In this document: piece after piece, positions 1 through 50,991 of the stretch
How the letters are laid out: each line of letters opens with the position of its first letter
How positions within the stretch are numbered: the first letter of the stretch is position 1
Assembly: GCA_902776375.1 (NCBI GenBank)
Contig: CACYPV010000015.1
Span: 439 to 51,429 of the forward strand
Origin: an uncultured Ruminococcus sp.
GTDB lineage: Bacteria; Bacillota; Clostridia; Oscillospirales; Acutalibacteraceae
Reading direction: 5' to 3'
Length of the DNA stretch: 50,991 nt
Notes under the pieces: generated by a model
Seen by the model: only the letters and a program-made list of their open reading frames with translations
The model's database searches: none
What the model was told of the DNA's origin: nothing
Translations under genes and position numbers: made by a program

Positions 1-762
1 AATTTTACCAGCCATGTTTTTATGAAGGACAACCCGCTTGCCAATCAAATCACCTACCACACGATATACCGCAATGTTTACCGCCATGTGGACGCGGTGC
101 ATTATCCCACCGAGTTCATACGCAATCTGTTTGAGCAGGCGGTTCATCACAGGACTAACGGGTATGTGATATCAAACGGCGTGGGCGAGCGCTTCAAGCC
201 CATAAAGATCGAAAAGCCCGCAGAATTCGCCAACAGATTCGTCATCCTGTTTTCGGGGCGTTACAGCAAAGAGAAGTGCCACAGCGTGCTTATCGACGCC
301 GCCGCGCTGTCGAAGCACAGCCGCGATATACAGCTGATTTTCGCGGGCGAGGGTCCGTTGAAGCAAAAGCTCAGGGAGCGCGCGAAGAAGCTTTACAACA
401 AGCCGCTGTTCAACTTTTTCCCGCACGACCAAATGCTCAACGTGCTCAACTACGCCGACCTGTATGTGCACCCCGCCGAGATCGAGATAGAGGCGATAGC
501 CTGCATGGAGGCGCTCGCCTGTGGGCAAGTGCCGATCATTGCGGATTCTCCGCGCAGCGCGACCGTTAAATTCGCGCTTGACGAGCGCAATCTCTTTAAA
601 AACCGCGACGCGCAGGACTTAGCCGATAAAATCGACTTTTTCATCGAGCACCCCGATGTGCTTGAGGAGTACCGCGAGCGTTACAAGGGGATAGTAGCGG
701 ACTTTTCGCAGGAAGCCTGCATGGACAAAATGGAAAAAATGTTTTACGAGGCTCTGAAATGA
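1..762 (+). CDS. Glycosyltransferase family 4 (5'-truncated by window edge)
   Basis: The reading frame is open from base 1, so the N-terminus lies outside the window and the ATG at 22 is probably internal. What remains is about 253 residues. It has the C-terminal Rossmann half of a GT-B enzyme: a VISNGV linker, the nucleotide-binding strand around VILFSGRYSKEK, and an E-x7-E type acceptor/donor motif in HPAEIEIEAIACMEALACG. GT4 enzymes transfer a sugar from a nucleotide donor with retention; lipid or polysaccharide acceptors are typical. Its stop overlaps the start of a PlsC-like acyltransferase (ATGA at 759-762), so the two are translationally coupled and a glycolipid role is a reasonable inference. 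The acceptor cannot be told from sequence. Confidence 0.85.
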   Translation, partial: NFTSHVFMKDNPLANQITYHTIYRNVYRHVDAVHYPTEFIRNLFEQAVHHRTNGYVISNGVGERFKPIKIEKPAEFANRFVILFSGRYSKEKCHSVLIDAAALSKHSRDIQLIFAGEGPLKQKLRERAKKLYNKPLFNFFPHDQMLNVLNYADLYVHPAEIEIEAIACMEALACGQVPIIADSPRSATVKFALDERNLFKNRDAQDLADKIDFFIEHPDVLEEYRERYKGIVADFSQEACMDKMEKMFYEALK

Positions 763-1478
763 AGCGCGTTTATTACTACAGCGACGAGGTGAACGACGAT
801 TTCGCGTCCACCAACGGCAAGATAAACAGCGACACGGTGAACGGCGATTATCGCTACAGTCACCCGTCCGTCGGGTGGAAGATAGCTTCGTTTTTCGCTT
901 ATCGCGTTATCGCCACGCCGCTTGTATGGCTTTACACCAAGGTGTGGCTGGGCGTTAGGGTCAAGAACCGCAGGGCGCTGCGAAAGGTCAAGGGCTGCTT
1001 TGTGTATATGAACCACACGCAGAACATAGCCGACGCGTTCACCCCCACCATTTCGGCGTTCCCCAAGCGCGCCTATGTCGTTACGGGACCCGAAACGGTG
1101 TCTATCAAGGGCATACATGTGCTGGTTGCACTGCTGGGCGCTATTCCGCTGCCGTCGGCGCTGTCCGCCTACCGCAATTTTGAGCATAGGCTAAAAGAGG
1201 CTATGCAGGAAAAAGCGGCGGTGTTTATCTACCCGGAGGCGCATATCTGGCCTTACTGCAACTTTGTGCGGAGCTTTCCCGACAAGTCGTTTTCCTACCC
1301 CTGCCGCACGGGCTCGCCGGTCGTGGCGGCGGTCACGGTCTATCGTCCCGACCCCTCGCTGCCCGAAAAGCAGGCGCGCAAGAAGCTGCGCGATCAGGCT
1401 TATGAGTTTATGTCGCGCACCGCGAAGGAGAACGGCAGCTATGAGTATGTCAAGTATATAAAGGCCAGCGAGTTATAA
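759..1478 (+). CDS. PlsC-like glycerolipid acyltransferase
   Basis: 239 residues. The PlsC/AGPAT superfamily transfers an acyl chain to a glycerol-phosphate or related lipid at the membrane. Visible are a hydrophobic stretch near residues 45-65, an NHTQ block at 85-88 followed by D92 (HX5D rather than the classic HX4D), and a YPEAHIWPY block at 158-166 where family members usually have FPEGTR. This divergent form, with an N-terminal YYYSDE-NDDFA signature, is one I recall from clostridial genomes. It starts at the ATG overlapping the upstream glycosyltransferase stop. Its own stop codon (TTA TAA) lies inside a heptanucleotide repeat array, so the extreme C-terminus may have been altered by array growth. 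Confidence 0.75.
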   Translation: MKRVYYYSDEVNDDFASTNGKINSDTVNGDYRYSHPSVGWKIASFFAYRVIATPLVWLYTKVWLGVRVKNRRALRKVKGCFVYMNHTQNIADAFTPTISAFPKRAYVVTGPETVSIKGIHVLVALLGAIPLPSALSAYRNFEHRLKEAMQEKAAVFIYPEAHIWPYCNFVRSFPDKSFSYPCRTGSPVVAAVTVYRPDPSLPEKQARKKLRDQAYEFMSRTAKENGSYEYVKYIKASEL

Positions 1479-1549
1479 GTAATAAGTTATAAGTAATAAG
1501 TTATAAGTAATAAGTAATAAGTAATAAGTAATAAGTAATAAGTTATAAG
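1473..1549 (+). repeat. Heptamer tandem array, TWATAAG x11
   Basis: Eleven head-to-tail 7-bp units, either TTATAAG or TAATAAG, with no length variation. The first unit contains the last codon and stop of the acyltransferase gene. The same unit is found 32 kb away after murA. Confidence 0.95.
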
Positions 1550-1580
1550 CAGCTGTTATTATAAGTAACAAGCAACTGTC

Positions 1581-1612
1581 AGGGGTTGGGCTTTGAGCCT
1601 GCCCCTTTTTTG
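1581..1612 (+). terminator. Rho-independent terminator
   Basis: GGGG/CCCC stem (1582-1585 with 1602-1605) with an inner GGC/GCC helix, followed by six T. It closes the glycosyltransferase-acyltransferase unit. Confidence 0.7.
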
Positions 1613-1655
1613 CGCTTTTCGGGAGATAGGCGGCGCAAATTTAAGCTCATTGGTA

Positions 1656-1684
1656 TTGCACAGTTATGATAAATAGTGTATAAT
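1656..1684 (+). promoter_or_regulatory. Sigma-A-like promoter of the PH-domain gene
   Basis: TTGCAC at 1656-1661, 17-bp spacer, TATAAT at 1679-1684. The start codon is 72 bp downstream. Confidence 0.7.
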
Positions 1685-1755
1685 TGATTTACGGTATACG
1701 GAGCGCGTTTTTGCTCCGCTAATTTCAAAAAAGCGCCGCAGATCAGGAGGATATT

Positions 1756-2133
1756 ATGATCGATTTTGCAAAAGATACGGTTTTTAAGCTTAAACAGACT
1801 GATAACGCCGACGGCGAAAAAATGGTCGCTCCGCTGCTGACAGAGGGCGAGCGGGTCTTGTCGACGTACAAAGAGATGCGCGACATGGTGGTGTTCACCG
1901 ACAAGCGCGTGATCTCTGTAAATGTGCAGAAGCTCACGGGCAAGAAGAAGGATTTTACCTCGCTGCCCTATGCGAAGATATCGGTGTTCTCGGTCGAGAC
2001 CGCGGGCATGTTCGATATCGACAGCGAGCTCGACATGTGGTTCAGCGGACTGGGTCACGTGCGCTTTGAATTTACGGGGCGCAGCGATATAGCGTTCATA
2101 GGCAGGATAATCGCCGAGCACGCGCTGAGATAA
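1756..2133 (+). CDS. Bacterial PH-domain protein
   Basis: 125 residues, matching the small bacterial pleckstrin-homology family (bPH_1-like). The core reads as alternating beta strands: GERVLSTYKEMRDMVVFTDKRVISVN, then TSLPYAKISVFSVE, then LDMWFSGLGHVRFEF, and a C-terminal helix FIGRIIAEHAL. The VVFTDKRVI strand is the most typical element. Family function is poorly defined; many are stand-alone cytosolic proteins. AGGAGG at 1745-1750 supports the ATG at 1756. The next gene starts six bases after its stop, so both probably share the promoter at 1656. Confidence 0.75.
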   Translation: MIDFAKDTVFKLKQTDNADGEKMVAPLLTEGERVLSTYKEMRDMVVFTDKRVISVNVQKLTGKKKDFTSLPYAKISVFSVETAGMFDIDSELDMWFSGLGHVRFEFTGRSDIAFIGRIIAEHALR

Positions 2134-2138
2134 ACACT

Positions 2139-3503
2139 ATGGAATTTATAAAAAAGCATCGCGCAAAGCTTCCCTACGCGATATTCGCCGTGCTGGGGCT
2201 GTTCTCGCTATGCCTTGCTTTCAGCGGAGATCTGTGGTTTGACGAGGCTTATACGGTGTCGCTCATCCGTCACGACTTCGGCGAGGTCGTAGATATTTTA
2301 AAGACCGACATGCATCCGCCGCTGTACTTTTTGTCGCTAAAGCTGTTTTGCTCGGTTTTCGGCTACTCCTTAGCCGTCACCAAAATCTTTTCGGCGCTGG
2401 GGTATCTGGCGACGCTGTCGCTTGGCTTGACTATTGTCAAAAAGCATTACGGCGCGCGAAGCTCGATAGTTTATATGCTGACCGTGGGCGCGATACCCAT
2501 GGCGCTGTATTTCAGCGTTCAGCAGCGGTCGTACCAGTGGTGCATTTTCTTTGTCACGCTTTGCTTTTTAAAGGCGCTGCTGTTCCTTGAAACGCGCAAG
2601 CCTACGCACTGCGTTCTGTTCGTTATAGCGGGGCTGGGCGCCGCGTACAACCACATATACGCGCTGTTGGCGGTGGGCGTGGTGTTCGCGTTTGTCAACG
2701 TTTACGCCTTGGCAAAGGACAGAAAGCTTTTCAAGTTCGCTCTAATTTCGGACGCGGCTATGATCGCGGGCTTCTCGCCGTGGCTGATACAGCTTTTGGA
2801 TCAGACAAAAGCGGCTTCGGGCAGCTTTTGGCTTACGGGCGTCGAGCCGTTGTCGGTCATCGTGTTTGCTTCGGGGCTTGCTTTTTCGGCGCTTATCCTC
2901 GCAAAAAAAGAAAACCGCAGGCCGGCTGTGGTCTTCGCGATCGTTTGCGTATTGAGCGTTCAGGCGATAGGGTTGTTCGTCACGGTGTTCATCCGCCCGT
3001 TTTACATTGCGCGCTACTGCGTTGTGACGCTCGGCGTTTTCGCCCTGCTTATCGCGTTCGGCGTGCGTGACGTTAAAAAAGGACTGAAAAAATTCGTCCT
3101 GATTTTGCTGTGCGTACTGAATGTCGCCTGCTTTGCGGTCACCGCGACCTTTGAGTACAGCGCCTCGATGAGCAGTTTTTTCGACCGCCTCGACAAAAGG
3201 CTCGGCGCGAACGACACCTTTGTGTACTGCGACAGCAGCTTTGGGATAATGTCGTATTACTATCCCGAACACGAGCACATCTGCACCTACAACGAGGCGT
3301 GGTTTGCGGCTTTTGACAACGTTGAGTGTATAGAGAAGGACGAGGTGGGCGAGAAGGTCGGTTTCGGCGACCCCGTCTGGCTTGTGAAAAACGCGCAGAC
3401 AAGGCTCCCCGACTATATCAAAAGCAGCTTCACGGCTGAGAAGGTCGATAGCTTTAGGTGCGATTTCAATTATTTTGAGCTGTATTCACTAAGTAAAAGA
3501 TAA
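2139..3503 (+). CDS. GT39/PMT-like membrane glycosyltransferase
   Basis: 454 residues with roughly ten hydrophobic segments and a short soluble C-terminus. The first periplasmic loop carries the hallmark of polyprenyl-phosphate-sugar-dependent GT-C enzymes: D35-E36 in the WFDEAY block and HPPLYF at about 59-64. Such enzymes move a sugar from a lipid-phosphate carrier to a protein or lipid outside the membrane. Residues after about 340 form the soluble tail. It follows the PH-domain gene by five bases. Acceptor unknown. Confidence 0.75.
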   Translation: MEFIKKHRAKLPYAIFAVLGLFSLCLAFSGDLWFDEAYTVSLIRHDFGEVVDILKTDMHPPLYFLSLKLFCSVFGYSLAVTKIFSALGYLATLSLGLTIVKKHYGARSSIVYMLTVGAIPMALYFSVQQRSYQWCIFFVTLCFLKALLFLETRKPTHCVLFVIAGLGAAYNHIYALLAVGVVFAFVNVYALAKDRKLFKFALISDAAMIAGFSPWLIQLLDQTKAASGSFWLTGVEPLSVIVFASGLAFSALILAKKENRRPAVVFAIVCVLSVQAIGLFVTVFIRPFYIARYCVVTLGVFALLIAFGVRDVKKGLKKFVLILLCVLNVACFAVTATFEYSASMSSFFDRLDKRLGANDTFVYCDSSFGIMSYYYPEHEHICTYNEAWFAAFDNVECIEKDEVGEKVGFGDPVWLVKNAQTRLPDYIKSSFTAEKVDSFRCDFNYFELYSLSKR

Positions 3504-3518
3504 TATACGGCATGTAAT

Positions 3519-3547
3519 AAGGGGCTTCCGCTTGGAAACCCCTTTGT
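3519..3547. terminator. Bidirectional terminator between convergent genes
   Basis: AAGGGG...CCCCTT stem with inner TTCC/GGAA; T-rich on the plus side and A-rich before it, so it can serve both converging genes. Confidence 0.7.
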
Positions 3548-3549
3548 TA

Positions 3550-4467
3550 TTATTTTAAATCCTTTGTTTCAAAACTGAACGCGGTCGACGCGGAGTATTC
3601 GCCCGCTGAGCCGTTGCTTTCGCCGTCCTCACCCATGCAGTAAAGCAAAACAGTGCAATCTACCGTTTGGCTTTGCTTGGGCAGGCTGTAGTAAAATAAG
3701 GCGGTCATGGTTTCGCCCGCGCCCAAAGTTATGTTTCCGTCGTCGTCTTGCTTTTTGTCTGTCTGAGAAAACAGGTAGTTATCATAATCAAACGCGGAAT
3801 CGACCATATTCAGCAGCGGGAACATATACATCTGCTTGGTATCCGTCGTGTTTTTTACGGTGACCGTTAAAGCCGCAGGCTGTTTATTGCTGTCAGAAAG
3901 CGGAAAGTCGTAAAGGTTTACGCCGGCAAGGCTTATTTCGCCGCTATCAAAGCTGAATGTCTCTCCTGTTTTGTGCACCGCGCTGTCGTTATATACCTTT
4001 GGCACCTTATAATCGCTGCCGTCAAGCAGCTGATCCAAGCCTTCGGCGGCGTGGGTGGGCAGTTCGCTTTCGTCTTGGGCGAAATCCTCAAGGTCTATTG
4101 CCGCGCCGCTGAGAAAATCGCGGCTTTCGTCCAACGCTTTTGTAGCTTTAGAGTAGTACTTGCGCTCAAGGCTGAACGAAAGTATTTGAAAAACAACGCC
4201 GGTTACGAGCGCAGCCGCTATCACCGCAAGCAAGCATAATGCCGCGATCTTTAGCCCTTTGCCGCTTTTGGCGGGAGCGGGCTCTTTTTTCGCTTTGGAG
4301 GTATCGCCTGTGTTGTGTATGGGCGCTTCGGCAAACGCCGGGTTTTCGGCGGCGGGCTCGGGAGCCGCGTAGTAGGGCATGGGCTGCTCAGCCGGATACG
4401 CCGGGACTCCGCAGATGGGGCATACCGCCTCGTTGTCATATGTAAATCCGCAGTTGCTGCATTTCAT
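3550..4467 (-). CDS. Zinc-ribbon membrane protein, function unknown
   Basis: 305 residues from the ATG at 4467-4465; a GTG nine bases earlier (4476) would overlap the GAGGTGG ribosome site at 4479-4473, so ATG is preferred. The N-terminus is a zinc ribbon (C3-x2-C6 ... C16-x2-C19), then a Pro/Ala/Glu linker, one membrane helix near residues 72-98, and an extracytoplasmic domain rich in beta strands that looks like the DUF4352/DUF5067-type immunoglobulin-like folds (LTVTVKNTTDTKQMYMFPLL). Clostridia have many proteins of this plan. No partner is visible; transcribed alone, divergent from phoH. Confidence 0.65.
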   Translation of the reverse strand: MKCSNCGFTYDNEAVCPICGVPAYPAEQPMPYYAAPEPAAENPAFAEAPIHNTGDTSKAKKEPAPAKSGKGLKIAALCLLAVIAAALVTGVVFQILSFSLERKYYSKATKALDESRDFLSGAAIDLEDFAQDESELPTHAAEGLDQLLDGSDYKVPKVYNDSAVHKTGETFSFDSGEISLAGVNLYDFPLSDSNKQPAALTVTVKNTTDTKQMYMFPLLNMVDSAFDYDNYLFSQTDKKQDDDGNITLGAGETMTALFYYSLPKQSQTVDCTVLLYCMGEDGESNGSAGEYSASTAFSFETKDLK

Positions 4468-4479
4468 TATTACCACCTC

Positions 4480-4735
4480 AAAAATATAATATCACACACT
4501 TATAACAAAGTCAACGCCCGTTATTGCCGCATGGCGCGTGCCGGGCGAGCGTTGCCGACAGGCGGCGGAGATGTTCATTCTTGCCCGAAGTATTCATTTT
4601 TTTGCTAATAAAACATTTTGGAATGGCAACAAACACAAATGAACACAAAAAGATGACCCTGAAATTGTGCGTTTATACAAAAATGTGAAAATCTTACAGT
4701 TTTTTCAAATTTCATAACAAATTATGGTTTAAATG
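4480..4735. other. Divergent intergenic region
   Basis: About 290 bases between the zinc-ribbon gene and phoH. The half next to phoH is AT-rich and ends in the phoH promoter. I see no gene, strong hairpin or riboswitch. Confidence 0.6.
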
Positions 4736-4744
4736 TGCTACAAT
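4736..4744 (+). promoter_or_regulatory. Extended -10 promoter of phoH
   Basis: TGCTACAAT (TG-N-TACAAT) at 4736-4744 with no good -35. Transcription would begin near 4751, only about 9 bases before the first usable in-frame ATG. Confidence 0.55.
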
Positions 4745-4759
4745 TATATACGTATAAAA

Positions 4760-5743
4760 ATGCACCGTAAGGAGTTATGCGCAACGGAACACATCATCAA
4801 CATTGACAGAATGGAAAACGCTGTGGCGCTGTTCGGCAGCTTTGACAGCAACATAAAGCTTATTGAGCGCGAATTCGGCGTTAAGATAACCTGCCGCGGC
4901 AGCGAGCTGAAAATCGAGGGCGACGCGGAGCTTTCGGCAAAGGCGACGACCGTTATCGAGAGCCTGCTGCAGTTTTTGAGCAGGGGCGAGGCGCTCAGCG
5001 AGCAGAACGTGCGATACTGCATTTCGCTTGTGAACGCCGGCAGCGAGGAGAAGATAGAGGAGCTTGCGGGCGACTGCATTTGCATAACCTCGAAGGGCAA
5101 GCCGATAAAGCCCAAGACGATAGGGCAGAAGCGCTACTGCAACCTTATCGCTAAGAACACCATAACCATAGGCGTGGGTCCCGCCGGTACGGGCAAGACT
5201 TACCTTGCCGTAGCTATGGCGGTAACAGCCTTTCGCAGCAAGCAGGTCAACCGTATAATCCTCACGCGTCCGGCGGTCGAGGCGGGCGAGAAGCTCGGCT
5301 TCCTCCCGGGCGATCTGCAAAGCAAGGTCGACCCGTATCTGCGCCCTCTGTACGACGCGCTGTTTGACATGCTGGGCGCCGAGACCTACCAAAAATACGT
5401 TGAGCGCGGCAATATCGAGGTCGCTCCGCTGGCGTACATGCGCGGAAGAACGCTCGACGACAGCTTCATCATCCTCGACGAGGCTCAGAATACCACGCGC
5501 GAGCAGATGAAGATGTTCCTGACGCGCCTGGGCTTCAACTCCAAAATGGTCATCACGGGTGACATCACGCAGATAGACCTGCCCAACGGCGCGAGAAGCG
5601 GACTTAAAGACTGCATGAAGATACTGAGGAACATCGACGGCATAGGGCAGTGCACCTTTGACGAAAAGGACGTTGTGCGCCACCGCTTGGTGCAGGACAT
5701 CATAAAAGCATACGCGAAGCTTGACCAAAGCTCAAAACGATAA
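4760..5743 (+). CDS. phoH: PhoH-family ATPase
   Basis: PhoH-like P-loop NTPase/putative RNA helicase, with N-terminal KH-like segment (FGVKITCRGSELKIEG), Walker A G140PAGTGKT, and Walker B IILDEAQN. About 327 residues from ATG 4760. In clostridia it sits with ybeY and acts in RNA metabolism by association. The start is unclear: the clear Shine-Dalgarno AAGGAG (4769-4774) lies inside this reading frame, the ATG two bases after it (4777) is out of frame and gives only nine codons, and homologs as I recall begin near T-E-H-I-I-N-I (codon ACG at 4784). First gene of a run continuing to era. Confidence 0.9.
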   Translation: MHRKELCATEHIINIDRMENAVALFGSFDSNIKLIEREFGVKITCRGSELKIEGDAELSAKATTVIESLLQFLSRGEALSEQNVRYCISLVNAGSEEKIEELAGDCICITSKGKPIKPKTIGQKRYCNLIAKNTITIGVGPAGTGKTYLAVAMAVTAFRSKQVNRIILTRPAVEAGEKLGFLPGDLQSKVDPYLRPLYDALFDMLGAETYQKYVERGNIEVAPLAYMRGRTLDDSFIILDEAQNTTREQMKMFLTRLGFNSKMVITGDITQIDLPNGARSGLKDCMKILRNIDGIGQCTFDEKDVVRHRLVQDIIKAYAKLDQSSKR

Positions 5744-5786
5744 ATAATCGACCTATAGATATACAATTACTGAAAAGGGTGGTAAC

Positions 5787-6290
5787 ATGGCAGACAAAAT
5801 CAGAGTAGTAATCACAAACAAGCAGAAAACCGTTAAGATCCCCACGGGCATACGCATGCTGGTTCGCCGCTGCTGCAACGCTGTTTTGCAGCTCGAAAAA
5901 TTTGAGGGACCGGCTGAGATCAGCGTTACCTTCACCGACAACGAGGGTATCCGCGAGCTCAACAAGCAGTATCGCGACAAGGACATCGAAACCGACGTTC
6001 TGTCCTTCCCGATGGGTGAAAACGGCGTTTACGACATCGATATGGAGACCGGCGCGAAAATCTTGGGCGACGTTGTTATCTCCGTAGAGAAGGCGCGCGA
6101 TCAGGCTCAGGTCTACGGTCACAGCTTCCAGCGCGAGATCGGTTATCTGACCGCGCACAGCGTGCTGCACCTGCTGGGCTACGATCATGTTGAAAAGCTT
6201 GAAAAGGTGAGAATGAGAGAAAAAGAGGAGCTTGTTATGGAACAGCTCGGTCTGCCCGCATCCTCAAGCTATATCGTTGACAAGGTATGA
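5787..6290 (+). CDS. ybeY: Endoribonuclease YbeY
   Basis: 167 residues. The zinc site HSVLHLLGYDH (H124, H128, H134) is diagnostic. YbeY is a single-strand endoribonuclease for 16S rRNA 3' maturation and ribosome quality control. The family core (DIETDVLSFPMGE) is present. AAGGGTGG before the ATG at 5787. Follows phoH by 43 bases, as in most Firmicutes. Confidence 0.95.
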   Translation: MADKIRVVITNKQKTVKIPTGIRMLVRRCCNAVLQLEKFEGPAEISVTFTDNEGIRELNKQYRDKDIETDVLSFPMGENGVYDIDMETGAKILGDVVISVEKARDQAQVYGHSFQREIGYLTAHSVLHLLGYDHVEKLEKVRMREKEELVMEQLGLPASSSYIVDKV

Positions 6291-6299
6291 TAAAGGTCA

Positions 6300-6764
6300 A
6301 TGAAAAAACAGCTTAAAAGCTTTGGGCATGCATTTTACGGCATTTACGGCGCGCTGAAAACCGAGGCGCACCTGCGCTTTCATTTGGTCGCGGCGGTGTT
6401 CGTGCTGATATTCGCGGGTATCTGCGGCTTTTCGGCGGAGCGCTTTGCGATACTGTTCGTGCTTATCGGCGCGGTATTGGCGCTTGAGCTCGTGAATACC
6501 GCCATAGAGCATGCCTGCAATTCGGTGACAAGGAAGTATAACGCTCAAATAAAGCTCGCAAAGGATCTGGCGGCTGCGGCGGTGCTGGTTATGGCTGCGG
6601 CGGCGGTGGCGGTGGCTGCGGTGTTTTTCATTAACGCCGAGGCATGGAATGCCCTGTGCTCCTTCTTTGCGAAATACCCGCTTGCAAGCGTGCCGCTCGG
6701 ACTGCTTGCGACGGCCTCGGTTTTGTTCGTTATGCTTTTCGGAAAAGGAAAGAAGAAAGTATAA
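6300..6764 (+). CDS. dgkA: Diacylglycerol/undecaprenol kinase
   Basis: 154 residues. Small integral membrane kinase of the DgkA family. The conserved E-x2-NTAIE block (ALELVNTAIEHACNSV) and the KLAKDLAAAAVL helix are visible, with three to four membrane helices. In Gram-positives the member at this locus generally phosphorylates undecaprenol. The C-terminus (residues 115-154) is an extra hydrophobic hairpin beyond the usual ~120-130 residues. Ten bases after ybeY; a terminator follows. Confidence 0.9.
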   Translation: MKKQLKSFGHAFYGIYGALKTEAHLRFHLVAAVFVLIFAGICGFSAERFAILFVLIGAVLALELVNTAIEHACNSVTRKYNAQIKLAKDLAAAAVLVMAAAAVAVAAVFFINAEAWNALCSFFAKYPLASVPLGLLATASVLFVMLFGKGKKKV

Positions 6765-6767
6765 GAT

Positions 6768-6800
6768 AAAGAGGACGGCATATTCTTACGTCCTCTTTTT
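6768..6800 (+). terminator. Terminator between dgkA and era
   Basis: AAAGAGGACG (6768-6777) pairs with CGTCCTCTTT (6789-6798) ahead of a T run. It implies that era is at least partly uncoupled from the ybeY-dgkA message, although no clear promoter separates them. Confidence 0.75.
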
Positions 6801-6816
6801 ATCGGGAGATAAATAT

Positions 6817-7725
6817 ATGGATCAAAATGATAAATCCGCTTTTGTAGCCATCGTAGGCAGACCCAACGTGGGCAAAAGCTCAATACTCAACCGCCTGCTC
6901 GGACAGAAGATAGCCATAGTTTCGTCAAAGCCTCAGACAACGCGCAACCGCATAACGGGCGTGCTGACCGAGGGGGAGTACCAGCTGGTGTTCTTCGACA
7001 CCCCGGGCATGCACAAGCCGAAAAACACCCTCGGAAAGTACATGGTGCGCTCCGTCAACGAGAGCGTGGGCGGCGTGGACTGCTGTATGCTGGTGGTCGA
7101 GGCGGGCAGAGAGCCCGGGCAGACCGAGCTGAACCTCATCGAAAAGTTCAAGGCGCTCGATATGCCCGCGATACTGGCGATAAACAAGATCGACATGCTA
7201 AAGGAAAAGGACGAGCTGATGAAGCAGATACTCGCCTACTCGCAGCTTTATAACTTCGAGGCGGTCGTGCCCGTGAGCGCGCAGGACGGCAGCGGCATGA
7301 ACGAGCTGCTCGACGAGCTCAAAAAGCAGGCGGGCGAGGGCGGCCACTTTTTTGACGAGGACACCCTTACCGACCAGCCGGAGCGCGTTATCGTCGCTGA
7401 GATAATCCGCGAAAAGATCTTGCGCCTGACCGACAGGGAGATACCCCACGGCACCGCCGTGCTGATAGAAAAGATGAAGACGCGCGACAACGGAATACTC
7501 GATATCGACGCCACTATCTTTTGCGAGCGCGAAACGCACAAGCGCATTTTGATAGGCAAAAACGGCGAAATGCTGAAAAAGATCAGCACCTACGCGCGGC
7601 AGGATATAGAGCGCTTTTTCGACTGCAAGGTCTTTTTGCAGACGTGGATAAAGGTCAAAGAGGACTGGCGCAACCGCGCGCAGCTCGTGCAGAATTTCGG
7701 CTACGACGAGAGAAACTTTGATTAA
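6817..7725 (+). CDS. era: GTPase Era
   Basis: 302 residues, starting at ATG 6817 behind GGGAG. Era binds GTP and the 3' end of 16S rRNA during 30S assembly. G1 loop G14RPNVGKS, G3 D61TPGMHKPK, G4 NKID at 123-126 and a C-terminal KH domain (about 225-290, IGKNGEMLKKISTYARQDIE). An upstream in-frame extension to 6649 lies inside dgkA and is not coding. The stop at 7723-7725 is followed after three bases by a heptamer repeat element. Confidence 0.97.
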   Translation: MDQNDKSAFVAIVGRPNVGKSSILNRLLGQKIAIVSSKPQTTRNRITGVLTEGEYQLVFFDTPGMHKPKNTLGKYMVRSVNESVGGVDCCMLVVEAGREPGQTELNLIEKFKALDMPAILAINKIDMLKEKDELMKQILAYSQLYNFEAVVPVSAQDGSGMNELLDELKKQAGEGGHFFDEDTLTDQPERVIVAEIIREKILRLTDREIPHGTAVLIEKMKTRDNGILDIDATIFCERETHKRILIGKNGEMLKKISTYARQDIERFFDCKVFLQTWIKVKEDWRNRAQLVQNFGYDERNFD

Positions 7726-7728
7726 TGG

Positions 7729-7909
7729 AGAATTGACAATGGACAGTGGACGTTTGCCAATGGACAATTGAAAATTGACAATTGACAATTAATGGTGGGC
7801 TCCGCCCACACCTGATTTATATTAATACAGATTGACAAAAACGCGCGGCATTATAAATCGGAGCGAAGCGACCCTTAATTGTCCACTGTCCATTGTCCAC
7901 TGTCAACTG
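7729..7909. repeat. Composite repeat: heptamer arrays flanking a hairpin core
   Basis: Left part: 7-bp units of GACAATT/GACAATG/GACAGTG type (7729-7790, with one interruption). Core: GTGGGC-tcc-GCCCAC hairpin near 7795-7809 and a GGAGCGAAGCGACCC tract at 7860-7874. Right part: GTCCACT, GTCCATT, GTCCACT, GTCAACT (7880-7907), the reverse complement of the left units, so the element has heptamer-built inverted ends. No coding capacity. Related copies at 13223-13383 and 18502-18600. Confidence 0.85.
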
Positions 7910-7981
7910 ATCATGTCCGTCAATTATTTCCATCAATAATAACACCGCGTTATGGCAACACTACCTTTCGGAGGTGTTGTT

Positions 7982-8155
7982 ATGGACGAGATCGACCGTT
8001 GGCGGTTTTTCCTGAATTCGGGCAGCGTGATCGACTACCTCGCCTTTAAGCGGGCGCAGGAGATGGAGGACACGGGCGCCGATACCGTCAAAGTGGAGGA
8101 AACCGATGAAATTCCGCACAGAGGGCTTGATAATAAAGGAACAGAATATCGGTGA
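7982..8155 (+). CDS. yqzL: YqzL-like small protein
   Basis: 57 residues, start ATG 7982 behind GGAGGTG (7970-7976); an in-frame ATG 30 bases earlier has no ribosome site. The segment WRFFLNSGSVIDYLAFKRAQ matches the short YqzL family, which sits between era and recO in Bacillus and clostridia; function unknown. The reading frame runs 50 bases into recO, giving this copy a longer, probably unconstrained tail. Confidence 0.65.
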   Translation: MDEIDRWRFFLNSGSVIDYLAFKRAQEMEDTGADTVKVEETDEIPHRGLDNKGTEYR

Positions 8156-8849
8156 GCAGGACAAGCTCATTCACGCGCTGACCAAGACGAACGGCGTGAT
8201 AAAGGCGTTCGTGCGCGGCGCAAAGAACGTTAAAAGCGGCAAAAGCGCGGCGACTTCGCTGCTCAGCTATTCAATGCTGACCGTTCACCCGGGGCGCGAC
8301 AGCTATTCTATAAGCGACGCGCGCACCTTAAGGGTGTTTTCAAAGCTTAGGCAGGACGTTAAAAAAATGTGCCTCGCGCAGTATTTTTGCGAGCTTGCGC
8401 TGACGATATGCCCGCGTGAAAAAAGCGCGGAAAAGTATCTCAGCCTCATGCTCAACTCGCTGTATCTTTTGAACGAGGACAAGCGCCCTGCCGAGCTTAT
8501 AAAGCCTTGCCTCGAAATGCGGCTTGCGGCTATGTCGGGGTATCTGCCAGACCTGATAATGTGCCGCAGCTGCGGAGTGTACACCGCGCCGTCTATGTGG
8601 TTCTTTCCTCGGACGGGCGCCATCGAGTGCAGCCGCTGCCGCTCCGTTCCGTCGGACGGAGCCATCCTGCTAAGCGAGGCGGCGCTCACCGCCCTGCGGC
8701 ACACCGTTTATGCCGACGACGACAAGCTGTTTTCGTTCGCGCTCTCGGATGAGGGGCTGGGAATGCTCAACCGCGCGAGCGAGGCGTACTTACAATACAG
8801 ATTTGAAAAGGAATTCAAAACGCTGGGATTTTACAAGGCGATATCTTAA
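8106..8849 (+). CDS. recO: DNA repair protein RecO
   Basis: 247 residues. N-terminal OB fold (TEGLIIKEQNIGEQDKLI), helical middle, and a zinc site C153-x2-C156 ... C175-x2-C178. RecO loads RecA with RecR in recombination repair. GGAGG (8095-8099) precedes ATG 8106, inside the YqzL-like frame, so translation is probably coupled. Confidence 0.95.
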   Translation: MKFRTEGLIIKEQNIGEQDKLIHALTKTNGVIKAFVRGAKNVKSGKSAATSLLSYSMLTVHPGRDSYSISDARTLRVFSKLRQDVKKMCLAQYFCELALTICPREKSAEKYLSLMLNSLYLLNEDKRPAELIKPCLEMRLAAMSGYLPDLIMCRSCGVYTAPSMWFFPRTGAIECSRCRSVPSDGAILLSEAALTALRHTVYADDDKLFSFALSDEGLGMLNRASEAYLQYRFEKEFKTLGFYKAIS

Positions 8850-8856
8850 AAATATA

Positions 8857-9090
8857 GTTGAGAGTTAAGAGTTAAGAGTAAAGAGTTGAGTGGCTAGAAG
8901 CTAGATGCTAGAAGCTAGATGCTAGAGGCTAGATGAATCAGCAGAAACGTTGATTGTATTACGTAGGGGCGCACCCATGTGTGCGCCCGCAGAATAATGC
9001 GACGTTTTCGGGCGGACACACGGGTCCGCCCCTACACCAACCCCAAATCCCTACCCACTAATACCTGATACCTGATACCTAATACCTAAC
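8857..9090. repeat. Composite repeat: two heptamer arrays around a GC-rich inverted repeat
   Basis: 8857-8891: five units of GTTRAGA type. 8892-8933: six units NGCTAGA in direct continuation and in the same 7-bp register. 8963-9035: inverted repeat with ~26-bp arms (GTAGGGGCGcACCC... against ...GGGTcCGCCCCTAC) differing at about three positions. 9056-9090: five units ACCTGAT/ACCTAAT. The last unit abuts the mutS2 ribosome site. No gene in this 250-base gap. Confidence 0.9.
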
Positions 9091-9101
9091 AAGGAAAGCA
9101 T

Positions 9102-11465
9102 ATGAACAGACATTACAAAACACTTGAACTTGATAAAATGCTCGACCATTTGGCAGGGCTGACCAATCTGCCTGACGCTAAGGAAATGGCGCTGGCGCTT
9201 GAGCCGCAGACCGACATCGAAAAGGTGCGCCTGCTTTTGCAGCAGACCGACGACGCCGTAGCGCTGAGCGGCAGGTTCGGCGCGCCGTCCTTTGGCGGAG
9301 CTTCAAACTGCGCCGGCATACTTCGCCGAGCCGAGGCGGGCGGCTGCCTTTCGGCGGGCGAGCTTTTGAAGATAGCCTACACCCTGCGGATAATCCGCAC
9401 GGTAAAGGAGTGGCATTCGCGCTGCGCTTCGGTGGAAACCAAGCTCGACGGCTATTTCAGCGGGCTTATCTCAAACAAATACTTAGAGGAAAAAATCACC
9501 TCGGCGATCATCAGCGAGGAGGAGATATCCGACAAGGCGAGCAACACCCTCTCGGATATCCGCCGCAAGATCCGCACCGCTTCCTCAAAGGCGCGCGAGG
9601 TGCTCGACAAGATCGTACACAGCTCAAAATACATAAAATATTTGCAGGATACCATCGTGACCCAGCGCGACGGCAGATACGTCGTGCCCGTCAAAGCCGA
9701 GTGCCGCAACAACGTGCCGGGCTTGGTTCACGACACCTCGTCGAGCGGACAGACGGTGTTCATCGAGCCGATGGGCGTGGTGCAGGCTAACAACGACATC
9801 AAAATGCTGAAAAACAAAGAGGAGGAGGAGATCGAGCGCATCCTCTTTGAGCTCTCCGCCAACGCCGGCGACTTTGCCGACGCTATAATCCGCAGCTATC
9901 AAAGCCTCGCGCAGCTCAACCTTATTTTTGCCAAGGCGGAGCTCGCTTATTCCATGCGCGCCACCATGCCCAAAATCAACGACAGGGGCGTTATCGACCT
10001 AAGGCAGGCGCGCCATCCGCTCATACCCAAGGACGCGGTGGTGCCTATCGACGTCCACTTGGGAAAGGACTTTGACACGCTCGTGATAACGGGACCCAAC
10101 ACGGGCGGCAAGACCGTTTCGCTCAAAACCTTGGGGCTGCTCACGCTTATGGCTATGTGCGGTCTGCTCGTGCCCTGCGCCGACAACAGCGAGCTGAGCA
10201 TTTTCCGCCGCGTGCTGGTCGATATCGGCGACGAGCAGAGCATCGAGCAGAGCCTGTCCACCTTCTCGGCTCACATGACCAACATCATTCAGATAATCAA
10301 GCTTGCAAACGCGGGCTCGCTCTGCCTTATTGACGAGCTCGGCGCGGGCACCGACCCCGTAGAGGGCGCGGCGCTTGCGATAGCCATTCTTGAAAAGCTG
10401 CGCGAAAAGCGCGCGAAGATAGCTTCTACCACCCACTACGCCGAGCTTAAGGAGTTCGCTCTGCGCACCGAGGGCGTTGAAAACGGAAGCTGCGAGTTCG
10501 ACGTCGCCACCCTAAAGCCGACCTATCGTCTGCTCATCGGCGTGCCGGGCAAGAGCAACGCCTTTGCTATCTCAAAGCGGCTGGGGCTTGACTCCGACGT
10601 AGTTGAGCGCGCTCAGACCCTTGTCAGCAGCGAGAGCCGCCAGTTTGAGGACGTTGTTGAAAAGCTTGAAAAGCAGCGGCAAAGCCTTGAAAAGCAGGTG
10701 GAGAACGCCAACCGACTGACCGCTAAGGCGAACACCGAAAAGCAGAAGGCTGAAAACGAGCTAAAACGCGCCAAAGCCGACGCCGAGCGCGAGATAGAAC
10801 GCGCGCGCGAGGAGGCGCAGCGCATAATCTCCCGCACCAGAGCGCAGGCAGACGCGCTTGTTGAAGAGATCGAAAAGGCGCGAAAGGAAAAGGAGCTTTC
10901 CGCCGACACGCGCTCAAAGCTCAGGCGCGAAATAAACACCATGGAGGCTTACGCCGACCCCGTAAAGCTGAAAAACACACCCGACGAGGAATACAAGCTG
11001 CCGCGTCCGCTCAAGGTCGGCGACGAGGTGCTCATATTTGACATTGACAAAAACGCGACGGTGCTCGCCCCGCCCAACAAGGACGGCAAGGTGCTGGTGC
11101 AGGCGGGCATAATAAAGACCCGCGTCGATATAAAAAATCTGCGTTTGCTCAAATCAAAGCTCAAACCCAACGTGCCTAAATTTGCAAGCACACGCAACGT
11201 TCCCAGCCGCATGGACGTGCGCCCCGAAACCGAGGTCGACGTGCGCGGACAAACGGCGATAGACGCGATAAACATCGTTGACAAGGCTATCGACAACGCG
11301 ATCTTGTCGGGCGTTGGCAAGCTGACCATAATCCACGGCAAGGGCACGGGCGTGCTGCGCCGCGAGATCAATCAGCACCTGCGGCGCCACAAGGCGATAA
11401 AATCTCAGCGCCTGGGAACCTTCGGCGAGGGCGAGGACGGCGTGACGATAGTTGAACTGAAATAA
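9102..11465 (+). CDS. mutS2: Endonuclease MutS2
   Basis: 787 residues. MutS core and ATPase without the mismatch-reading domain, Walker A G331PNTGGKT, a long Lys/Glu/Arg/Ala coiled coil (about 515-625), and a C-terminal Smr nuclease domain (about 707-787: VDVRGQTAIDAINIVD, HGKGTGVLR). MutS2 suppresses recombination and, in Bacillus, acts on collided ribosomes. AAGGAAAG before ATG 9102. It is followed 28 bases later by rimM, so it may sit in a translation-linked unit here. Confidence 0.96.
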   Translation: MNRHYKTLELDKMLDHLAGLTNLPDAKEMALALEPQTDIEKVRLLLQQTDDAVALSGRFGAPSFGGASNCAGILRRAEAGGCLSAGELLKIAYTLRIIRTVKEWHSRCASVETKLDGYFSGLISNKYLEEKITSAIISEEEISDKASNTLSDIRRKIRTASSKAREVLDKIVHSSKYIKYLQDTIVTQRDGRYVVPVKAECRNNVPGLVHDTSSSGQTVFIEPMGVVQANNDIKMLKNKEEEEIERILFELSANAGDFADAIIRSYQSLAQLNLIFAKAELAYSMRATMPKINDRGVIDLRQARHPLIPKDAVVPIDVHLGKDFDTLVITGPNTGGKTVSLKTLGLLTLMAMCGLLVPCADNSELSIFRRVLVDIGDEQSIEQSLSTFSAHMTNIIQIIKLANAGSLCLIDELGAGTDPVEGAALAIAILEKLREKRAKIASTTHYAELKEFALRTEGVENGSCEFDVATLKPTYRLLIGVPGKSNAFAISKRLGLDSDVVERAQTLVSSESRQFEDVVEKLEKQRQSLEKQVENANRLTAKANTEKQKAENELKRAKADAEREIERAREEAQRIISRTRAQADALVEEIEKARKEKELSADTRSKLRREINTMEAYADPVKLKNTPDEEYKLPRPLKVGDEVLIFDIDKNATVLAPPNKDGKVLVQAGIIKTRVDIKNLRLLKSKLKPNVPKFASTRNVPSRMDVRPETEVDVRGQTAIDAINIVDKAIDNAILSGVGKLTIIHGKGTGVLRREINQHLRRHKAIKSQRLGTFGEGEDGVTIVELK

Positions 11466-11493
11466 CGATTCGTAAAGACAAGGAAACGGTACC

Positions 11494-12006
11494 ATGAAAA
11501 AACAATTCTTAGACAGCGGAAAAATAGTGGGAACTCACGGCATAAAGGGCGAAGTGCGCATAGAGCCGTGGGCGGATTCTCCGGAATTTTTGTGCGCTTT
11601 CAAAAAGCTGTATCTCGACGAGCGCGGCGAAACAGCGATAAAGGTAAAATCCCGTCCGCACAAGAACATCACCCTCTGCAAGATCGAGGGCATAGATACT
11701 ATAGAAGCCGCCGAGCGTCTGCGCGGAAAGATAGTTTACATCGACCGTGACGACATAAAGCTCGACGAGGGCGTGCACTTCGTTCAGGACTTGATCGGGC
11801 TTGAGGTGCGCGACTTTGAAACGGACGAGGTTTACGGCACCCTCACCGACGTATTGCGCACCGGCGCAAACGACGTTTACGAGATAACGCGCGACGGCAA
11901 AAAGTACCTCGCGCCCGTCATCGACGAGGTGGTGCGCGAGATAAACACCGAAAAGGGCTATGTGCTGATAACCCCGATGAAAGGAATTTTTGACGATGCG
12001 GATTGA
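11494..12006 (+). CDS. rimM: 16S rRNA processing protein RimM
   Basis: 170 residues. N-terminal RimM beta barrel (GKIVGTHGIKGEVRIEPW) and C-terminal PRC-barrel (IGLEVRDFETDEVYGTLTDVLRTGANDVYEI). Assists 30S head assembly with S19. Overlaps trmD by 11 bases. The usual upstream partners rpsP and the KH-domain gene are absent; mutS2 stands in their place. Confidence 0.95.
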   Translation: MKKQFLDSGKIVGTHGIKGEVRIEPWADSPEFLCAFKKLYLDERGETAIKVKSRPHKNITLCKIEGIDTIEAAERLRGKIVYIDRDDIKLDEGVHFVQDLIGLEVRDFETDEVYGTLTDVLRTGANDVYEITRDGKKYLAPVIDEVVREINTEKGYVLITPMKGIFDDAD

Positions 12007-12673
12007 TATCATCACTCTTTTTCCCGATATGTTCGCGCCCGTGCTGGGCGACAGCATAATCGGCAGGGCGCAGAAGAGCGGAGCGGTGGAGATACACACC
12101 CACCAATTGCGCGACTACGCCTTTGACAAGCACCGCAGGGTCGACGACAGTCCCTACGGCGGCGGCATGGGTATGCTGATGAAGGCGGAGCCCATAGCCC
12201 TCTGCTTTGAGGCTATTTGCGGACAAACCGGAAAGCGTCCGCATTTTGTGTACATGTCGCCGCAGGGCAAAACGCTTGATCAGTCGCGGCTTAAGGAGCT
12301 TGCCGAGCTTGAAAATATCTGCGTGCTCTGCGGTCACTACGAGGGCGTAGACCAGCGGCTGCTCGACAGCTTTATAGATGAGGAGATATCCATAGGCGAC
12401 TACGTGCTGACCGGCGGCGAGATACCCGCGATGGTGTTTACCGACGCGCTGTGCCGCATGGTTCCGGGCGTGCTGACCAACAACGAATGTTTTACCGAGG
12501 AAAGCCATTTCAACGGGCTTTTGGAATATCCGCAGTACACAAAGCCTGCCGAGTGGCGCGGCGTCGAGGTGCCGGAGGTGCTGCTTAGCGGAAACCACCA
12601 ATTGATAGATAAATGGCGGCGCGAAAAGGCGTTGGAAGTCACTCGGGAAAAGCGGCCTGATTTACTTGAATAG
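11996..12673 (+). CDS. trmD: tRNA (guanine-N1)-methyltransferase
   Basis: 225 residues from ATG 11996; a TTG at 11990 is possible but less likely. TrmD makes m1G37 with S-adenosylmethionine and prevents frameshifting. The trefoil-knot signature GDYVLTGGEIPAMV, the entry DSPYGGGMGMLMK and the catalytic-side HYEGVDQR are intact. Overlaps rimM, which is the family arrangement; rplS, normally next, is not here. Confidence 0.97.
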   Translation: MRIDIITLFPDMFAPVLGDSIIGRAQKSGAVEIHTHQLRDYAFDKHRRVDDSPYGGGMGMLMKAEPIALCFEAICGQTGKRPHFVYMSPQGKTLDQSRLKELAELENICVLCGHYEGVDQRLLDSFIDEEISIGDYVLTGGEIPAMVFTDALCRMVPGVLTNNECFTEESHFNGLLEYPQYTKPAEWRGVEVPEVLLSGNHQLIDKWRREKALEVTREKRPDLLE

Positions 12674-12682
12674 GCAAAAATG

Positions 12683-12698
12683 TCGCAAAATTTTGCGA
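12683..12698. promoter_or_regulatory. 16-bp perfect palindrome TCGCAAAATTTTGCGA
   Basis: TCGCAAAA joined directly to TTTTGCGA, ten bases past the trmD stop. No T run follows, so it is not a normal terminator; it could be a protein site. It lies about 110 bp upstream of the ptsH promoter. Confidence 0.6.
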
Positions 12699-12808
12699 TA
12701 TATTAAGCCGAAAACATGTAAAACGACATAATTCATTGTAAAATTGCACAATAAACAGGGTCAAAATTCTACGTCCTGTGAAACTTCAAACGAAAATAAA
12801 TTAGCGTA

Positions 12809-12837
12809 TTGACCTTGGACACAAAAATGATTATAAT
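12809..12837 (+). promoter_or_regulatory. Strong sigma-A promoter of ptsH
   Basis: TTGACC at 12809-12814, 17-bp spacer, TATAAT at 12832-12837. Predicts a leader of about 60 bases. No catabolite-response element was recognised. Confidence 0.85.
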
Positions 12838-12903
12838 GTTAAAGAGGTTAAACCAAATACAACTTATCAATAATATCTATGATTAGAGAAGAGGGTATTA
12901 CAA

Positions 12904-13167
12904 ATGTATGTTAAGGAAGTATTAGTTCAGAACAAAGCAGGTCTCCACGCACGTCCCGCAACTTTCTTCATCCAGAAGGCTAATGAGTACAAGGCTACTA
13001 TTTGGGTAGAGAAGGAAGAGCGCAGAGTTAACGCTAAAAGCCTTTTAGGTGTGCTGTCCCTCGGAATCATCGGAGGCACCACTATTAAGATCATCGCTGA
13101 CGGCGCAGACGAAACCGACGCTGTTGAAGGTCTTGCTGCTTTGGTAGAGTCCGGCTTTGCCGAGTAA
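12904..13167 (+). CDS. ptsH: Phosphocarrier protein HPr
   Basis: 87 residues. H15 in GLHARPA is the PEP-dependent phosphorylation site and S46 in the AKSLLGVLSLG block is the HPr-kinase site, so it is HPr rather than Crh, which lacks the histidine. It passes phosphate to sugar PTS enzymes and can signal catabolite repression. Monocistronic, with its own strong promoter and terminator; no ptsI beside it. Codons look like those of a highly expressed gene. Confidence 0.93.
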   Translation: MYVKEVLVQNKAGLHARPATFFIQKANEYKATIWVEKEERRVNAKSLLGVLSLGIIGGTTIKIIADGADETDAVEGLAALVESGFAE

Positions 13168-13188
13168 TATTTTTTCTTAGGAAAATAG

Positions 13189-13216
13189 GGGCGGAGTAAT
13201 TCCGCCCTTTTTATTT
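13189..13216 (+). terminator. Terminator of ptsH
   Basis: GGGCGGA (13189-13195) pairs with TCCGCCC (13201-13207), then TTTTTATTTT. Confidence 0.9.
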
Positions 13217-13222
13217 TAAATG

Positions 13223-13383
13223 GACAATTGACAATGGACAATCTACAGTGAAGGCCCGTAGCCGGGCGGCAACCCTTTTGTCGCTCCGCGACATTTCCCC
13301 TGTCAGGGGAATTTCACTTCGCTCCGAGTATAAATCGGGTGCGGGTGCCCCGCCCTCAATTGTCAACTTTCAACTTTCAACTT
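13223..13383. repeat. Composite repeat: heptamer ends around a multi-hairpin core
   Basis: Left end GACAATT, GACAATG, GACAATC (13223-13243); right end TCAATTG then TCAACTT x3 (13356-13383), partly complementary. The core holds several perfect small hairpins: GCCCG/CGGGC, GTCG/CGAC, TTCCCC/GGGGAA, GGGTG...CGCCC. The right end abuts the uvrC ribosome site. Confidence 0.85.
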
Positions 13384-13401
13384 TACAAAGGTGGTGACGG
13401 T

Positions 13402-15237
13402 ATGAATCCTAAAATGAGCGAGCTCAGAAAAAAGGCGATGGCGCTGCCGTTGCTTCCGGGCGTTTATATAATGCACGGCAAGGACGGCGGCATTATTTAC
13501 ATCGGCAAGGCGAAGGCGCTTAAAAACCGCGTAAGCCAGTATTTCGGCTCGCAGAACAACCACCCCGAAAAGGTGCGACGCATGGTCGATAACGTCGACG
13601 ACTTTGAGTACATCATCACCGACAGCGAGTTCGAGGCGCTTATCCTCGAATGCAGCCTTATAAAGCAGCACACGCCCAAGTACAACATCCTGCTAAAGGA
13701 CGACAAGGGCTACAGCTATATCCGCGTGGGCGAGGGCGACTGGGGCAAGCTCAGCTACGTCCTGCAAAAGGCGGACGACGGCGCGACCTACATCGGTCCG
13801 TATAAGAGCAGCTACTACGTAAAAAGCGCGGTAGAGGAAGCGAATAAAATATTCATGCTGCCCACCTGCAACCGCCAGTTCCCGCGCGATTTCCGCAAGG
13901 GCAGACCGTGCCTTAACTACCACATTAGGCAGTGCATGGCTCCCTGCACGGGCAGGGTGAAGCTAAAGGATTACCGCGAAAGCCTTGAACAGGCGCTCGA
14001 TTTTTTAAAGGGCGGCTCGTCAAATTCCGTAAAGCAGCTCACCGCGCAGATGGAAGAAGCCGCCGAGAACCTTGAATTCGAACGCGCGGCGCGTATTCGC
14101 GACAAAATAGCCGCGGTAAAGCGCATGGGCGACAAGCAGAAGGTAGTGCTCAGCAAGGTGCTGGACGAGGACGTTATCGCCTCGTTTTCAAACGACGGCA
14201 AAACCTGTTTTCAGGTGTTCCGCTTTGAGGGCGGCAGGCTGTTCGACCGCGAAAGCTTTATTTTCGACAGCGGCGACAGCGAGAGCGACACGGAGGAATT
14301 CCTCATCAGCTACTACACCCTGCGCACCGAAATACCGAAAAACATCGCCCTCCACAGCGGCTTTGACGGCATGGAGGACGTTCAGCGCTGGCTGAGTGAA
14401 AAGCGCGGAAGCAAGGTGAACCTCACCGTCCCGCAGCGCGGCGAGCAGGCGCAGCTTTGCGCCATGTGCCGCTCCAACGCCGCCGAGGCGCTCGCACAGC
14501 AAAAGGGCGCTACGGCGCGCGAATACAACGTGCTGGAGGAGCTCAGGCAGACGCTCGGGCTTGAAAAGCTGCCCGAATACATCGAGTGCTACGACATCTC
14601 GAACTTAGCCGGCACCGAAAACGTCGCGGGTATGGTGGTCTACAAAAACGGAAAGCCGCTCAAAAGCGCGTATAAAAAATTCAAGATCAAGGGCTTTGAG
14701 GGTCAGGACGACTACGCTTCGATGGCTGAAACGCTGCAGCGGCGTTTTGAGGAGTATTACAATGCCGAAAAAGCCGGCGAGGGCTTTGGTAAGCTGCCCG
14801 ACCTGATCTTGCTCGACGGCGGCAGCGGACAGGTGTCTGCCGTGCGCGAGGTCTTTGAAAAAATGGATATCGACGTGCCGCTTTTCGGACTTGTCAAGGA
14901 CGACAAGCACCGCACGCGCGCGGTCACGGGCGAGGGCGGCGAGATAGCGCTTAATTCCAAGCGTCAGCTTTTCGCCTTCCTCAGCAAAATGCAGGACGAG
15001 GTGCACCGCTTCGCCATAGGCTACCACCACACCCGCCGCAAAAACGCCGTTTTCCGCAGCTCGCTTACGCAGATAGAGGGCGTGGGCGAGGTAAGGGCGA
15101 AGGCTCTGCTGAAATATTTTCGCACTATAGACAATATTTCCAAGGCTGATCTGGAGGAGCTTGAGGCGGCGCCCAAGATGACGCGCGACAGCGCATTGGC
15201 GGTTTACCGCTATTTTCGGTCGGAAAAAGAAAATTGA
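13402..15237 (+). CDS. uvrC: Excinuclease ABC subunit C
   Basis: 611 residues from ATG 13402 (AAGGTGG upstream); a longer frame to 13339 is only repeat sequence. UvrC makes both incisions in nucleotide excision repair. GIY-YIG nuclease at the N-terminus (PGVYIMHGKDGGIIYIGKAK), UVR domain near 210-245, RNase-H-like second nuclease (ECYDISNLAGTENVAGMVV, ILLDGGSGQ), tandem HhH at the end (IEGVGEVRAKALLKYF). Full length. Confidence 0.97.
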   Translation: MNPKMSELRKKAMALPLLPGVYIMHGKDGGIIYIGKAKALKNRVSQYFGSQNNHPEKVRRMVDNVDDFEYIITDSEFEALILECSLIKQHTPKYNILLKDDKGYSYIRVGEGDWGKLSYVLQKADDGATYIGPYKSSYYVKSAVEEANKIFMLPTCNRQFPRDFRKGRPCLNYHIRQCMAPCTGRVKLKDYRESLEQALDFLKGGSSNSVKQLTAQMEEAAENLEFERAARIRDKIAAVKRMGDKQKVVLSKVLDEDVIASFSNDGKTCFQVFRFEGGRLFDRESFIFDSGDSESDTEEFLISYYTLRTEIPKNIALHSGFDGMEDVQRWLSEKRGSKVNLTVPQRGEQAQLCAMCRSNAAEALAQQKGATAREYNVLEELRQTLGLEKLPEYIECYDISNLAGTENVAGMVVYKNGKPLKSAYKKFKIKGFEGQDDYASMAETLQRRFEEYYNAEKAGEGFGKLPDLILLDGGSGQVSAVREVFEKMDIDVPLFGLVKDDKHRTRAVTGEGGEIALNSKRQLFAFLSKMQDEVHRFAIGYHHTRRKNAVFRSSLTQIEGVGEVRAKALLKYFRTIDNISKADLEELEAAPKMTRDSALAVYRYFRSEKEN

Positions 15238-15295
15238 AATAATTAAACGGATGTAATTATTAAAAAATTTATGTAATTTTTTGAATAAAATAATC

Positions 15296-15324
15296 TTGTA
15301 ATATCATGAGTGTTATGATATAAT
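15296..15324 (+). promoter_or_regulatory. Promoter of rsmD-coaD
   Basis: TTGTAA at 15296-15301, 17-bp spacer, extended -10 TGATATAAT ending at 15324. Confidence 0.75.
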
Positions 15325-15346
15325 CATTCTGTTAGTGAGGTTTTTT

Positions 15347-15895
15347 ATGCGAGTGATAACAGGAACGGCGCGCGGCAGACGTCTTGAGACCCTACAGGGC
15401 GAGGACGTAAGACCGACCGCCGACAGAATAAAGGAAGCTGTTTTTTCAATAATACAGTTTCAAATCGAGGGGCGCGTGTTTCTCGACCTGTTCGCAGGCT
15501 CGGGACAAATGGGCATCGAGGCTTTAAGCCGAGGAGCAAAGGAAGCGTACTTTGTTGACAGCGCGAAAAAGTCTGTTGAAATAGTAAAGCGCAATTTGAG
15601 CACGACCAAGCTCGAGCAGAACGCCAAGGTGCTTCAGACTGATTTCCGCAGCTTTCTGTCAATGAGCTCCGCAGCCTTTGACATTGCCTTCCTCGACCCG
15701 CCCTATGGTATGGGTGCCTTGCAGGAGGCGCTTGCCGCGCTGCCGCAGCATATGAAGGACACGGGCGTTATCATAGCCGAAAACCCCGTTAACGAAGAAG
15801 TATTGCCGCAATACGGCGATTTTGTGCTTGACAGACAGTATCGCTATGGTAAAATAAAAATAACTACATTCAGACACAAGGACTTTTTGACATGA
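15347..15895 (+). CDS. rsmD: 16S rRNA m2G966 methyltransferase RsmD
   Basis: 182 residues from ATG 15347, six bases past GTGAGG; a GTG at 15335 overlaps that site. SAM-binding DLFAGSGQMGIEALSRGA and catalytic DPPYG are present. Overlaps coaD by ATGA, the usual pairing. Confidence 0.95.
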   Translation: MRVITGTARGRRLETLQGEDVRPTADRIKEAVFSIIQFQIEGRVFLDLFAGSGQMGIEALSRGAKEAYFVDSAKKSVEIVKRNLSTTKLEQNAKVLQTDFRSFLSMSSAAFDIAFLDPPYGMGALQEALAALPQHMKDTGVIIAENPVNEEVLPQYGDFVLDRQYRYGKIKITTFRHKDFLT

Positions 15896-16374
15896 ACAAA
15901 ACGGTTATCTGTCCGGGCAGCTTTGACCCGGTCACCCTCGGACATCTCGACATCATAACCCGCGCCTCGGGAATGTTCGACAAGGTGATCGTCGCGGTGC
16001 TTGTCAATTCGGGCAAAACGCCCACCTTCACCACCGAGGAGCGCATACAGCTCTTGAACGACGCGGTGAGCGGGCTTCCGAACGTTGAGATAGTGAGCTT
16101 TAAGGGCTTGCTGGCGGAGTATTGCAAACAAAGCGGCATAGACACGATCGTTAAGGGGCTGCGCGCGGTCTCCGACTTTGAGTATGAGTTTCAGATGGCT
16201 ATAGCCAACAAAAAGCTCAACCCGAACCTTGAAACGATCTTTCTGACCGCCGATTCCGATTCGACCTTCCTCAGCTCCAGCATGGTGCGCGAGATAGGCT
16301 CGATGGGCGGCGACATAAGCAATTTCGTTCCTGCCTGCGTTCACGACAGGATCGTTAGTAAGTTAAGGAAATAA
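15892..16374 (+). CDS. coaD: Phosphopantetheine adenylyltransferase
   Basis: 160 residues. Makes dephospho-CoA from ATP and 4'-phosphopantetheine. Nucleotidyltransferase motif GSFDPVTLGHLDII near residue 9 and the SSSMVREI motif near 129. Coupled to rsmD by a 4-base overlap. Confidence 0.97.
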   Translation: MNKTVICPGSFDPVTLGHLDIITRASGMFDKVIVAVLVNSGKTPTFTTEERIQLLNDAVSGLPNVEIVSFKGLLAEYCKQSGIDTIVKGLRAVSDFEYEFQMAIANKKLNPNLETIFLTADSDSTFLSSSMVREIGSMGGDISNFVPACVHDRIVSKLRK

Positions 16375-16434
16375 CTCCTCATAAACAGGGGATTTCAAAA
16401 TAATAAGGAAATTAATTACAGGAGTGGATAAAAC

Positions 16435-16899
16435 ATGAAAGTTGACGATTTGATTCTCCAGCTTCAGGACTTAGTAAACGACGCAAAATCAATGCCTTTC
16501 TCAGGCGGCAAGGTGCTTGTAAACAGCGAAGAGGTCTATGATATCATCGACCAGATCCAAGAGGCAATGCCCGCCGAGGTAAGACAGGCTAAGCATATCG
16601 TAGCCGACAGAAAGCAGATACTTGCCGAGGCTAACCGCGAGAGCGAGAATATCATTCGCGCCGCGGAGGAACGCAAAAAGGTAATGCTCAACCAGAGCGA
16701 GATCGTAAGAGAGGCTCAGGCTAAGGCGAGAGAGATCGTTGAGGACGCAAAGCATAAATCGGCGGAGATCCGCAAGGCTACCAACGTTTATGTCGACAGC
16801 GTAATGAAGAAGGCTGAGGAAAGCCTCAGCGGTCAGCTCGGCGAAATCAAAAAGACCAGAGCGAATATCCTTAATTCCCAGAAGAACAAAAAGGACTAA
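16435..16899 (+). CDS. Conserved coiled-coil protein after coaD
   Basis: 154 residues, almost wholly helical and charged from residue 50 on (ILAEANRESENIIRAAEERKK...). Often annotated as an ATPase or ATP-synthase b-like protein in clostridia, but no nucleotide-binding motif is visible, so that label is not supported. The regular placement after coaD suggests a conserved structural role. AGGAGTGG before ATG 16435; a terminator follows. Confidence 0.7.
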   Translation: MKVDDLILQLQDLVNDAKSMPFSGGKVLVNSEEVYDIIDQIQEAMPAEVRQAKHIVADRKQILAEANRESENIIRAAEERKKVMLNQSEIVREAQAKAREIVEDAKHKSAEIRKATNVYVDSVMKKAEESLSGQLGEIKKTRANILNSQKNKKD

Positions 16900-16911
16900 A
16901 ATACGTTAATA

Positions 16912-16940
16912 AAAGGGCTGACGGGCGTCGGCTCTTTTTT
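16912..16940 (+). terminator. Terminator after the coiled-coil gene
   Basis: GGGCTGACG pairs with CGTCGGCTC (two G-T pairs), then TTTTTTG. Confidence 0.8.
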
Positions 16941-16987
16941 GTTGCGCTCGTTTGGGCGCAGGTCGGTCAAGCCGCAAAAAATAAGGC

Positions 16988-17015
16988 TTGCAAAATCTAT
17001 AAAATACTGTATAAT
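16988..17015 (+). promoter_or_regulatory. Promoter of proS
   Basis: TTGCAA at 16988-16993, 16-bp spacer, TATAAT at 17010-17015. The -10 lies inside the left arm of the inverted repeat described next. Confidence 0.75.
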
Positions 17016-17034
17016 AGAAATGTTATACAGTATT
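17003..17034. promoter_or_regulatory. Candidate operator: 12-bp inverted repeat over the proS -10 and start site
   Basis: AATACTGTATAA (17003-17014) and TTATACAGTATT (17023-17034) are perfect inverted repeats separated by 8 bases. The left arm contains most of the -10 and is mostly upstream of the expected start near 17021, so this is a DNA site rather than an RNA hairpin. No T-box elements are visible. Confidence 0.65.
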
Positions 17035-17058
17035 AATAACTCTAACGGAGGAGTAAAT

Positions 17059-18498
17059 ATGGCTGACAATAAAAAAATGGTCGAGGCTATCACCGGCCGC
17101 GACGTTGATTTTGCAAAATGGTACACCGATATCGTCAAAAAGGCGGAGCTCGTTGATTATTCGGGCGTAAAGGGCTGCATGGTCATCCGCCCCTACGGCT
17201 ACGCGATCTGGGAGCTTATCCAGCAGGATATGGACAGACGCTTTAAGGAGACGGGTCACGAGAACGTATACATGCCCATGTTCATTCCCGAGAGCCTTTT
17301 GCAGAAGGAGAAGGATCACGTCGAGGGCTTCGCGCCCGAGTGCGCGTGGGTCACTATCGGCGGTCAGGAAAAGCTCACCGAGCGCCTCGCCGTTCGCCCC
17401 ACCTCCGAAACGCTTTTTTGCGAGCACTATAAAAAGGTCATCAACACCTACCGCGACCTGCCCAAGCTCTACAATCAGTGGTGCAGCGTCGTAAGATGGG
17501 AAAAGACCACCCGCCCCTTCCTGCGCACCTCCGAGTTCCTCTGGCAGGAGGGTCACACCATGCACGCCACCGCAGAGGAGGCGCAGGAGGAAACCCTGCG
17601 CATGCTCAACGTTTATAATGATTTTTACAAGGAGACCCTCGCTATCCCCGCGGTCATCGGTCAGAAAACCGAGAAGGAGAAATTCGCGGGCGCCGAGGCG
17701 ACCTACACCATAGAGCCGATGATGCACAACGGCGTCGCGCTTCAGGGCGGCACCTCGCACTACTTCGGCGACGGCTTTGCCAAGAGCTTCGGTATAACCT
17801 ATGCCGGCAAGGACAACAAGCTGCACTTCCCGCACCAGACCTCATGGGGCACCTCAACAAGAATGATCGGCGCGCTCATCATGGTTCACAGCGACGACGA
17901 CGGACTTGTTCTGCCCCCGAAGATCGCGCCTATACAGATCGCTATCATCCCCGTCGCGCAGCACAAGGAAGGCGTGCTTGAAAAGGCGAACGAGCTTAAA
18001 GCTGAGCTTCAAAAGACCTACCGCGTGAAGCTTGACGATTCCGATCACGCTCCCGGCTGGAAGTTCGCTGAGTACGAGATGAAGGGCGTGCCCGTGCGCG
18101 TCGAGATAGGCCCCAAGGATATCGAAAAGGGTCAGTGCGTCGTGGTCCGCCGCGACACCAGAGAAAAGGCGTTCGTGCCTCTCGACAGCCTCGGCGATTT
18201 CATCGCGGAGCTCATGGTCAAGATACACGACGATATGTACGACCGCGCGCTTAAAAATACTATCGAAAAGACCTTCACGGCTGCAAGCCACGAGGAATTT
18301 TTGGATATCGCCGCCAACAAGCCCGGCTTTATCAAGGCTATGTGGTGCGGCGACAGCGCCTGCGAGGATCAGCTCAAGGACGAGACCGGCGGTGTGAAGA
18401 GCCGCTGCATCCCCTTTGAGGAGGAGCACATTTCAGACGTATGCGTGTGCTGCGGCAAGCCCGCCAAGCATATGGTTTACTGGGGAAAGCAGTACTAA
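17059..18498 (+). CDS. proS: Prolyl-tRNA synthetase (archaeal/eukaryotic type)
   Basis: 479 residues from ATG 17059 behind GGAGGAG. Class II core with RPTSET motif 2 region, then anticodon-binding domain (about 270-375) and the C-terminal zinc-like domain (CGDSACEDQ...CVCCGK) ending in a terminal tyrosine, features of the ProS3 type. It lacks the INS editing insert of the bacterial type. This type occurs in a subset of Firmicutes. Transcribed alone, under a putative operator. Confidence 0.95.
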
Positions 18499-18501
18499 AG
18501 A

Positions 18502-18600
18502 ATAATGAATGATGAATAATCAATAGTGAATAATGAAGGGTGGGCTTCGCCCACACCCGATTTGTATTCGGAGCGGAGCGACCCTTGATTGTCAATTGCC
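18502..18600. repeat. Heptamer array plus hairpin core between proS and metA
   Basis: Five units ATAATGA/ATGATGA/ATAATCA/ATAGTGA (18502-18536), then hairpin GGGTGGGC-ttc-GCCCACACC (18538-18556), then GGAGCGGAGCGACCC and a single GATTGTCAATTG end. Same plan as 7729-7909 with one array largely missing. No riboswitch is visible in this gap. Confidence 0.85.
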
Positions 18601-18622
18601 ATGAAAGAAAGGAGGAGTGAAA

Positions 18623-19552
18623 ATGCCGATAAAAGTCCAAAGCAATCTGCCTGCGATAAAAGTGCTCGAAAGTGAGAACATCTTCGTCATGCCCGACGAA
18701 GTAGCGCTGAAGCAGGACATCCGTCCGCTTAAAATACTGATATTGAATCTGATGCCGACCAAGGTCACGACCGAGACCCAGCTTCTCAGGCTTCTGGGCA
18801 ACACGCCGCTGCAAATAGATATCGAGCTTTTGCAGATGGCTACTCACACCTCCAAAAACACCTCGCCCCACCACCTCACGACGTTTTACAAGACGTTCGA
18901 TCAGATAAAGGACGAAAACTACGACGGTCTTATCATCACCGGCGCGCCCGTTGAGCAGATACCTTTTGAGGAGGTCGACTACTGGGACGAGCTGTGCGAG
19001 ATAATGGACTGGGCGGACGAGAACGTTTACTCCACCTTCCACATCTGCTGGGGCGCTCAGGCGGGGCTGTATTATCATTACGGCATCCCTAAGTATCAGT
19101 TTGATAAAAAGCTCAGCGGCATTTACGCGCACAAGGTATTGAAGCCGAAAAATCCGCTTATGCGCGGCTTTGACGACACATTTCAAATACCTCATTCGCG
19201 CTATACGGGCGTTAGGGAAGAGGACATACGCAAGCACATGGGGCTCGAGATACTCGCAATGTCCGAAATGGCGGGACCGTCGGTCATCGTCAACCGCACG
19301 GGCAGGCACGTGTTCATCACGGGTCACGCCGAATATGACCGCGAGACCCTTGCGAACGAGTATTTCCGCGACCTGAGCAAGGGGCTGGAGATCGATATAC
19401 CCTACAACTATTTCCCGAACGACGACGCTTCGCTCACGCCGCCTATGGTTTGGCGCAGCAACGCGACGCTGCTGTATACGAACTGGCTGAACTACTTTGT
19501 ATATCAGGCTACTCCGTATGACCTCAGCACGCTCAAAAAGAAAAGGGGTTAA
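18623..19552 (+). CDS. metA: Homoserine O-acetyltransferase (MetA family)
   Basis: 309 residues from ATG 18623, seven bases after AAGGAGG; GTG 18617 is too close. First step of methionine synthesis, activating homoserine. By direct numbering C142 (HICWGAQAG) is the nucleophile and H235/E237 (GHAEYD) complete the site, the same numbers as in E. coli MetA. Residue 111 is Glu ([14 protein letters not shown]), the residue reported to favour acetyl-CoA over succinyl-CoA, so acetylation is predicted. No SAM riboswitch upstream. Confidence 0.93.
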
Positions 19553-19574
19553 ATACAAGAATCAGGAGCATGAC

Positions 19575-20216
19575 ATGATAAAAAAACGGTACACGCTCGG
19601 CGAAGAGATATTCAGCTCGGTAACGCACGGGGTCGGCACTGTGCTGGCGATCGGCGGAACGGCTGTTTTGCTTGTGATATCGGCGATTTTCGGAGACGCT
19701 CTCACAGTCGTGAGCTCGGCGATCTTCGGCGCGAGCATGATAGTGCTGTATTGTATGAGCACGCTTTATCACGCGATCTCAAACCCGAGGGCAAAGGCTT
19801 TTTTCCGCATAATGGATCACAATACCATATTTTTCCTTATCGCGGGGACATATACTCCGATAACGCTTTCGATTTTGCGCGGCGCGCTCGGCTGGACTTT
19901 GTTTGGTATAGTCTGGGGCGCTGCCGTAATAGGTATCACGCTCAACTCGATCGACCTGGAAAAATTCAGAAAGCCGTCGGTCGTTTGCTATATCCTTATG
20001 GGGTGGGTGATCATCATCGCTATCCACCCGCTGCTCAACTCCATGAGCCTGTTTTGCCTGTGGCTTTTGATCGCGGGCGGGGTATTCTATACCGTCGGAG
20101 TGATTTTTTACGCGATAAAAAAGGTCAGGTATTTTCATTCCATTTGGCATATATTCACTTTATTCGGAAGCTTGTGCCACTATTTCTGCATTTTGTTTGC
20201 GGCAATGGGTCATTGA
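19575..20216 (+). CDS. Hemolysin III / PAQR-family membrane protein
   Basis: 213 residues from ATG 19575 behind CAGGAG. Seven hydrophobic helices and the family histidines: STLYHAIS near residue 60, the DHNTIFFLIAGTYTPI block, and HSIWHIFTLFGSLCHYF near the end. Bacterial members (YqfA/HlyIII) are membrane proteins of uncertain function related to ceramidase-like hydrolases. Starts 22 bases after metA and probably shares its message. Confidence 0.9.
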   Translation: MIKKRYTLGEEIFSSVTHGVGTVLAIGGTAVLLVISAIFGDALTVVSSAIFGASMIVLYCMSTLYHAISNPRAKAFFRIMDHNTIFFLIAGTYTPITLSILRGALGWTLFGIVWGAAVIGITLNSIDLEKFRKPSVVCYILMGWVIIIAIHPLLNSMSLFCLWLLIAGGVFYTVGVIFYAIKKVRYFHSIWHIFTLFGSLCHYFCILFAAMGH

Positions 20217-20244
20217 TTTTGCATAAAACAATATACAGTAAAAG

Positions 20245-20273
20245 AAGCCGTCTTGAAAAAGGCGGCTTTTTTG
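20245..20273 (+). terminator. Terminator after the hemolysin III gene
   Basis: AAGCCGTCTT-gaaa-AAGGCGGCTT (one mismatch pair) followed by T4. Confidence 0.85.
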
Positions 20274-20345
20274 CGTTTGAATGAATAGTGTTTAGAATAT
20301 TAACGCAACGGATAAAAAATTCATATAATCTTCACAAAAAACATA

Positions 20346-20374
20346 TTGACTTTTTTGGTAAAATGTTCTAAAAT
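20346..20374 (+). promoter_or_regulatory. Promoter of the secreted beta-helix gene
   Basis: TTGACT at 20346-20351, 17-bp spacer, TAAAAT at 20369-20374. Confidence 0.75.
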
Positions 20375-20413
20375 GGAATAAACTACAGCAATATCTGCAA
20401 AGGGGGACGGGCT

Positions 20414-23071
20414 TTGAAATCACGCTTTTATAAAATTTTATCAGTCATTTCCGCGGCTCTCATGCTGCACGCCCTTGCTCCCCTGACAGCTTCGGCGGAC
20501 AGCGGAGCTAAAGGCGGTCAGACGCACGCCACCGAGATACGCGTGACCTCTGCGGAGATCCAGGCTAAAGGCGCGTTCAAGGCGATACAGGTCGCGCTGA
20601 ATTCCGCGCGCTACAGCGCCACAAAGGATAATGTTTACAAGGTGACCGTCGACCCCGGCAAGTACGAGCTTAAATCGGCGCTGCACATCTACAGCAACAC
20701 CGTTTTGTCGCTAAAGGACGTCACGCTGACGCGCAGCAAGCAGTCGCTTTCCAACATGATACGCACCGGCGACGACACGGCGGTGAACAAGGGGGCTACG
20801 GGCTACTCCGAAAACTCAAACATCACCATCGAGGGCGGCACGCTAAACGGCGGCGGCACGTCGAATACGATGGTCAAGGTCACGCACGCCGAGAATTTCA
20901 CGATGAACGGCACCGCGCTCGAAAACCTTAAAAACGCCCATATGGTCGAGGCGGCTGCGGTAGACGGCTTCACGGTCAAAAAATGCTCGTTCAAGAATCA
21001 GGTGCTCGATACCTACGGCGTGGGTTACGAGGCGATACAGCTCGACATCACAAAGGAAGGTCATATTTTCGGGTGCCGCTCCGAGGCGATCACCATGAGG
21101 AACGTGCGCATCGACAGCTGCAGCTTTACCAACGTACCGCGCGGCGTGGGCACTCATACGCAGATACTCAACTGCCCGTTTGACGGGATTGTCATCACCA
21201 ACAACACCTTCAAGGATATCAAGAGCGCGGCTATTCAGGGCGAAAACTGGAAGAACGTGAAGATCACGAACAACCGCATAGAGAAAACTCCGCGCGGCAT
21301 CGCGATCTATTCGGTGTTCAAGGACGCTCAGTGCGCCTTCAAGGCGAGCTTTATCTCAAAAGAGGGCAAAACCAAAACCGCCATACCGGATTCTTTCCAA
21401 AAGCCGTTCAATTCGAACATAATGATCTCCGGAAACGTCATAACCGACTGCGGCACCGTTAAAGACAAGTACGCCAATTACGAGCCCTGCGCCATCACCA
21501 TACAGGGGCAGGAGCTGAAAAAGGCGCTCAAAATGAACAGCGACGGCAGCGCGGGTTATCCCAAGGGGAACTATTACATCAGCGGCGTCACCGTTAAAAA
21601 CAACACCATAAACACGGCGGGCGACGGAATTTATCTTAACGACGTGCGCAATATCGCCGTTAAGGACAACACCATAAAGTGCTCGAAAACCAGCCTCACG
21701 AAAAAGGTTTTCAATCCCATTACCTCGCTGACGGTCAATTTTAATACGATAAGCGGCAACACGGTAGAGTCCGCGCCGTATCATGGAATGGAGCTCGCTG
21801 ACTCAGCGATAAAGGAGATAAAGTCAAACAACATCTCAAACGTTCCGCGCGACGGAATCATCCTTGAAGCTAAGTCAAAGGTAACGGGAACGATCACCGG
21901 CAACTTCATAACAAACGCCTCTAATTACGGAATAAACATCCGGCCAAACTGCGCCGGCGGAAAGATATCCGGCAACGTTATCAGCGGCTGCGCCAAGGGA
22001 GCGATAAGGCAGGAGAACAAGGCGACGGTGAATGTGGGCAGCAACTACTATTCTCTGGCAAATATGACCTCGCTTAAGCTCAACAGGCAGTCGATAAACA
22101 TGGGCGAAAAGGAAAAGTTCACGCTTATAGCGTCCTACTCGCCTGTCAATACGATAGCTAAATTCACGTGGGCAAGCAGCGCCCCCGAGGTCGCGACGGT
22201 AAATAAACACGGCGTGGTAACGGCAAAGGGCTTTGGCGAGGCGGACATTACCGTTAAAGCCTCCAACGGCAAAAAAGCGACGTGCCACGTTAAGGTCATG
22301 CCGGCGCCTGAAAGCCTGACGCTTAACGCCAGCATGATAACCATAGGCAAGGGCGAGACCTTCGATCTCGACAGCAAGCTTTCCGAAGGAACCGGGGCGC
22401 GCGCCGTTGAGTATACGTCAAACAACCCGTCCTCGGTCAAGGTCGAAAAGGCGGGCGGACTTGTGACGGGATTAAGCGAGGGCACCGCCACGATCGCGGC
22501 GGAAACCTTCAACGGCATCCACGCGGGCTGCAACGTTATTGTAAAATCCGCGCCGAGCGATATTTGGTTCGACAAGGGCGAGATAAGCGCGGGCGTCGGT
22601 GAGACCGACAAGCTTGAGGTCATCCTTCCCGAAGGTTCCGCTTCCTACAGCATGGTCTACAAATCGAGCGACGACAAGGTCGTTTCGGTCGATCAGGACG
22701 GCGCTATATCGGCGCTTTCCGAGGGCTCTGCCACAATAACCGCAACCGCCTTTAACGGCGCAACCGCCTATTGCTTCATCACCGTAAAGAAGGAGCCTAC
22801 GGGCGTGTCGTTTGGCGCTCAGAGCTACACCGCGATAGTTGGCGAACCGCTGCAGCCTGAGGTCGTATGCGACGAGGGCACCGCCTCAAACGCCCTGGTC
22901 TTCCAGTCGAGTGACCGCGACATTTGCCGTGTGAACCGCACAACGGGCGAGCTCACACCTAAAAAGCCCGGAGTAGTCACCATCACCGTCAGGACCTACA
23001 ACCGGCAGTACGCGACGTGCAAGGTCACGGTGACTGAACCTGAAAAGGTTTCAAAAGATTTAAAAAATTAA
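20414..23071 (+). CDS. Secreted parallel beta-helix protein with four Big2 domains
   Basis: 885 residues, TTG start behind GGGGGA. Signal peptide at 1-28 (ILSVISAALMLHALAPLTASA). Residues about 50-545 are a right-handed beta helix: repeating N-N-T-I and SGN-I turns (ITNNTFKDI, ISGNVITDC, VKNNTINTA, VKDNTIKCS, ITGNFITNA). Residues 550-875 are four bacterial Ig-like (Big2) repeats of about 80 residues, each with a VTxxG-x-ATI pattern. The fold suggests a polysaccharide-binding or lyase protein; catalytic residues cannot be assigned. No LPxTG anchor or S-layer domain is seen, so it may be released. Monocistronic. Confidence 0.8.
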   Translation: MKSRFYKILSVISAALMLHALAPLTASADSGAKGGQTHATEIRVTSAEIQAKGAFKAIQVALNSARYSATKDNVYKVTVDPGKYELKSALHIYSNTVLSLKDVTLTRSKQSLSNMIRTGDDTAVNKGATGYSENSNITIEGGTLNGGGTSNTMVKVTHAENFTMNGTALENLKNAHMVEAAAVDGFTVKKCSFKNQVLDTYGVGYEAIQLDITKEGHIFGCRSEAITMRNVRIDSCSFTNVPRGVGTHTQILNCPFDGIVITNNTFKDIKSAAIQGENWKNVKITNNRIEKTPRGIAIYSVFKDAQCAFKASFISKEGKTKTAIPDSFQKPFNSNIMISGNVITDCGTVKDKYANYEPCAITIQGQELKKALKMNSDGSAGYPKGNYYISGVTVKNNTINTAGDGIYLNDVRNIAVKDNTIKCSKTSLTKKVFNPITSLTVNFNTISGNTVESAPYHGMELADSAIKEIKSNNISNVPRDGIILEAKSKVTGTITGNFITNASNYGINIRPNCAGGKISGNVISGCAKGAIRQENKATVNVGSNYYSLANMTSLKLNRQSINMGEKEKFTLIASYSPVNTIAKFTWASSAPEVATVNKHGVVTAKGFGEADITVKASNGKKATCHVKVMPAPESLTLNASMITIGKGETFDLDSKLSEGTGARAVEYTSNNPSSVKVEKAGGLVTGLSEGTATIAAETFNGIHAGCNVIVKSAPSDIWFDKGEISAGVGETDKLEVILPEGSASYSMVYKSSDDKVVSVDQDGAISALSEGSATITATAFNGATAYCFITVKKEPTGVSFGAQSYTAIVGEPLQPEVVCDEGTASNALVFQSSDRDICRVNRTTGELTPKKPGVVTITVRTYNRQYATCKVTVTEPEKVSKDLKN

Positions 23072-23091
23072 AAATTTTTCATCATTTCAAA

Positions 23092-23127
23092 AGCGTTCCG
23101 TTTTTATGGCGGAACGCTCATTTTTTC
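23092..23127 (+). terminator. Terminator of the beta-helix gene
   Basis: AGCGTTCCG (23092-23100) pairs with CGGAACGCT (23110-23118), then CATTTTTTC. Confidence 0.9.
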
Positions 23128-23225
23128 AGGGTTTTTGCGGTGCCGGGGGCATTTGACTCAGGAACTGTAAGGCCATTGAATTTGGAATAAAGAAATAAAA
23201 AAATCAAAAAAATTACAATAAAGCC

Positions 23226-23254
23226 TTGATTTTTCCGGTTTTATATATTATAAT
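23226..23254 (+). promoter_or_regulatory. Promoter of the dcw cluster (PmraZ)
   Basis: TTGATT at 23226-23231, 17-bp spacer, TATAAT at 23249-23254. Confidence 0.85.
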
Positions 23255-23260
23255 TAATTC

Positions 23261-23290
23261 AAATGGTGTCATTTCGTGTCATTTTGTGTG
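23261..23290 (+). promoter_or_regulatory. MraZ-box-like direct repeats, 10-bp period
   Basis: Three consecutive decamers, aaatGGTGTC, atttCGTGTC, attTTGTGTG, place GTGT every 10 bp right at the expected start of transcription. MraZ proteins are known to bind closely spaced short direct repeats upstream of their own gene, so autorepression is likely. Confidence 0.7.
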
Positions 23291-23339
23291 TTTTATGAAC
23301 GGAATGGCACCCCAATTAACTAATAACGGAGGTGGGCAA

Positions 23340-23759
23340 ATGTTCTCGGGTATGTCGAATCATTCGGTTGACGCAAAGGGCAGAATAGTTTTGCCCGCCA
23401 AATTTCGCGAAGAGCTTGGAGAAAGCTTTTATATAGCGCGGGGCTTCGGCAATCCGTGCATTCAGGCGATGTCGAAGGAACAGTTCGACGTTTTGTCCTC
23501 CAGAATAATGGAGCTGCCCGCCGACAAGGCTATGGCGCTGCAGTACAGTTTTACCGCGACCGCCGTTGAGGTAGCGCCGAACGCTTCGGGCAGAGTAATG
23601 CTTCCGCAGGCGCTGCGTGAATTCGCAAAGATCGAGGGCGACGCGCTGGTCATCGGCATGAACAACCGTATCGAGATCTGGAGCAGCAAGCGGTTCGAGC
23701 AGTTTATCGAATCACAGAAGGACACCATTGCCGAGGCGCTTACCATGCTGAGGCTGTAG
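23340..23759 (+). CDS. mraZ: Transcriptional regulator MraZ
   Basis: 139 residues from ATG 23340 behind GGAGGTGG. Two tandem AbrB/SpoVT-like half domains, each with the family loop: DAKGRIVLPAKFREEL near residue 11 and NASGRVMLPQALREFA near 83. Represses the dcw operon. Upstream in-frame codons to 23226 cover the promoter and are not coding. Nine bases before rsmH. Confidence 0.95.
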   Translation: MFSGMSNHSVDAKGRIVLPAKFREELGESFYIARGFGNPCIQAMSKEQFDVLSSRIMELPADKAMALQYSFTATAVEVAPNASGRVMLPQALREFAKIEGDALVIGMNNRIEIWSSKRFEQFIESQKDTIAEALTMLRL

Positions 23760-23768
23760 GAGGAAGAA

Positions 23769-24692
23769 ATGGATTTCTCGCACATTCCCGTCCTTCTTCA
23801 GGAAACTATAGACGGACTTGATATAAAGGAAAACGGCATATATGTCGACGGCACCGCAGGCGGCGGCGGACACAGCTCTGAAATACTCAAACGCCTGACA
23901 ACGGGCAAGCTGATCTCGATAGATCAGGATCCCGACGCTATAAAGACCCTGACCCAGCGGTTCAAGGACAACGAGAACGCCATTATAGTAAAAGGCAACT
24001 TCGGCAACATGAAGGATTTGCTGGAGCTGCGCGGCGTCGGTAGGGTAGACGGCGTGCTGTTTGACCTGGGCGTAAGCTCGCATCAGCTCGACACCGCCGA
24101 AAGGGGCTTTTCCTTTCACGAGGACGCTCCGCTGGATATGCGAATGAGCCAAAGCGGAGTCAGCGCCGAGGAGCTTGTTAACACTCTGCCGTACGAGGAA
24201 CTGCGCAGGATCATCTTTGAGTACGGCGAGGAGAAGTACGCGCCGGCTATAGCAAAGGGCATAATAGCCGCAAGGGAGCAGGAGCCCATAACGACTACCC
24301 TGCAGCTTGCGGAGATAATAAAGGCGAACGTTCCGCAGAAGGTGCGCCGCGAGGGACACCCCGCCAGAAAAACCTTTCAGGCTATAAGGATAGCCGTAAA
24401 CGACGAGCTAAACGTGCTGAGCAGGGGCTTGGACGACGCGTTCAAGCTGCTGGGCAGAGGCGGAAGGCTGGCTGTCATCACCTTCCATTCGCTTGAGGAC
24501 AGGATAGTCAAGCAGAGAATGGCGAGCTGGTGTCAAGGCTGCATTTGCCCCAAGGATTTCCCCGTTTGCGTCTGCGGAAACAAGCCAAAAGCAAAATTAG
24601 TCAACAAAAAACCTGTTTGTGCAAATGAAACAGAATTGACTAAAAACCCCAGAGCAAGGAGTGCAAAGTTGAGAATTTGCGAAAAAATTTAA
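23769..24692 (+). CDS. rsmH: 16S rRNA m4C1402 methyltransferase RsmH
   Basis: 307 residues. SAM site DGTAGGGGHS near residue 30, LFDLGVSSHQLD near 100, and the C-terminal CICPKDFPVCVCG cysteine block. Normal length. Preceded by AGGAGGAAG; pairs with mraZ at the head of the dcw cluster. Confidence 0.97.
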   Translation: MDFSHIPVLLQETIDGLDIKENGIYVDGTAGGGGHSSEILKRLTTGKLISIDQDPDAIKTLTQRFKDNENAIIVKGNFGNMKDLLELRGVGRVDGVLFDLGVSSHQLDTAERGFSFHEDAPLDMRMSQSGVSAEELVNTLPYEELRRIIFEYGEEKYAPAIAKGIIAAREQEPITTTLQLAEIIKANVPQKVRREGHPARKTFQAIRIAVNDELNVLSRGLDDAFKLLGRGGRLAVITFHSLEDRIVKQRMASWCQGCICPKDFPVCVCGNKPKAKLVNKKPVCANETELTKNPRARSAKLRICEKI

Positions 24693-24710
24693 AAAAATTT
24701 CTCTCAGCTA

Positions 24711-24739
24711 TAGACAAAAGCTCAATTATGTAGTAAAAT
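24711..24739 (+). promoter_or_regulatory. Candidate promoter ahead of ftsL-like gene
   Basis: TAGACA at 24711-24716, 17-bp spacer, TAAAAT at 24734-24739. It lies in a 270-base AT-rich gap that also holds a perfect palindrome at 24769-24782 and a weaker TTGAAA-N17-ACAATA pair near 24882. Confidence 0.5.
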
Positions 24740-24768
24740 TATAACAAAGTTGTAAAGATTTCCGTAAC

Positions 24769-24782
24769 CACAAGCGCTTGTG
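24769..24782. promoter_or_regulatory. 14-bp perfect palindrome CACAAGCGCTTGTG
   Basis: CACAAGC followed directly by GCTTGTG, about 25 bases downstream of the expected start from the 24734 -10. Without a T run it is not a normal terminator; protein site or leader hairpin. Confidence 0.5.
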
Positions 24783-24972
24783 CTCAGGCGCTTAAAGGTC
24801 ACAAAATATGCGAAATAGTCCAATTCTTACGGCAATATTCGATATATTCGGTCAATTATGCCGAAAGAAATTGTTAAAATTTTGAAACTTTTTTGCTTTA
24901 TGGAACAATAAAGCGACCAAAGTGTGTTTTATGAGAATTTTTTGATATACAGAAAGGCACAAGGTGCGTAAT

Positions 24973-25518
24973 ATGGCATATTCAAATGAGAATGCTGCTT
25001 ATGATCTGAGTCTCTTCGACGATGAGCTCAATTATTCCGCGGCCGCTCCCAAGCGTCGTCACGACGAGGAAGAGCATAGGCGCGGAAGAAAAAAGCAGAG
25101 TCAACATAATAAGGTAGTAAAGCTCCCCGAGTCGGAGCTGATGAAGAACAGACGACGCAGACACAACCCCGTCAAGCTCGTTATGGGAGGCATCGGCGCA
25201 GCGATAGTTACATTCGTTATCGGCATTATCATCGTGGGACAGGTTCAGCTTACCGAGCTCAACCAGGATATCATCACGGCGGAGCAAACTCTCGCCGACA
25301 CTGAAAGTGTTTTGATCCAAAACCAAATGAAGGTAGAAAGCGCTCTCTCCGATGCGGAAATCGAAAAGCACGCCGCAGAGGTGGGCATGACTAAGGCTTC
25401 CAACGCTCAAAAGGAATTTGTGGCGCTGGAAAACAGCGATAAGGCTGAGGTGTCCGAGCAGAAGGACGGCAACATCTTTACCCGCTTTTTTGAATCTTTG
25501 GGAAATCTGTGGTCATAA
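24973..25518 (+). CDS. ftsL: FtsL-like divisome protein
   Basis: 181 residues from ATG 24973 (AAGGTG upstream; GTG 24964 is within that site). Plan of FtsL: a charged cytoplasmic N-terminus (unusually long, ~70 residues, rich in Arg/His/Glu), one membrane helix near 68-90, then a coiled coil (LTELNQDIITAEQTLADTESVLIQNQMK). Sequence identity to FtsL is always low, so the call rests on architecture and the place between rsmH and the PBP gene. Partner of DivIC/FtsB and DivIB in septal wall synthesis. Confidence 0.75.
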   Translation: MAYSNENAAYDLSLFDDELNYSAAAPKRRHDEEEHRRGRKKQSQHNKVVKLPESELMKNRRRRHNPVKLVMGGIGAAIVTFVIGIIIVGQVQLTELNQDIITAEQTLADTESVLIQNQMKVESALSDAEIEKHAAEVGMTKASNAQKEFVALENSDKAEVSEQKDGNIFTRFFESLGNLWS

Positions 25519-25555
25519 CGTTCATTGCGTTCAAATAAATATATAGTAAGGAATG

Positions 25556-25586
25556 AGAGTTAAGACTGTGTCTTGACTCTTTTTCA
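25556..25586 (+). terminator. Terminator after ftsL-like gene
   Basis: AGAGTTAAGAC (25556-25566) pairs with GTCTTGACTCT (25570-25580, one G-T pair), then TTTTTC. Confidence 0.85.
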
Positions 25587-25654
25587 ATATTTCCGATTGT
25601 TGATTTTATATCATTTATCGCCTGAATTATCACACAATTTTCAGATTAAAACGA

Positions 25655-25683
25655 TTGAAATAAAGCAAAAAATCTGATATAAT
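25655..25683 (+). promoter_or_regulatory. Promoter of pbp-mraY-ftsW
   Basis: TTGAAA at 25655-25660, 17-bp spacer, extended -10 TGATATAAT ending at 25683. Confidence 0.8.
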
Positions 25684-25728
25684 AAATAGATTAAAGCACT
25701 CCGCTAACGCGGGAAAGGAGGAGGTTGT

Positions 25729-28017
25729 TTGGCTGAGAACAAAACGCCTCTTGAAAACAAGCCCGATAAACCTTCCAAACGCGCGCAAAAGGGGCCAAAA
25801 CAGCGGCTCCGTCAGCGCTCGGCTATATTGATAATGCTCATTTTGGTGATCGGCTTCGGCGCGGCGCTTATTCGTCTGAGCATGCTGACCGTATTTCAGG
25901 GAAGCGATCTTCAGGAACGCGCTGTAGACCAGCAGCTTGCCGACACCACGCTCACCGCAAAGCGCGGTACTATCTTTGATGCGAACGGCAACGTGCTTGC
26001 CGAAAGCGCCTCGGTTTGGCAGGTCGTCATGGCGCCGATCAACTTTGAGACCGACGAGCAGCGCAACGCCGCGGCGACGGGACTTTCCGAGATACTCGGT
26101 CTTGAGTTCGACAACGTGCTCGAAAAGACAAAGGGCAAAAACTACTACACGGTCGTCAAGCGCAAGGTCGAGGTCGAGCAGCGCGACAAGGTGCTTGAGC
26201 TGATAAACAAGCTCGCCGACGATTACGAATGCTACGGCGTTATCAGCCTGCTCGACGACTATAAGCGCTACTACCCCCACAACGAGCTCGCCTCCTGCGT
26301 TATCGGCTTTGCCGGCGCGGACGAACAGGGTCTTGAGGGTGTTGAGTACGAATACGACAGCTATCTTTCGGGAACTCCGGGCAGGATAGTCACCGCGCAG
26401 AACGCGCGCGGAACCGACATGCCCTTCGCTTACGAGCAGAATATCGCCTCGAAGGACGGCAACAATATATATTTGACGATAGATCAGAACATTCAGGCTA
26501 TCTGCGAAAAATACATGGCGCAGGGCATAGTTGAAAACAACGTGCTCAACAAGGGCGTGTGTATCGCTATGGACGTTAACACGGGAGCGATAAAGGCTAT
26601 GGTAGTTTCTCCCGGTTACGACCTGAATAATCCCTATACGCTGTCACCTAAGGCTCAGGCTGAGATAGACGCTCTGCCCGAGAAGGACAGAGACAGGGCA
26701 GAGGGCGAGGCGCTTGCGGCTATGTGGCGTAACAAGGCGGTCGCCGACACCTATATGCCCGGTTCGGTATTCAAGATGTGTACCGCTTCGATGGCGCTCG
26801 AGGAGGGCAAGGTCGACGACAACAGCTCCTTCCTGTGCAACGGTTCGATCACCGTTGAGGACAAAGAGATCCACTGCCACTCGCTGAGCGGTCACGGGGT
26901 GCAGACCTTTGTAGAGGCCATATGCAACTCGTGCAACCCCGCCTTTATCCAGATAGGACAGCTAATAGGGCTTGAAAAATTCCGCGACTATTATCAGGGC
27001 TTCGGTTTTTCAGATAAGACCGGCATCGACCTGCCGGGCGAGAGCGATGACTCCTTCTGGGAAGAGGGCTCCATGTCTCCGGTCGACTTCGCGGTCGCGT
27101 CCTTCGGACAGAACTTCGGTATCACACCTATCCAGATGATCACCGCCTGCGCGGCTGTTTCTAACGGCGGATACGTGGTGAAGCCCTATGTCGTTTCCAA
27201 GATAACCGACGCGAGCGGCAATGTCATAAAAAGCGTTGAAAAGAACGTCAAGCGTCAGGTCATTTCAAAGGAAACCTCAAAAACGATGACCGAGATACTT
27301 GCCTTCAACACCGAGCGTTCCAAAGCGACGGCGGGATATGTAGCGGGCTATAAGGTCGGCGGCAAGACGGGTACCTCGGAAAAGATCGGCGTCACCGAAA
27401 AGCAGAGTAAATTTGAGGAAGACTACATCGCCTCGATGTGCGGCATCGCCCCCGCGGACGATCCGGAGATAGCGATGCTCGTGTTCTTCGATACCCCGTC
27501 GGGAGACAACTACTACGGCTCAATGGTCGCGGCTCCCGTATTCACCAATATAATGACAGAGGTGCTCCCGTACCTCGAGATCAAGACAAACTACTCCGAA
27601 GAGGATCTGCAGTACCTCGATACCTCCGCGGGCGACTACACCGGTCTTACGGTAGACGAGGCGCTGGCGAAGGTCCAGGAGGAAGGCTTTACCGCTACCG
27701 TCAAGGGCTACGGCACAAAGGTCATCGCTCAGATACCCGGCGTTTCGTCAAAGGTTTCCTCGGGCGGCAACATCGTGCTTTACACCGACGATGAAAGCAG
27801 GCAGGAGACCGTAATGGTTCCCAGCTTCCTCGATTTCACGCCTGCAGAGGCGAACAGCGTCGCAAGTCAGTACGGTCTGAACCTAAGCTTCAAGGGCGCG
27901 ATAAGCTCTGAGGGCAGATGTACGGCTCAGGATACCAGAGAGGGCGACAGCGTGGCGCCCGGCACGGTCATCACAGTGACCTTCAGCGCGGCGTCGAGCG
28001 AAGGCTTCAATGACTAA
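25729..28017 (+). CDS. PASTA-domain class B penicillin-binding protein (FtsI/SpoVD type)
   Basis: 762 residues, TTG start behind AAAGGAGGAGG. Septal transpeptidase: one N-terminal membrane helix (~30-52), dimerisation domain, then catalytic S346-VFK, S401-C-N and K546-TG motifs, and two C-terminal PASTA domains (~640-690 and ~695-758). In Firmicutes with a dcw cluster such a gene may be the vegetative FtsI or the spore-specific SpoVD; two PASTA units fit either. Has its own promoter after a terminator, so it can be expressed apart from rsmH-ftsL. Confidence 0.93.
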   Translation: MAENKTPLENKPDKPSKRAQKGPKQRLRQRSAILIMLILVIGFGAALIRLSMLTVFQGSDLQERAVDQQLADTTLTAKRGTIFDANGNVLAESASVWQVVMAPINFETDEQRNAAATGLSEILGLEFDNVLEKTKGKNYYTVVKRKVEVEQRDKVLELINKLADDYECYGVISLLDDYKRYYPHNELASCVIGFAGADEQGLEGVEYEYDSYLSGTPGRIVTAQNARGTDMPFAYEQNIASKDGNNIYLTIDQNIQAICEKYMAQGIVENNVLNKGVCIAMDVNTGAIKAMVVSPGYDLNNPYTLSPKAQAEIDALPEKDRDRAEGEALAAMWRNKAVADTYMPGSVFKMCTASMALEEGKVDDNSSFLCNGSITVEDKEIHCHSLSGHGVQTFVEAICNSCNPAFIQIGQLIGLEKFRDYYQGFGFSDKTGIDLPGESDDSFWEEGSMSPVDFAVASFGQNFGITPIQMITACAAVSNGGYVVKPYVVSKITDASGNVIKSVEKNVKRQVISKETSKTMTEILAFNTERSKATAGYVAGYKVGGKTGTSEKIGVTEKQSKFEEDYIASMCGIAPADDPEIAMLVFFDTPSGDNYYGSMVAAPVFTNIMTEVLPYLEIKTNYSEEDLQYLDTSAGDYTGLTVDEALAKVQEEGFTATVKGYGTKVIAQIPGVSSKVSSGGNIVLYTDDESRQETVMVPSFLDFTPAEANSVASQYGLNLSFKGAISSEGRCTAQDTREGDSVAPGTVITVTFSAASSEGFND

Positions 28018-28089
28018 AAGCCCGGTAACGGACGGCTTACGGAAAACTTTGAGAGATCATTTATGAGATAAATTGAAAGGAAGATAAAA

Positions 28090-29148
28090 ATGGTTGTTTA
28101 CGGCATATGGACATTTTGCGCGGCGATCATCGCATTCATCATCTCGGCTTTGGTGGGAAGGGTTTTGATACCGTATCTTCACAAGCTGAATTTCGGGCAG
28201 ACTATTCTTGACATAGGTCCGAGCTGGCACAAGGAAAAGCAGGGCACTCCCGTTATGGGCGGCATTATGTTTATTGTCGCCATCACCATTGTTACCGTTA
28301 TCAGCACTGTGCTCTACATGTTTATAGGCGAGCATGTGCTCGGCTCGTTCATTTTGGATATGAACAAAGAGGTCATCCGCATCTTTGCGGGACTCGGTCT
28401 GGCGCTTGCGAACGGTATCATCGGCTTTGTGGACGACTACACCAAGGTCGTCAAAAAGCGCAACCTCGGTCTTACCGCCGTTCAAAAGCTTATCTTCCAG
28501 TTTGCGGCGGCAGGCGCGTATCTTGCGGTGCTCGGTTTTTCGGGCTGCGGAAGCGAGATGTACATTCCCTTTGTTGACCATCCGGTCGACCTCGGCGTGT
28601 TCTATTACATCATTTCCGCTATAGTTATCGTCGGCGTGGTTAACGCTGTAAACCTCACCGACGGCGTCGACGGTCTTGACGGTTCCATCACCTTCTTTGT
28701 AGCCGTTACATTCATGCTTATTTCCAGCGCGCTTTACCGTTTGGGAATCACCGCGTTCAGCGCGGCAGCGGCGGGCGCATGCCTCGGATTTTTGGTTTGG
28801 AACTTCCATCCCGCAAAGGTGTTCATGGGCGACACGGGTTCGCTTTTCCTCGGCGGCTTGGTGTGCGCTTTGGCGTTTTCGATCAAAATGCCCATACTGC
28901 TTTTGCCTATGGGTATCGTGTATCTTTGCGAGATGTTCTCGGTCATCCTTCAGGTCGGCTACTTCAAGCTCACGCACGGCAAGCGACTTTTCAAGATGAG
29001 CCCTATCCACCATCACTTTGAGATGAGCGGTTGGAGCGAAGTTAAGATCGTGTGCGTGTTCAGCATGGTCACGGCTTTGTTTGGCATTATTTCGTTCCTG
29101 CTTGTGAACTTCGGCGTTATCCGCTTCATACCGGGGCCGATTTATTGA
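28090..29148 (+). CDS. mraY: Phospho-MurNAc-pentapeptide transferase
   Basis: 352 residues, about ten membrane helices. Makes lipid I from UDP-MurNAc-pentapeptide and undecaprenyl phosphate. Conserved loops GPSWHKEKQGTPVMGG, FVDDYTKV, NLTDGVDGLDG, FHPAKVFMGDTGSLFLGG and the HHHFE loop (SPIHHHFEMSGW) are all intact. AAAGGAAG before ATG. Confidence 0.97.
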   Translation: MVVYGIWTFCAAIIAFIISALVGRVLIPYLHKLNFGQTILDIGPSWHKEKQGTPVMGGIMFIVAITIVTVISTVLYMFIGEHVLGSFILDMNKEVIRIFAGLGLALANGIIGFVDDYTKVVKKRNLGLTAVQKLIFQFAAAGAYLAVLGFSGCGSEMYIPFVDHPVDLGVFYYIISAIVIVGVVNAVNLTDGVDGLDGSITFFVAVTFMLISSALYRLGITAFSAAAAGACLGFLVWNFHPAKVFMGDTGSLFLGGLVCALAFSIKMPILLLPMGIVYLCEMFSVILQVGYFKLTHGKRLFKMSPIHHHFEMSGWSEVKIVCVFSMVTALFGIISFLLVNFGVIRFIPGPIY

Positions 29149-29190
29149 TCAACGGATCATACTCATAACTTCCAAAAGGGGGTTGCCGTA

Positions 29191-30441
29191 TTGGCTCCTA
29201 ATCAAAAAATGATCCTTCGTGCGGACGTCAACCGCGTTTACGACGAGAAGTACCGCACGCAGGAGGAAAAAGAGAAGTTCTTTATCCGCGGCAAGCGCAA
29301 GCCGAAAAACGGCAAGTGGTTTTCGGTCGGGTTGGGAATAGACCTCCCGTTTTGCCTGCTGATCCTGATATTGCTCGTCATAGGAACGATAATGATGTTC
29401 TCGGCGAGCTACGCGTTCTCATACTACACGGTGGGCGACAGCTACTTTTACCTAAAGCGGCAGATCCTGTTTATCGTGTTGGGTATCGCAGCTATGGCTG
29501 TGATGTCGTTTTTCAACTACAACAAGCTGCACAAGATCGCTCCCTTCGTTCTGGGCGCGGCGTACTTTGCGCTGCTGCTGGTGCTTATCCTGCCATCTGC
29601 GGAGGGCGGCGTAAGGCGCTGGATACCTCTGGGCATATTCAATATCCAGCCGTCCGAGATAGCAAAGCTCGCGGTTATATTGTTTTTCGCGCACTGGGCG
29701 AGCAAGTATTATAAGCTTATGCAGCTTCCTAAGTACAGCATCCTGCCGGGCATTGTAGTGTTCGGCTCCATTTCGGTGCTGCTGCTGCTTGAGCCGCACT
29801 ATTCGGGTATCGTCATCATCGGCGTGCTGACGGTCATAATGCTGTATATAGGCGGAATGAAAGCTAAATATCTTATAATCGGCGGCATCATTTTCGCGGG
29901 TATAATCCTGCTGCTGGCGGTCACGGGCGGACTTTCCTACGCCATGAGCCGTATGGACGGTTGGGGACAGGCGCTGTCCGCCGAGCGCGGCACCGAGCTC
30001 TGGGATCAGACCTGGCAGACGCGCAACTCGCTTTACGCTATCGGCTCCGGCGGTCTGTGGGGTTTGGGACTCGGTCAGTCAAGGCAAAAATTCCTGTACC
30101 TGCCCGAGCCGCAGAACGACTTTATCTTCGCTATCGTCGTCGAGGAGCTGGGTCTTATCGGCGCGGCTATCATCCTGCTTATCTTCGCTCTGCTGGTATG
30201 GCGCGGCATAACGCTCTCGCTCAGGGCAAAGGATCGCTTCGGAAAGCTGCTGGGTATAGGACTTACCTCACAGATAGGCGTTCAGGTCGTTTTCAACATT
30301 CTGGTTATCACCGACTGGCTGCCAAACACCGGTATCAGTTTGCCGTTTTTCAGCTACGGCGGCTCGTCGCTTATAATGCTGCTTGCGCAGATGGGCATAG
30401 TGCTGTCTGTGTCGCGAACGGCAAATATAGAAAAACTGTAA
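29191..30441 (+). CDS. SEDS peptidoglycan polymerase (FtsW/SpoVE)
   Basis: 416 residues, TTG start behind GGGGG. About ten membrane helices. SEDS marks: a basic N-terminal tail, the periplasmic GGVRRWIPLGIFNIQPSEIAKLA block, and LPFFSYGGSS near the end. It polymerises lipid II with the class B PBP encoded just upstream. Vegetative FtsW and sporulation SpoVE cannot be separated by eye. Confidence 0.93.
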   Translation: MAPNQKMILRADVNRVYDEKYRTQEEKEKFFIRGKRKPKNGKWFSVGLGIDLPFCLLILILLVIGTIMMFSASYAFSYYTVGDSYFYLKRQILFIVLGIAAMAVMSFFNYNKLHKIAPFVLGAAYFALLLVLILPSAEGGVRRWIPLGIFNIQPSEIAKLAVILFFAHWASKYYKLMQLPKYSILPGIVVFGSISVLLLLEPHYSGIVIIGVLTVIMLYIGGMKAKYLIIGGIIFAGIILLLAVTGGLSYAMSRMDGWGQALSAERGTELWDQTWQTRNSLYAIGSGGLWGLGLGQSRQKFLYLPEPQNDFIFAIVVEELGLIGAAIILLIFALLVWRGITLSLRAKDRFGKLLGIGLTSQIGVQVVFNILVITDWLPNTGISLPFFSYGGSSLIMLLAQMGIVLSVSRTANIEKL

Positions 30442-30466
30442 CCGGTTGCCACCGGAGGGCGAAGCC

Positions 30467-30501
30467 CTTAACTTAACTCTCAACTCTCAACTTTTAACTC
30501 T
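30467..30501 (+). repeat. Heptamer array YAACTYT x5
   Basis: CTTAACT, TAACTCT, CAACTCT, CAACTTT, TAACTCT, ending seven bases before the murG ribosome site; preceded by small hairpins CCGG-ttgcca-CCGG and GGGC-gaa-GCCC. Confidence 0.9.
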
Positions 30502-30518
30502 AAAGATAGGTGCATGTT

Positions 30519-31637
30519 ATGAAAATTTTACTTGCGGGCGGCGGTACAGCCGGACACATCAACCCCGCTTTGGCTATAGCGGGCTATATCAAGAAAAGAC
30601 GTCCCGATACTCAATTTCTGTTTATCGGCAACAAGGACGGCATGGAGCAAAGGCTGGTTCCGCAGGCGGGATTTGAGATAAAATCTATCACAATAAGCGG
30701 CTTTCAGCGCAGCCTTTCGCCGAAGAGCATGCTGGCGAACGCAAAGACCGTAGGACGCACCTTTTCTTCGTCTGCCGCGGCAAAGAAGATAATAAAGGAG
30801 TTCAAGCCGGATATTTGCATCGGCACGGGCGGATATGTATCAGGCCCCGTCGTGCGCGAGGCGGCTAAGCTCGGCATCCCCTGCATAATCCACGAACAGA
30901 ACGCCTATCCCGGCGTTACCAATAAAATGCTTGCAAAGCGCGTAAAAAAGGTCATGCTCGCCGTTGAGGCGGCAAAGCCTTACTTCAAGGACGCGCCGAT
31001 CGTCGTGACGGGAAATCCCGTGCGCGGAGAGATACTCACCGCAGACAAGGCGGAGTCGAGGAAGAAGCTTGGGCTCGATCAGCGCCCCGTAATTCTCTCC
31101 TTCGGCGGAAGCCTGGGCGCGCAGAAGATAAACGAGGCGCTCACGGATATACTCGTGCGCAGCGGCAAGGACGGCAGATATCAGCATATACATGCCTACG
31201 GCAAGTACGGCGGCTGGCTGCCCGACGCTATCAAGGAAAAGGGCGTAGTTATCGAGGACTGCAAAAACCTTGATATCCGCCCCTACATCGACAATATGCC
31301 AGAGTGCATGGCAGCTGCCGATCTGGTGATCTGCCGCGCGGGCGCGATCACCCTCAGCGAGGTGCAGGCAATGGGCAAGCCCGCGATCCTGATACCCTCG
31401 CCGAACGTGGCTGAGAATCACCAGTATCATAATGCGATGGCGCTTGTGAACGCGGGCGCCGCGGAGATAATAGAGGAGAGCGATTTGAGCGGCGAGGCGG
31501 TCATCGAAAAAGCCGACTCTATGCTGCAAAGCGCCGAAACACTCGCGAAATTCAGCGAAAACTCCAAAAAAATGGCGATCACCAACGCAAATGAGCGCAT
31601 TTATGCCGTTGTAAAACAGGTGCTTCATTTGTTATAA
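30519..31637 (+). CDS. murG: Lipid II synthase MurG
   Basis: 372 residues from ATG 30519 (GTG 30510 is an alternative). Adds GlcNAc to lipid I at the inner membrane face. N-terminal GGGTAGHINPALA and C-terminal donor site AGAITLSEVQAMGKPAILIPSP are intact. Follows ftsW after a 77-base gap containing the heptamer array. Confidence 0.97.
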   Translation: MKILLAGGGTAGHINPALAIAGYIKKRRPDTQFLFIGNKDGMEQRLVPQAGFEIKSITISGFQRSLSPKSMLANAKTVGRTFSSSAAAKKIIKEFKPDICIGTGGYVSGPVVREAAKLGIPCIIHEQNAYPGVTNKMLAKRVKKVMLAVEAAKPYFKDAPIVVTGNPVRGEILTADKAESRKKLGLDQRPVILSFGGSLGAQKINEALTDILVRSGKDGRYQHIHAYGKYGGWLPDAIKEKGVVIEDCKNLDIRPYIDNMPECMAAADLVICRAGAITLSEVQAMGKPAILIPSPNVAENHQYHNAMALVNAGAAEIIEESDLSGEAVIEKADSMLQSAETLAKFSENSKKMAITNANERIYAVVKQVLHLL

Positions 31638-31968
31638 TATATCCAAGCATGTATTTTAGTGCGCCTTTGGATAGAGCGCCTTTTCGGAGGCACCGACATA
31701 ACGGCGCGTCAAAACTCAGTGCACCGACTGAAAGGGCTATTCATTTAAAAACGCCGGATTTATAATCGACCTATCTCGCGTAAACGTGCATTTACCGATA
31801 AACAAAAGTTTAAGTCCGCGTACTGCCCTCCCGTGGCAACGGGCGCGTAAACGTGCATTTACCGATAAACGAAAGATTTAGTCCGCGTACTGCCCTCCCG
31901 TGGCAACGGGGGCACAGAATATCATCTTCTACATAGAATAAACTATGATTCTATAAGAGGGTGTTTGT
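31638..31968. other. Structured 331-base gap between murG and murA
   Basis: No gene. Contains a perfect-length tandem duplication (next entry), several small hairpins, and TAGAAT/ATTCTA inverted arms (31934-31939 and 31948-31953) just before the murA ribosome site. No terminator with a clear T run and no convincing promoter were found. Confidence 0.6.
31777..31910. repeat. 67-bp tandem duplication
   Basis: Units 31777-31843 and 31844-31910 differ at only about four positions. Each unit can form GTAAA/TTTAC and CCCGT-ggca-ACGGG hairpins, so it reads as a two-copy structured module. Confidence 0.9.
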
Positions 31969-33222
31969 GTGTCAAAGCTGTATATTACAGGACGTAAGCG
32001 GCTGAACGGTGCGGTCAAGGTTCAGGGCGCGAAAAACAGCGCTTTGCCAATACTTGCGGCGACGGCGCTTTGCAAGGGCGAAAGTGTTATTTACAACTGC
32101 CCCGTGCTTTCGGATACCGAGGCGTCGCTTATGACCCTGCGCTATCTGGGGTGCAGGGCGGAGCGAAGCGGAAACACTGTTATAGTCCGTAACGACGGAC
32201 TGAAACGCAGCGACATCCCCGACTCGCTGATGCGCAAAACACGCGGCTCGGTCGTGTTCCTCGGCGCGGTATTGGCGGCTGAGGGAAAAGCGAAGATTTG
32301 TCTGCCGGGCGGCTGCGATATCGGGATACGTCCCATCGACATGCACATAAAAGCGCTGAGGAAGCTCGGCGCGGTCATTAAAGAGCGGCGCGGATGTCTT
32401 GACTGCCGCGTGCCTCACGGCTTAAAGGGCTGCGAGATCGCTCTGCCGTTTCCCAGCGTCGGCGCTACCGAGGACATCATGCTCGCGGCGTGCACGGCGG
32501 ACGGCACAACAACGATAACGAACGCAGCCAGAGAGCCCGAGATCGGCGACCTCGCGGATTTCCTGAACCGCTGCGGTGCGCAGATCAGCGGAGCGGGCGA
32601 GGGCACTGTGATCATCGACGGCGTAAAAGAATTGAAAGGCTGCGCTCACGCGGTGATCCCCGACAGGATCGTTGCGGCTACGCTTATTTCGTGCGCCGCC
32701 GTGACGGGCGGAGATATCACGCTAAAGGGCGTTATCCACAGCCATCTCGGCGCGGTGATTTCCGTGTTCGAGGACGCCGGCTGTGCTTTTAAAGCCGACG
32801 GGAACGAGCTTAGGATCAAGGCTCCCGAGCGGCTTGAACCGATGAAGCTTATAAGAACAATGCCGTATCCCGGATTTCCGACCGACGCGCAGGCGCCTGT
32901 GCTTGCGGCGGCAGCGGTCGCCGACGGAACCACGGTGTTTATTGAAAATATATTTGAAAACCGTTACCGTCACGCCGCCGAGTTGGCGCGGATGGGAGCG
33001 GATATACGAACCGAGGGCAAGCTCGCGGTGGTCGAGGGCGTACCGCGATTATACGGCGTGGCGGTCGAAGCGACCGACCTGCGCGGAGCGGCGGCGCTCG
33101 TCGCGGCGGGACTTTGCTGCGAGGGCAAAACCGAGATAAGCGGCGTGAAGTATCTTGAACGCGGCTACGAAGATTTTGAGCAAAAGCTTGCGGCGCTTGG
33201 TGCGGAGATAGTTAAGTTATAA
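31969..33222 (+). CDS. murA: UDP-GlcNAc 1-carboxyvinyltransferase
   Basis: 417 residues, GTG start behind AGAGGG. First committed step of peptidoglycan precursor synthesis. N-terminal KVQGAKNSALPILAA, catalytic loop LPGGCDIGIRPID with C116 (fosfomycin-sensitive type) and FPTDAQAP near the middle. Full length. Its last codon and stop (TTA TAA) lie within a heptamer array. Confidence 0.96.
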   Translation: MSKLYITGRKRLNGAVKVQGAKNSALPILAATALCKGESVIYNCPVLSDTEASLMTLRYLGCRAERSGNTVIVRNDGLKRSDIPDSLMRKTRGSVVFLGAVLAAEGKAKICLPGGCDIGIRPIDMHIKALRKLGAVIKERRGCLDCRVPHGLKGCEIALPFPSVGATEDIMLAACTADGTTTITNAAREPEIGDLADFLNRCGAQISGAGEGTVIIDGVKELKGCAHAVIPDRIVAATLISCAAVTGGDITLKGVIHSHLGAVISVFEDAGCAFKADGNELRIKAPERLEPMKLIRTMPYPGFPTDAQAPVLAAAAVADGTTVFIENIFENRYRHAAELARMGADIRTEGKLAVVEGVPRLYGVAVEATDLRGAAALVAAGLCCEGKTEISGVKYLERGYEDFEQKLAALGAEIVKL

Positions 33223-33279
33223 GTAATAAGTTATAAGTAATAAGTAATAAGTTATAAGTAATAAGTAATAAGTAATAAG
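33217..33279 (+). repeat. Heptamer tandem array, TWATAAG x9
   Basis: Nine exact-length TTATAAG/TAATAAG units, the same family as 1473-1549, beginning inside the last murA codons. Confidence 0.95.
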
Positions 33280-33362
33280 TTTGATATTACGTTGGATTAT
33301 TTGCAGGAACCTTTCCTCAAAATCAACACTATTAATTATATATCCGAACAGGAGGACGTCTG

Positions 33363-34844
33363 TTGGATTCCAAGGAAAAGAAACAGCTTGCAAAGCAGCG
33401 CAAGGAAAACGCTAAGCAGGCACAGAAGTACCACAAAGAACAGGAAAAACAGAATAAAAAATCCTCTGAAAGCAGCATCAAGGCAGACGAATCCAAGGGT
33501 AAAAGCAAGATCAAGGACGCTGTGAGCAGACGTCGCGCGAAACGCCGTCTGGATAGCGACGAAAACCTCAGCCGTGAGGAGAAATTCAGGCGCGAGGGCG
33601 AGGAAAAGATAAGGAATCTGCAGCCTCAGGATTACGAGGAAGGTTACTTTATCGACGAGTACGCCGAAAAACAGCGCCAGGAAAAACGCGCCAAGGAGAT
33701 CCGCAAGCAGGAAAAAGAGGTCATTTCGCGCAGCAAAAAGCCGATGACCCGCAAGCAGATACGCTTAAAAAGGATACTTATTTCCTCCGGTATCTTCGCG
33801 GCGGTGATCATCATCGGCGTTGTTCTCAGCCTTACCGTGCTGTTCAAAATAGAAAAGATCGAGGTCGAGGGCGACGTTTACTACGAGGAAGATCAGATAG
33901 TCGCCTTCAGCAACGTTGCGTCCGGACAGAATATTTTTATCAGTTCGTGGAATAGTACTCCCGAGGAGATCGTAAAAAACCTGCCGTTTATCGAGAGCGC
34001 CGACGTCAGCGTTTCTATCCCCGACACGGTCACAATAAAGGTGACTAACGCCGTGCCGACATACGCGGTGAAGTGCCCCGAGGGTTATCTTGTAGTCAGC
34101 TCAAAGGGCAGGATACTCGACATTACCGATAAGAAGAGCGACGAGCTTATCGAGCTTAAATGCGGCGAGATAAAGCAGTCAAAAAAGGGCGAGTATCTCG
34201 ATTTAGGTGATGAAAGCGCGCCGGAGGTGCTCAACAGCGTCGCAAAGAGCTTTGAGGCGAACGGCGTTGACAAGATCACCGGCTTTGACGTTACCAACCT
34301 TTCCGCTATCATTATAAACTACGACAACAGGATCGACATCAATATCGGACTGCCCGAGGATATCGATTATAAAATAAGAACGGCGTTCACCATAATCAAC
34401 GAAAAGCTTGACCCCAACAAGACCGGTATGGTCGCGGGAACGCTGGATGTTTCCACCTGCAACAAGAACAAAATGTCGCGCTATAAGCCATCCGAAACGC
34501 AGCCGACTACCGCGCCGAGCACAACGGCACCCGTGAATAACGGCGGCGCGGTCAATAACGGGGGAGGCACTGCCGACAACGGCGGCGACGCATACTACAA
34601 CGGCGGCTATACCGACGAATATTACGGCGGCGGAGCGTACGACAACGGCGGTTATACCGACGAATATTACGGCGGCGGCGCGTACGACAACGGCGGTTAT
34701 ACCGACGAATACTACGGCGACGGAGCGTATAATAACGGCGGTTATACCGACGAATATTACGGCGACGGAGCGTATAATAACGGCGGCGACGCATACGACA
34801 ACGGCGGCGACGTCGAGTATGACTGGCAGCCGTACGAAGGCTGA
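33363..34844 (+). CDS. divIB: Divisome protein DivIB/FtsQ with repetitive C-terminus
   Basis: 493 residues, TTG start behind AGGAGGA. A ~135-residue highly charged cytoplasmic tail, membrane helix near 138-162, POTRA (FKIEKIEVEGDVYYEEDQIV...), beta domain to about 360, then a Thr/Pro linker and an Asn/Gly/Tyr/Asp-rich tail. The tail holds four 15-residue repeats (GGYTDEYYGGGAYDN type). DivIB stabilises the FtsL-DivIC complex at the septum. Much longer than the usual 260-300 residues because of both tails. Confidence 0.88.
   Translation: MDSKEKKQLAKQRKENAKQAQKYHKEQEKQNKKSSESSIKADESKGKSKIKDAVSRRRAKRRLDSDENLSREEKFRREGEEKIRNLQPQDYEEGYFIDEYAEKQRQEKRAKEIRKQEKEVISRSKKPMTRKQIRLKRILISSGIFAAVIIIGVVLSLTVLFKIEKIEVEGDVYYEEDQIVAFSNVASGQNIFISSWNSTPEEIVKNLPFIESADVSVSIPDTVTIKVTNAVPTYAVKCPEGYLVVSSKGRILDITDKKSDELIELKCGEIKQSKKGEYLDLGDESAPEVLNSVAKSFEANGVDKITGFDVTNLSAIIINYDNRIDINIGLPEDIDYKIRTAFTIINEKLDPNKTGMVAGTLDVSTCNKNKMSRYKPSETQPTTAPSTTAPVNNGGAVNNGGGTADNGGDAYYNGGYTDEYYGGGAYDNGGYTDEYYGGGAYDNGGYTDEYYGDGAYNNGGYTDEYYGDGAYNNGGDAYDNGGDVEYDWQPYEG
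34602..34781 (+). repeat. 45-bp in-frame tandem repeat x4 in divIB
   Basis: Units start at 34602, 34647, 34692 and 34737. Each encodes a 15-residue extracellular Gly/Tyr/Asp block; units differ by a few substitutions. Confidence 0.92.
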
Positions 34845-34879
34845 CGCTGAATTTTACCGAAAAAATGCAGATAAAACCA

Positions 34880-34908
34880 TTGCTATTTTGAAAAAAGTAT
34901 GGTAATAT
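34880..34908 (+). promoter_or_regulatory. Promoter of ftsZ
   Basis: TTGCTA at 34880-34885, 17-bp spacer, TAATAT at 34903-34908, giving a ~70-base leader ending in AAGGAGG. Confidence 0.65.
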
Positions 34909-34982
34909 ATTAGCAAAGTATGTATTTTTAGATACTATGCGGTTTTTATAATAGATTCGTAATCAATAAGGAGGAAGTTAAA

Positions 34983-36098
34983 ATGGCTTTTGAACTGGAA
35001 TTGGAAAATGAGTATATGCCTAAGATAAAGGTGATCGGTGTAGGCGGCGGCGGCGGAAACGCTGTCAACCGCATGGTTGCCATGGAAGTAAAGAATGTTG
35101 AGTTTATCGCTATCAACACCGACGAGCATGTACTGAGACTCTCAAAGGCTTCACAGAAGATTCAGATAGGCGAAAAGCTGACCCGCGGCAAGGGCGCAGG
35201 CTCAATGCCTTCTATCGGACAGAGCGCTGCCGAGGAGAGCAAAGACGAGATCGCTGCTCTGCTCAAGGACACCGATATGGTATTCGTTACCGCAGGTATG
35301 GGCGGCGGCACAGGTACCGGCGCGGCTCCCGTTGTTGCGAAGATCGCTAAGGATATGGGCATCCTCACCGTAGGCGTTGTTACAAAGCCGTTCGCGTTTG
35401 AGGGCAAGAGAAGAATGACTCAGGCTGAGCAGGGTATTGCCGAGCTTTCCGCCTGCGTAGACTCGCTTATCATCGTTCCCAACGAAAGACTCAAATATGT
35501 TTCCGATACCAGTATCACTCTGCAGAACGCGTTCGCTATCGCCGACGATGTTCTCCGTCAGGGCGTACAGAGCATTTCCGACCTGATCCTGCTTCCCGGT
35601 CTGGTAAACCTCGACTTTGCCGACGTTACCTCCGTTATGAAGGATGCCGGCTATGCTCACATGGGCATGGGCTCCGCTACAGGTAAGGATAAGGCTACGG
35701 TCGCTGCCGACAAGGCTATTTCCAGCCCGCTGCTCGAGACCTCTATCGACGGTGCTAAGGGTCTTATCATCAACATCACCGCTTCCTCCGATGTAAGCCT
35801 CGACGATATCGACGCGGCTTCCACCATGGTCAAGGATAAGGTGAGCGAGGACGCGAACATCATCTGGGGCGCCGTGATCGACGACAGAATGGAAGACGAG
35901 ATGAGCGTTACCGTTATCGCGACAGGCTTCGGCACAGCGGATTCAATTCCGCTGGTTCAGCAGACCGCAGCTCCTATCGACAACGTTATCGTTGATACTC
36001 CCGAGCCCGCTCCCAAGAGAAACAGCCGCGCGGTTAAGGATACCACCGACGACGAGGATGATACCTTCTACGATATCATGTCCATCTTTAATAAATAA
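34983..36098 (+). CDS. ftsZ: Cell division GTPase FtsZ
   Basis: 371 residues. Tubulin signature G107GGTGTG, T7 loop [20 protein letters not shown], and a short linker ending in the conserved tail DIMSIFNK that binds FtsA/SepF-type partners. ftsA is not present upstream. Codons resemble those of highly expressed genes (GTT, ATC, AAG). Confidence 0.98.
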
Positions 36099-36113
36099 TT
36101 TTAGTGCATAAGT

Positions 36114-36142
36114 AAGGCGTGCGGAGCTCCGCACGCCTTTTG
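36114..36142. terminator. Bidirectional terminator between ftsZ and spoVT
   Basis: 26-bp perfect palindrome (AAGGCGTGCGGAG mirrored) at 36114-36139, T-rich on the plus side; serves both converging genes. Confidence 0.9.
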
Positions 36143-36154
36143 TTGTGGTTGGAT

Positions 36155-36697
36155 CTAAGCTTCCATCTGCTTGCCGAGGAACGCTGCCGCCGACTGGGCG
36201 AGCTTGGTTTCAACGGCTGAGGGCAGCTTGACGTTTTCGCCGCTGAGCAGCACCACCGTGCCCATAACGTCGCCCGAGGCAATGATGGGGTAGATGACAG
36301 CCGCGAAGTGTTCCATGCCCTCGATAGGCTGAACGTTCTCGAGCGTTTCCGCTGTGGCGACATAGCTGCGGCGGTTTTCCATGCAGTTTTCGAGCACCGC
36401 GCTTATACGCCGCTCGAGGAACTCGCGCTTAGAACAGCCCGCCGCCGCGATAACGTGGTCGGTGTCGCATATTAGGGTCGGCATGGCGCTTATCCGCGCG
36501 ATCACGTCGGCATACTGCGCCGCGAATACCGAGAGTTCGCCCACAGGCGAGTATTTTTTGAAGATGACCTCGCCGTCCGTGGCGGTGTATATCTCCAGCG
36601 GGTCGCCCTCGCGGATGCGCAGGGTGCGGCGGATCTCTTTTGGGATGACGACTCTGCCGAGGTCGTCGATCCTTCTTACGATTCCTGTAGCCTTCAT
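36155..36697 (-). CDS. spoVT: SpoVT-type transcriptional regulator
   Basis: 180 residues. N-terminal AbrB swapped-hairpin domain, MKATGIVRRIDDLGRVVIP with EIRRTLRIREGDPLEI, then a GAF-like domain (~55-180). SpoVT tunes forespore gene expression under sigma-G in Bacillus. GGGAG precedes the ATG. Presence here is the main evidence for sporulation ancestry; mazG/yabN neighbours of the Bacillus locus are absent. Confidence 0.93.
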   Translation of the reverse strand: MKATGIVRRIDDLGRVVIPKEIRRTLRIREGDPLEIYTATDGEVIFKKYSPVGELSVFAAQYADVIARISAMPTLICDTDHVIAAAGCSKREFLERRISAVLENCMENRRSYVATAETLENVQPIEGMEHFAAVIYPIIASGDVMGTVVLLSGENVKLPSAVETKLAQSAAAFLGKQMEA

Positions 36698-36699
36698 AT

Positions 36700-37240
36700 C
36701 TAAAAACTCCCTTGAATTTCATGATTTAGCAAATGCTTGCAAGTATAGTGTGTGATTTGGCAAAGAGATTATACTGTATTGCCGAAAGGTGATTTTTGGA
36801 AAGATAGATTATATGAATCAAATATTTTATTGTTTTTTGAAAGGATTGCGAGAAGGAAAGCAAGTTCGGTTCTTGTTATCTGTATCGCTTTTCTATTTAC
36901 ACTTTTCAATAACGAACTATTGATGACAAGTATTTGTTTGCACTTTTTTGAAGTATTTGGCGTCTCTTATGGCATAAGATAGCGATATTGATTGGACTTA
37001 TAATTTGGATAGCAAAATGGTGATGCAAAATAAAACAAGCCGGGAGATTGAGCGTCCCCCGGCTTTTCTAACTATAATATGGGTCAACAACATACTTTCC
37101 CTTAAAATCCACCTTGAAATAAGGGAATAGTCGATTCTTTAAGGGAACTTGATTCTTGTTGTTGAATGATATAACACCCTAAAGGGTATAATCAAATCAA
37201 GAGAAGCCAATAAGTCCCTAAAGGGTATAAAATTTTAATT
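36700..37240. other. AT-rich gap at the island edge
   Basis: About 590 bases between spoVT and hipB with a sharp drop in GC. One 76-codon frame (36752-36982) has no ribosome site and no recognisable family. Contains an orphan terminator (37037-37069) and the operators of the hip genes. Confidence 0.6.
37037..37069. terminator. Orphan bidirectional terminator
   Basis: AAGCCGGG (37037-37044) pairs with CCCGGCTT (37058-37065); TTTTCT on the plus side, TTGTTTTATTTT on the minus side. No annotated gene ends here. Confidence 0.75.
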
Positions 37241-37269
37241 TATCTATTGACAATAGCACCGATAGGGTG
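37176..37269. promoter_or_regulatory. Three HipB-type operators and the hip promoter
   Basis: Palindromes ACCCTAAAGGGT (37176-37187), TCCCTAAAGGGT (37215-37226) and CACCGATAGGGTG (37257-37269), centres about 39 and 42 bp apart. The third fills the 17-bp spacer between TTGACA (37247-37252) and TAATAT (37270-37275). The layout fits cooperative autorepression by the HTH protein encoded next. Confidence 0.75.
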
Positions 37270-37291
37270 TAATATAAAATTGGTGATGATA

Positions 37292-37498
37292 ATGAATCAG
37301 ATTGCAATATTTATAAAAGAGAATCGAAAGGCTGCAGGCTTGACGCAGGAGGAGTTTGCCTTGCGTTCGGGCTTAGGCTTGCGTTTTGTGCGTGAGCTCG
37401 AACAGGGTAAGCCGACTGTGCGAATGGACAAGGTGAATCAGGCGCTTGCGATGTTTGGGATGGAAGCCGTGCCCGGCAGGAAGGTGACTGAAGAATGA
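37292..37498 (+). CDS. hipB: HipB-like HTH antitoxin
   Basis: 68 residues from ATG 37292; the earlier in-frame ATG at 37247 is in the promoter. Xre-family helix-turn-helix: KENRKAAGLTQEEFALRSGLGLRFVRELEQGKPTVRMDKVNQALAMFG. As the first gene of a hip operon it should bind the palindromes upstream and the HipA/HipT kinase. Overlaps the next gene by four bases (ATGA). Confidence 0.85.
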   Translation: MNQIAIFIKENRKAAGLTQEEFALRSGLGLRFVRELEQGKPTVRMDKVNQALAMFGMEAVPGRKVTEE

Positions 37499-37824
37499 GT
37501 GAGTATCGAACTGCGCGGATATTTGTGAGAGATAAACTTGCAGGCATATTGCGCGAAACAGACGAGGGTTATTCATTTGCTTATGATACGGATTTTTTAT
37601 CATCGGACAATCCTTCGCCTGTCAGCTTGACTTTGCCGTTAACTGATATACCATATGCTTCAAAGACTCTTTTTGCTTTTTTTGACGGGCTGATTCCCGA
37701 AGGTTGGCTGTTGGACATTGTCGTACACAACTGGAAGCTGAACGAAAAAGACCGTTTTGGAATTCTGCTCGCTGCCTGCAAGGATCCAATCGGAAATGTT
37801 TCTGTCAGGGAGGTGAGCGAATGA
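37495..37824 (+). CDS. hipS: HipS-like protein (stand-alone HipA N-subdomain 1)
   Basis: 109 residues corresponding to the N-terminal subdomain of HipA (Couple_hipA): RTARIFVRDKLAGILRE, then SPVSLTLPLTDIPYASKTLFAFFDGLIPEGWLLD, which is very typical. In HipBST systems this piece is a separate protein, HipS, that neutralises the kinase HipT; in two-gene hipBA it is fused to the toxin. Overlaps both neighbours by four bases, so this is a real split gene and not a frameshift of one long toxin: the downstream gene starts with its own zinc-ribbon N-terminus. Confidence 0.8.
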   Translation: MSEYRTARIFVRDKLAGILRETDEGYSFAYDTDFLSSDNPSPVSLTLPLTDIPYASKTLFAFFDGLIPEGWLLDIVVHNWKLNEKDRFGILLAACKDPIGNVSVREVSE

Positions 37825-38777
37825 ATTGCTTATGCTGCGGAAAACCGATAATCGAAACTGCCACGGAACAGGAAAAGGCTGTCGGGTGGCATAACCGTTG
37901 TGTTAAAAGATTTTTCGGGACAAAGACATTGCCTGATATTGAGGTTTCCGAAGATGTGTTGGAACAGCTTGCCATAGAGAGCACCAACAAGGGCTTGACT
38001 GTTCCGGGCGTACAAAAGAAAATGTCGCTGCACTTGGATAAAAGCGGTGCAACGCCGAGACTTACTCTGGTGAACTATCCCACAGGGTATATTTTGAAAC
38101 CTCAGACGAAAGAGTATCCTTGTCTGCCCGAAGCGGAGTATTTGGTAATGCAGATGGCAGAGAAGGCGAAAATCAAAACCGTTCCTCACGCGCTTATTCG
38201 TATCAAGGCGCAGGATAACGCGCTTGCGTATATCACCAAGCGCATTGATCGCCGTGATGGGAAAATGCTTGCGATGGAGGATTTTTGCCAGCTTGACGGA
38301 CGATTGACCGAGGATAAATACAAGGGTTCTTATGAACGCTGCGCGAAGATCATTCGCAATTACTCGTCACGCGCAGGGTTGGATATTACAGAACTGTTTA
38401 TTCGCGTTGTGTTCTCCTTTATCGTCGGCAATTCCGATATGCACCTAAAAAACTTTTCTTTGATTGAAACCGACGAAAACAGCGGAAGCTACATTCTTTC
38501 CGACGCATATGATATGTTGCCGGTCAATACCGTAAATCCGGCAGACACAGAGCAAACAGCTTTGACGCTGAACGGAAAGAAGCGTAATTTGCACCGCAAT
38601 GATTTTCTGAAATTCGCCGACGCGTGTCAGATAGACAGAGCAGTCGCAGGCAAAATCATCGACAGACTAAAAAGATACGAAAGCGAATTTATCTGTGAGA
38701 CGGAGCAGTCATATTTGACGGATGAATTTATAGAAAACATAAATGATCTTATTAAAAACAGAATAAACTCATTATAA
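37821..38777 (+). CDS. hipT: HipT-like Ser/Thr kinase toxin
   Basis: 318 residues. HipA-C fold kinase: N-terminal cysteine block (MNCLCCGK ... WHNRC), Gly-rich segment GLTVPGVQKKMSL, YILKP lysine, YITKRIDR, catalytic N204SDMHLKN and metal motif D228AYD. HipA/HipT kinases phosphorylate aminoacyl-tRNA synthetases (GltX or TrpS) and stop growth. All kinase motifs are intact, so activity is expected. The N-terminal ribbon is common in HipA proteins of the Bacteroides/clostridial type. 24 bases ahead of the next gene. Confidence 0.87.
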   Translation: MNCLCCGKPIIETATEQEKAVGWHNRCVKRFFGTKTLPDIEVSEDVLEQLAIESTNKGLTVPGVQKKMSLHLDKSGATPRLTLVNYPTGYILKPQTKEYPCLPEAEYLVMQMAEKAKIKTVPHALIRIKAQDNALAYITKRIDRRDGKMLAMEDFCQLDGRLTEDKYKGSYERCAKIIRNYSSRAGLDITELFIRVVFSFIVGNSDMHLKNFSLIETDENSGSYILSDAYDMLPVNTVNPADTEQTALTLNGKKRNLHRNDFLKFADACQIDRAVAGKIIDRLKRYESEFICETEQSYLTDEFIENINDLIKNRINSL

Positions 38778-38801
38778 TATGAAAACTTGGGTGAAAAAGC
38801 T

Positions 38802-40907
38802 ATGAAGCATAAAATGAATAGTGCTTTTTCAAAAGCGAAAGAGATATCAAAACAAACTGCAGGCGCGGTATCATCAACTGCAAAATCCGTAACTGGAGCA
38901 GCAGGTGAGATCGTTGCAAAACAGACAGAAATAATCAGTGAAAAGATAGAAGATAAAAAGCGTCGTGAAGTAGAGGAGCGAGAGCTTGAAGTTAAGGCTG
39001 CAAAGGAAATTATATCAGACACGATAGCAGAACGCTTTTTATCCATGTTATGCGATTCACCTGTTGAGCTTACAAAAAAGAGAATTAATCAAATCAAAAG
39101 TGTTTTTCCAATTCCTCGTGAACAGTGTGTGCTGTGGGCAGACGCTGAATTTGATTTAAGACCAAGCGGTATTGTTGTTACAGATAAAGGTGTTTTTATA
39201 AAGACAGACGTTGCTGTTTTTGAAAAGAAAAAGCATAATACTGACAACGCGTTCAAATCGGCTTTATACTATTACCAATGGGAAAATTTTGAACCGTCAT
39301 GGTTTACTGAGATTGATGATGATAATAAAGCGTTGTCGGTTGACAAAGAATGCTATGGAAAATACATTGAAGCTTGTAAGGCGCTGTCCTTAAAAGAACA
39401 GGATGACAATTTGTTCTACTATTTAGGGAATCACAACGATACAGATATTGGTACAACAGTAGCAAAGACAGCTCCGGCTGCATTCTCGGGTGTTGTGTCA
39501 TCAGAAACAACTGTCTTTGCAGAGCAAAAGTCTCATGTTAATACAACTTCCGGACACGGTGAAATGGCTGAAGAAGCGATTACTTATCTTGATAAACTGT
39601 TTGGTATGGACGCAAAGGTAGTTGGCAGAGACAACGCTAAGGATGGTGCTGACAGATTTGTCAACGGAGTACATATCCAGACAAAGTATTATAAAAGCGC
39701 AACTGGTTCTTTGGAAGCTTGCTTTTTACCAAACAAGGGAACCTATCGCTATACGAATCCTGATGGCACGCCTATGCAGTTGGAAGTTCCCAAAGATCAG
39801 TATGAGAAAGTACTTAGTGGATTTAAGAATAAAATAAAGAACGGACAGGTTCCCGGCATAACAGATCCGAATGAAGCGAAGAATATTGTTCGTCGCGGCA
39901 GATTAACATACAAACAAGCGGTTAATCTAACTAAGCCCGGCACGATTGAATCACTTGCATATGATGCGGCAACAGGAATTGTTACCTGCTCTTGTGCGTT
40001 CGGTGTTTCTTTCGTGGCAACTATGTTTTTGACATGGATAAACACTAAGAATATTGGTGAAGCGATTCAAGCAGGGGCAACGGCAGGTATTCAGGTTTTT
40101 GGAATCTCTTTTCTTCAGCATATGGTAGTATCTCAAATATCGAGAACAGGATTAGCAAGCACATTAATGAAGCCAAGTCAGTTTGTAGTTCAAAAACTGG
40201 GATACAAAGCATCCGCAACCTTGGTAAACGGAATCAGAGCATTATCTGGTAAAGCGCCGATTTACGGTGCGGCGGCTTCAAAGCAGTTAGCTAAAATATT
40301 CAGGAGCAATGTATTGACATCGGTAATAACGCTCGCCGTGTTCTCTGTGCCCGAAACCTATAAACTCCTCTCTAAAAAATCTTCTAACGCACAATATGTC
40401 AAGAATATGTCATCATTGGCAGGGTCTGTTTTAGGTGGTGCAGGCGGAGCAGTAGCTGCAGGTGTGGTTGCGTCCAAAATTGCGGGTGCGGCAGGAACGG
40501 CTGTTGCTCCCGGTGTCGGTACAGCAGTAGGAATTGCCGGTGGCTTCGTCGGCGGCTTCGCAGGAGCAAAAGCAGCAGATGTTGTTGGAAACATTATACA
40601 TGAAAGTGATACCGATACCATTGGAAGATTATTCAATGCAGTGACTTCCTGTGTGGTTAATGAATACTTACTAAACGATAATGAGATTCAAGGGTTTGTA
40701 GAAAGCATGAATCAAGTCAGTCAAAAAGAGTTTAAGGAACTATTTGGAAATATCCAAACGAACAATGAACAGGAAAGTGTTATCAGAGACTTTCTTGAGC
40801 CTAAGCTTGATGAAATAGTTATGAATAGAGAGCAATTTTCTTTACCATCTGATGAGGAAATGGATAGAGCTTTCTCAGAAATAGAAAAGGAATTATCTGA
40901 AGGATAA
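38802..40907 (+). CDS. Large membrane-associated protein with PD-(D/E)XK-like motif and glycine zipper
   Basis: 701 residues from ATG 38802 (TTG 38787 is an alternative). Regions: 1-65 helical, Ala/Lys/Glu-rich; ~75-180 a beta-rich PH-like segment (DAEFDLRPSGIVVTDKGVFIKT); ~250-300 a block like Mrr-type nucleases, GHGEMAEEAI ... D284RFVNGVHIQ293TK295; ~390-470 two hydrophobic helices; ~545-610 a Gly/Ala zipper (GSVLGGAGGAVAAGVV...GIAGGFVGGFAGAK); acidic C-terminus. I recall related proteins in other bacteria but no experimental function. Follows hipT with no terminator. Nuclease activity is inferred from three residues only. Confidence 0.6.
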   Translation: MKHKMNSAFSKAKEISKQTAGAVSSTAKSVTGAAGEIVAKQTEIISEKIEDKKRREVEERELEVKAAKEIISDTIAERFLSMLCDSPVELTKKRINQIKSVFPIPREQCVLWADAEFDLRPSGIVVTDKGVFIKTDVAVFEKKKHNTDNAFKSALYYYQWENFEPSWFTEIDDDNKALSVDKECYGKYIEACKALSLKEQDDNLFYYLGNHNDTDIGTTVAKTAPAAFSGVVSSETTVFAEQKSHVNTTSGHGEMAEEAITYLDKLFGMDAKVVGRDNAKDGADRFVNGVHIQTKYYKSATGSLEACFLPNKGTYRYTNPDGTPMQLEVPKDQYEKVLSGFKNKIKNGQVPGITDPNEAKNIVRRGRLTYKQAVNLTKPGTIESLAYDAATGIVTCSCAFGVSFVATMFLTWINTKNIGEAIQAGATAGIQVFGISFLQHMVVSQISRTGLASTLMKPSQFVVQKLGYKASATLVNGIRALSGKAPIYGAAASKQLAKIFRSNVLTSVITLAVFSVPETYKLLSKKSSNAQYVKNMSSLAGSVLGGAGGAVAAGVVASKIAGAAGTAVAPGVGTAVGIAGGFVGGFAGAKAADVVGNIIHESDTDTIGRLFNAVTSCVVNEYLLNDNEIQGFVESMNQVSQKEFKELFGNIQTNNEQESVIRDFLEPKLDEIVMNREQFSLPSDEEMDRAFSEIEKELSEG

Positions 40908-40984
40908 TATAGAAAGAGTTTACTTGGATAATTCCAGCCTGCCAAGATTAGATGCGGTAATCTGTGAATATAATTACTCTGATT

Positions 40985-41033
40985 ACAAAAAATGCAACGA
41001 ATACACTTCTTAATTCACAAAAAATACAACGAA
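40985..41033 (+). repeat. 17-mer pair ACAAAAAATRCAACGAA, 32-bp spacing (copy A)
   Basis: Copies at 40985-41001 and 41017-41033. Three further copies at the same spacing lie at 43977-44058. Confidence 0.85.
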
Positions 41034-41038
41034 AAACA

Positions 41039-41068
41039 GGTTCGGTGCAACAGAAAATGCACCGAGCC
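41039..41068 (-). terminator. Minus-strand terminator, CTCGGTGC family, copy A
   Basis: GGTTCGGTGCA / TGCACCGAGCC perfect but for one G-T pair; T5 follows on the minus strand. Two related hairpins at 44062-44095 and 47076-47108. Confidence 0.8.
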
Positions 41069-41167
41069 CCTGCCTTTCAGCAAACCTGCCTATATTTACG
41101 CAGAAATTTAGCCACGGTATCAATGTTATCTGTGACGGGTCGGAATAATGGATATATATGGAAAATT
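41065..41167. repeat. ~103-bp dispersed repeat, copy A
   Basis: About 95% identical to 44158-44260. On the minus strand both copies carry a short open frame reading VTDNIDT-x-A-x-FLRKYRQVC then stop, perhaps the remains of a gene's 3' end. Confidence 0.85.
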
Positions 41168-41193
41168 CTATGCTTTCTAAATTGAATGGTTTT

Positions 41194-42609
41194 TCATATA
41201 ACCGTGTCAATAAGCTGTCCGGCGAGGTCATAGCTTTCAAAGCGCATAATGCTTTCCTCGTGTGTTCCATAACTGAGAAAATTCACGCTTCCTGAAATTC
41301 GGATTTGTATTTTACTTGGATTCCGTGATCTAAAAGCAATTCAGTGTTTTGAATAACGATATCGCGCTCTTTTTCTTTGAAGTCCTCCGGCGGACGGGTT
41401 ACGACAGTGACAGAAACGCCATTCAGAATTACCTGCGACAAAAGTTTTATCGTTTGTGTTAAGCGGTTTTTACGCATAAATGGGCTGACGATCAGAATCT
41501 CTTTAGTTGCGTGGATAACGTCGCCTGCAAATACTGGATAAAAGCTTTTTCCGTCATAAATCAGATTAGGCGTTATAGGCTCATTTGTTTTGATTTTTGC
41601 CTTATATCCCACAGCGGCATATCCTTTTACACGCTTTTGATACATTTTTTCGAGCATAGGTACATGAATATCCACATAATCATAAACCTGAACCTCAGTT
41701 TTGCCGGTATAATTGCGGTGCAGTCTGCCTGTATACTGAGCGACCTTACCTTTCCATGCAATCGGCAGCGCGAGAAAAAGAGTGTCGAGCCTTGGATAAT
41801 CAAACCCTTCGCCAACATATTTTCCGGTGGCGATGATAATAAGTTTTTCGTTGTCAGGGATTGATTCAAGCTTTGCGAGTGTTTCTCTCTTTTCTTTTTG
41901 CGAGCTTGTTCCGAAAAGAGTGATAATGTTATCACATTTTCCTGACAACAATCCGCTTAAAGTTTCTATGTGCTCACGCCGTTCTGTTAAGATTATAGGA
42001 GTTCTGCCATCACATAAAGCTTCAATCACGTCATTTGCAATTAGATTATTGCGCAGTTGGTTTTCAGACAATTCCTTATATATAGCGGTAATCGTTTTAT
42101 CCGCAGCGGAACGGAATGAAGTGAATCGCGGGATAAGGTAATGCTCAAATGGTCTTTTCTCAGCTTGTTCCTTTGCGTCGACCTTATAACGCGTGGGACC
42201 GCATTGCATAAATATAATAGGATGGTGACCGTCTTGACGAGTGGGCGTTGCGGTCAGACCGTAAACATATTTGGCGTTTGCGCTCTTTAGAACCTTTTCA
42301 AAATTGACTGCGGAAATATGATGACATTCATCTACGATCACCATACCGTAATTCTTAACCAAATCTTTTGCTTCGCCGTCAGATAGAGCAGACTGTATTA
42401 TTGCGATGTCAACAATTCCGTGCAGGGTATTTTTTTGCGTCCACGCTGCTGTATTTGTTGATGGCTGACCTATCATTAGTTGTCGTTGCCGAAGCAGCAT
42501 CTTCGACGATTCCCAGTTTTGATTTTAAATGTTTATTTTCAGCACGTAAAGAATCGATAGTTTGCAGTGCTATATTGTATTTTTGGAGTAATTCTTCATA
42601 AGAAAGCAT
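41194..42609 (-). pseudogene. Decayed TOTE-type primase-helicase (internally deleted)
   Basis: Three pieces in different frames. (1) 42609-42409: N-terminal coiled coil MLSYEELLQKYNIALQ ... ending SAINKYSSVDAK. (2) 42500-41283: helicase half from KNTLHGIVDIAIIQS, DEAH-type box VIVDECHH, motif III GLTATPTRQDGHH, motif VI QYTGRLHR, then the start of a phospholipase D-like domain. (3) 41286-41194: tail VNFLSYGTHEESIMRFESYD to the stop. As I recall intact TOTE proteins, the archaeo-eukaryotic primase domain and helicase motif I are missing between (1) and (2), at an A7 run with a frame change, and the PLD HKD motif is missing between (2) and (3). Product (2), 405 residues, would lack a P-loop. 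Confidence 0.8.
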
Positions 42610-42629
42610 AGTCAGTCATTCTTTCAAGA

Positions 42630-43928
42630 TTAAGTGTGAATTAAAGAAATTGAATACAACGGCACATTTACCAATCCATCTTCCTCTTTTCGATAACTCG
42701 CCATAGATGCTCTGATGCTGAGCGTCGGATTGAATTTCTCACGATAGGTTTTGAGGCTTTTAGCTTTGAGGTTTTCTTCTGCTTTGACTTCAAGCGGAAT
42801 GACTTTTTCTCCGTCGTCAAGGAGAAAATCGATCTCACAGCTGTTGCGGTCGTTGGTATAGTAGTAGATACCAAAGTCGGTGGTTGCTTTCAACTGCTGC
42901 AGTACATACTGTTCTGTCAACGCGCCTTTGAATTCCTTGAACATATCGTTGCCGTCAAGAAGAACACTTTTGCTGATGCCGGACATACAGCAGAGTAGTC
43001 CCACATCCAATAAAAACAGTTTAAATGCTTTTAAGTCCTCATATGCTTTCAGCGGCAGATTGGGTGTGGTAATACGGCTGACTTTGTGAACCAGCCCGCA
43101 GTCGCAGAGCCACATGATCGCGGTCTCAAACTCCTTTGCTCTGCCGCCTTCACGGACTAAGCCATAGATGAACTTTTTATTCTCCTTGGCAAGCTGCGAG
43201 GGAATGCTGTTCCATACCATGCGGATTTTCGGAACGATATCCGACGGAGCATGTTTAGAAAAATCCTGCTCGTATGCTTCGAGGATTCGCTTTTGCACTT
43301 CGCGTACCTCGTTAAAATCTTTGTTATGTGAGAAACGCAAAACGACCTCTGGCATACCGCCGATGAAGTAATACTGTTTCAGCAAATAGATAAATTGTTC
43401 GGAAAAAGAGTTTATTAAAGCGTAGTCGCCACTGTTGAGTAGCTTGTAAAGTTTTTCATAACCGGTTCCCAATAAGAACTCGTCAAACGACAGGGGATAG
43501 AGCTTGAGAAAATCCACCTTTCCGACGGGAAAAGAGGTTCCTTCATGCAATGCGATTCCTAAAAGCGAACCGGCACAGATTATATGGTACTGCGGCGCAT
43601 TTTCGTAAAAGTATTTCAGGCTGCTCAACGCAGCAGGAACCTCCTGCACTTCATCAAAGATAATCAGCGTATCGTCAGGCGTAATGGTAGTGTCGGAATA
43701 TATCTCCAGTCCCATAATGATTCTCTCAATATTCAAATCAGAAGAAAATAAATCCTTCATTTGTTTGTTGGAATCAAAGTTGATATAGACGGTCTTTTTA
43801 TAACATTCCTTGCCGAATTCCTTCATCAGCCATGTTTTTCCAACCTGACGCGCTCCTTCAATAATCATCGGTTTGCGGAAATAGCTTTTCTTCCATTTTT
43901 TCAGTTTCTCGACTGCAGAACGGTACAT
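42630..43928 (-). CDS. DUF4143-family ATPase (AAA_14)
   Basis: 432 residues. Walker A G25ARQVGKT, Walker B LIIFDEVQE, sensor-like ICAGSLLGIAL, then a winged-helix-like middle and the DUF4143 C-terminus, ending in a PD-(D/E)XK-like segment (CEIDFLLDDGEKVIPLEVKA). Such ATPases are abundant in mobile and accessory DNA of anaerobes; their job is unknown. Intact. Divergent promoter TTGCAT-N18-TATACT (about 43989-43960) overlaps one of the 17-mers, hinting at regulation through them. Confidence 0.85.
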   Translation of the reverse strand: MYRSAVEKLKKWKKSYFRKPMIIEGARQVGKTWLMKEFGKECYKKTVYINFDSNKQMKDLFSSDLNIERIIMGLEIYSDTTITPDDTLIIFDEVQEVPAALSSLKYFYENAPQYHIICAGSLLGIALHEGTSFPVGKVDFLKLYPLSFDEFLLGTGYEKLYKLLNSGDYALINSFSEQFIYLLKQYYFIGGMPEVVLRFSHNKDFNEVREVQKRILEAYEQDFSKHAPSDIVPKIRMVWNSIPSQLAKENKKFIYGLVREGGRAKEFETAIMWLCDCGLVHKVSRITTPNLPLKAYEDLKAFKLFLLDVGLLCCMSGISKSVLLDGNDMFKEFKGALTEQYVLQQLKATTDFGIYYYTNDRNSCEIDFLLDDGEKVIPLEVKAEENLKAKSLKTYREKFNPTLSIRASMASYRKEEDGLVNVPLYSISLIHT

Positions 43929-43959
43929 AACATCACGCCTTTTTGTAAATAACTAGTAT

Positions 43960-43989
43960 TAGTATAACACCGAATTACAAAAAATGCAA
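43960..43989 (-). promoter_or_regulatory. Promoter of the DUF4143 ATPase
   Basis: On the minus strand TTGCAT, 18-bp spacer, TATACT. The -35 is part of the 17-mer at 43977-43993. Confidence 0.6.
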
Positions 43990-44058
43990 CGAAAATATGC
44001 TGTATTAGTACGAAAAATACAACGAATATCTTTCTCGAATCACAAAAAATACAACGAA
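43977..44058 (+). repeat. 17-mer triplet ACRAAAAATRCAACGAA, 32-33-bp spacing (copy B)
   Basis: Copies at 43977-43993, 44010-44026 and 44042-44058, start-to-start 33 and 32 bp, close to three helical turns; the 15-16 bp between them are not conserved. Confidence 0.85.
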
Positions 44059-44061
44059 AAA

Positions 44062-44095
44062 CAGGCTCGGCGCAACAGAAAATGCACCTAGCCTG
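44062..44095 (-). terminator. Minus-strand terminator, CTCGGTGC family, copy B
   Basis: CAGGCTCGGCGCA / TGCACCTAGCCTG with one mismatch; T5 follows on the minus strand. No intact minus-strand gene lies upstream of it. Confidence 0.7.
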
Positions 44096-44099
44096 ATTT

Positions 44100-44260
44100 A
44101 TACCCTTCTCAAATACCCACGGTCATTCAAATTTTCTTCGTCAATATGTACTAACCAAGCCCCTGCCTTTCAGCAAACCTGCCTATATTTACGCAGAAAT
44201 TCAGCCAGGGTATCAATGTTATCTGTGACGGGTCAGGATAATGGATATATATGGAAATTC
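44100..44260 (-). pseudogene. 3'-end remnant of an unidentified gene, with ~103-bp repeat copy B
   Basis: Minus-strand frame reads VTDNIDTLAEFLRKYRQVC, one TGA, then KAGAWLVHIDEENLNDRGYLRRV and a stop just before terminator B. Another TGA lies just upstream. The protein-like composition and terminator suggest a decayed C-terminus. Copy A (41065-41167) lacks the second part through a deletion between two GGCT tetramers. Family not recognised. Confidence 0.45.
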
Positions 44261-44327
44261 AAAGTAAACCAATAGAGCTGATTTATGTTGAACAATAGAA
44301 TCTATTTATCTGATATTAGGTTTATTG

Positions 44328-44411
44328 TTCTGAATATTAACAATAATATTCTGAAAATATTTTGTATTATTCCGAAAAACGCTTGTATTATTCTGAGTGA
44401 TAGGGTATAAT
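44328..44411 (+). promoter_or_regulatory. Promoter with four TTCTGA motifs at exact 21-bp steps
   Basis: TTCTGA at 44328, 44349, (TTCCGA) 44370 and 44391; a weaker ATCTGA sits at 44308. The -35 TTGTAT (44383-44388) lies between the third and fourth copies, 17-bp spacer, -10 TATAAT at 44406-44411. Two-turn phasing suggests a regulator binding one DNA face. Confidence 0.75.
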
Positions 44412-44440
44412 AATCTTAATCTAAACTAAGGAGTAATTGT

Positions 44441-46246
44441 ATGGCTGAAATGATGACAGTAAAACAAGCATCGGAGCGATGGAATATTTTTGACAGCAGA
44501 ATCACAAAGCTCTGTCGCGAAGGGAAAATTCCCGGTGCGGTTAAGGATGGTAAATCATGGTTTATCCCGGCGGATACGCCAAAGCCTGCGGACAACAGAT
44601 ATAAAAAACAGCCAAACAAGCTAAAGCAAGAAAAGCTCCCTTTGCCGGTTGGTGTTTCCGAATATCGAGTGGCGTCAACACAATACTATTATATTGATAA
44701 GACCTTGTTGATCAAGGACTTTTTGGATGAACGTCCTATGGTATCGTTGTTCACGCGTCCGAGGCGTTTTGGTAAGACTTTGAACATGGATATGCTCAAA
44801 ACGTTTTTTGAGAAGAGTGACGAGGATACTTCTGTTTATTTTCAAGATAAAGCTATATGGAATTGCGGAGAACGCTATCGGAGTTATCAGGGCAAGTATC
44901 CTGTGATTTTTGTTTCCTTTAAGGATATCAAATTTGATTCGTGGGATCTGACTTTTGAAATGCTAAAAACAGTGATCGGCACTGAATTTGAACGTCATTT
45001 TGAATTGGCAAATTCAGATAAATGCAGTGAAATGGATAAAAAGCAATATCTGAAAATTGCCGAGCGAGAGGCAGATATTGTTTCGCTCTCAGGCGCATTT
45101 GATGTTCTGTCGAGAATGCTGTATCGGCATTACGGGCAAAAAGCGATTATTATTATTGACGAATATGACATCCCAATCCAGCAGGGACATTCCAAAGGCT
45201 TTTATGATGAGGTCGTTGATTTTATGCGAAACCTATTTTCGGGTGGATTAAAAGATAATCCCGCGTTAGCTTTTGGCTTTTTAACGGGTATTCTTCGTGT
45301 GGCAAAGGAGAGTATTTTCAGCGGACTTAATAATTTAGTTGTCAATTCTATTCTTGATGAAAGCTACAGTCAGTATTTTGGTTTTACAAAATCTGATGTT
45401 GAGCAGATGGCTTTATATTACTCTGCAAAAGATAAAATGACGGAGTTATGCGAATGGTATGACGGGTATCGCTTCGGTGATACAGAGATTTTTAATCCGT
45501 GGTCGGTTATCAATTATTTTAAGAACGGGTGTAAGCCGCGCGCGTTCTGGCAGTCGACAGGAAGTAATGAAATTATTTCGGAAGTAATAGCCTGTGCGGA
45601 TGAAAGCATTTATGAACGATTGGAAAAACTGTTGCAGGGCGACAAATTTAGAGCATTAATTGATACAGGCGTCATTTATCCTCAAATAAAGATCAATCCT
45701 TCATCGATTTACAGTTTTTTGTTAGTAGCCGGTTATTTGAAGGCGGAAAATGCGGAGATTTCTTCAAGCGGTGATTTCCTGTGCGATATTTCTCTGCCTA
45801 ATAAAGAAATCAAAGCAGTATATAATAAAGAAATACTTCAAAAACTTAACGCTATTGTTCCTCAGTCTTCAGCAGTTGAAATTCAGGAAGCAATTTATAC
45901 AAATGATTCAAAACGCTTGCAGCAGCAATTAAGAAAGCTGCTTTTACAGTCTGCCATATGCGCAATATTTGACGATCTATACTACGTGACATCTAACAGG
46001 GAATCGGGAGAGGGAAGATTTGATATTCAACTGTTGCCGAAGTACAACAGCAGACCGGGTATTTTGATTGAGTTGAAATCAAAAAAAGATCTGTCGAAAG
46101 AACAGTTGGATACTTTGGCACAGGAAGCGTTGAATCAAATCAATGAAAGGCAATATGATACGGAAATGAGAACGCACGGAATAACAACGATCTTTAGGTA
46201 TGGCGCAGCGTTCAGTGGTAAGAATGTAGCTATTTGTGCGGAATAG
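44441..46246 (+). CDS. HTH - AAA-ATPase-like - PD-(D/E)XK fusion protein
   Basis: 601 residues, AAGGAG before ATG 44441. Residues 1-50 form an excisionase/MerR-like helix-turn-helix (MTVKQASERWNI ... REGKIPGAVKDGKSWFIP). From ~75 it is the AAA-ATPase-like family with a C-terminal nuclease fold (DUF1703 type): RPRRFGKT with G111-K112-T113, IIIIDEYDIPIQ, and D528 ... E544-L-K546 in GRFDIQL ... ILIELKSKKD. This family is expanded in gut anaerobes and its role is unknown. The HTH and the phased repeats at its promoter suggest autoregulation. Complete. Confidence 0.85.
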   Translation: MAEMMTVKQASERWNIFDSRITKLCREGKIPGAVKDGKSWFIPADTPKPADNRYKKQPNKLKQEKLPLPVGVSEYRVASTQYYYIDKTLLIKDFLDERPMVSLFTRPRRFGKTLNMDMLKTFFEKSDEDTSVYFQDKAIWNCGERYRSYQGKYPVIFVSFKDIKFDSWDLTFEMLKTVIGTEFERHFELANSDKCSEMDKKQYLKIAEREADIVSLSGAFDVLSRMLYRHYGQKAIIIIDEYDIPIQQGHSKGFYDEVVDFMRNLFSGGLKDNPALAFGFLTGILRVAKESIFSGLNNLVVNSILDESYSQYFGFTKSDVEQMALYYSAKDKMTELCEWYDGYRFGDTEIFNPWSVINYFKNGCKPRAFWQSTGSNEIISEVIACADESIYERLEKLLQGDKFRALIDTGVIYPQIKINPSSIYSFLLVAGYLKAENAEISSSGDFLCDISLPNKEIKAVYNKEILQKLNAIVPQSSAVEIQEAIYTNDSKRLQQQLRKLLLQSAICAIFDDLYYVTSNRESGEGRFDIQLLPKYNSRPGILIELKSKKDLSKEQLDTLAQEALNQINERQYDTEMRTHGITTIFRYGAAFSGKNVAICAE

Positions 46247-46257
46247 GAGATGAAATA

Positions 46258-47010
46258 ATGCTATCGGTAAAAACAACAGAAAAGCTGACCGGTGTGACCG
46301 TCAGCGGAACCTATTGGGATTTGAACGCGTTGTATGACGCGCTGTCCGATGTTATCGGTGAAGAAGGAAGCTATCCCGGATATGAGGCGTGCTGGCTTCG
46401 TGTATTGGGCTTATGCTATGAGATCCGTCATGCTTATCAGGGAGACCGAAACAGAGGAAGAATTGAGTACGGAGATGAAGTGTTTTCGTTTGAATATTTT
46501 TGGCCTGAGATGGTGTTTATCTATGGTGTATTGGAAGAATTTATAGAATTGTCCTCAGGGAGCCGATGCTACCTTCGTCAGGAAGGCGCTGAACGGTTAT
46601 TCTATAATCCCGAAACAAAGGACGAGCTCTTAGATCGTTTGCCGGATGATATTGCTTTTGTACGCTATTTTCGGAACTTAATCATCAACGCTTTGCAGCG
46701 CACAATAGACGAAAAGCGGTTTAAGAAGATATGCAAAGCATTGGAGGACAGATTCAGCTACACGCTTATGAAACGATATTACAATAACTTTTGTACGCAG
46801 TGGGTAGATATTCATAATGTCAAATACCTCAAACGCGAACCGGACAAGAGAAGGTCTTACCTTGCAACCCTTACAGAGAAGATCCTGTTTAATAATTCGG
46901 GTTATAATGAACTGGAAGAGGCTGTTTTTGAATTTGCCAGAGAAGACGGTGTACCGTATTATGAAATCGAATTAACCGGTATGCAGTATCCTGACAAGAT
47001 TGAGTGGTAG
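46258..47010 (+). CDS. DUF6904-like protein
   Basis: 250 residues from ATG 46258 behind AGGAGATG, 11 bases after the ATPase gene, so cotranscribed. The N-terminal half (KTTEKLTGVTVSGTYWDLNALYDAL ... LRVLGLCYEIRHAYQGDR ... FEYFWPEMVFIYGVLEEFI) matches what I recall as DUF6904, found widely in clostridia beside other accessory genes. No catalytic motif is visible. Function unknown. Confidence 0.6.
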   Translation: MLSVKTTEKLTGVTVSGTYWDLNALYDALSDVIGEEGSYPGYEACWLRVLGLCYEIRHAYQGDRNRGRIEYGDEVFSFEYFWPEMVFIYGVLEEFIELSSGSRCYLRQEGAERLFYNPETKDELLDRLPDDIAFVRYFRNLIINALQRTIDEKRFKKICKALEDRFSYTLMKRYYNNFCTQWVDIHNVKYLKREPDKRRSYLATLTEKILFNNSGYNELEEAVFEFAREDGVPYYEIELTGMQYPDKIEW

Positions 47011-47075
47011 TTGGGAGTATTTATCTATCAGGTAAAAAGACCGGAAATTGACTGCAGATATTTCGGAAGCTAAAA

Positions 47076-47108
47076 AACAGGCTCGGTGCAAAATGCGCCG
47101 AGCCTGTT
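47076..47108 (-). terminator. Minus-strand terminator, CTCGGTGC family, copy C
   Basis: AACAGGCTCGGTGCA / TGCGCCGAGCCTGTT, 15-bp stem with a 3-base loop and one G-T pair; T6 on the minus strand. Ends the hydrolase gene. Confidence 0.88.
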
Positions 47109-47139
47109 ATTGGTGTTTATGAAGTATACTGGAACGATT

Positions 47140-47736
47140 TTATTTCACTATCCAATCATCCAAAAACCGCATTTGTTCTTCGGTGTGGAACCAATGCTCG
47201 CCGTTTTCCATAACGGTCAGCTTGGCGTTGTGGTTTTCGGCAAAAGCGGCGATAGGCTCATAAGCTGTGAGGTTATCCTTGCTGCCGTAGAGAATAGCGG
47301 TCGGCGCGTTCCATTTGATAGGATGCTCGCGCACATAACAGAGATACTCCCACGACAAGTCCTCGCCGAACGAGGTGTGGATGATCCCTTTTTCTTTAAG
47401 CGCATCCTCTGTAATATTCGCCCATGTCATCATATCGGTGATCAGGCGTTCCATATCGACGATAGGGGATATGAAGTACGCTTTTTTTACCATCGAATCA
47501 ATATCCGCGTTCATACTGAAAAACGCGCCGATACTGTTGGCAATCAGGATAACGCTGTCATATTCAGATTTCAGCTCTTCGACGGCGGAGCGGATATCCG
47601 CGCCCGCTTCCCACGGCGTAAAGGTTTGGTAATCTAAGCCGATCACCTCGCACTCCGGGAACAGCGGCTTGTAATGCTCACATTCTGTCGCAGAGCCGTT
47701 TTTGCCGTGGATATATAATACTGCTGTTTGTTTCAT
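47140..47736 (-). CDS. Small alpha/beta hydrolase
   Basis: 198 residues. Oxyanion-side HGKNGSA near residue 10, nucleophile elbow I-A-N-S-I-G-A near 87, and catalytic-His region NGEHWFHTEEQ near the end. Serine hydrolase of unknown substrate; RBBP9/YdeN-like size. Followed by terminator copy C. Confidence 0.8.
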   Translation of the reverse strand: MKQTAVLYIHGKNGSATECEHYKPLFPECEVIGLDYQTFTPWEAGADIRSAVEELKSEYDSVILIANSIGAFFSMNADIDSMVKKAYFISPIVDMERLITDMMTWANITEDALKEKGIIHTSFGEDLSWEYLCYVREHPIKWNAPTAILYGSKDNLTAYEPIAAFAENHNAKLTVMENGEHWFHTEEQMRFLDDWIVK

Positions 47737-47737
47737 T

Positions 47738-47800
47738 TACTTACTTATCTCCGTGATCGTTACCGCGACGGTGTCGGCGATATTATTGTCCCTTCTATCT
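47738..47800 (-). pseudogene. Possible gene remnant
   Basis: A short minus-strand frame reads DNNIADTVAVTITEISK then stop directly before the hydrolase start. It looks like a C-terminus but has no start or ribosome site. Very tentative. Confidence 0.25.
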
Positions 47801-47854
47801 CACATAATTCAGAATTTAGCTTTATGTGATATTTTGAATGATATTGGGTTCGCT

Positions 47855-48304
47855 TTATCTTTTCTTTTTCCGGTAAAAAACGAATCCATCCTCAACCTTT
47901 ATGACACTATAGCCTAATCTTTTGTAAAAAGCATTTGTCCGCTCATTCCAACATGGGGTATCCAGATCAAACTCAGCAGCACATGGGAAATTCTTTTCTA
48001 TACATTCCATCAGATGGATTCCGTAACCTTTTCTATGATAGATGCTATCGATAAATATTCTGCCGATGTATACGCTGTTTTTTGTTTCATCCGGGAATAC
48101 AATGGCTGCTCCGACCATGTCTTTTTCTATCATTGCCAGATACAAATGCCCCTCCCGAGCCATTTGTTTATGCCATTCTATCGAATCAAATCCGGGCGGA
48201 CGGTCACCTTTTACTCCGCCGACATTTACATCTGTTTCAAAAGCTCTGATAGACATTTCCACGATTTTTTCTATCTGATTTGCTTCTGCTTTGACAATAT
48301 ACAT
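47855..48304 (-). CDS. GNAT-family N-acetyltransferase
   Basis: 149 residues. Acetyl-CoA motif A: VYIGRIFIDSIYHRKGYGIHLMECIE; motif B end FYKRLGYSVIKVEDGFVFYRK. Substrate unknown. GGAGAAG precedes the ATG. Confidence 0.9.
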   Translation of the reverse strand: MYIVKAEANQIEKIVEMSIRAFETDVNVGGVKGDRPPGFDSIEWHKQMAREGHLYLAMIEKDMVGAAIVFPDETKNSVYIGRIFIDSIYHRKGYGIHLMECIEKNFPCAAEFDLDTPCWNERTNAFYKRLGYSVIKVEDGFVFYRKKKR

Positions 48305-48323
48305 CTCACTTCTCCTAACTGTC

Positions 48324-48830
48324 TTAAGCTGTTCTTCCGGTTTGGATCAGATATCCTTCATAAACAGCCGCTGTTGTCGCAACCGCACAAATGACTGCCG
48401 CGCTGTATCTCAACTCGATCCATGTCAGCGTCAACGGAAAAACAAACAGCATGCCTCCGGTCAACTTGTTCATCACGGAATGCACCGATATAAACTCTTT
48501 TTGTCGGATATATCCTGCTGCGATATTTGCCGCCTTGATGGATGCGATGACGGCGATCCATATATAGAGCCAGACAGGAATATCCAGCACCGAGAGCAGC
48601 TTTATCAGGCAGACTGCGGCAAAAACGATATCAGCAAAGGTGTCGAGCTTTGCACCGAATTTGGTCGCGGTATTCGTTTTCCGCGCGATCAATCCGTCAA
48701 AGATATCGGATAATCCGGCGACTGCGTAAAATACAAAGAACGGCAGCGACAGCGGCATACAGAACAGCAGCGCGAGGCTGCACAGTATTCTGAAAAATGT
48801 TATCCCGTTCGCTAAAGTGATCACGTTCAT
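48324..48830 (-). CDS. CDP-alcohol phosphatidyltransferase family protein
   Basis: 168 residues, four to five membrane helices. Complete family motif D-x2-DG-x2-AR-x8-G-x3-D-x3-D in SDIFDGLIARKTNTATKFGAKLDTFAD. Joins a CDP-linked lipid to an alcohol such as glycerol phosphate or inositol; the acceptor cannot be told. Confidence 0.9.
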   Translation of the reverse strand: MNVITLANGITFFRILCSLALLFCMPLSLPFFVFYAVAGLSDIFDGLIARKTNTATKFGAKLDTFADIVFAAVCLIKLLSVLDIPVWLYIWIAVIASIKAANIAAGYIRQKEFISVHSVMNKLTGGMLFVFPLTLTWIELRYSAAVICAVATTAAVYEGYLIQTGRTA

Positions 48831-48839
48831 GTTTCTATG

Positions 48840-49526
48840 TCAGTTGACTGTTCCATTGACGATTTGCGCGTACTGCTCCTCGGGGATCATCGGCGAGGTG
48901 ATCTCTTTTAATAAATCTTCGCTGATCATACCGCTCTCGGCGTACTGCTTTCCTGCTTGCTTTACAAGCTCCAAGCGCGGCTCGGTGACGACCGCTGCCT
49001 CGGGCGCGTTGAACATCGGGCTTTCGGGAACGGTGATCATCGTGTGCTCGTTCGGAAAACACCTGATGAACTGCATAACGGCAGGCTCAAAGTTGTGCTT
49101 GCTGTTCGGGAAACCGCAGCCGCAGATCATCACATATTTAAGGTGAGAAAAATCCGCCTGACCGACGTGCTCATAGCGGTCGCCGACCTTTTGCATCGCC
49201 ATAGATGACAGCGGCAGGGTGCGGTCGAGCAGCGCCTTGAGCGGCGCGGGCATTCCGTAGCAGTAGAGCGGATAGCTCCATATCAGCAGATCGCTGTCGA
49301 GAATTTCTTCCAATATCCCGCGCATATCGTCGTGGTGGATGCACTCGCCGCCGTTACGCATACAGGCAAAGCAGCCTGAGCAGTATTCGATGTGTTTGTC
49401 GATCGCATGGATAGTTTTGATTTCGTTTTCGGCGACTTTGTTCATGCCGTCAAGGAAGGCGCGCGTGATGTGCATGGTGTCGCTTTTTTCTTTCTTGGGA
49501 CTTCCGTTCAATACTAATATTTTCAT
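48840..49526 (-). CDS. Flavodoxin-fold NAD(P)H-dependent FMN oxidoreductase
   Basis: 228 residues. FMN loop LNGSPKKEKSDT at residues 6-17 and the C-x2-C-x2-C cysteine motif CSGCFACMRNGGECIHHDDM of the NADPH-dependent FMN reductase/iron-flavoprotein-like group; PLYCYGMPAPLKALLDR binds the isoalloxazine side. Ten bases upstream of the phosphatidyltransferase start in the same direction. Confidence 0.88.
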   Translation of the reverse strand: MKILVLNGSPKKEKSDTMHITRAFLDGMNKVAENEIKTIHAIDKHIEYCSGCFACMRNGGECIHHDDMRGILEEILDSDLLIWSYPLYCYGMPAPLKALLDRTLPLSSMAMQKVGDRYEHVGQADFSHLKYVMICGCGFPNSKHNFEPAVMQFIRCFPNEHTMITVPESPMFNAPEAAVVTEPRLELVKQAGKQYAESGMISEDLLKEITSPMIPEEQYAQIVNGTVN

Positions 49527-49530
49527 ATGC

Positions 49531-49662
49531 TTACCTCTTCAAATACGCTTCAAATTCGGGCGTTTTCGACCAATACTTGACGCCCCAGTTGTCAAAGCTC
49601 CATTCTTCCATGTAGCCGTTGCACTCGTAGTCGATATAATAAAGCAAGCCGGTTTCATTTTC
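49531..49662 (-). pseudogene. C-terminal gene remnant (~43 codons)
   Basis: Minus-strand frame with in-frame TGA just upstream (49663-49665): ENETGLLYYIDYECNGYMEEWSFDNWGV then KYWSKTPEFEAYLKR and stop. Strongly protein-like and no start codon, so it is the 3' end of a lost gene. Family not recognised. Confidence 0.6.
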
Positions 49663-49672
49663 TCACCCTATA

Positions 49673-50095
49673 TTAAAGTTTATCGGCTTGATCTTTTATT
49701 TCATACGGCTTATCCCAAGAGCCGATCTCTATCAGATTGCCTTCGGGGTCTGCGATATAACAGGTACGTTGACCCCAAGGCTCGGTCGTTGGCTCCAACA
49801 CGGGTTCGGCGCCGTTTTCTACAGCCGCTTTGAAGGAAGCGTCGACCTCCTCAAAGGTGTCGACATACAGTGCCAGCTCAAAGTGACCGTTAAGACCGTT
49901 GACATAGTCATATTTTCGGTTTGTCATTTTTTCAAAGTCTTTTCTGCCGTAGAGCAGGAACAATGTTCCGTCCTTGACAAGATACACGTTTTTCGTGTCC
50001 TCAGCCTCTTTTATCTCAAAGCCGAGCACATCCCTGTAAAAACGGATCATTTTGCCCATATCGTTTACTAATAATCCAAAACCGTCTAATCGCAT
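49673..50095 (-). CDS. VOC-family (glyoxalase/bleomycin-resistance-like) protein
   Basis: 140 residues. Two beta-alpha-beta-beta-beta modules: MRLDGFGLLVNDMGKMIRFYRDVLGF at the start and YIADPEGNLIEIGSW near the end, with E in NLIEIG as a metal ligand. Substrate unknown. Sixteen bases downstream of the TetR gene, so one operon and probably under its control. Confidence 0.88.
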   Translation of the reverse strand: MRLDGFGLLVNDMGKMIRFYRDVLGFEIKEAEDTKNVYLVKDGTLFLLYGRKDFEKMTNRKYDYVNGLNGHFELALYVDTFEEVDASFKAAVENGAEPVLEPTTEPWGQRTCYIADPEGNLIEIGSWDKPYEIKDQADKL

Positions 50096-50110
50096 AGTTT
50101 ACCTCCAAAT

Positions 50111-50698
50111 TTATTCTGTCATATACACATCGCAAAAATGCCGGACGTGTTTTTCGATGCTTTCCATGCTCTCCCGCTCGCATTGCGGCTGCCTGTCTGC
50201 CTTTGCGACCCAAAGAGCGACAGGCGCGGTCACCTCGGTCGCGAGCAATTCGGGATCATCCTCTTTGAATAAGCCGTTGCGCATCATACCTTCGATGATT
50301 TTTGTGTACATTCCTTGAATCCCGCCCAGCTGATGCTTTGTGGTGATCTCGGCAAAGCGATCATTTCTGAACTGCTCGCGCACAAGGAATTTGCGCATTT
50401 TGCAGATCATCGGATCACGCATTGTAAAAGAAACTTTTTGCAGCGCCGTTTGGATAAATTCCTCTTTGCTCTCCGGCAGCTTGCCGAAATGCTTGTCCGA
50501 GCCGAAGAATTCCTCATAACGGGCTTCCGCCATGTCGATAAGCGCGTTCAAAATATCTTCTTTGCCCTTGAAATGATTGTATAGCGACGGCGCTTTGATC
50601 CCGACCTTCTCCGCGATCTCTTCCACACTCGTCCCGTCATACCCGTTCTCCGCAAATAAGGTCAGCGCTTCATCCAGTATTTTATCTCTTGTAGTCAT
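50111..50698 (-). CDS. TetR/AcrR-family repressor
   Basis: 195 residues. N-terminal [52 protein letters not shown] is textbook; the ligand domain is variable. GGAGGG before ATG. Two palindromes at its promoter indicate autorepression, and the VOC gene and possibly the reductase further on are likely targets. Confidence 0.93.
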
Positions 50699-50719
50699 AT
50701 TGCCCTCCCAAAAAAGCAG

Positions 50720-50767
50720 ACTAATAACTATTAGTTTTATTATAACTAATGTTCATTAGTCTGTCAA
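50720..50767 (-). promoter_or_regulatory. TetR promoter with two operators
   Basis: Minus-strand TTGACA (50767-50762), 17-bp spacer, TATAAT (50744-50739). Operator 1 ACTAATG-tt-CATTAGT (50745-50760) fills the spacer; operator 2 ACTAATA-ac-TATTAGT (50720-50735) covers the start of transcription. Both are perfect 7-bp inverted repeats 25 bp apart. Confidence 0.88.
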
Positions 50768-50820
50768 GAGGTGCTTTTGGTTAATTGTAATACTAAATTA
50801 GCTGCAATCCTGTTGAAAAA

Positions 50821-50894
50821 AATATTCAGTGAAAATTCATAGTATTCATTGACAAAAGTGAATATTCAGCTATGATAAAGATATACTGAATATG
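50821..50894 (+). promoter_or_regulatory. Promoter with three ATATTCAG sites at the window edge
   Basis: TTGACA (50849-50854), 16-bp spacer, TATGAT (50871-50876). AATATTCAGT at 50821, GAATATTCAGC at 50860 in the spacer, and inverted ACTGAATATG at 50885. A gene beginning beyond or across the edge is expected. Confidence 0.6.
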
Positions 50895-50991
50895 AGGTGA
50901 CTAACTATAAAAAGTCAAGAGGAAATAAAAAAATATTTCCAACTTTTTTAGCAGACAAAAAATGGGTATAGCAAAGCTAGCCGAAGAATAA
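50895..50991 (+). other. Possible damaged gene start at window edge
   Basis: After GAGGTGA (50894-50900), one frame reads IKSQEEIKKYFQLF then stop and another reads NFFSRQKMGIAKLAEE then stop; together they resemble the beginning of an HTH protein broken by frameshifts. Cannot be resolved here. Confidence 0.25.

Follow-up and report, generated by a model that had tools for sequence, protein, structure and literature searches.

Seven-base tandem arrays with a shared polarity in the intergenic gaps of an uncultured Ruminococcus

The window, a 50,991-nucleotide stretch of DNA from an uncultured Ruminococcus sp., carries intergenic tandem arrays whose units differ while their length stays at seven base pairs. 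This raises the question of what holds the period constant and leaves the sequence variable. All 11 arrays named in an earlier note on this DNA exist, and TRF reports period 7 at each of these places (Table 1). The sole non-7 intergenic array reaching the threshold in the window was a period-8 array at 23186-23213 (TRF, score 40). At gathering thresholds, the window gave no Rfam match.

Table 1. Seven-base arrays and the cores between them, in positions of the window.
Feature	Position	Strand	Remarks
AGT[T/A]ATA array, 11 units	1471..1549	+	left side, inward-facing; starts within last codons of upstream ORF 759-1478; TRF
AATKGAC-type array	7724..7790	+	left member of convergent pair; after era-like GTPase ORF (MMR_HSR1 and KH_2)
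Core between 7724 and 7878 arrays	7791..7877	.	GC-rich palindromes GTGGGCTCCGCCCAC ... GGAGCGAAGCGACC (by eye); not seen in orthologous gap of sister locus L080
GTCCACT array (AATKGAC family reversed)	7878..7909	-	right member of pair; reported by TRF under both period 7 and period 14
AGTTAAG array	8856..8887	+	left, outer; after recO
GCTAGA[A/T/G] array	8893..8935	+	left, inner; adjoins 8856-8887 array
REPIN-like core, GTAG-hairpin ... hairpin-CTAC	8963..9035	.	
CTAATAC/CTGATAC array (reverse of GGTAYTA)	9058..9089	-	right member, before mutS2
AATGGAC/AATTGAC array	13219..13242	+	left member; directly 3' of terminator-like hairpin (by eye)
TCAACTT array	13363..13384	-	right member, before uvrC
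TAATGAA array	18496..18537	+	left; after proS; followed by GC palindrome, then about 1.5 reversed GTCAATT units (by eye)
AACTCTC array	30475..30501	-	right side; between ftsW/rodA-type ORF and murG
AGT[T/A]ATA array	33213..33280	+	left side; 3' end of murA-like ORF (EPSP_synthase family); likewise begins inside last codons of upstream ORF

Period and unit families

The sharp peak at period 7 by which the earlier note proposed to check its claim was found in the sampled gaps, where 161 of 173 intergenic arrays had this period (TRF, at least 2.5 copies and score of at least 40; 847 kb in 40 stretches). For half of these stretches, array hits had mostly guided the choice; in the 20 others, period 7 accounted for 25 of 29 intergenic arrays. 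Coding arrays showed it in 6 of 45 cases, heptamer arrays being almost confined to spacers. An equal-scoring scan of 443 intergenic sequences (91.8 kb) displayed 147 arrays at period 7 and 121 at period 14; the remaining periods between 3 and 15 had 1-3 arrays each. When the same sequences were shuffled ten times, the mean was 4.2 arrays at period 7, which is probably too high because the routine returns the original sequence whenever shuffling fails, and about one at most other periods. As tandem 7-nt arrays beyond chance and mostly intergenic, they correspond to heptanucleotide long simple sequence repeats (LSSR).

The units had been described as unrelated. There are indeed many families, but several arrays of the window belong together: those at 1471 and 33213 share the family AGTNATA, those at 7724, 7878 (in reverse) and 13219 the AATKGAC type, and those at 8856, 13363 and 30475 the family AGTTRAR. 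In total, 167 arrays collapsed to 36 canonical units, with few families dominating. A fixed period, many families and a common mechanism were supported, whereas the proposed free choice of sequence was only partly right. The claim of an unbroken register where two units join at 8891/8892 cannot be shown, as by eye the two sides of the junction agree at 3 of 7 positions. A permissive unit count was dropped, since it mixed families.

Within families, the differences between units are not evenly distributed. A first count required the array consensus to match at six positions and exempted the seventh, a rule that favours that position; the fairer count, with one mismatch allowed anywhere, showed that three of five families have most of their variation at a single position, for example GCTAGA[A/T/G] and AGT[T/A]ATA. 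Concentration at the variable position was moderate in GGTAYTA, AATTGAC had no single variable position, and some families vary at two positions. The AGTTATC family is nearly invariant in Microcystis. Not all four letters occur freely at the variable position. Variable letters followed each other in random order in GCTAGA arrays (adjacent identical letters 0.44 versus 0.45 after shuffling). Strings of four such letters were shared slightly above shuffles (64 versus 52.2, P 0.044) and strings of five gave P 0.36; for GGTATTA, string sharing gave P 0.066. In AGTNATA arrays, whose T and A letters tend to alternate, strings were clearly shared above the shuffled level (0 of 500 shuffles). Copying from a master array may have played a part. 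Clustering of variants at one position within an array was set aside because duplicated variants can produce it.

Polarity of the arrays within gaps

Arrays tend to sit where a gene gives way to the remainder of a lengthened gap; where a gap holds at least two, the outermost are near the genes, at median distances of 15 and 16 bp. The purine-rich strand mostly reads from the flanking gene into the gap, in a ratio of 93:17 at gene 3' ends and 57:10 at 5' ends. Selection by gene direction is therefore unlikely, because both gene ends behave alike. Classification of 52 adjacent pairs by purine skew yielded 43 convergent, 8 direct and 1 divergent pairs, and by G-C skew 36 convergent, 9 direct, 2 divergent and 5 undetermined ones. 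When unit orientation was learned in other gaps, the side was predicted for 139 of 157 arrays (200 permutations: mean 0.49, maximum 0.64). These gene-end counts, skew-based pair counts and side predictions are independent of the hand-assigned family orientations. Pairs with the same unit or one mismatch in the window genome were inverted in 11 cases and direct in none. It is unlikely that cargo entered the middle of a single array, since the flanking arrays would then be direct.

For three further counts the family orientations were written after the data were seen: single arrays hugging one gene followed the polarity in 16 of 16 cases and the remaining single arrays in 18 of 27; TGGCTAG preceded TTATAAG in 6 of 6, other family pairs being too few for a fixed order of families to be claimed; and in 9 of 38 pairs the left and right outer units came from one family, versus 6.0 expected (P 0.12). 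The units at the two ends are nearly independent.

Outside this genome the polarity was weaker. A score trained here assigned 49 convergent, 14 divergent and 73 direct pairs. By purine skew, 8-kb non-cyanobacterial loci showed 5 convergent, 4 divergent and 5 direct pairs, and 8-kb cyanobacterial loci 23, 12 and 60, respectively; same-unit pairs in cyanobacteria were direct in 15 and inverted in 6 cases. Two genomes did not obey the rule by this measure, G029 (1 convergent, 4 divergent, 6 direct) and G031 (2, 2 and 4); by G-C skew neither had a divergent pair. Pairs bearing AGT were convergent in 25, divergent in 1 and direct in 9 cases, counted over our own loci and over non-cyanobacterial and cyanobacterial loci that had been retrieved by an AGT pattern. 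No universal AGT core is claimed, because AGT is only mildly enriched among distinct units. A function as stop codons was discarded as well; in AGTTATC, stops are confined to the opposite strand (by eye).

Inserts, cores and possible origins

In 13 of 14 array-bearing gaps compared, the sister-species locus had no arrays, and the median gap was 131.5 bp with arrays versus 43.5 bp in the sister loci. The divergence of the sister species is too large for empty sites or target-site duplications to be read at base resolution. Judged by this sequence comparison, the arrays are recent. The gap before mutS2 measures 252 bp here and about 12 bp in locus L010; L011 and L080 have about 33 bp at this place, including a short CTGACTA array. 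In Microcystis, arrays appear to change mostly by whole units. Six of nine counted array indels in one spacer were multiples of 7, and the remaining three (36, 43 and 50) include an 8-nt variant; four other arrays differ by 7, 14, 21 and 70 nt, and further ones show differences of 1 or 6 or replaced blocks.

GTAG is a mark of REP sequences. Pairs of GTAG hairpins, as in REPINs, were present at 8963-9035 and at similar places in the sampled genome (GTGTAGGGGCG) and are a trait of the core, not of the arrays. The REPIN-like cores have recurrent junctions such as GTCGGTGTAGGGGCG and CGTTTCTGCTAA. The core end CGTTTCTGCT, present at 16 places, is attached mainly to GCTAGA-type arrays and also to others. 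The cores of several short pairs look unrelated (by eye). The draft genome, 98.9% complete, had no match to PF01797 (Y1_Tnp, the only transposase family searched), which was matched in 5 of 14 control genomes. A search with the general RVT_1 model revealed two contig-end fragments and no TERT- or DRT10-type reverse transcriptase; the one fragment that was read looks group II intron-like (by eye). Heptamer arrays are present in the sister genome G013 (20 TRF rows), which gave no RVT_1 match.

We give an even chance to the reading that the arrays are polar tracts that terminate REP/MITE-like intergenic inserts of recent origin, built or positioned at the insert ends and later lengthened by slippage. 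A process linked to a DNA end, either a break or an integration intermediate, would make or place heptamers of fixed polarity at both ends of an insertion, adding one 7-nt unit per step out of a limited repertoire of specified units. Slippage or unequal recombination would later change array length in whole units, in either direction. What lies inside the insert would be cargo: REP/REPIN-like palindromes, hairpins or unique filler. Improbable in comparison are scars of telomere-like end addition, in which a templated enzyme would add 7-nt units to both 3' ends, which are then joined. Broken or integrating DNA would be the substrate and one template position would be read loosely; the inward polarity itself is observed, and a former DNA end at the insert junction is an assumption. 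If true, different phyla would share the 7-nt step but differ in template sequence. At telomeres, the G-rich strand runs toward the DNA end.

Ordinary replication slippage, which the earlier note had considered, is an unlikely competitor: chance two-unit duplications in spacers would expand by a polymerase favouring 7-nt slips, as junk under weak selection, a hypothesis credited to Mrazek 2007 in the cited passages of PMC4679880 and PMC4692102. The whole-unit changes in Microcystis, the confinement to spacers and the heptamer dominance across many bacteria described in these two papers fit it, yet it predicts neither the inward polarity nor the small unit set nor the variation at one position. 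Convergent ends, exclusively inverted same-unit pairs, recurrent core junctions and short sister-species gaps are rather compatible with non-autonomous MITE/REPIN-like elements, the heptamer arrays being terminal inverted repeats served by a transposase in trans. We rate this as unlikely: although the ends are inverted, only 9 of 38 outer pairs share a family, contrary to MITE terminal inverted repeats, CGTTTCTGCT also joins non-GCTAGA arrays, several short pairs have dissimilar cores, and the genome lacks a Y1_Tnp match. Very improbable are protein-binding sites kept by selection, with six letters read, the seventh free and polarity arising from function at gene borders. Six conserved positions plus one variable position in several families and the proximity of outer arrays to genes suit them, but each of the many families would need a separate binder, the seventh position is restricted, and the sister gaps are mostly devoid of arrays. 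Polarity at gap borders, nearly independent ends and one-position variation are testable constraints beyond a bare slippage model, and they suggest a process at DNA ends that several phyla may share. As far as the cited passages go, the preference of bacterial spacers for exactly seven letters is still unexplained.

Heptamer arrays in other bacteria

STRR are cyanobacterial tandem heptamers and resemble the arrays described here. The comparison with cyanobacteria made earlier proved apt, as AGTWATM-type arrays are present in them. Among 80 loci listed, at least 17 with such arrays lie outside cyanobacteria, to judge by record titles, for instance in Bacteroidota, Planctomycetota, Verrucomicrobia, Nitrospirota, Poribacteria, Bryobacteraceae, Xanthobacteraceae, Parabeggiatoa and Clostridia.

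The dominance of heptamers in many bacteria is already known from print, with slippage as proposed origin (Mrazek 2007, via PMC4679880 and PMC4692102). The period is common to heptanucleotide LSSR and our arrays, whereas the cited passages of both papers mention neither how arrays are oriented relative to inserts nor one variable position alone. In those of PMC4692102, Xanthomonas GGGAATC-type and Nostoc GGGGA(C/T)T arrays are mostly intergenic heptamers with degenerate positions and lengths differing between related strains; Xanthomonas has 70 and 75 close convergent pairs, Nostoc few paired repeats, and three Calothrix heptamers are cited. Those units are of G-quadruplex type with one family treated per genome, in contrast to the many AT-richer families with common polarity found here. 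Geobacter metallireducens carries four- and five-copy heptanucleotide elements in many places, which differ in their fixed copy number, their single GC-rich consensus GGACCGG and their occurrence also inside genes (PMC2700814, in part). The Plasmodium telomere repeat is a degenerate heptamer, GGGTTYA (passage of PMC7365481), and DRT10 cDNA consists of templated fixed-length repeats, 9 nt in Eco3 and variable among systems (passage of PMC12632851); these repeats occur at chromosome ends or in cDNA, the arrays here in spacers. TAACTGA repeats of Beggiatoaceae, cyanobacteria and Bacteroidetes are built from a unit of this kind, which reads AGTTATC on the opposite strand, and their indels between close Cyanothece strains are mostly 7-nt increments. 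According to the passages of PMC4679880 at hand, TAACTGA in the main genome lies mostly just before start codons and was read as a translational signal, unlike the arrays described here, which occur at both 5' and 3' gene ends.

Period of the intergenic arrays

From the draft genome holding the window (2,635,318 bases, 76 contigs), probably that of a member of the Clostridia, 40 stretches of at most 20 kb were sampled, amounting to 847 kb with the window included, in which a simple hexamer model called 754 genes (coding fraction 0.88). Arrays were detected with TRF (at least 2.5 copies, score 40). All eleven window positions at which an earlier note had seen tandem heptamers carry a period-7 array in TRF, and the sequences agree. 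The flanking genes are ordinary ORFs, named from Pfam matches to domains of Era, RecO, MutS2, UvrC, ProRS, FtsW/RodA, MurG, MurA, FtsQ and FtsZ.

Period 7 was found in 161 of 173 intergenic arrays and in 6 of 45 coding arrays; 37 of the remaining 39 coding arrays had multiples of three. The first 20 stretches had been picked mostly around array matches; in the other 20, not chosen in this way, period 7 accounted for 25 of 29 intergenic arrays. Equal scoring of all periods in 443 gaps yielded 147 arrays at 7, 121 at 14 and only one to three for every remaining period in the range 3–15. The sharp peak at 7 predicted by the earlier note is present. According to papers citing it, Mrazek 2007 reported that in many or most genomes heptanucleotides are either over-represented or more common than any other long simple repeat, and proposed polymerase slippage linked to the length contacting the enzyme (PMC4679880, PMC4692102). 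Period 7 itself is therefore not new.

Orientation and unit variation

For polarity, each array was assigned to its nearer gene; polarity and unit counts were drawn from the full 847 kb, including the half biased towards array matches. Unit orientation learned in other gaps predicted the correct side for 139 of 157 arrays, compared with a mean of 0.49 and a maximum of 0.64 in 200 permutations. In a family-free test covering 177 arrays, the strand that reads away from the nearer gene, into the gap, was richer in purines than in pyrimidines in 150. This polarity was equal at gene 3′ ends (93/110) and 5′ ends (57/67), indicating that it is independent of transcription direction. Between divergent genes 8 of 12 arrays, a small number, obeyed the rule. 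By our own reading of the sequences, family orientation is obeyed by all 11 window arrays.

Variation within units was counted in six families.

Non-majority fraction at the variable position and elsewhere. The first count took every complete unit, with arrays sorted by consensus, a grouping that favours the seventh position; the fairer count tolerated one mismatch at any position. Agreement, neighbouring units at the variable position versus shuffled.
Family	Arrays/units	First count	Fairer count	Agreement
GCTAGA[A/T/G]	57/260	0.61; 0.02–0.09	0.62; ≤0.09	0.44 vs 0.45
AGT[T/A]ATA (AGTNATA)	29/154	0.49; ≤0.04	0.51; ≤0.09	0.30 vs 0.47
AGTTGA[A/G] (AGTTGAR)	18/62	0.48; ≤0.10	0.45; ≤0.16	0.73 vs 0.67
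GTGG[C/T]TA	8/32	0.44; ≤0.09		
GGTA[T/C]TA (GGTAYTA)	27/133	0.29; ≤0.14	0.24; ≤0.12	0.60 vs 0.63
AAT[T/G]GAC (AATTGAC)	12/39	0.28; ≤0.21	0.21; next 0.19	0.60 vs 0.60

The fairer count, covering five families, kept the contrast in GCTAGA, AGTNATA and AGTTGAR, left a moderate one in GGTAYTA and revealed no single variable position in AATTGAC. The evidence is clear in three families, not in all six first counted. Neighbouring units agreed about as often as shuffled ones, except for less agreement in AGTNATA and more in AGTTGAR. One-position variation also occurs in Prevotellaceae (AAACCAT, 0.47), Chitinophagaceae (AACTTAT, 0.44) and Microcystis (ACACCCC, 0.45); some families of other genomes have two variable positions, and the widespread AGTTATC family is almost invariant in Microcystis.

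Origin of the arrays

Random mutation followed by slippage should scatter variants across all seven positions, whereas variation in GCTAGA, AGTNATA and AGTTGAR lies mostly at one. A plain terminal inverted repeat at insert ends predicts one family at both ends. Adjacent pairs with an identical or one-mismatch unit were inverted in 11 cases and direct in none; however, of the 38 pairs formed by the outermost left and right arrays, just 9 shared a family, against a permutation expectation of 6.0 (P 0.12). Insertion into an already existing array predicts direct flanking arrays, but adjacent arrays 15–600 bp apart were convergent in 43, direct in only 8 and divergent in 1 of 52 pairs by purine skew (G-C skew: 36, 9 and 2, with 5 not called). 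We favour, with about even confidence, an origin in which arrays would arise through a DNA-end-linked process at insert borders and slippage would act on them afterwards.

For age, 91 orthologous gaps were paired with sister species, mainly G013 plus one contig of G006. Arrays were present in 14 gaps of the window's genome, 13 of which lack them in the sister; two gaps had arrays in the sister only. Median length was 131.5 bp versus 43.5 bp in the sister for the 14 array gaps and 14 bp versus 22 bp for the other 77. The recO-mutS2 gap measures 252 bp in the window, where it contains three arrays plus a REPIN-like core. In G006, whose locus entered the count, the gap is about 12 bp; in G013 it is about 33 bp and has a short CTGACTA array.

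Other recurrent GC-rich cores in the sampled genome are GTCATCCTGAGCGG... and GGTGGGC..GCCCACACC...GGAGCGAAGCGACCC. Despite the REPIN-like cores, no Y1 transposase match was found in the window's genome. RVT_1 matched two contig-end fragments there (L213 and one at G000:C25), possibly a multi-copy intron breaking the assembly; G013 had no RVT_1 match, though it has heptamer arrays. DRT10, a bacterial reverse transcriptase known for tandem-repeat synthesis, makes 9-nt repeats in the studied case, whereas its relatives have other repeat lengths (PMC12632851); Plasmodium telomeres carry the degenerate heptamer GGGTTYA (PMC7365481). For the window arrays this is an attractive analogy that no enzyme found here supports.

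Coordinates of the window and of individual features.
Feature	Position	Description
Window	contig 15, 439–51429	
REPIN-like core	8963–9035	GC palindrome, GTAG-hairpin ... hairpin-CTAC; also elsewhere in sampled genome
Direct duplication	31777–31910	67 bp, 2 copies, upstream of murA-like ORF
ftsQ-type ORF	33363–34844	
45-bp repeats	34579–34812	within ftsQ-type ORF, near its 3′ end
Reverse transcriptase fragment	L213, 1–847	looks group II intron-like by eye
MITE-like element, Microcystis	L107, ~2296–2424	~129 bp, many matching places; sister locus L325 has an almost clean empty site
Microcystis spacer	L306, 8510–8622, and orthologues	alleles of 132, 385 and 712 bp, same flanks, differing in unit families and interiors

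Arrays in other genomes

GTDB contigs scanned for four AGTWATM units gave at least 80 loci. Among the matches listed, 63 were cyanobacterial and 17 came from other groups (Flavobacteriaceae, Prevotellaceae, Chitinophagaceae, Marinifilum, Arcicella, Planctomycetota, Verrucomicrobia, Poribacteria, Bryobacteraceae, Nitrospirota, Xanthobacteraceae, Parabeggiatoa and Clostridia). A reversed control pattern occurred at most once in each of ten of these genomes and was common in one Anabaena genome. In stretches picked around AGTWATM matches, period 7 led the TRF arrays of G030 (Clostridia, 22/31), G031 (Arcicella, 21/26), G029 (Prevotellaceae, 29/40) and G038 (Chitinophagaceae, 10/13). By G-C skew, all pairs were convergent in G030 (6/6) and G038 (4/4); two were convergent and none divergent in G031 (n=8) and in G029 (n=11, three direct). 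Judged by purine skew, these last two genomes do not obey the rule, with 1 convergent, 4 divergent and 6 direct in G029 and 2, 2 and 4 in G031. With a dinucleotide score that had been trained on the genome holding the window, pairs in other genomes came out as 49 convergent, 14 divergent and 73 direct. The polarity rule is therefore strong in the window's genome and partial elsewhere.

Convergent heptamer-array pairs were reported earlier in Xanthomonas (PMC4692102). These pairs excepted, we found no description of the polarity or variable-position regularities in open literature of limited scope; the window arrays belong to a known repeat kind whose regularities otherwise look undescribed.

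Microcystis lineages about 94–98% alike provided a shorter timescale. Nine indels of at least 14 nt were counted in a single two-array spacer: 14, 14, 14, 21, 21, 42, 36, 43 and 50 nt, the last three including an 8-nt variant. At four other arrays the lineages differ in length by 7, 14, 21 and 70 nt. Whole-unit change is therefore real, at least in Microcystis. In still other spacers the difference is 1 or 6 nt, or whole blocks have been replaced.
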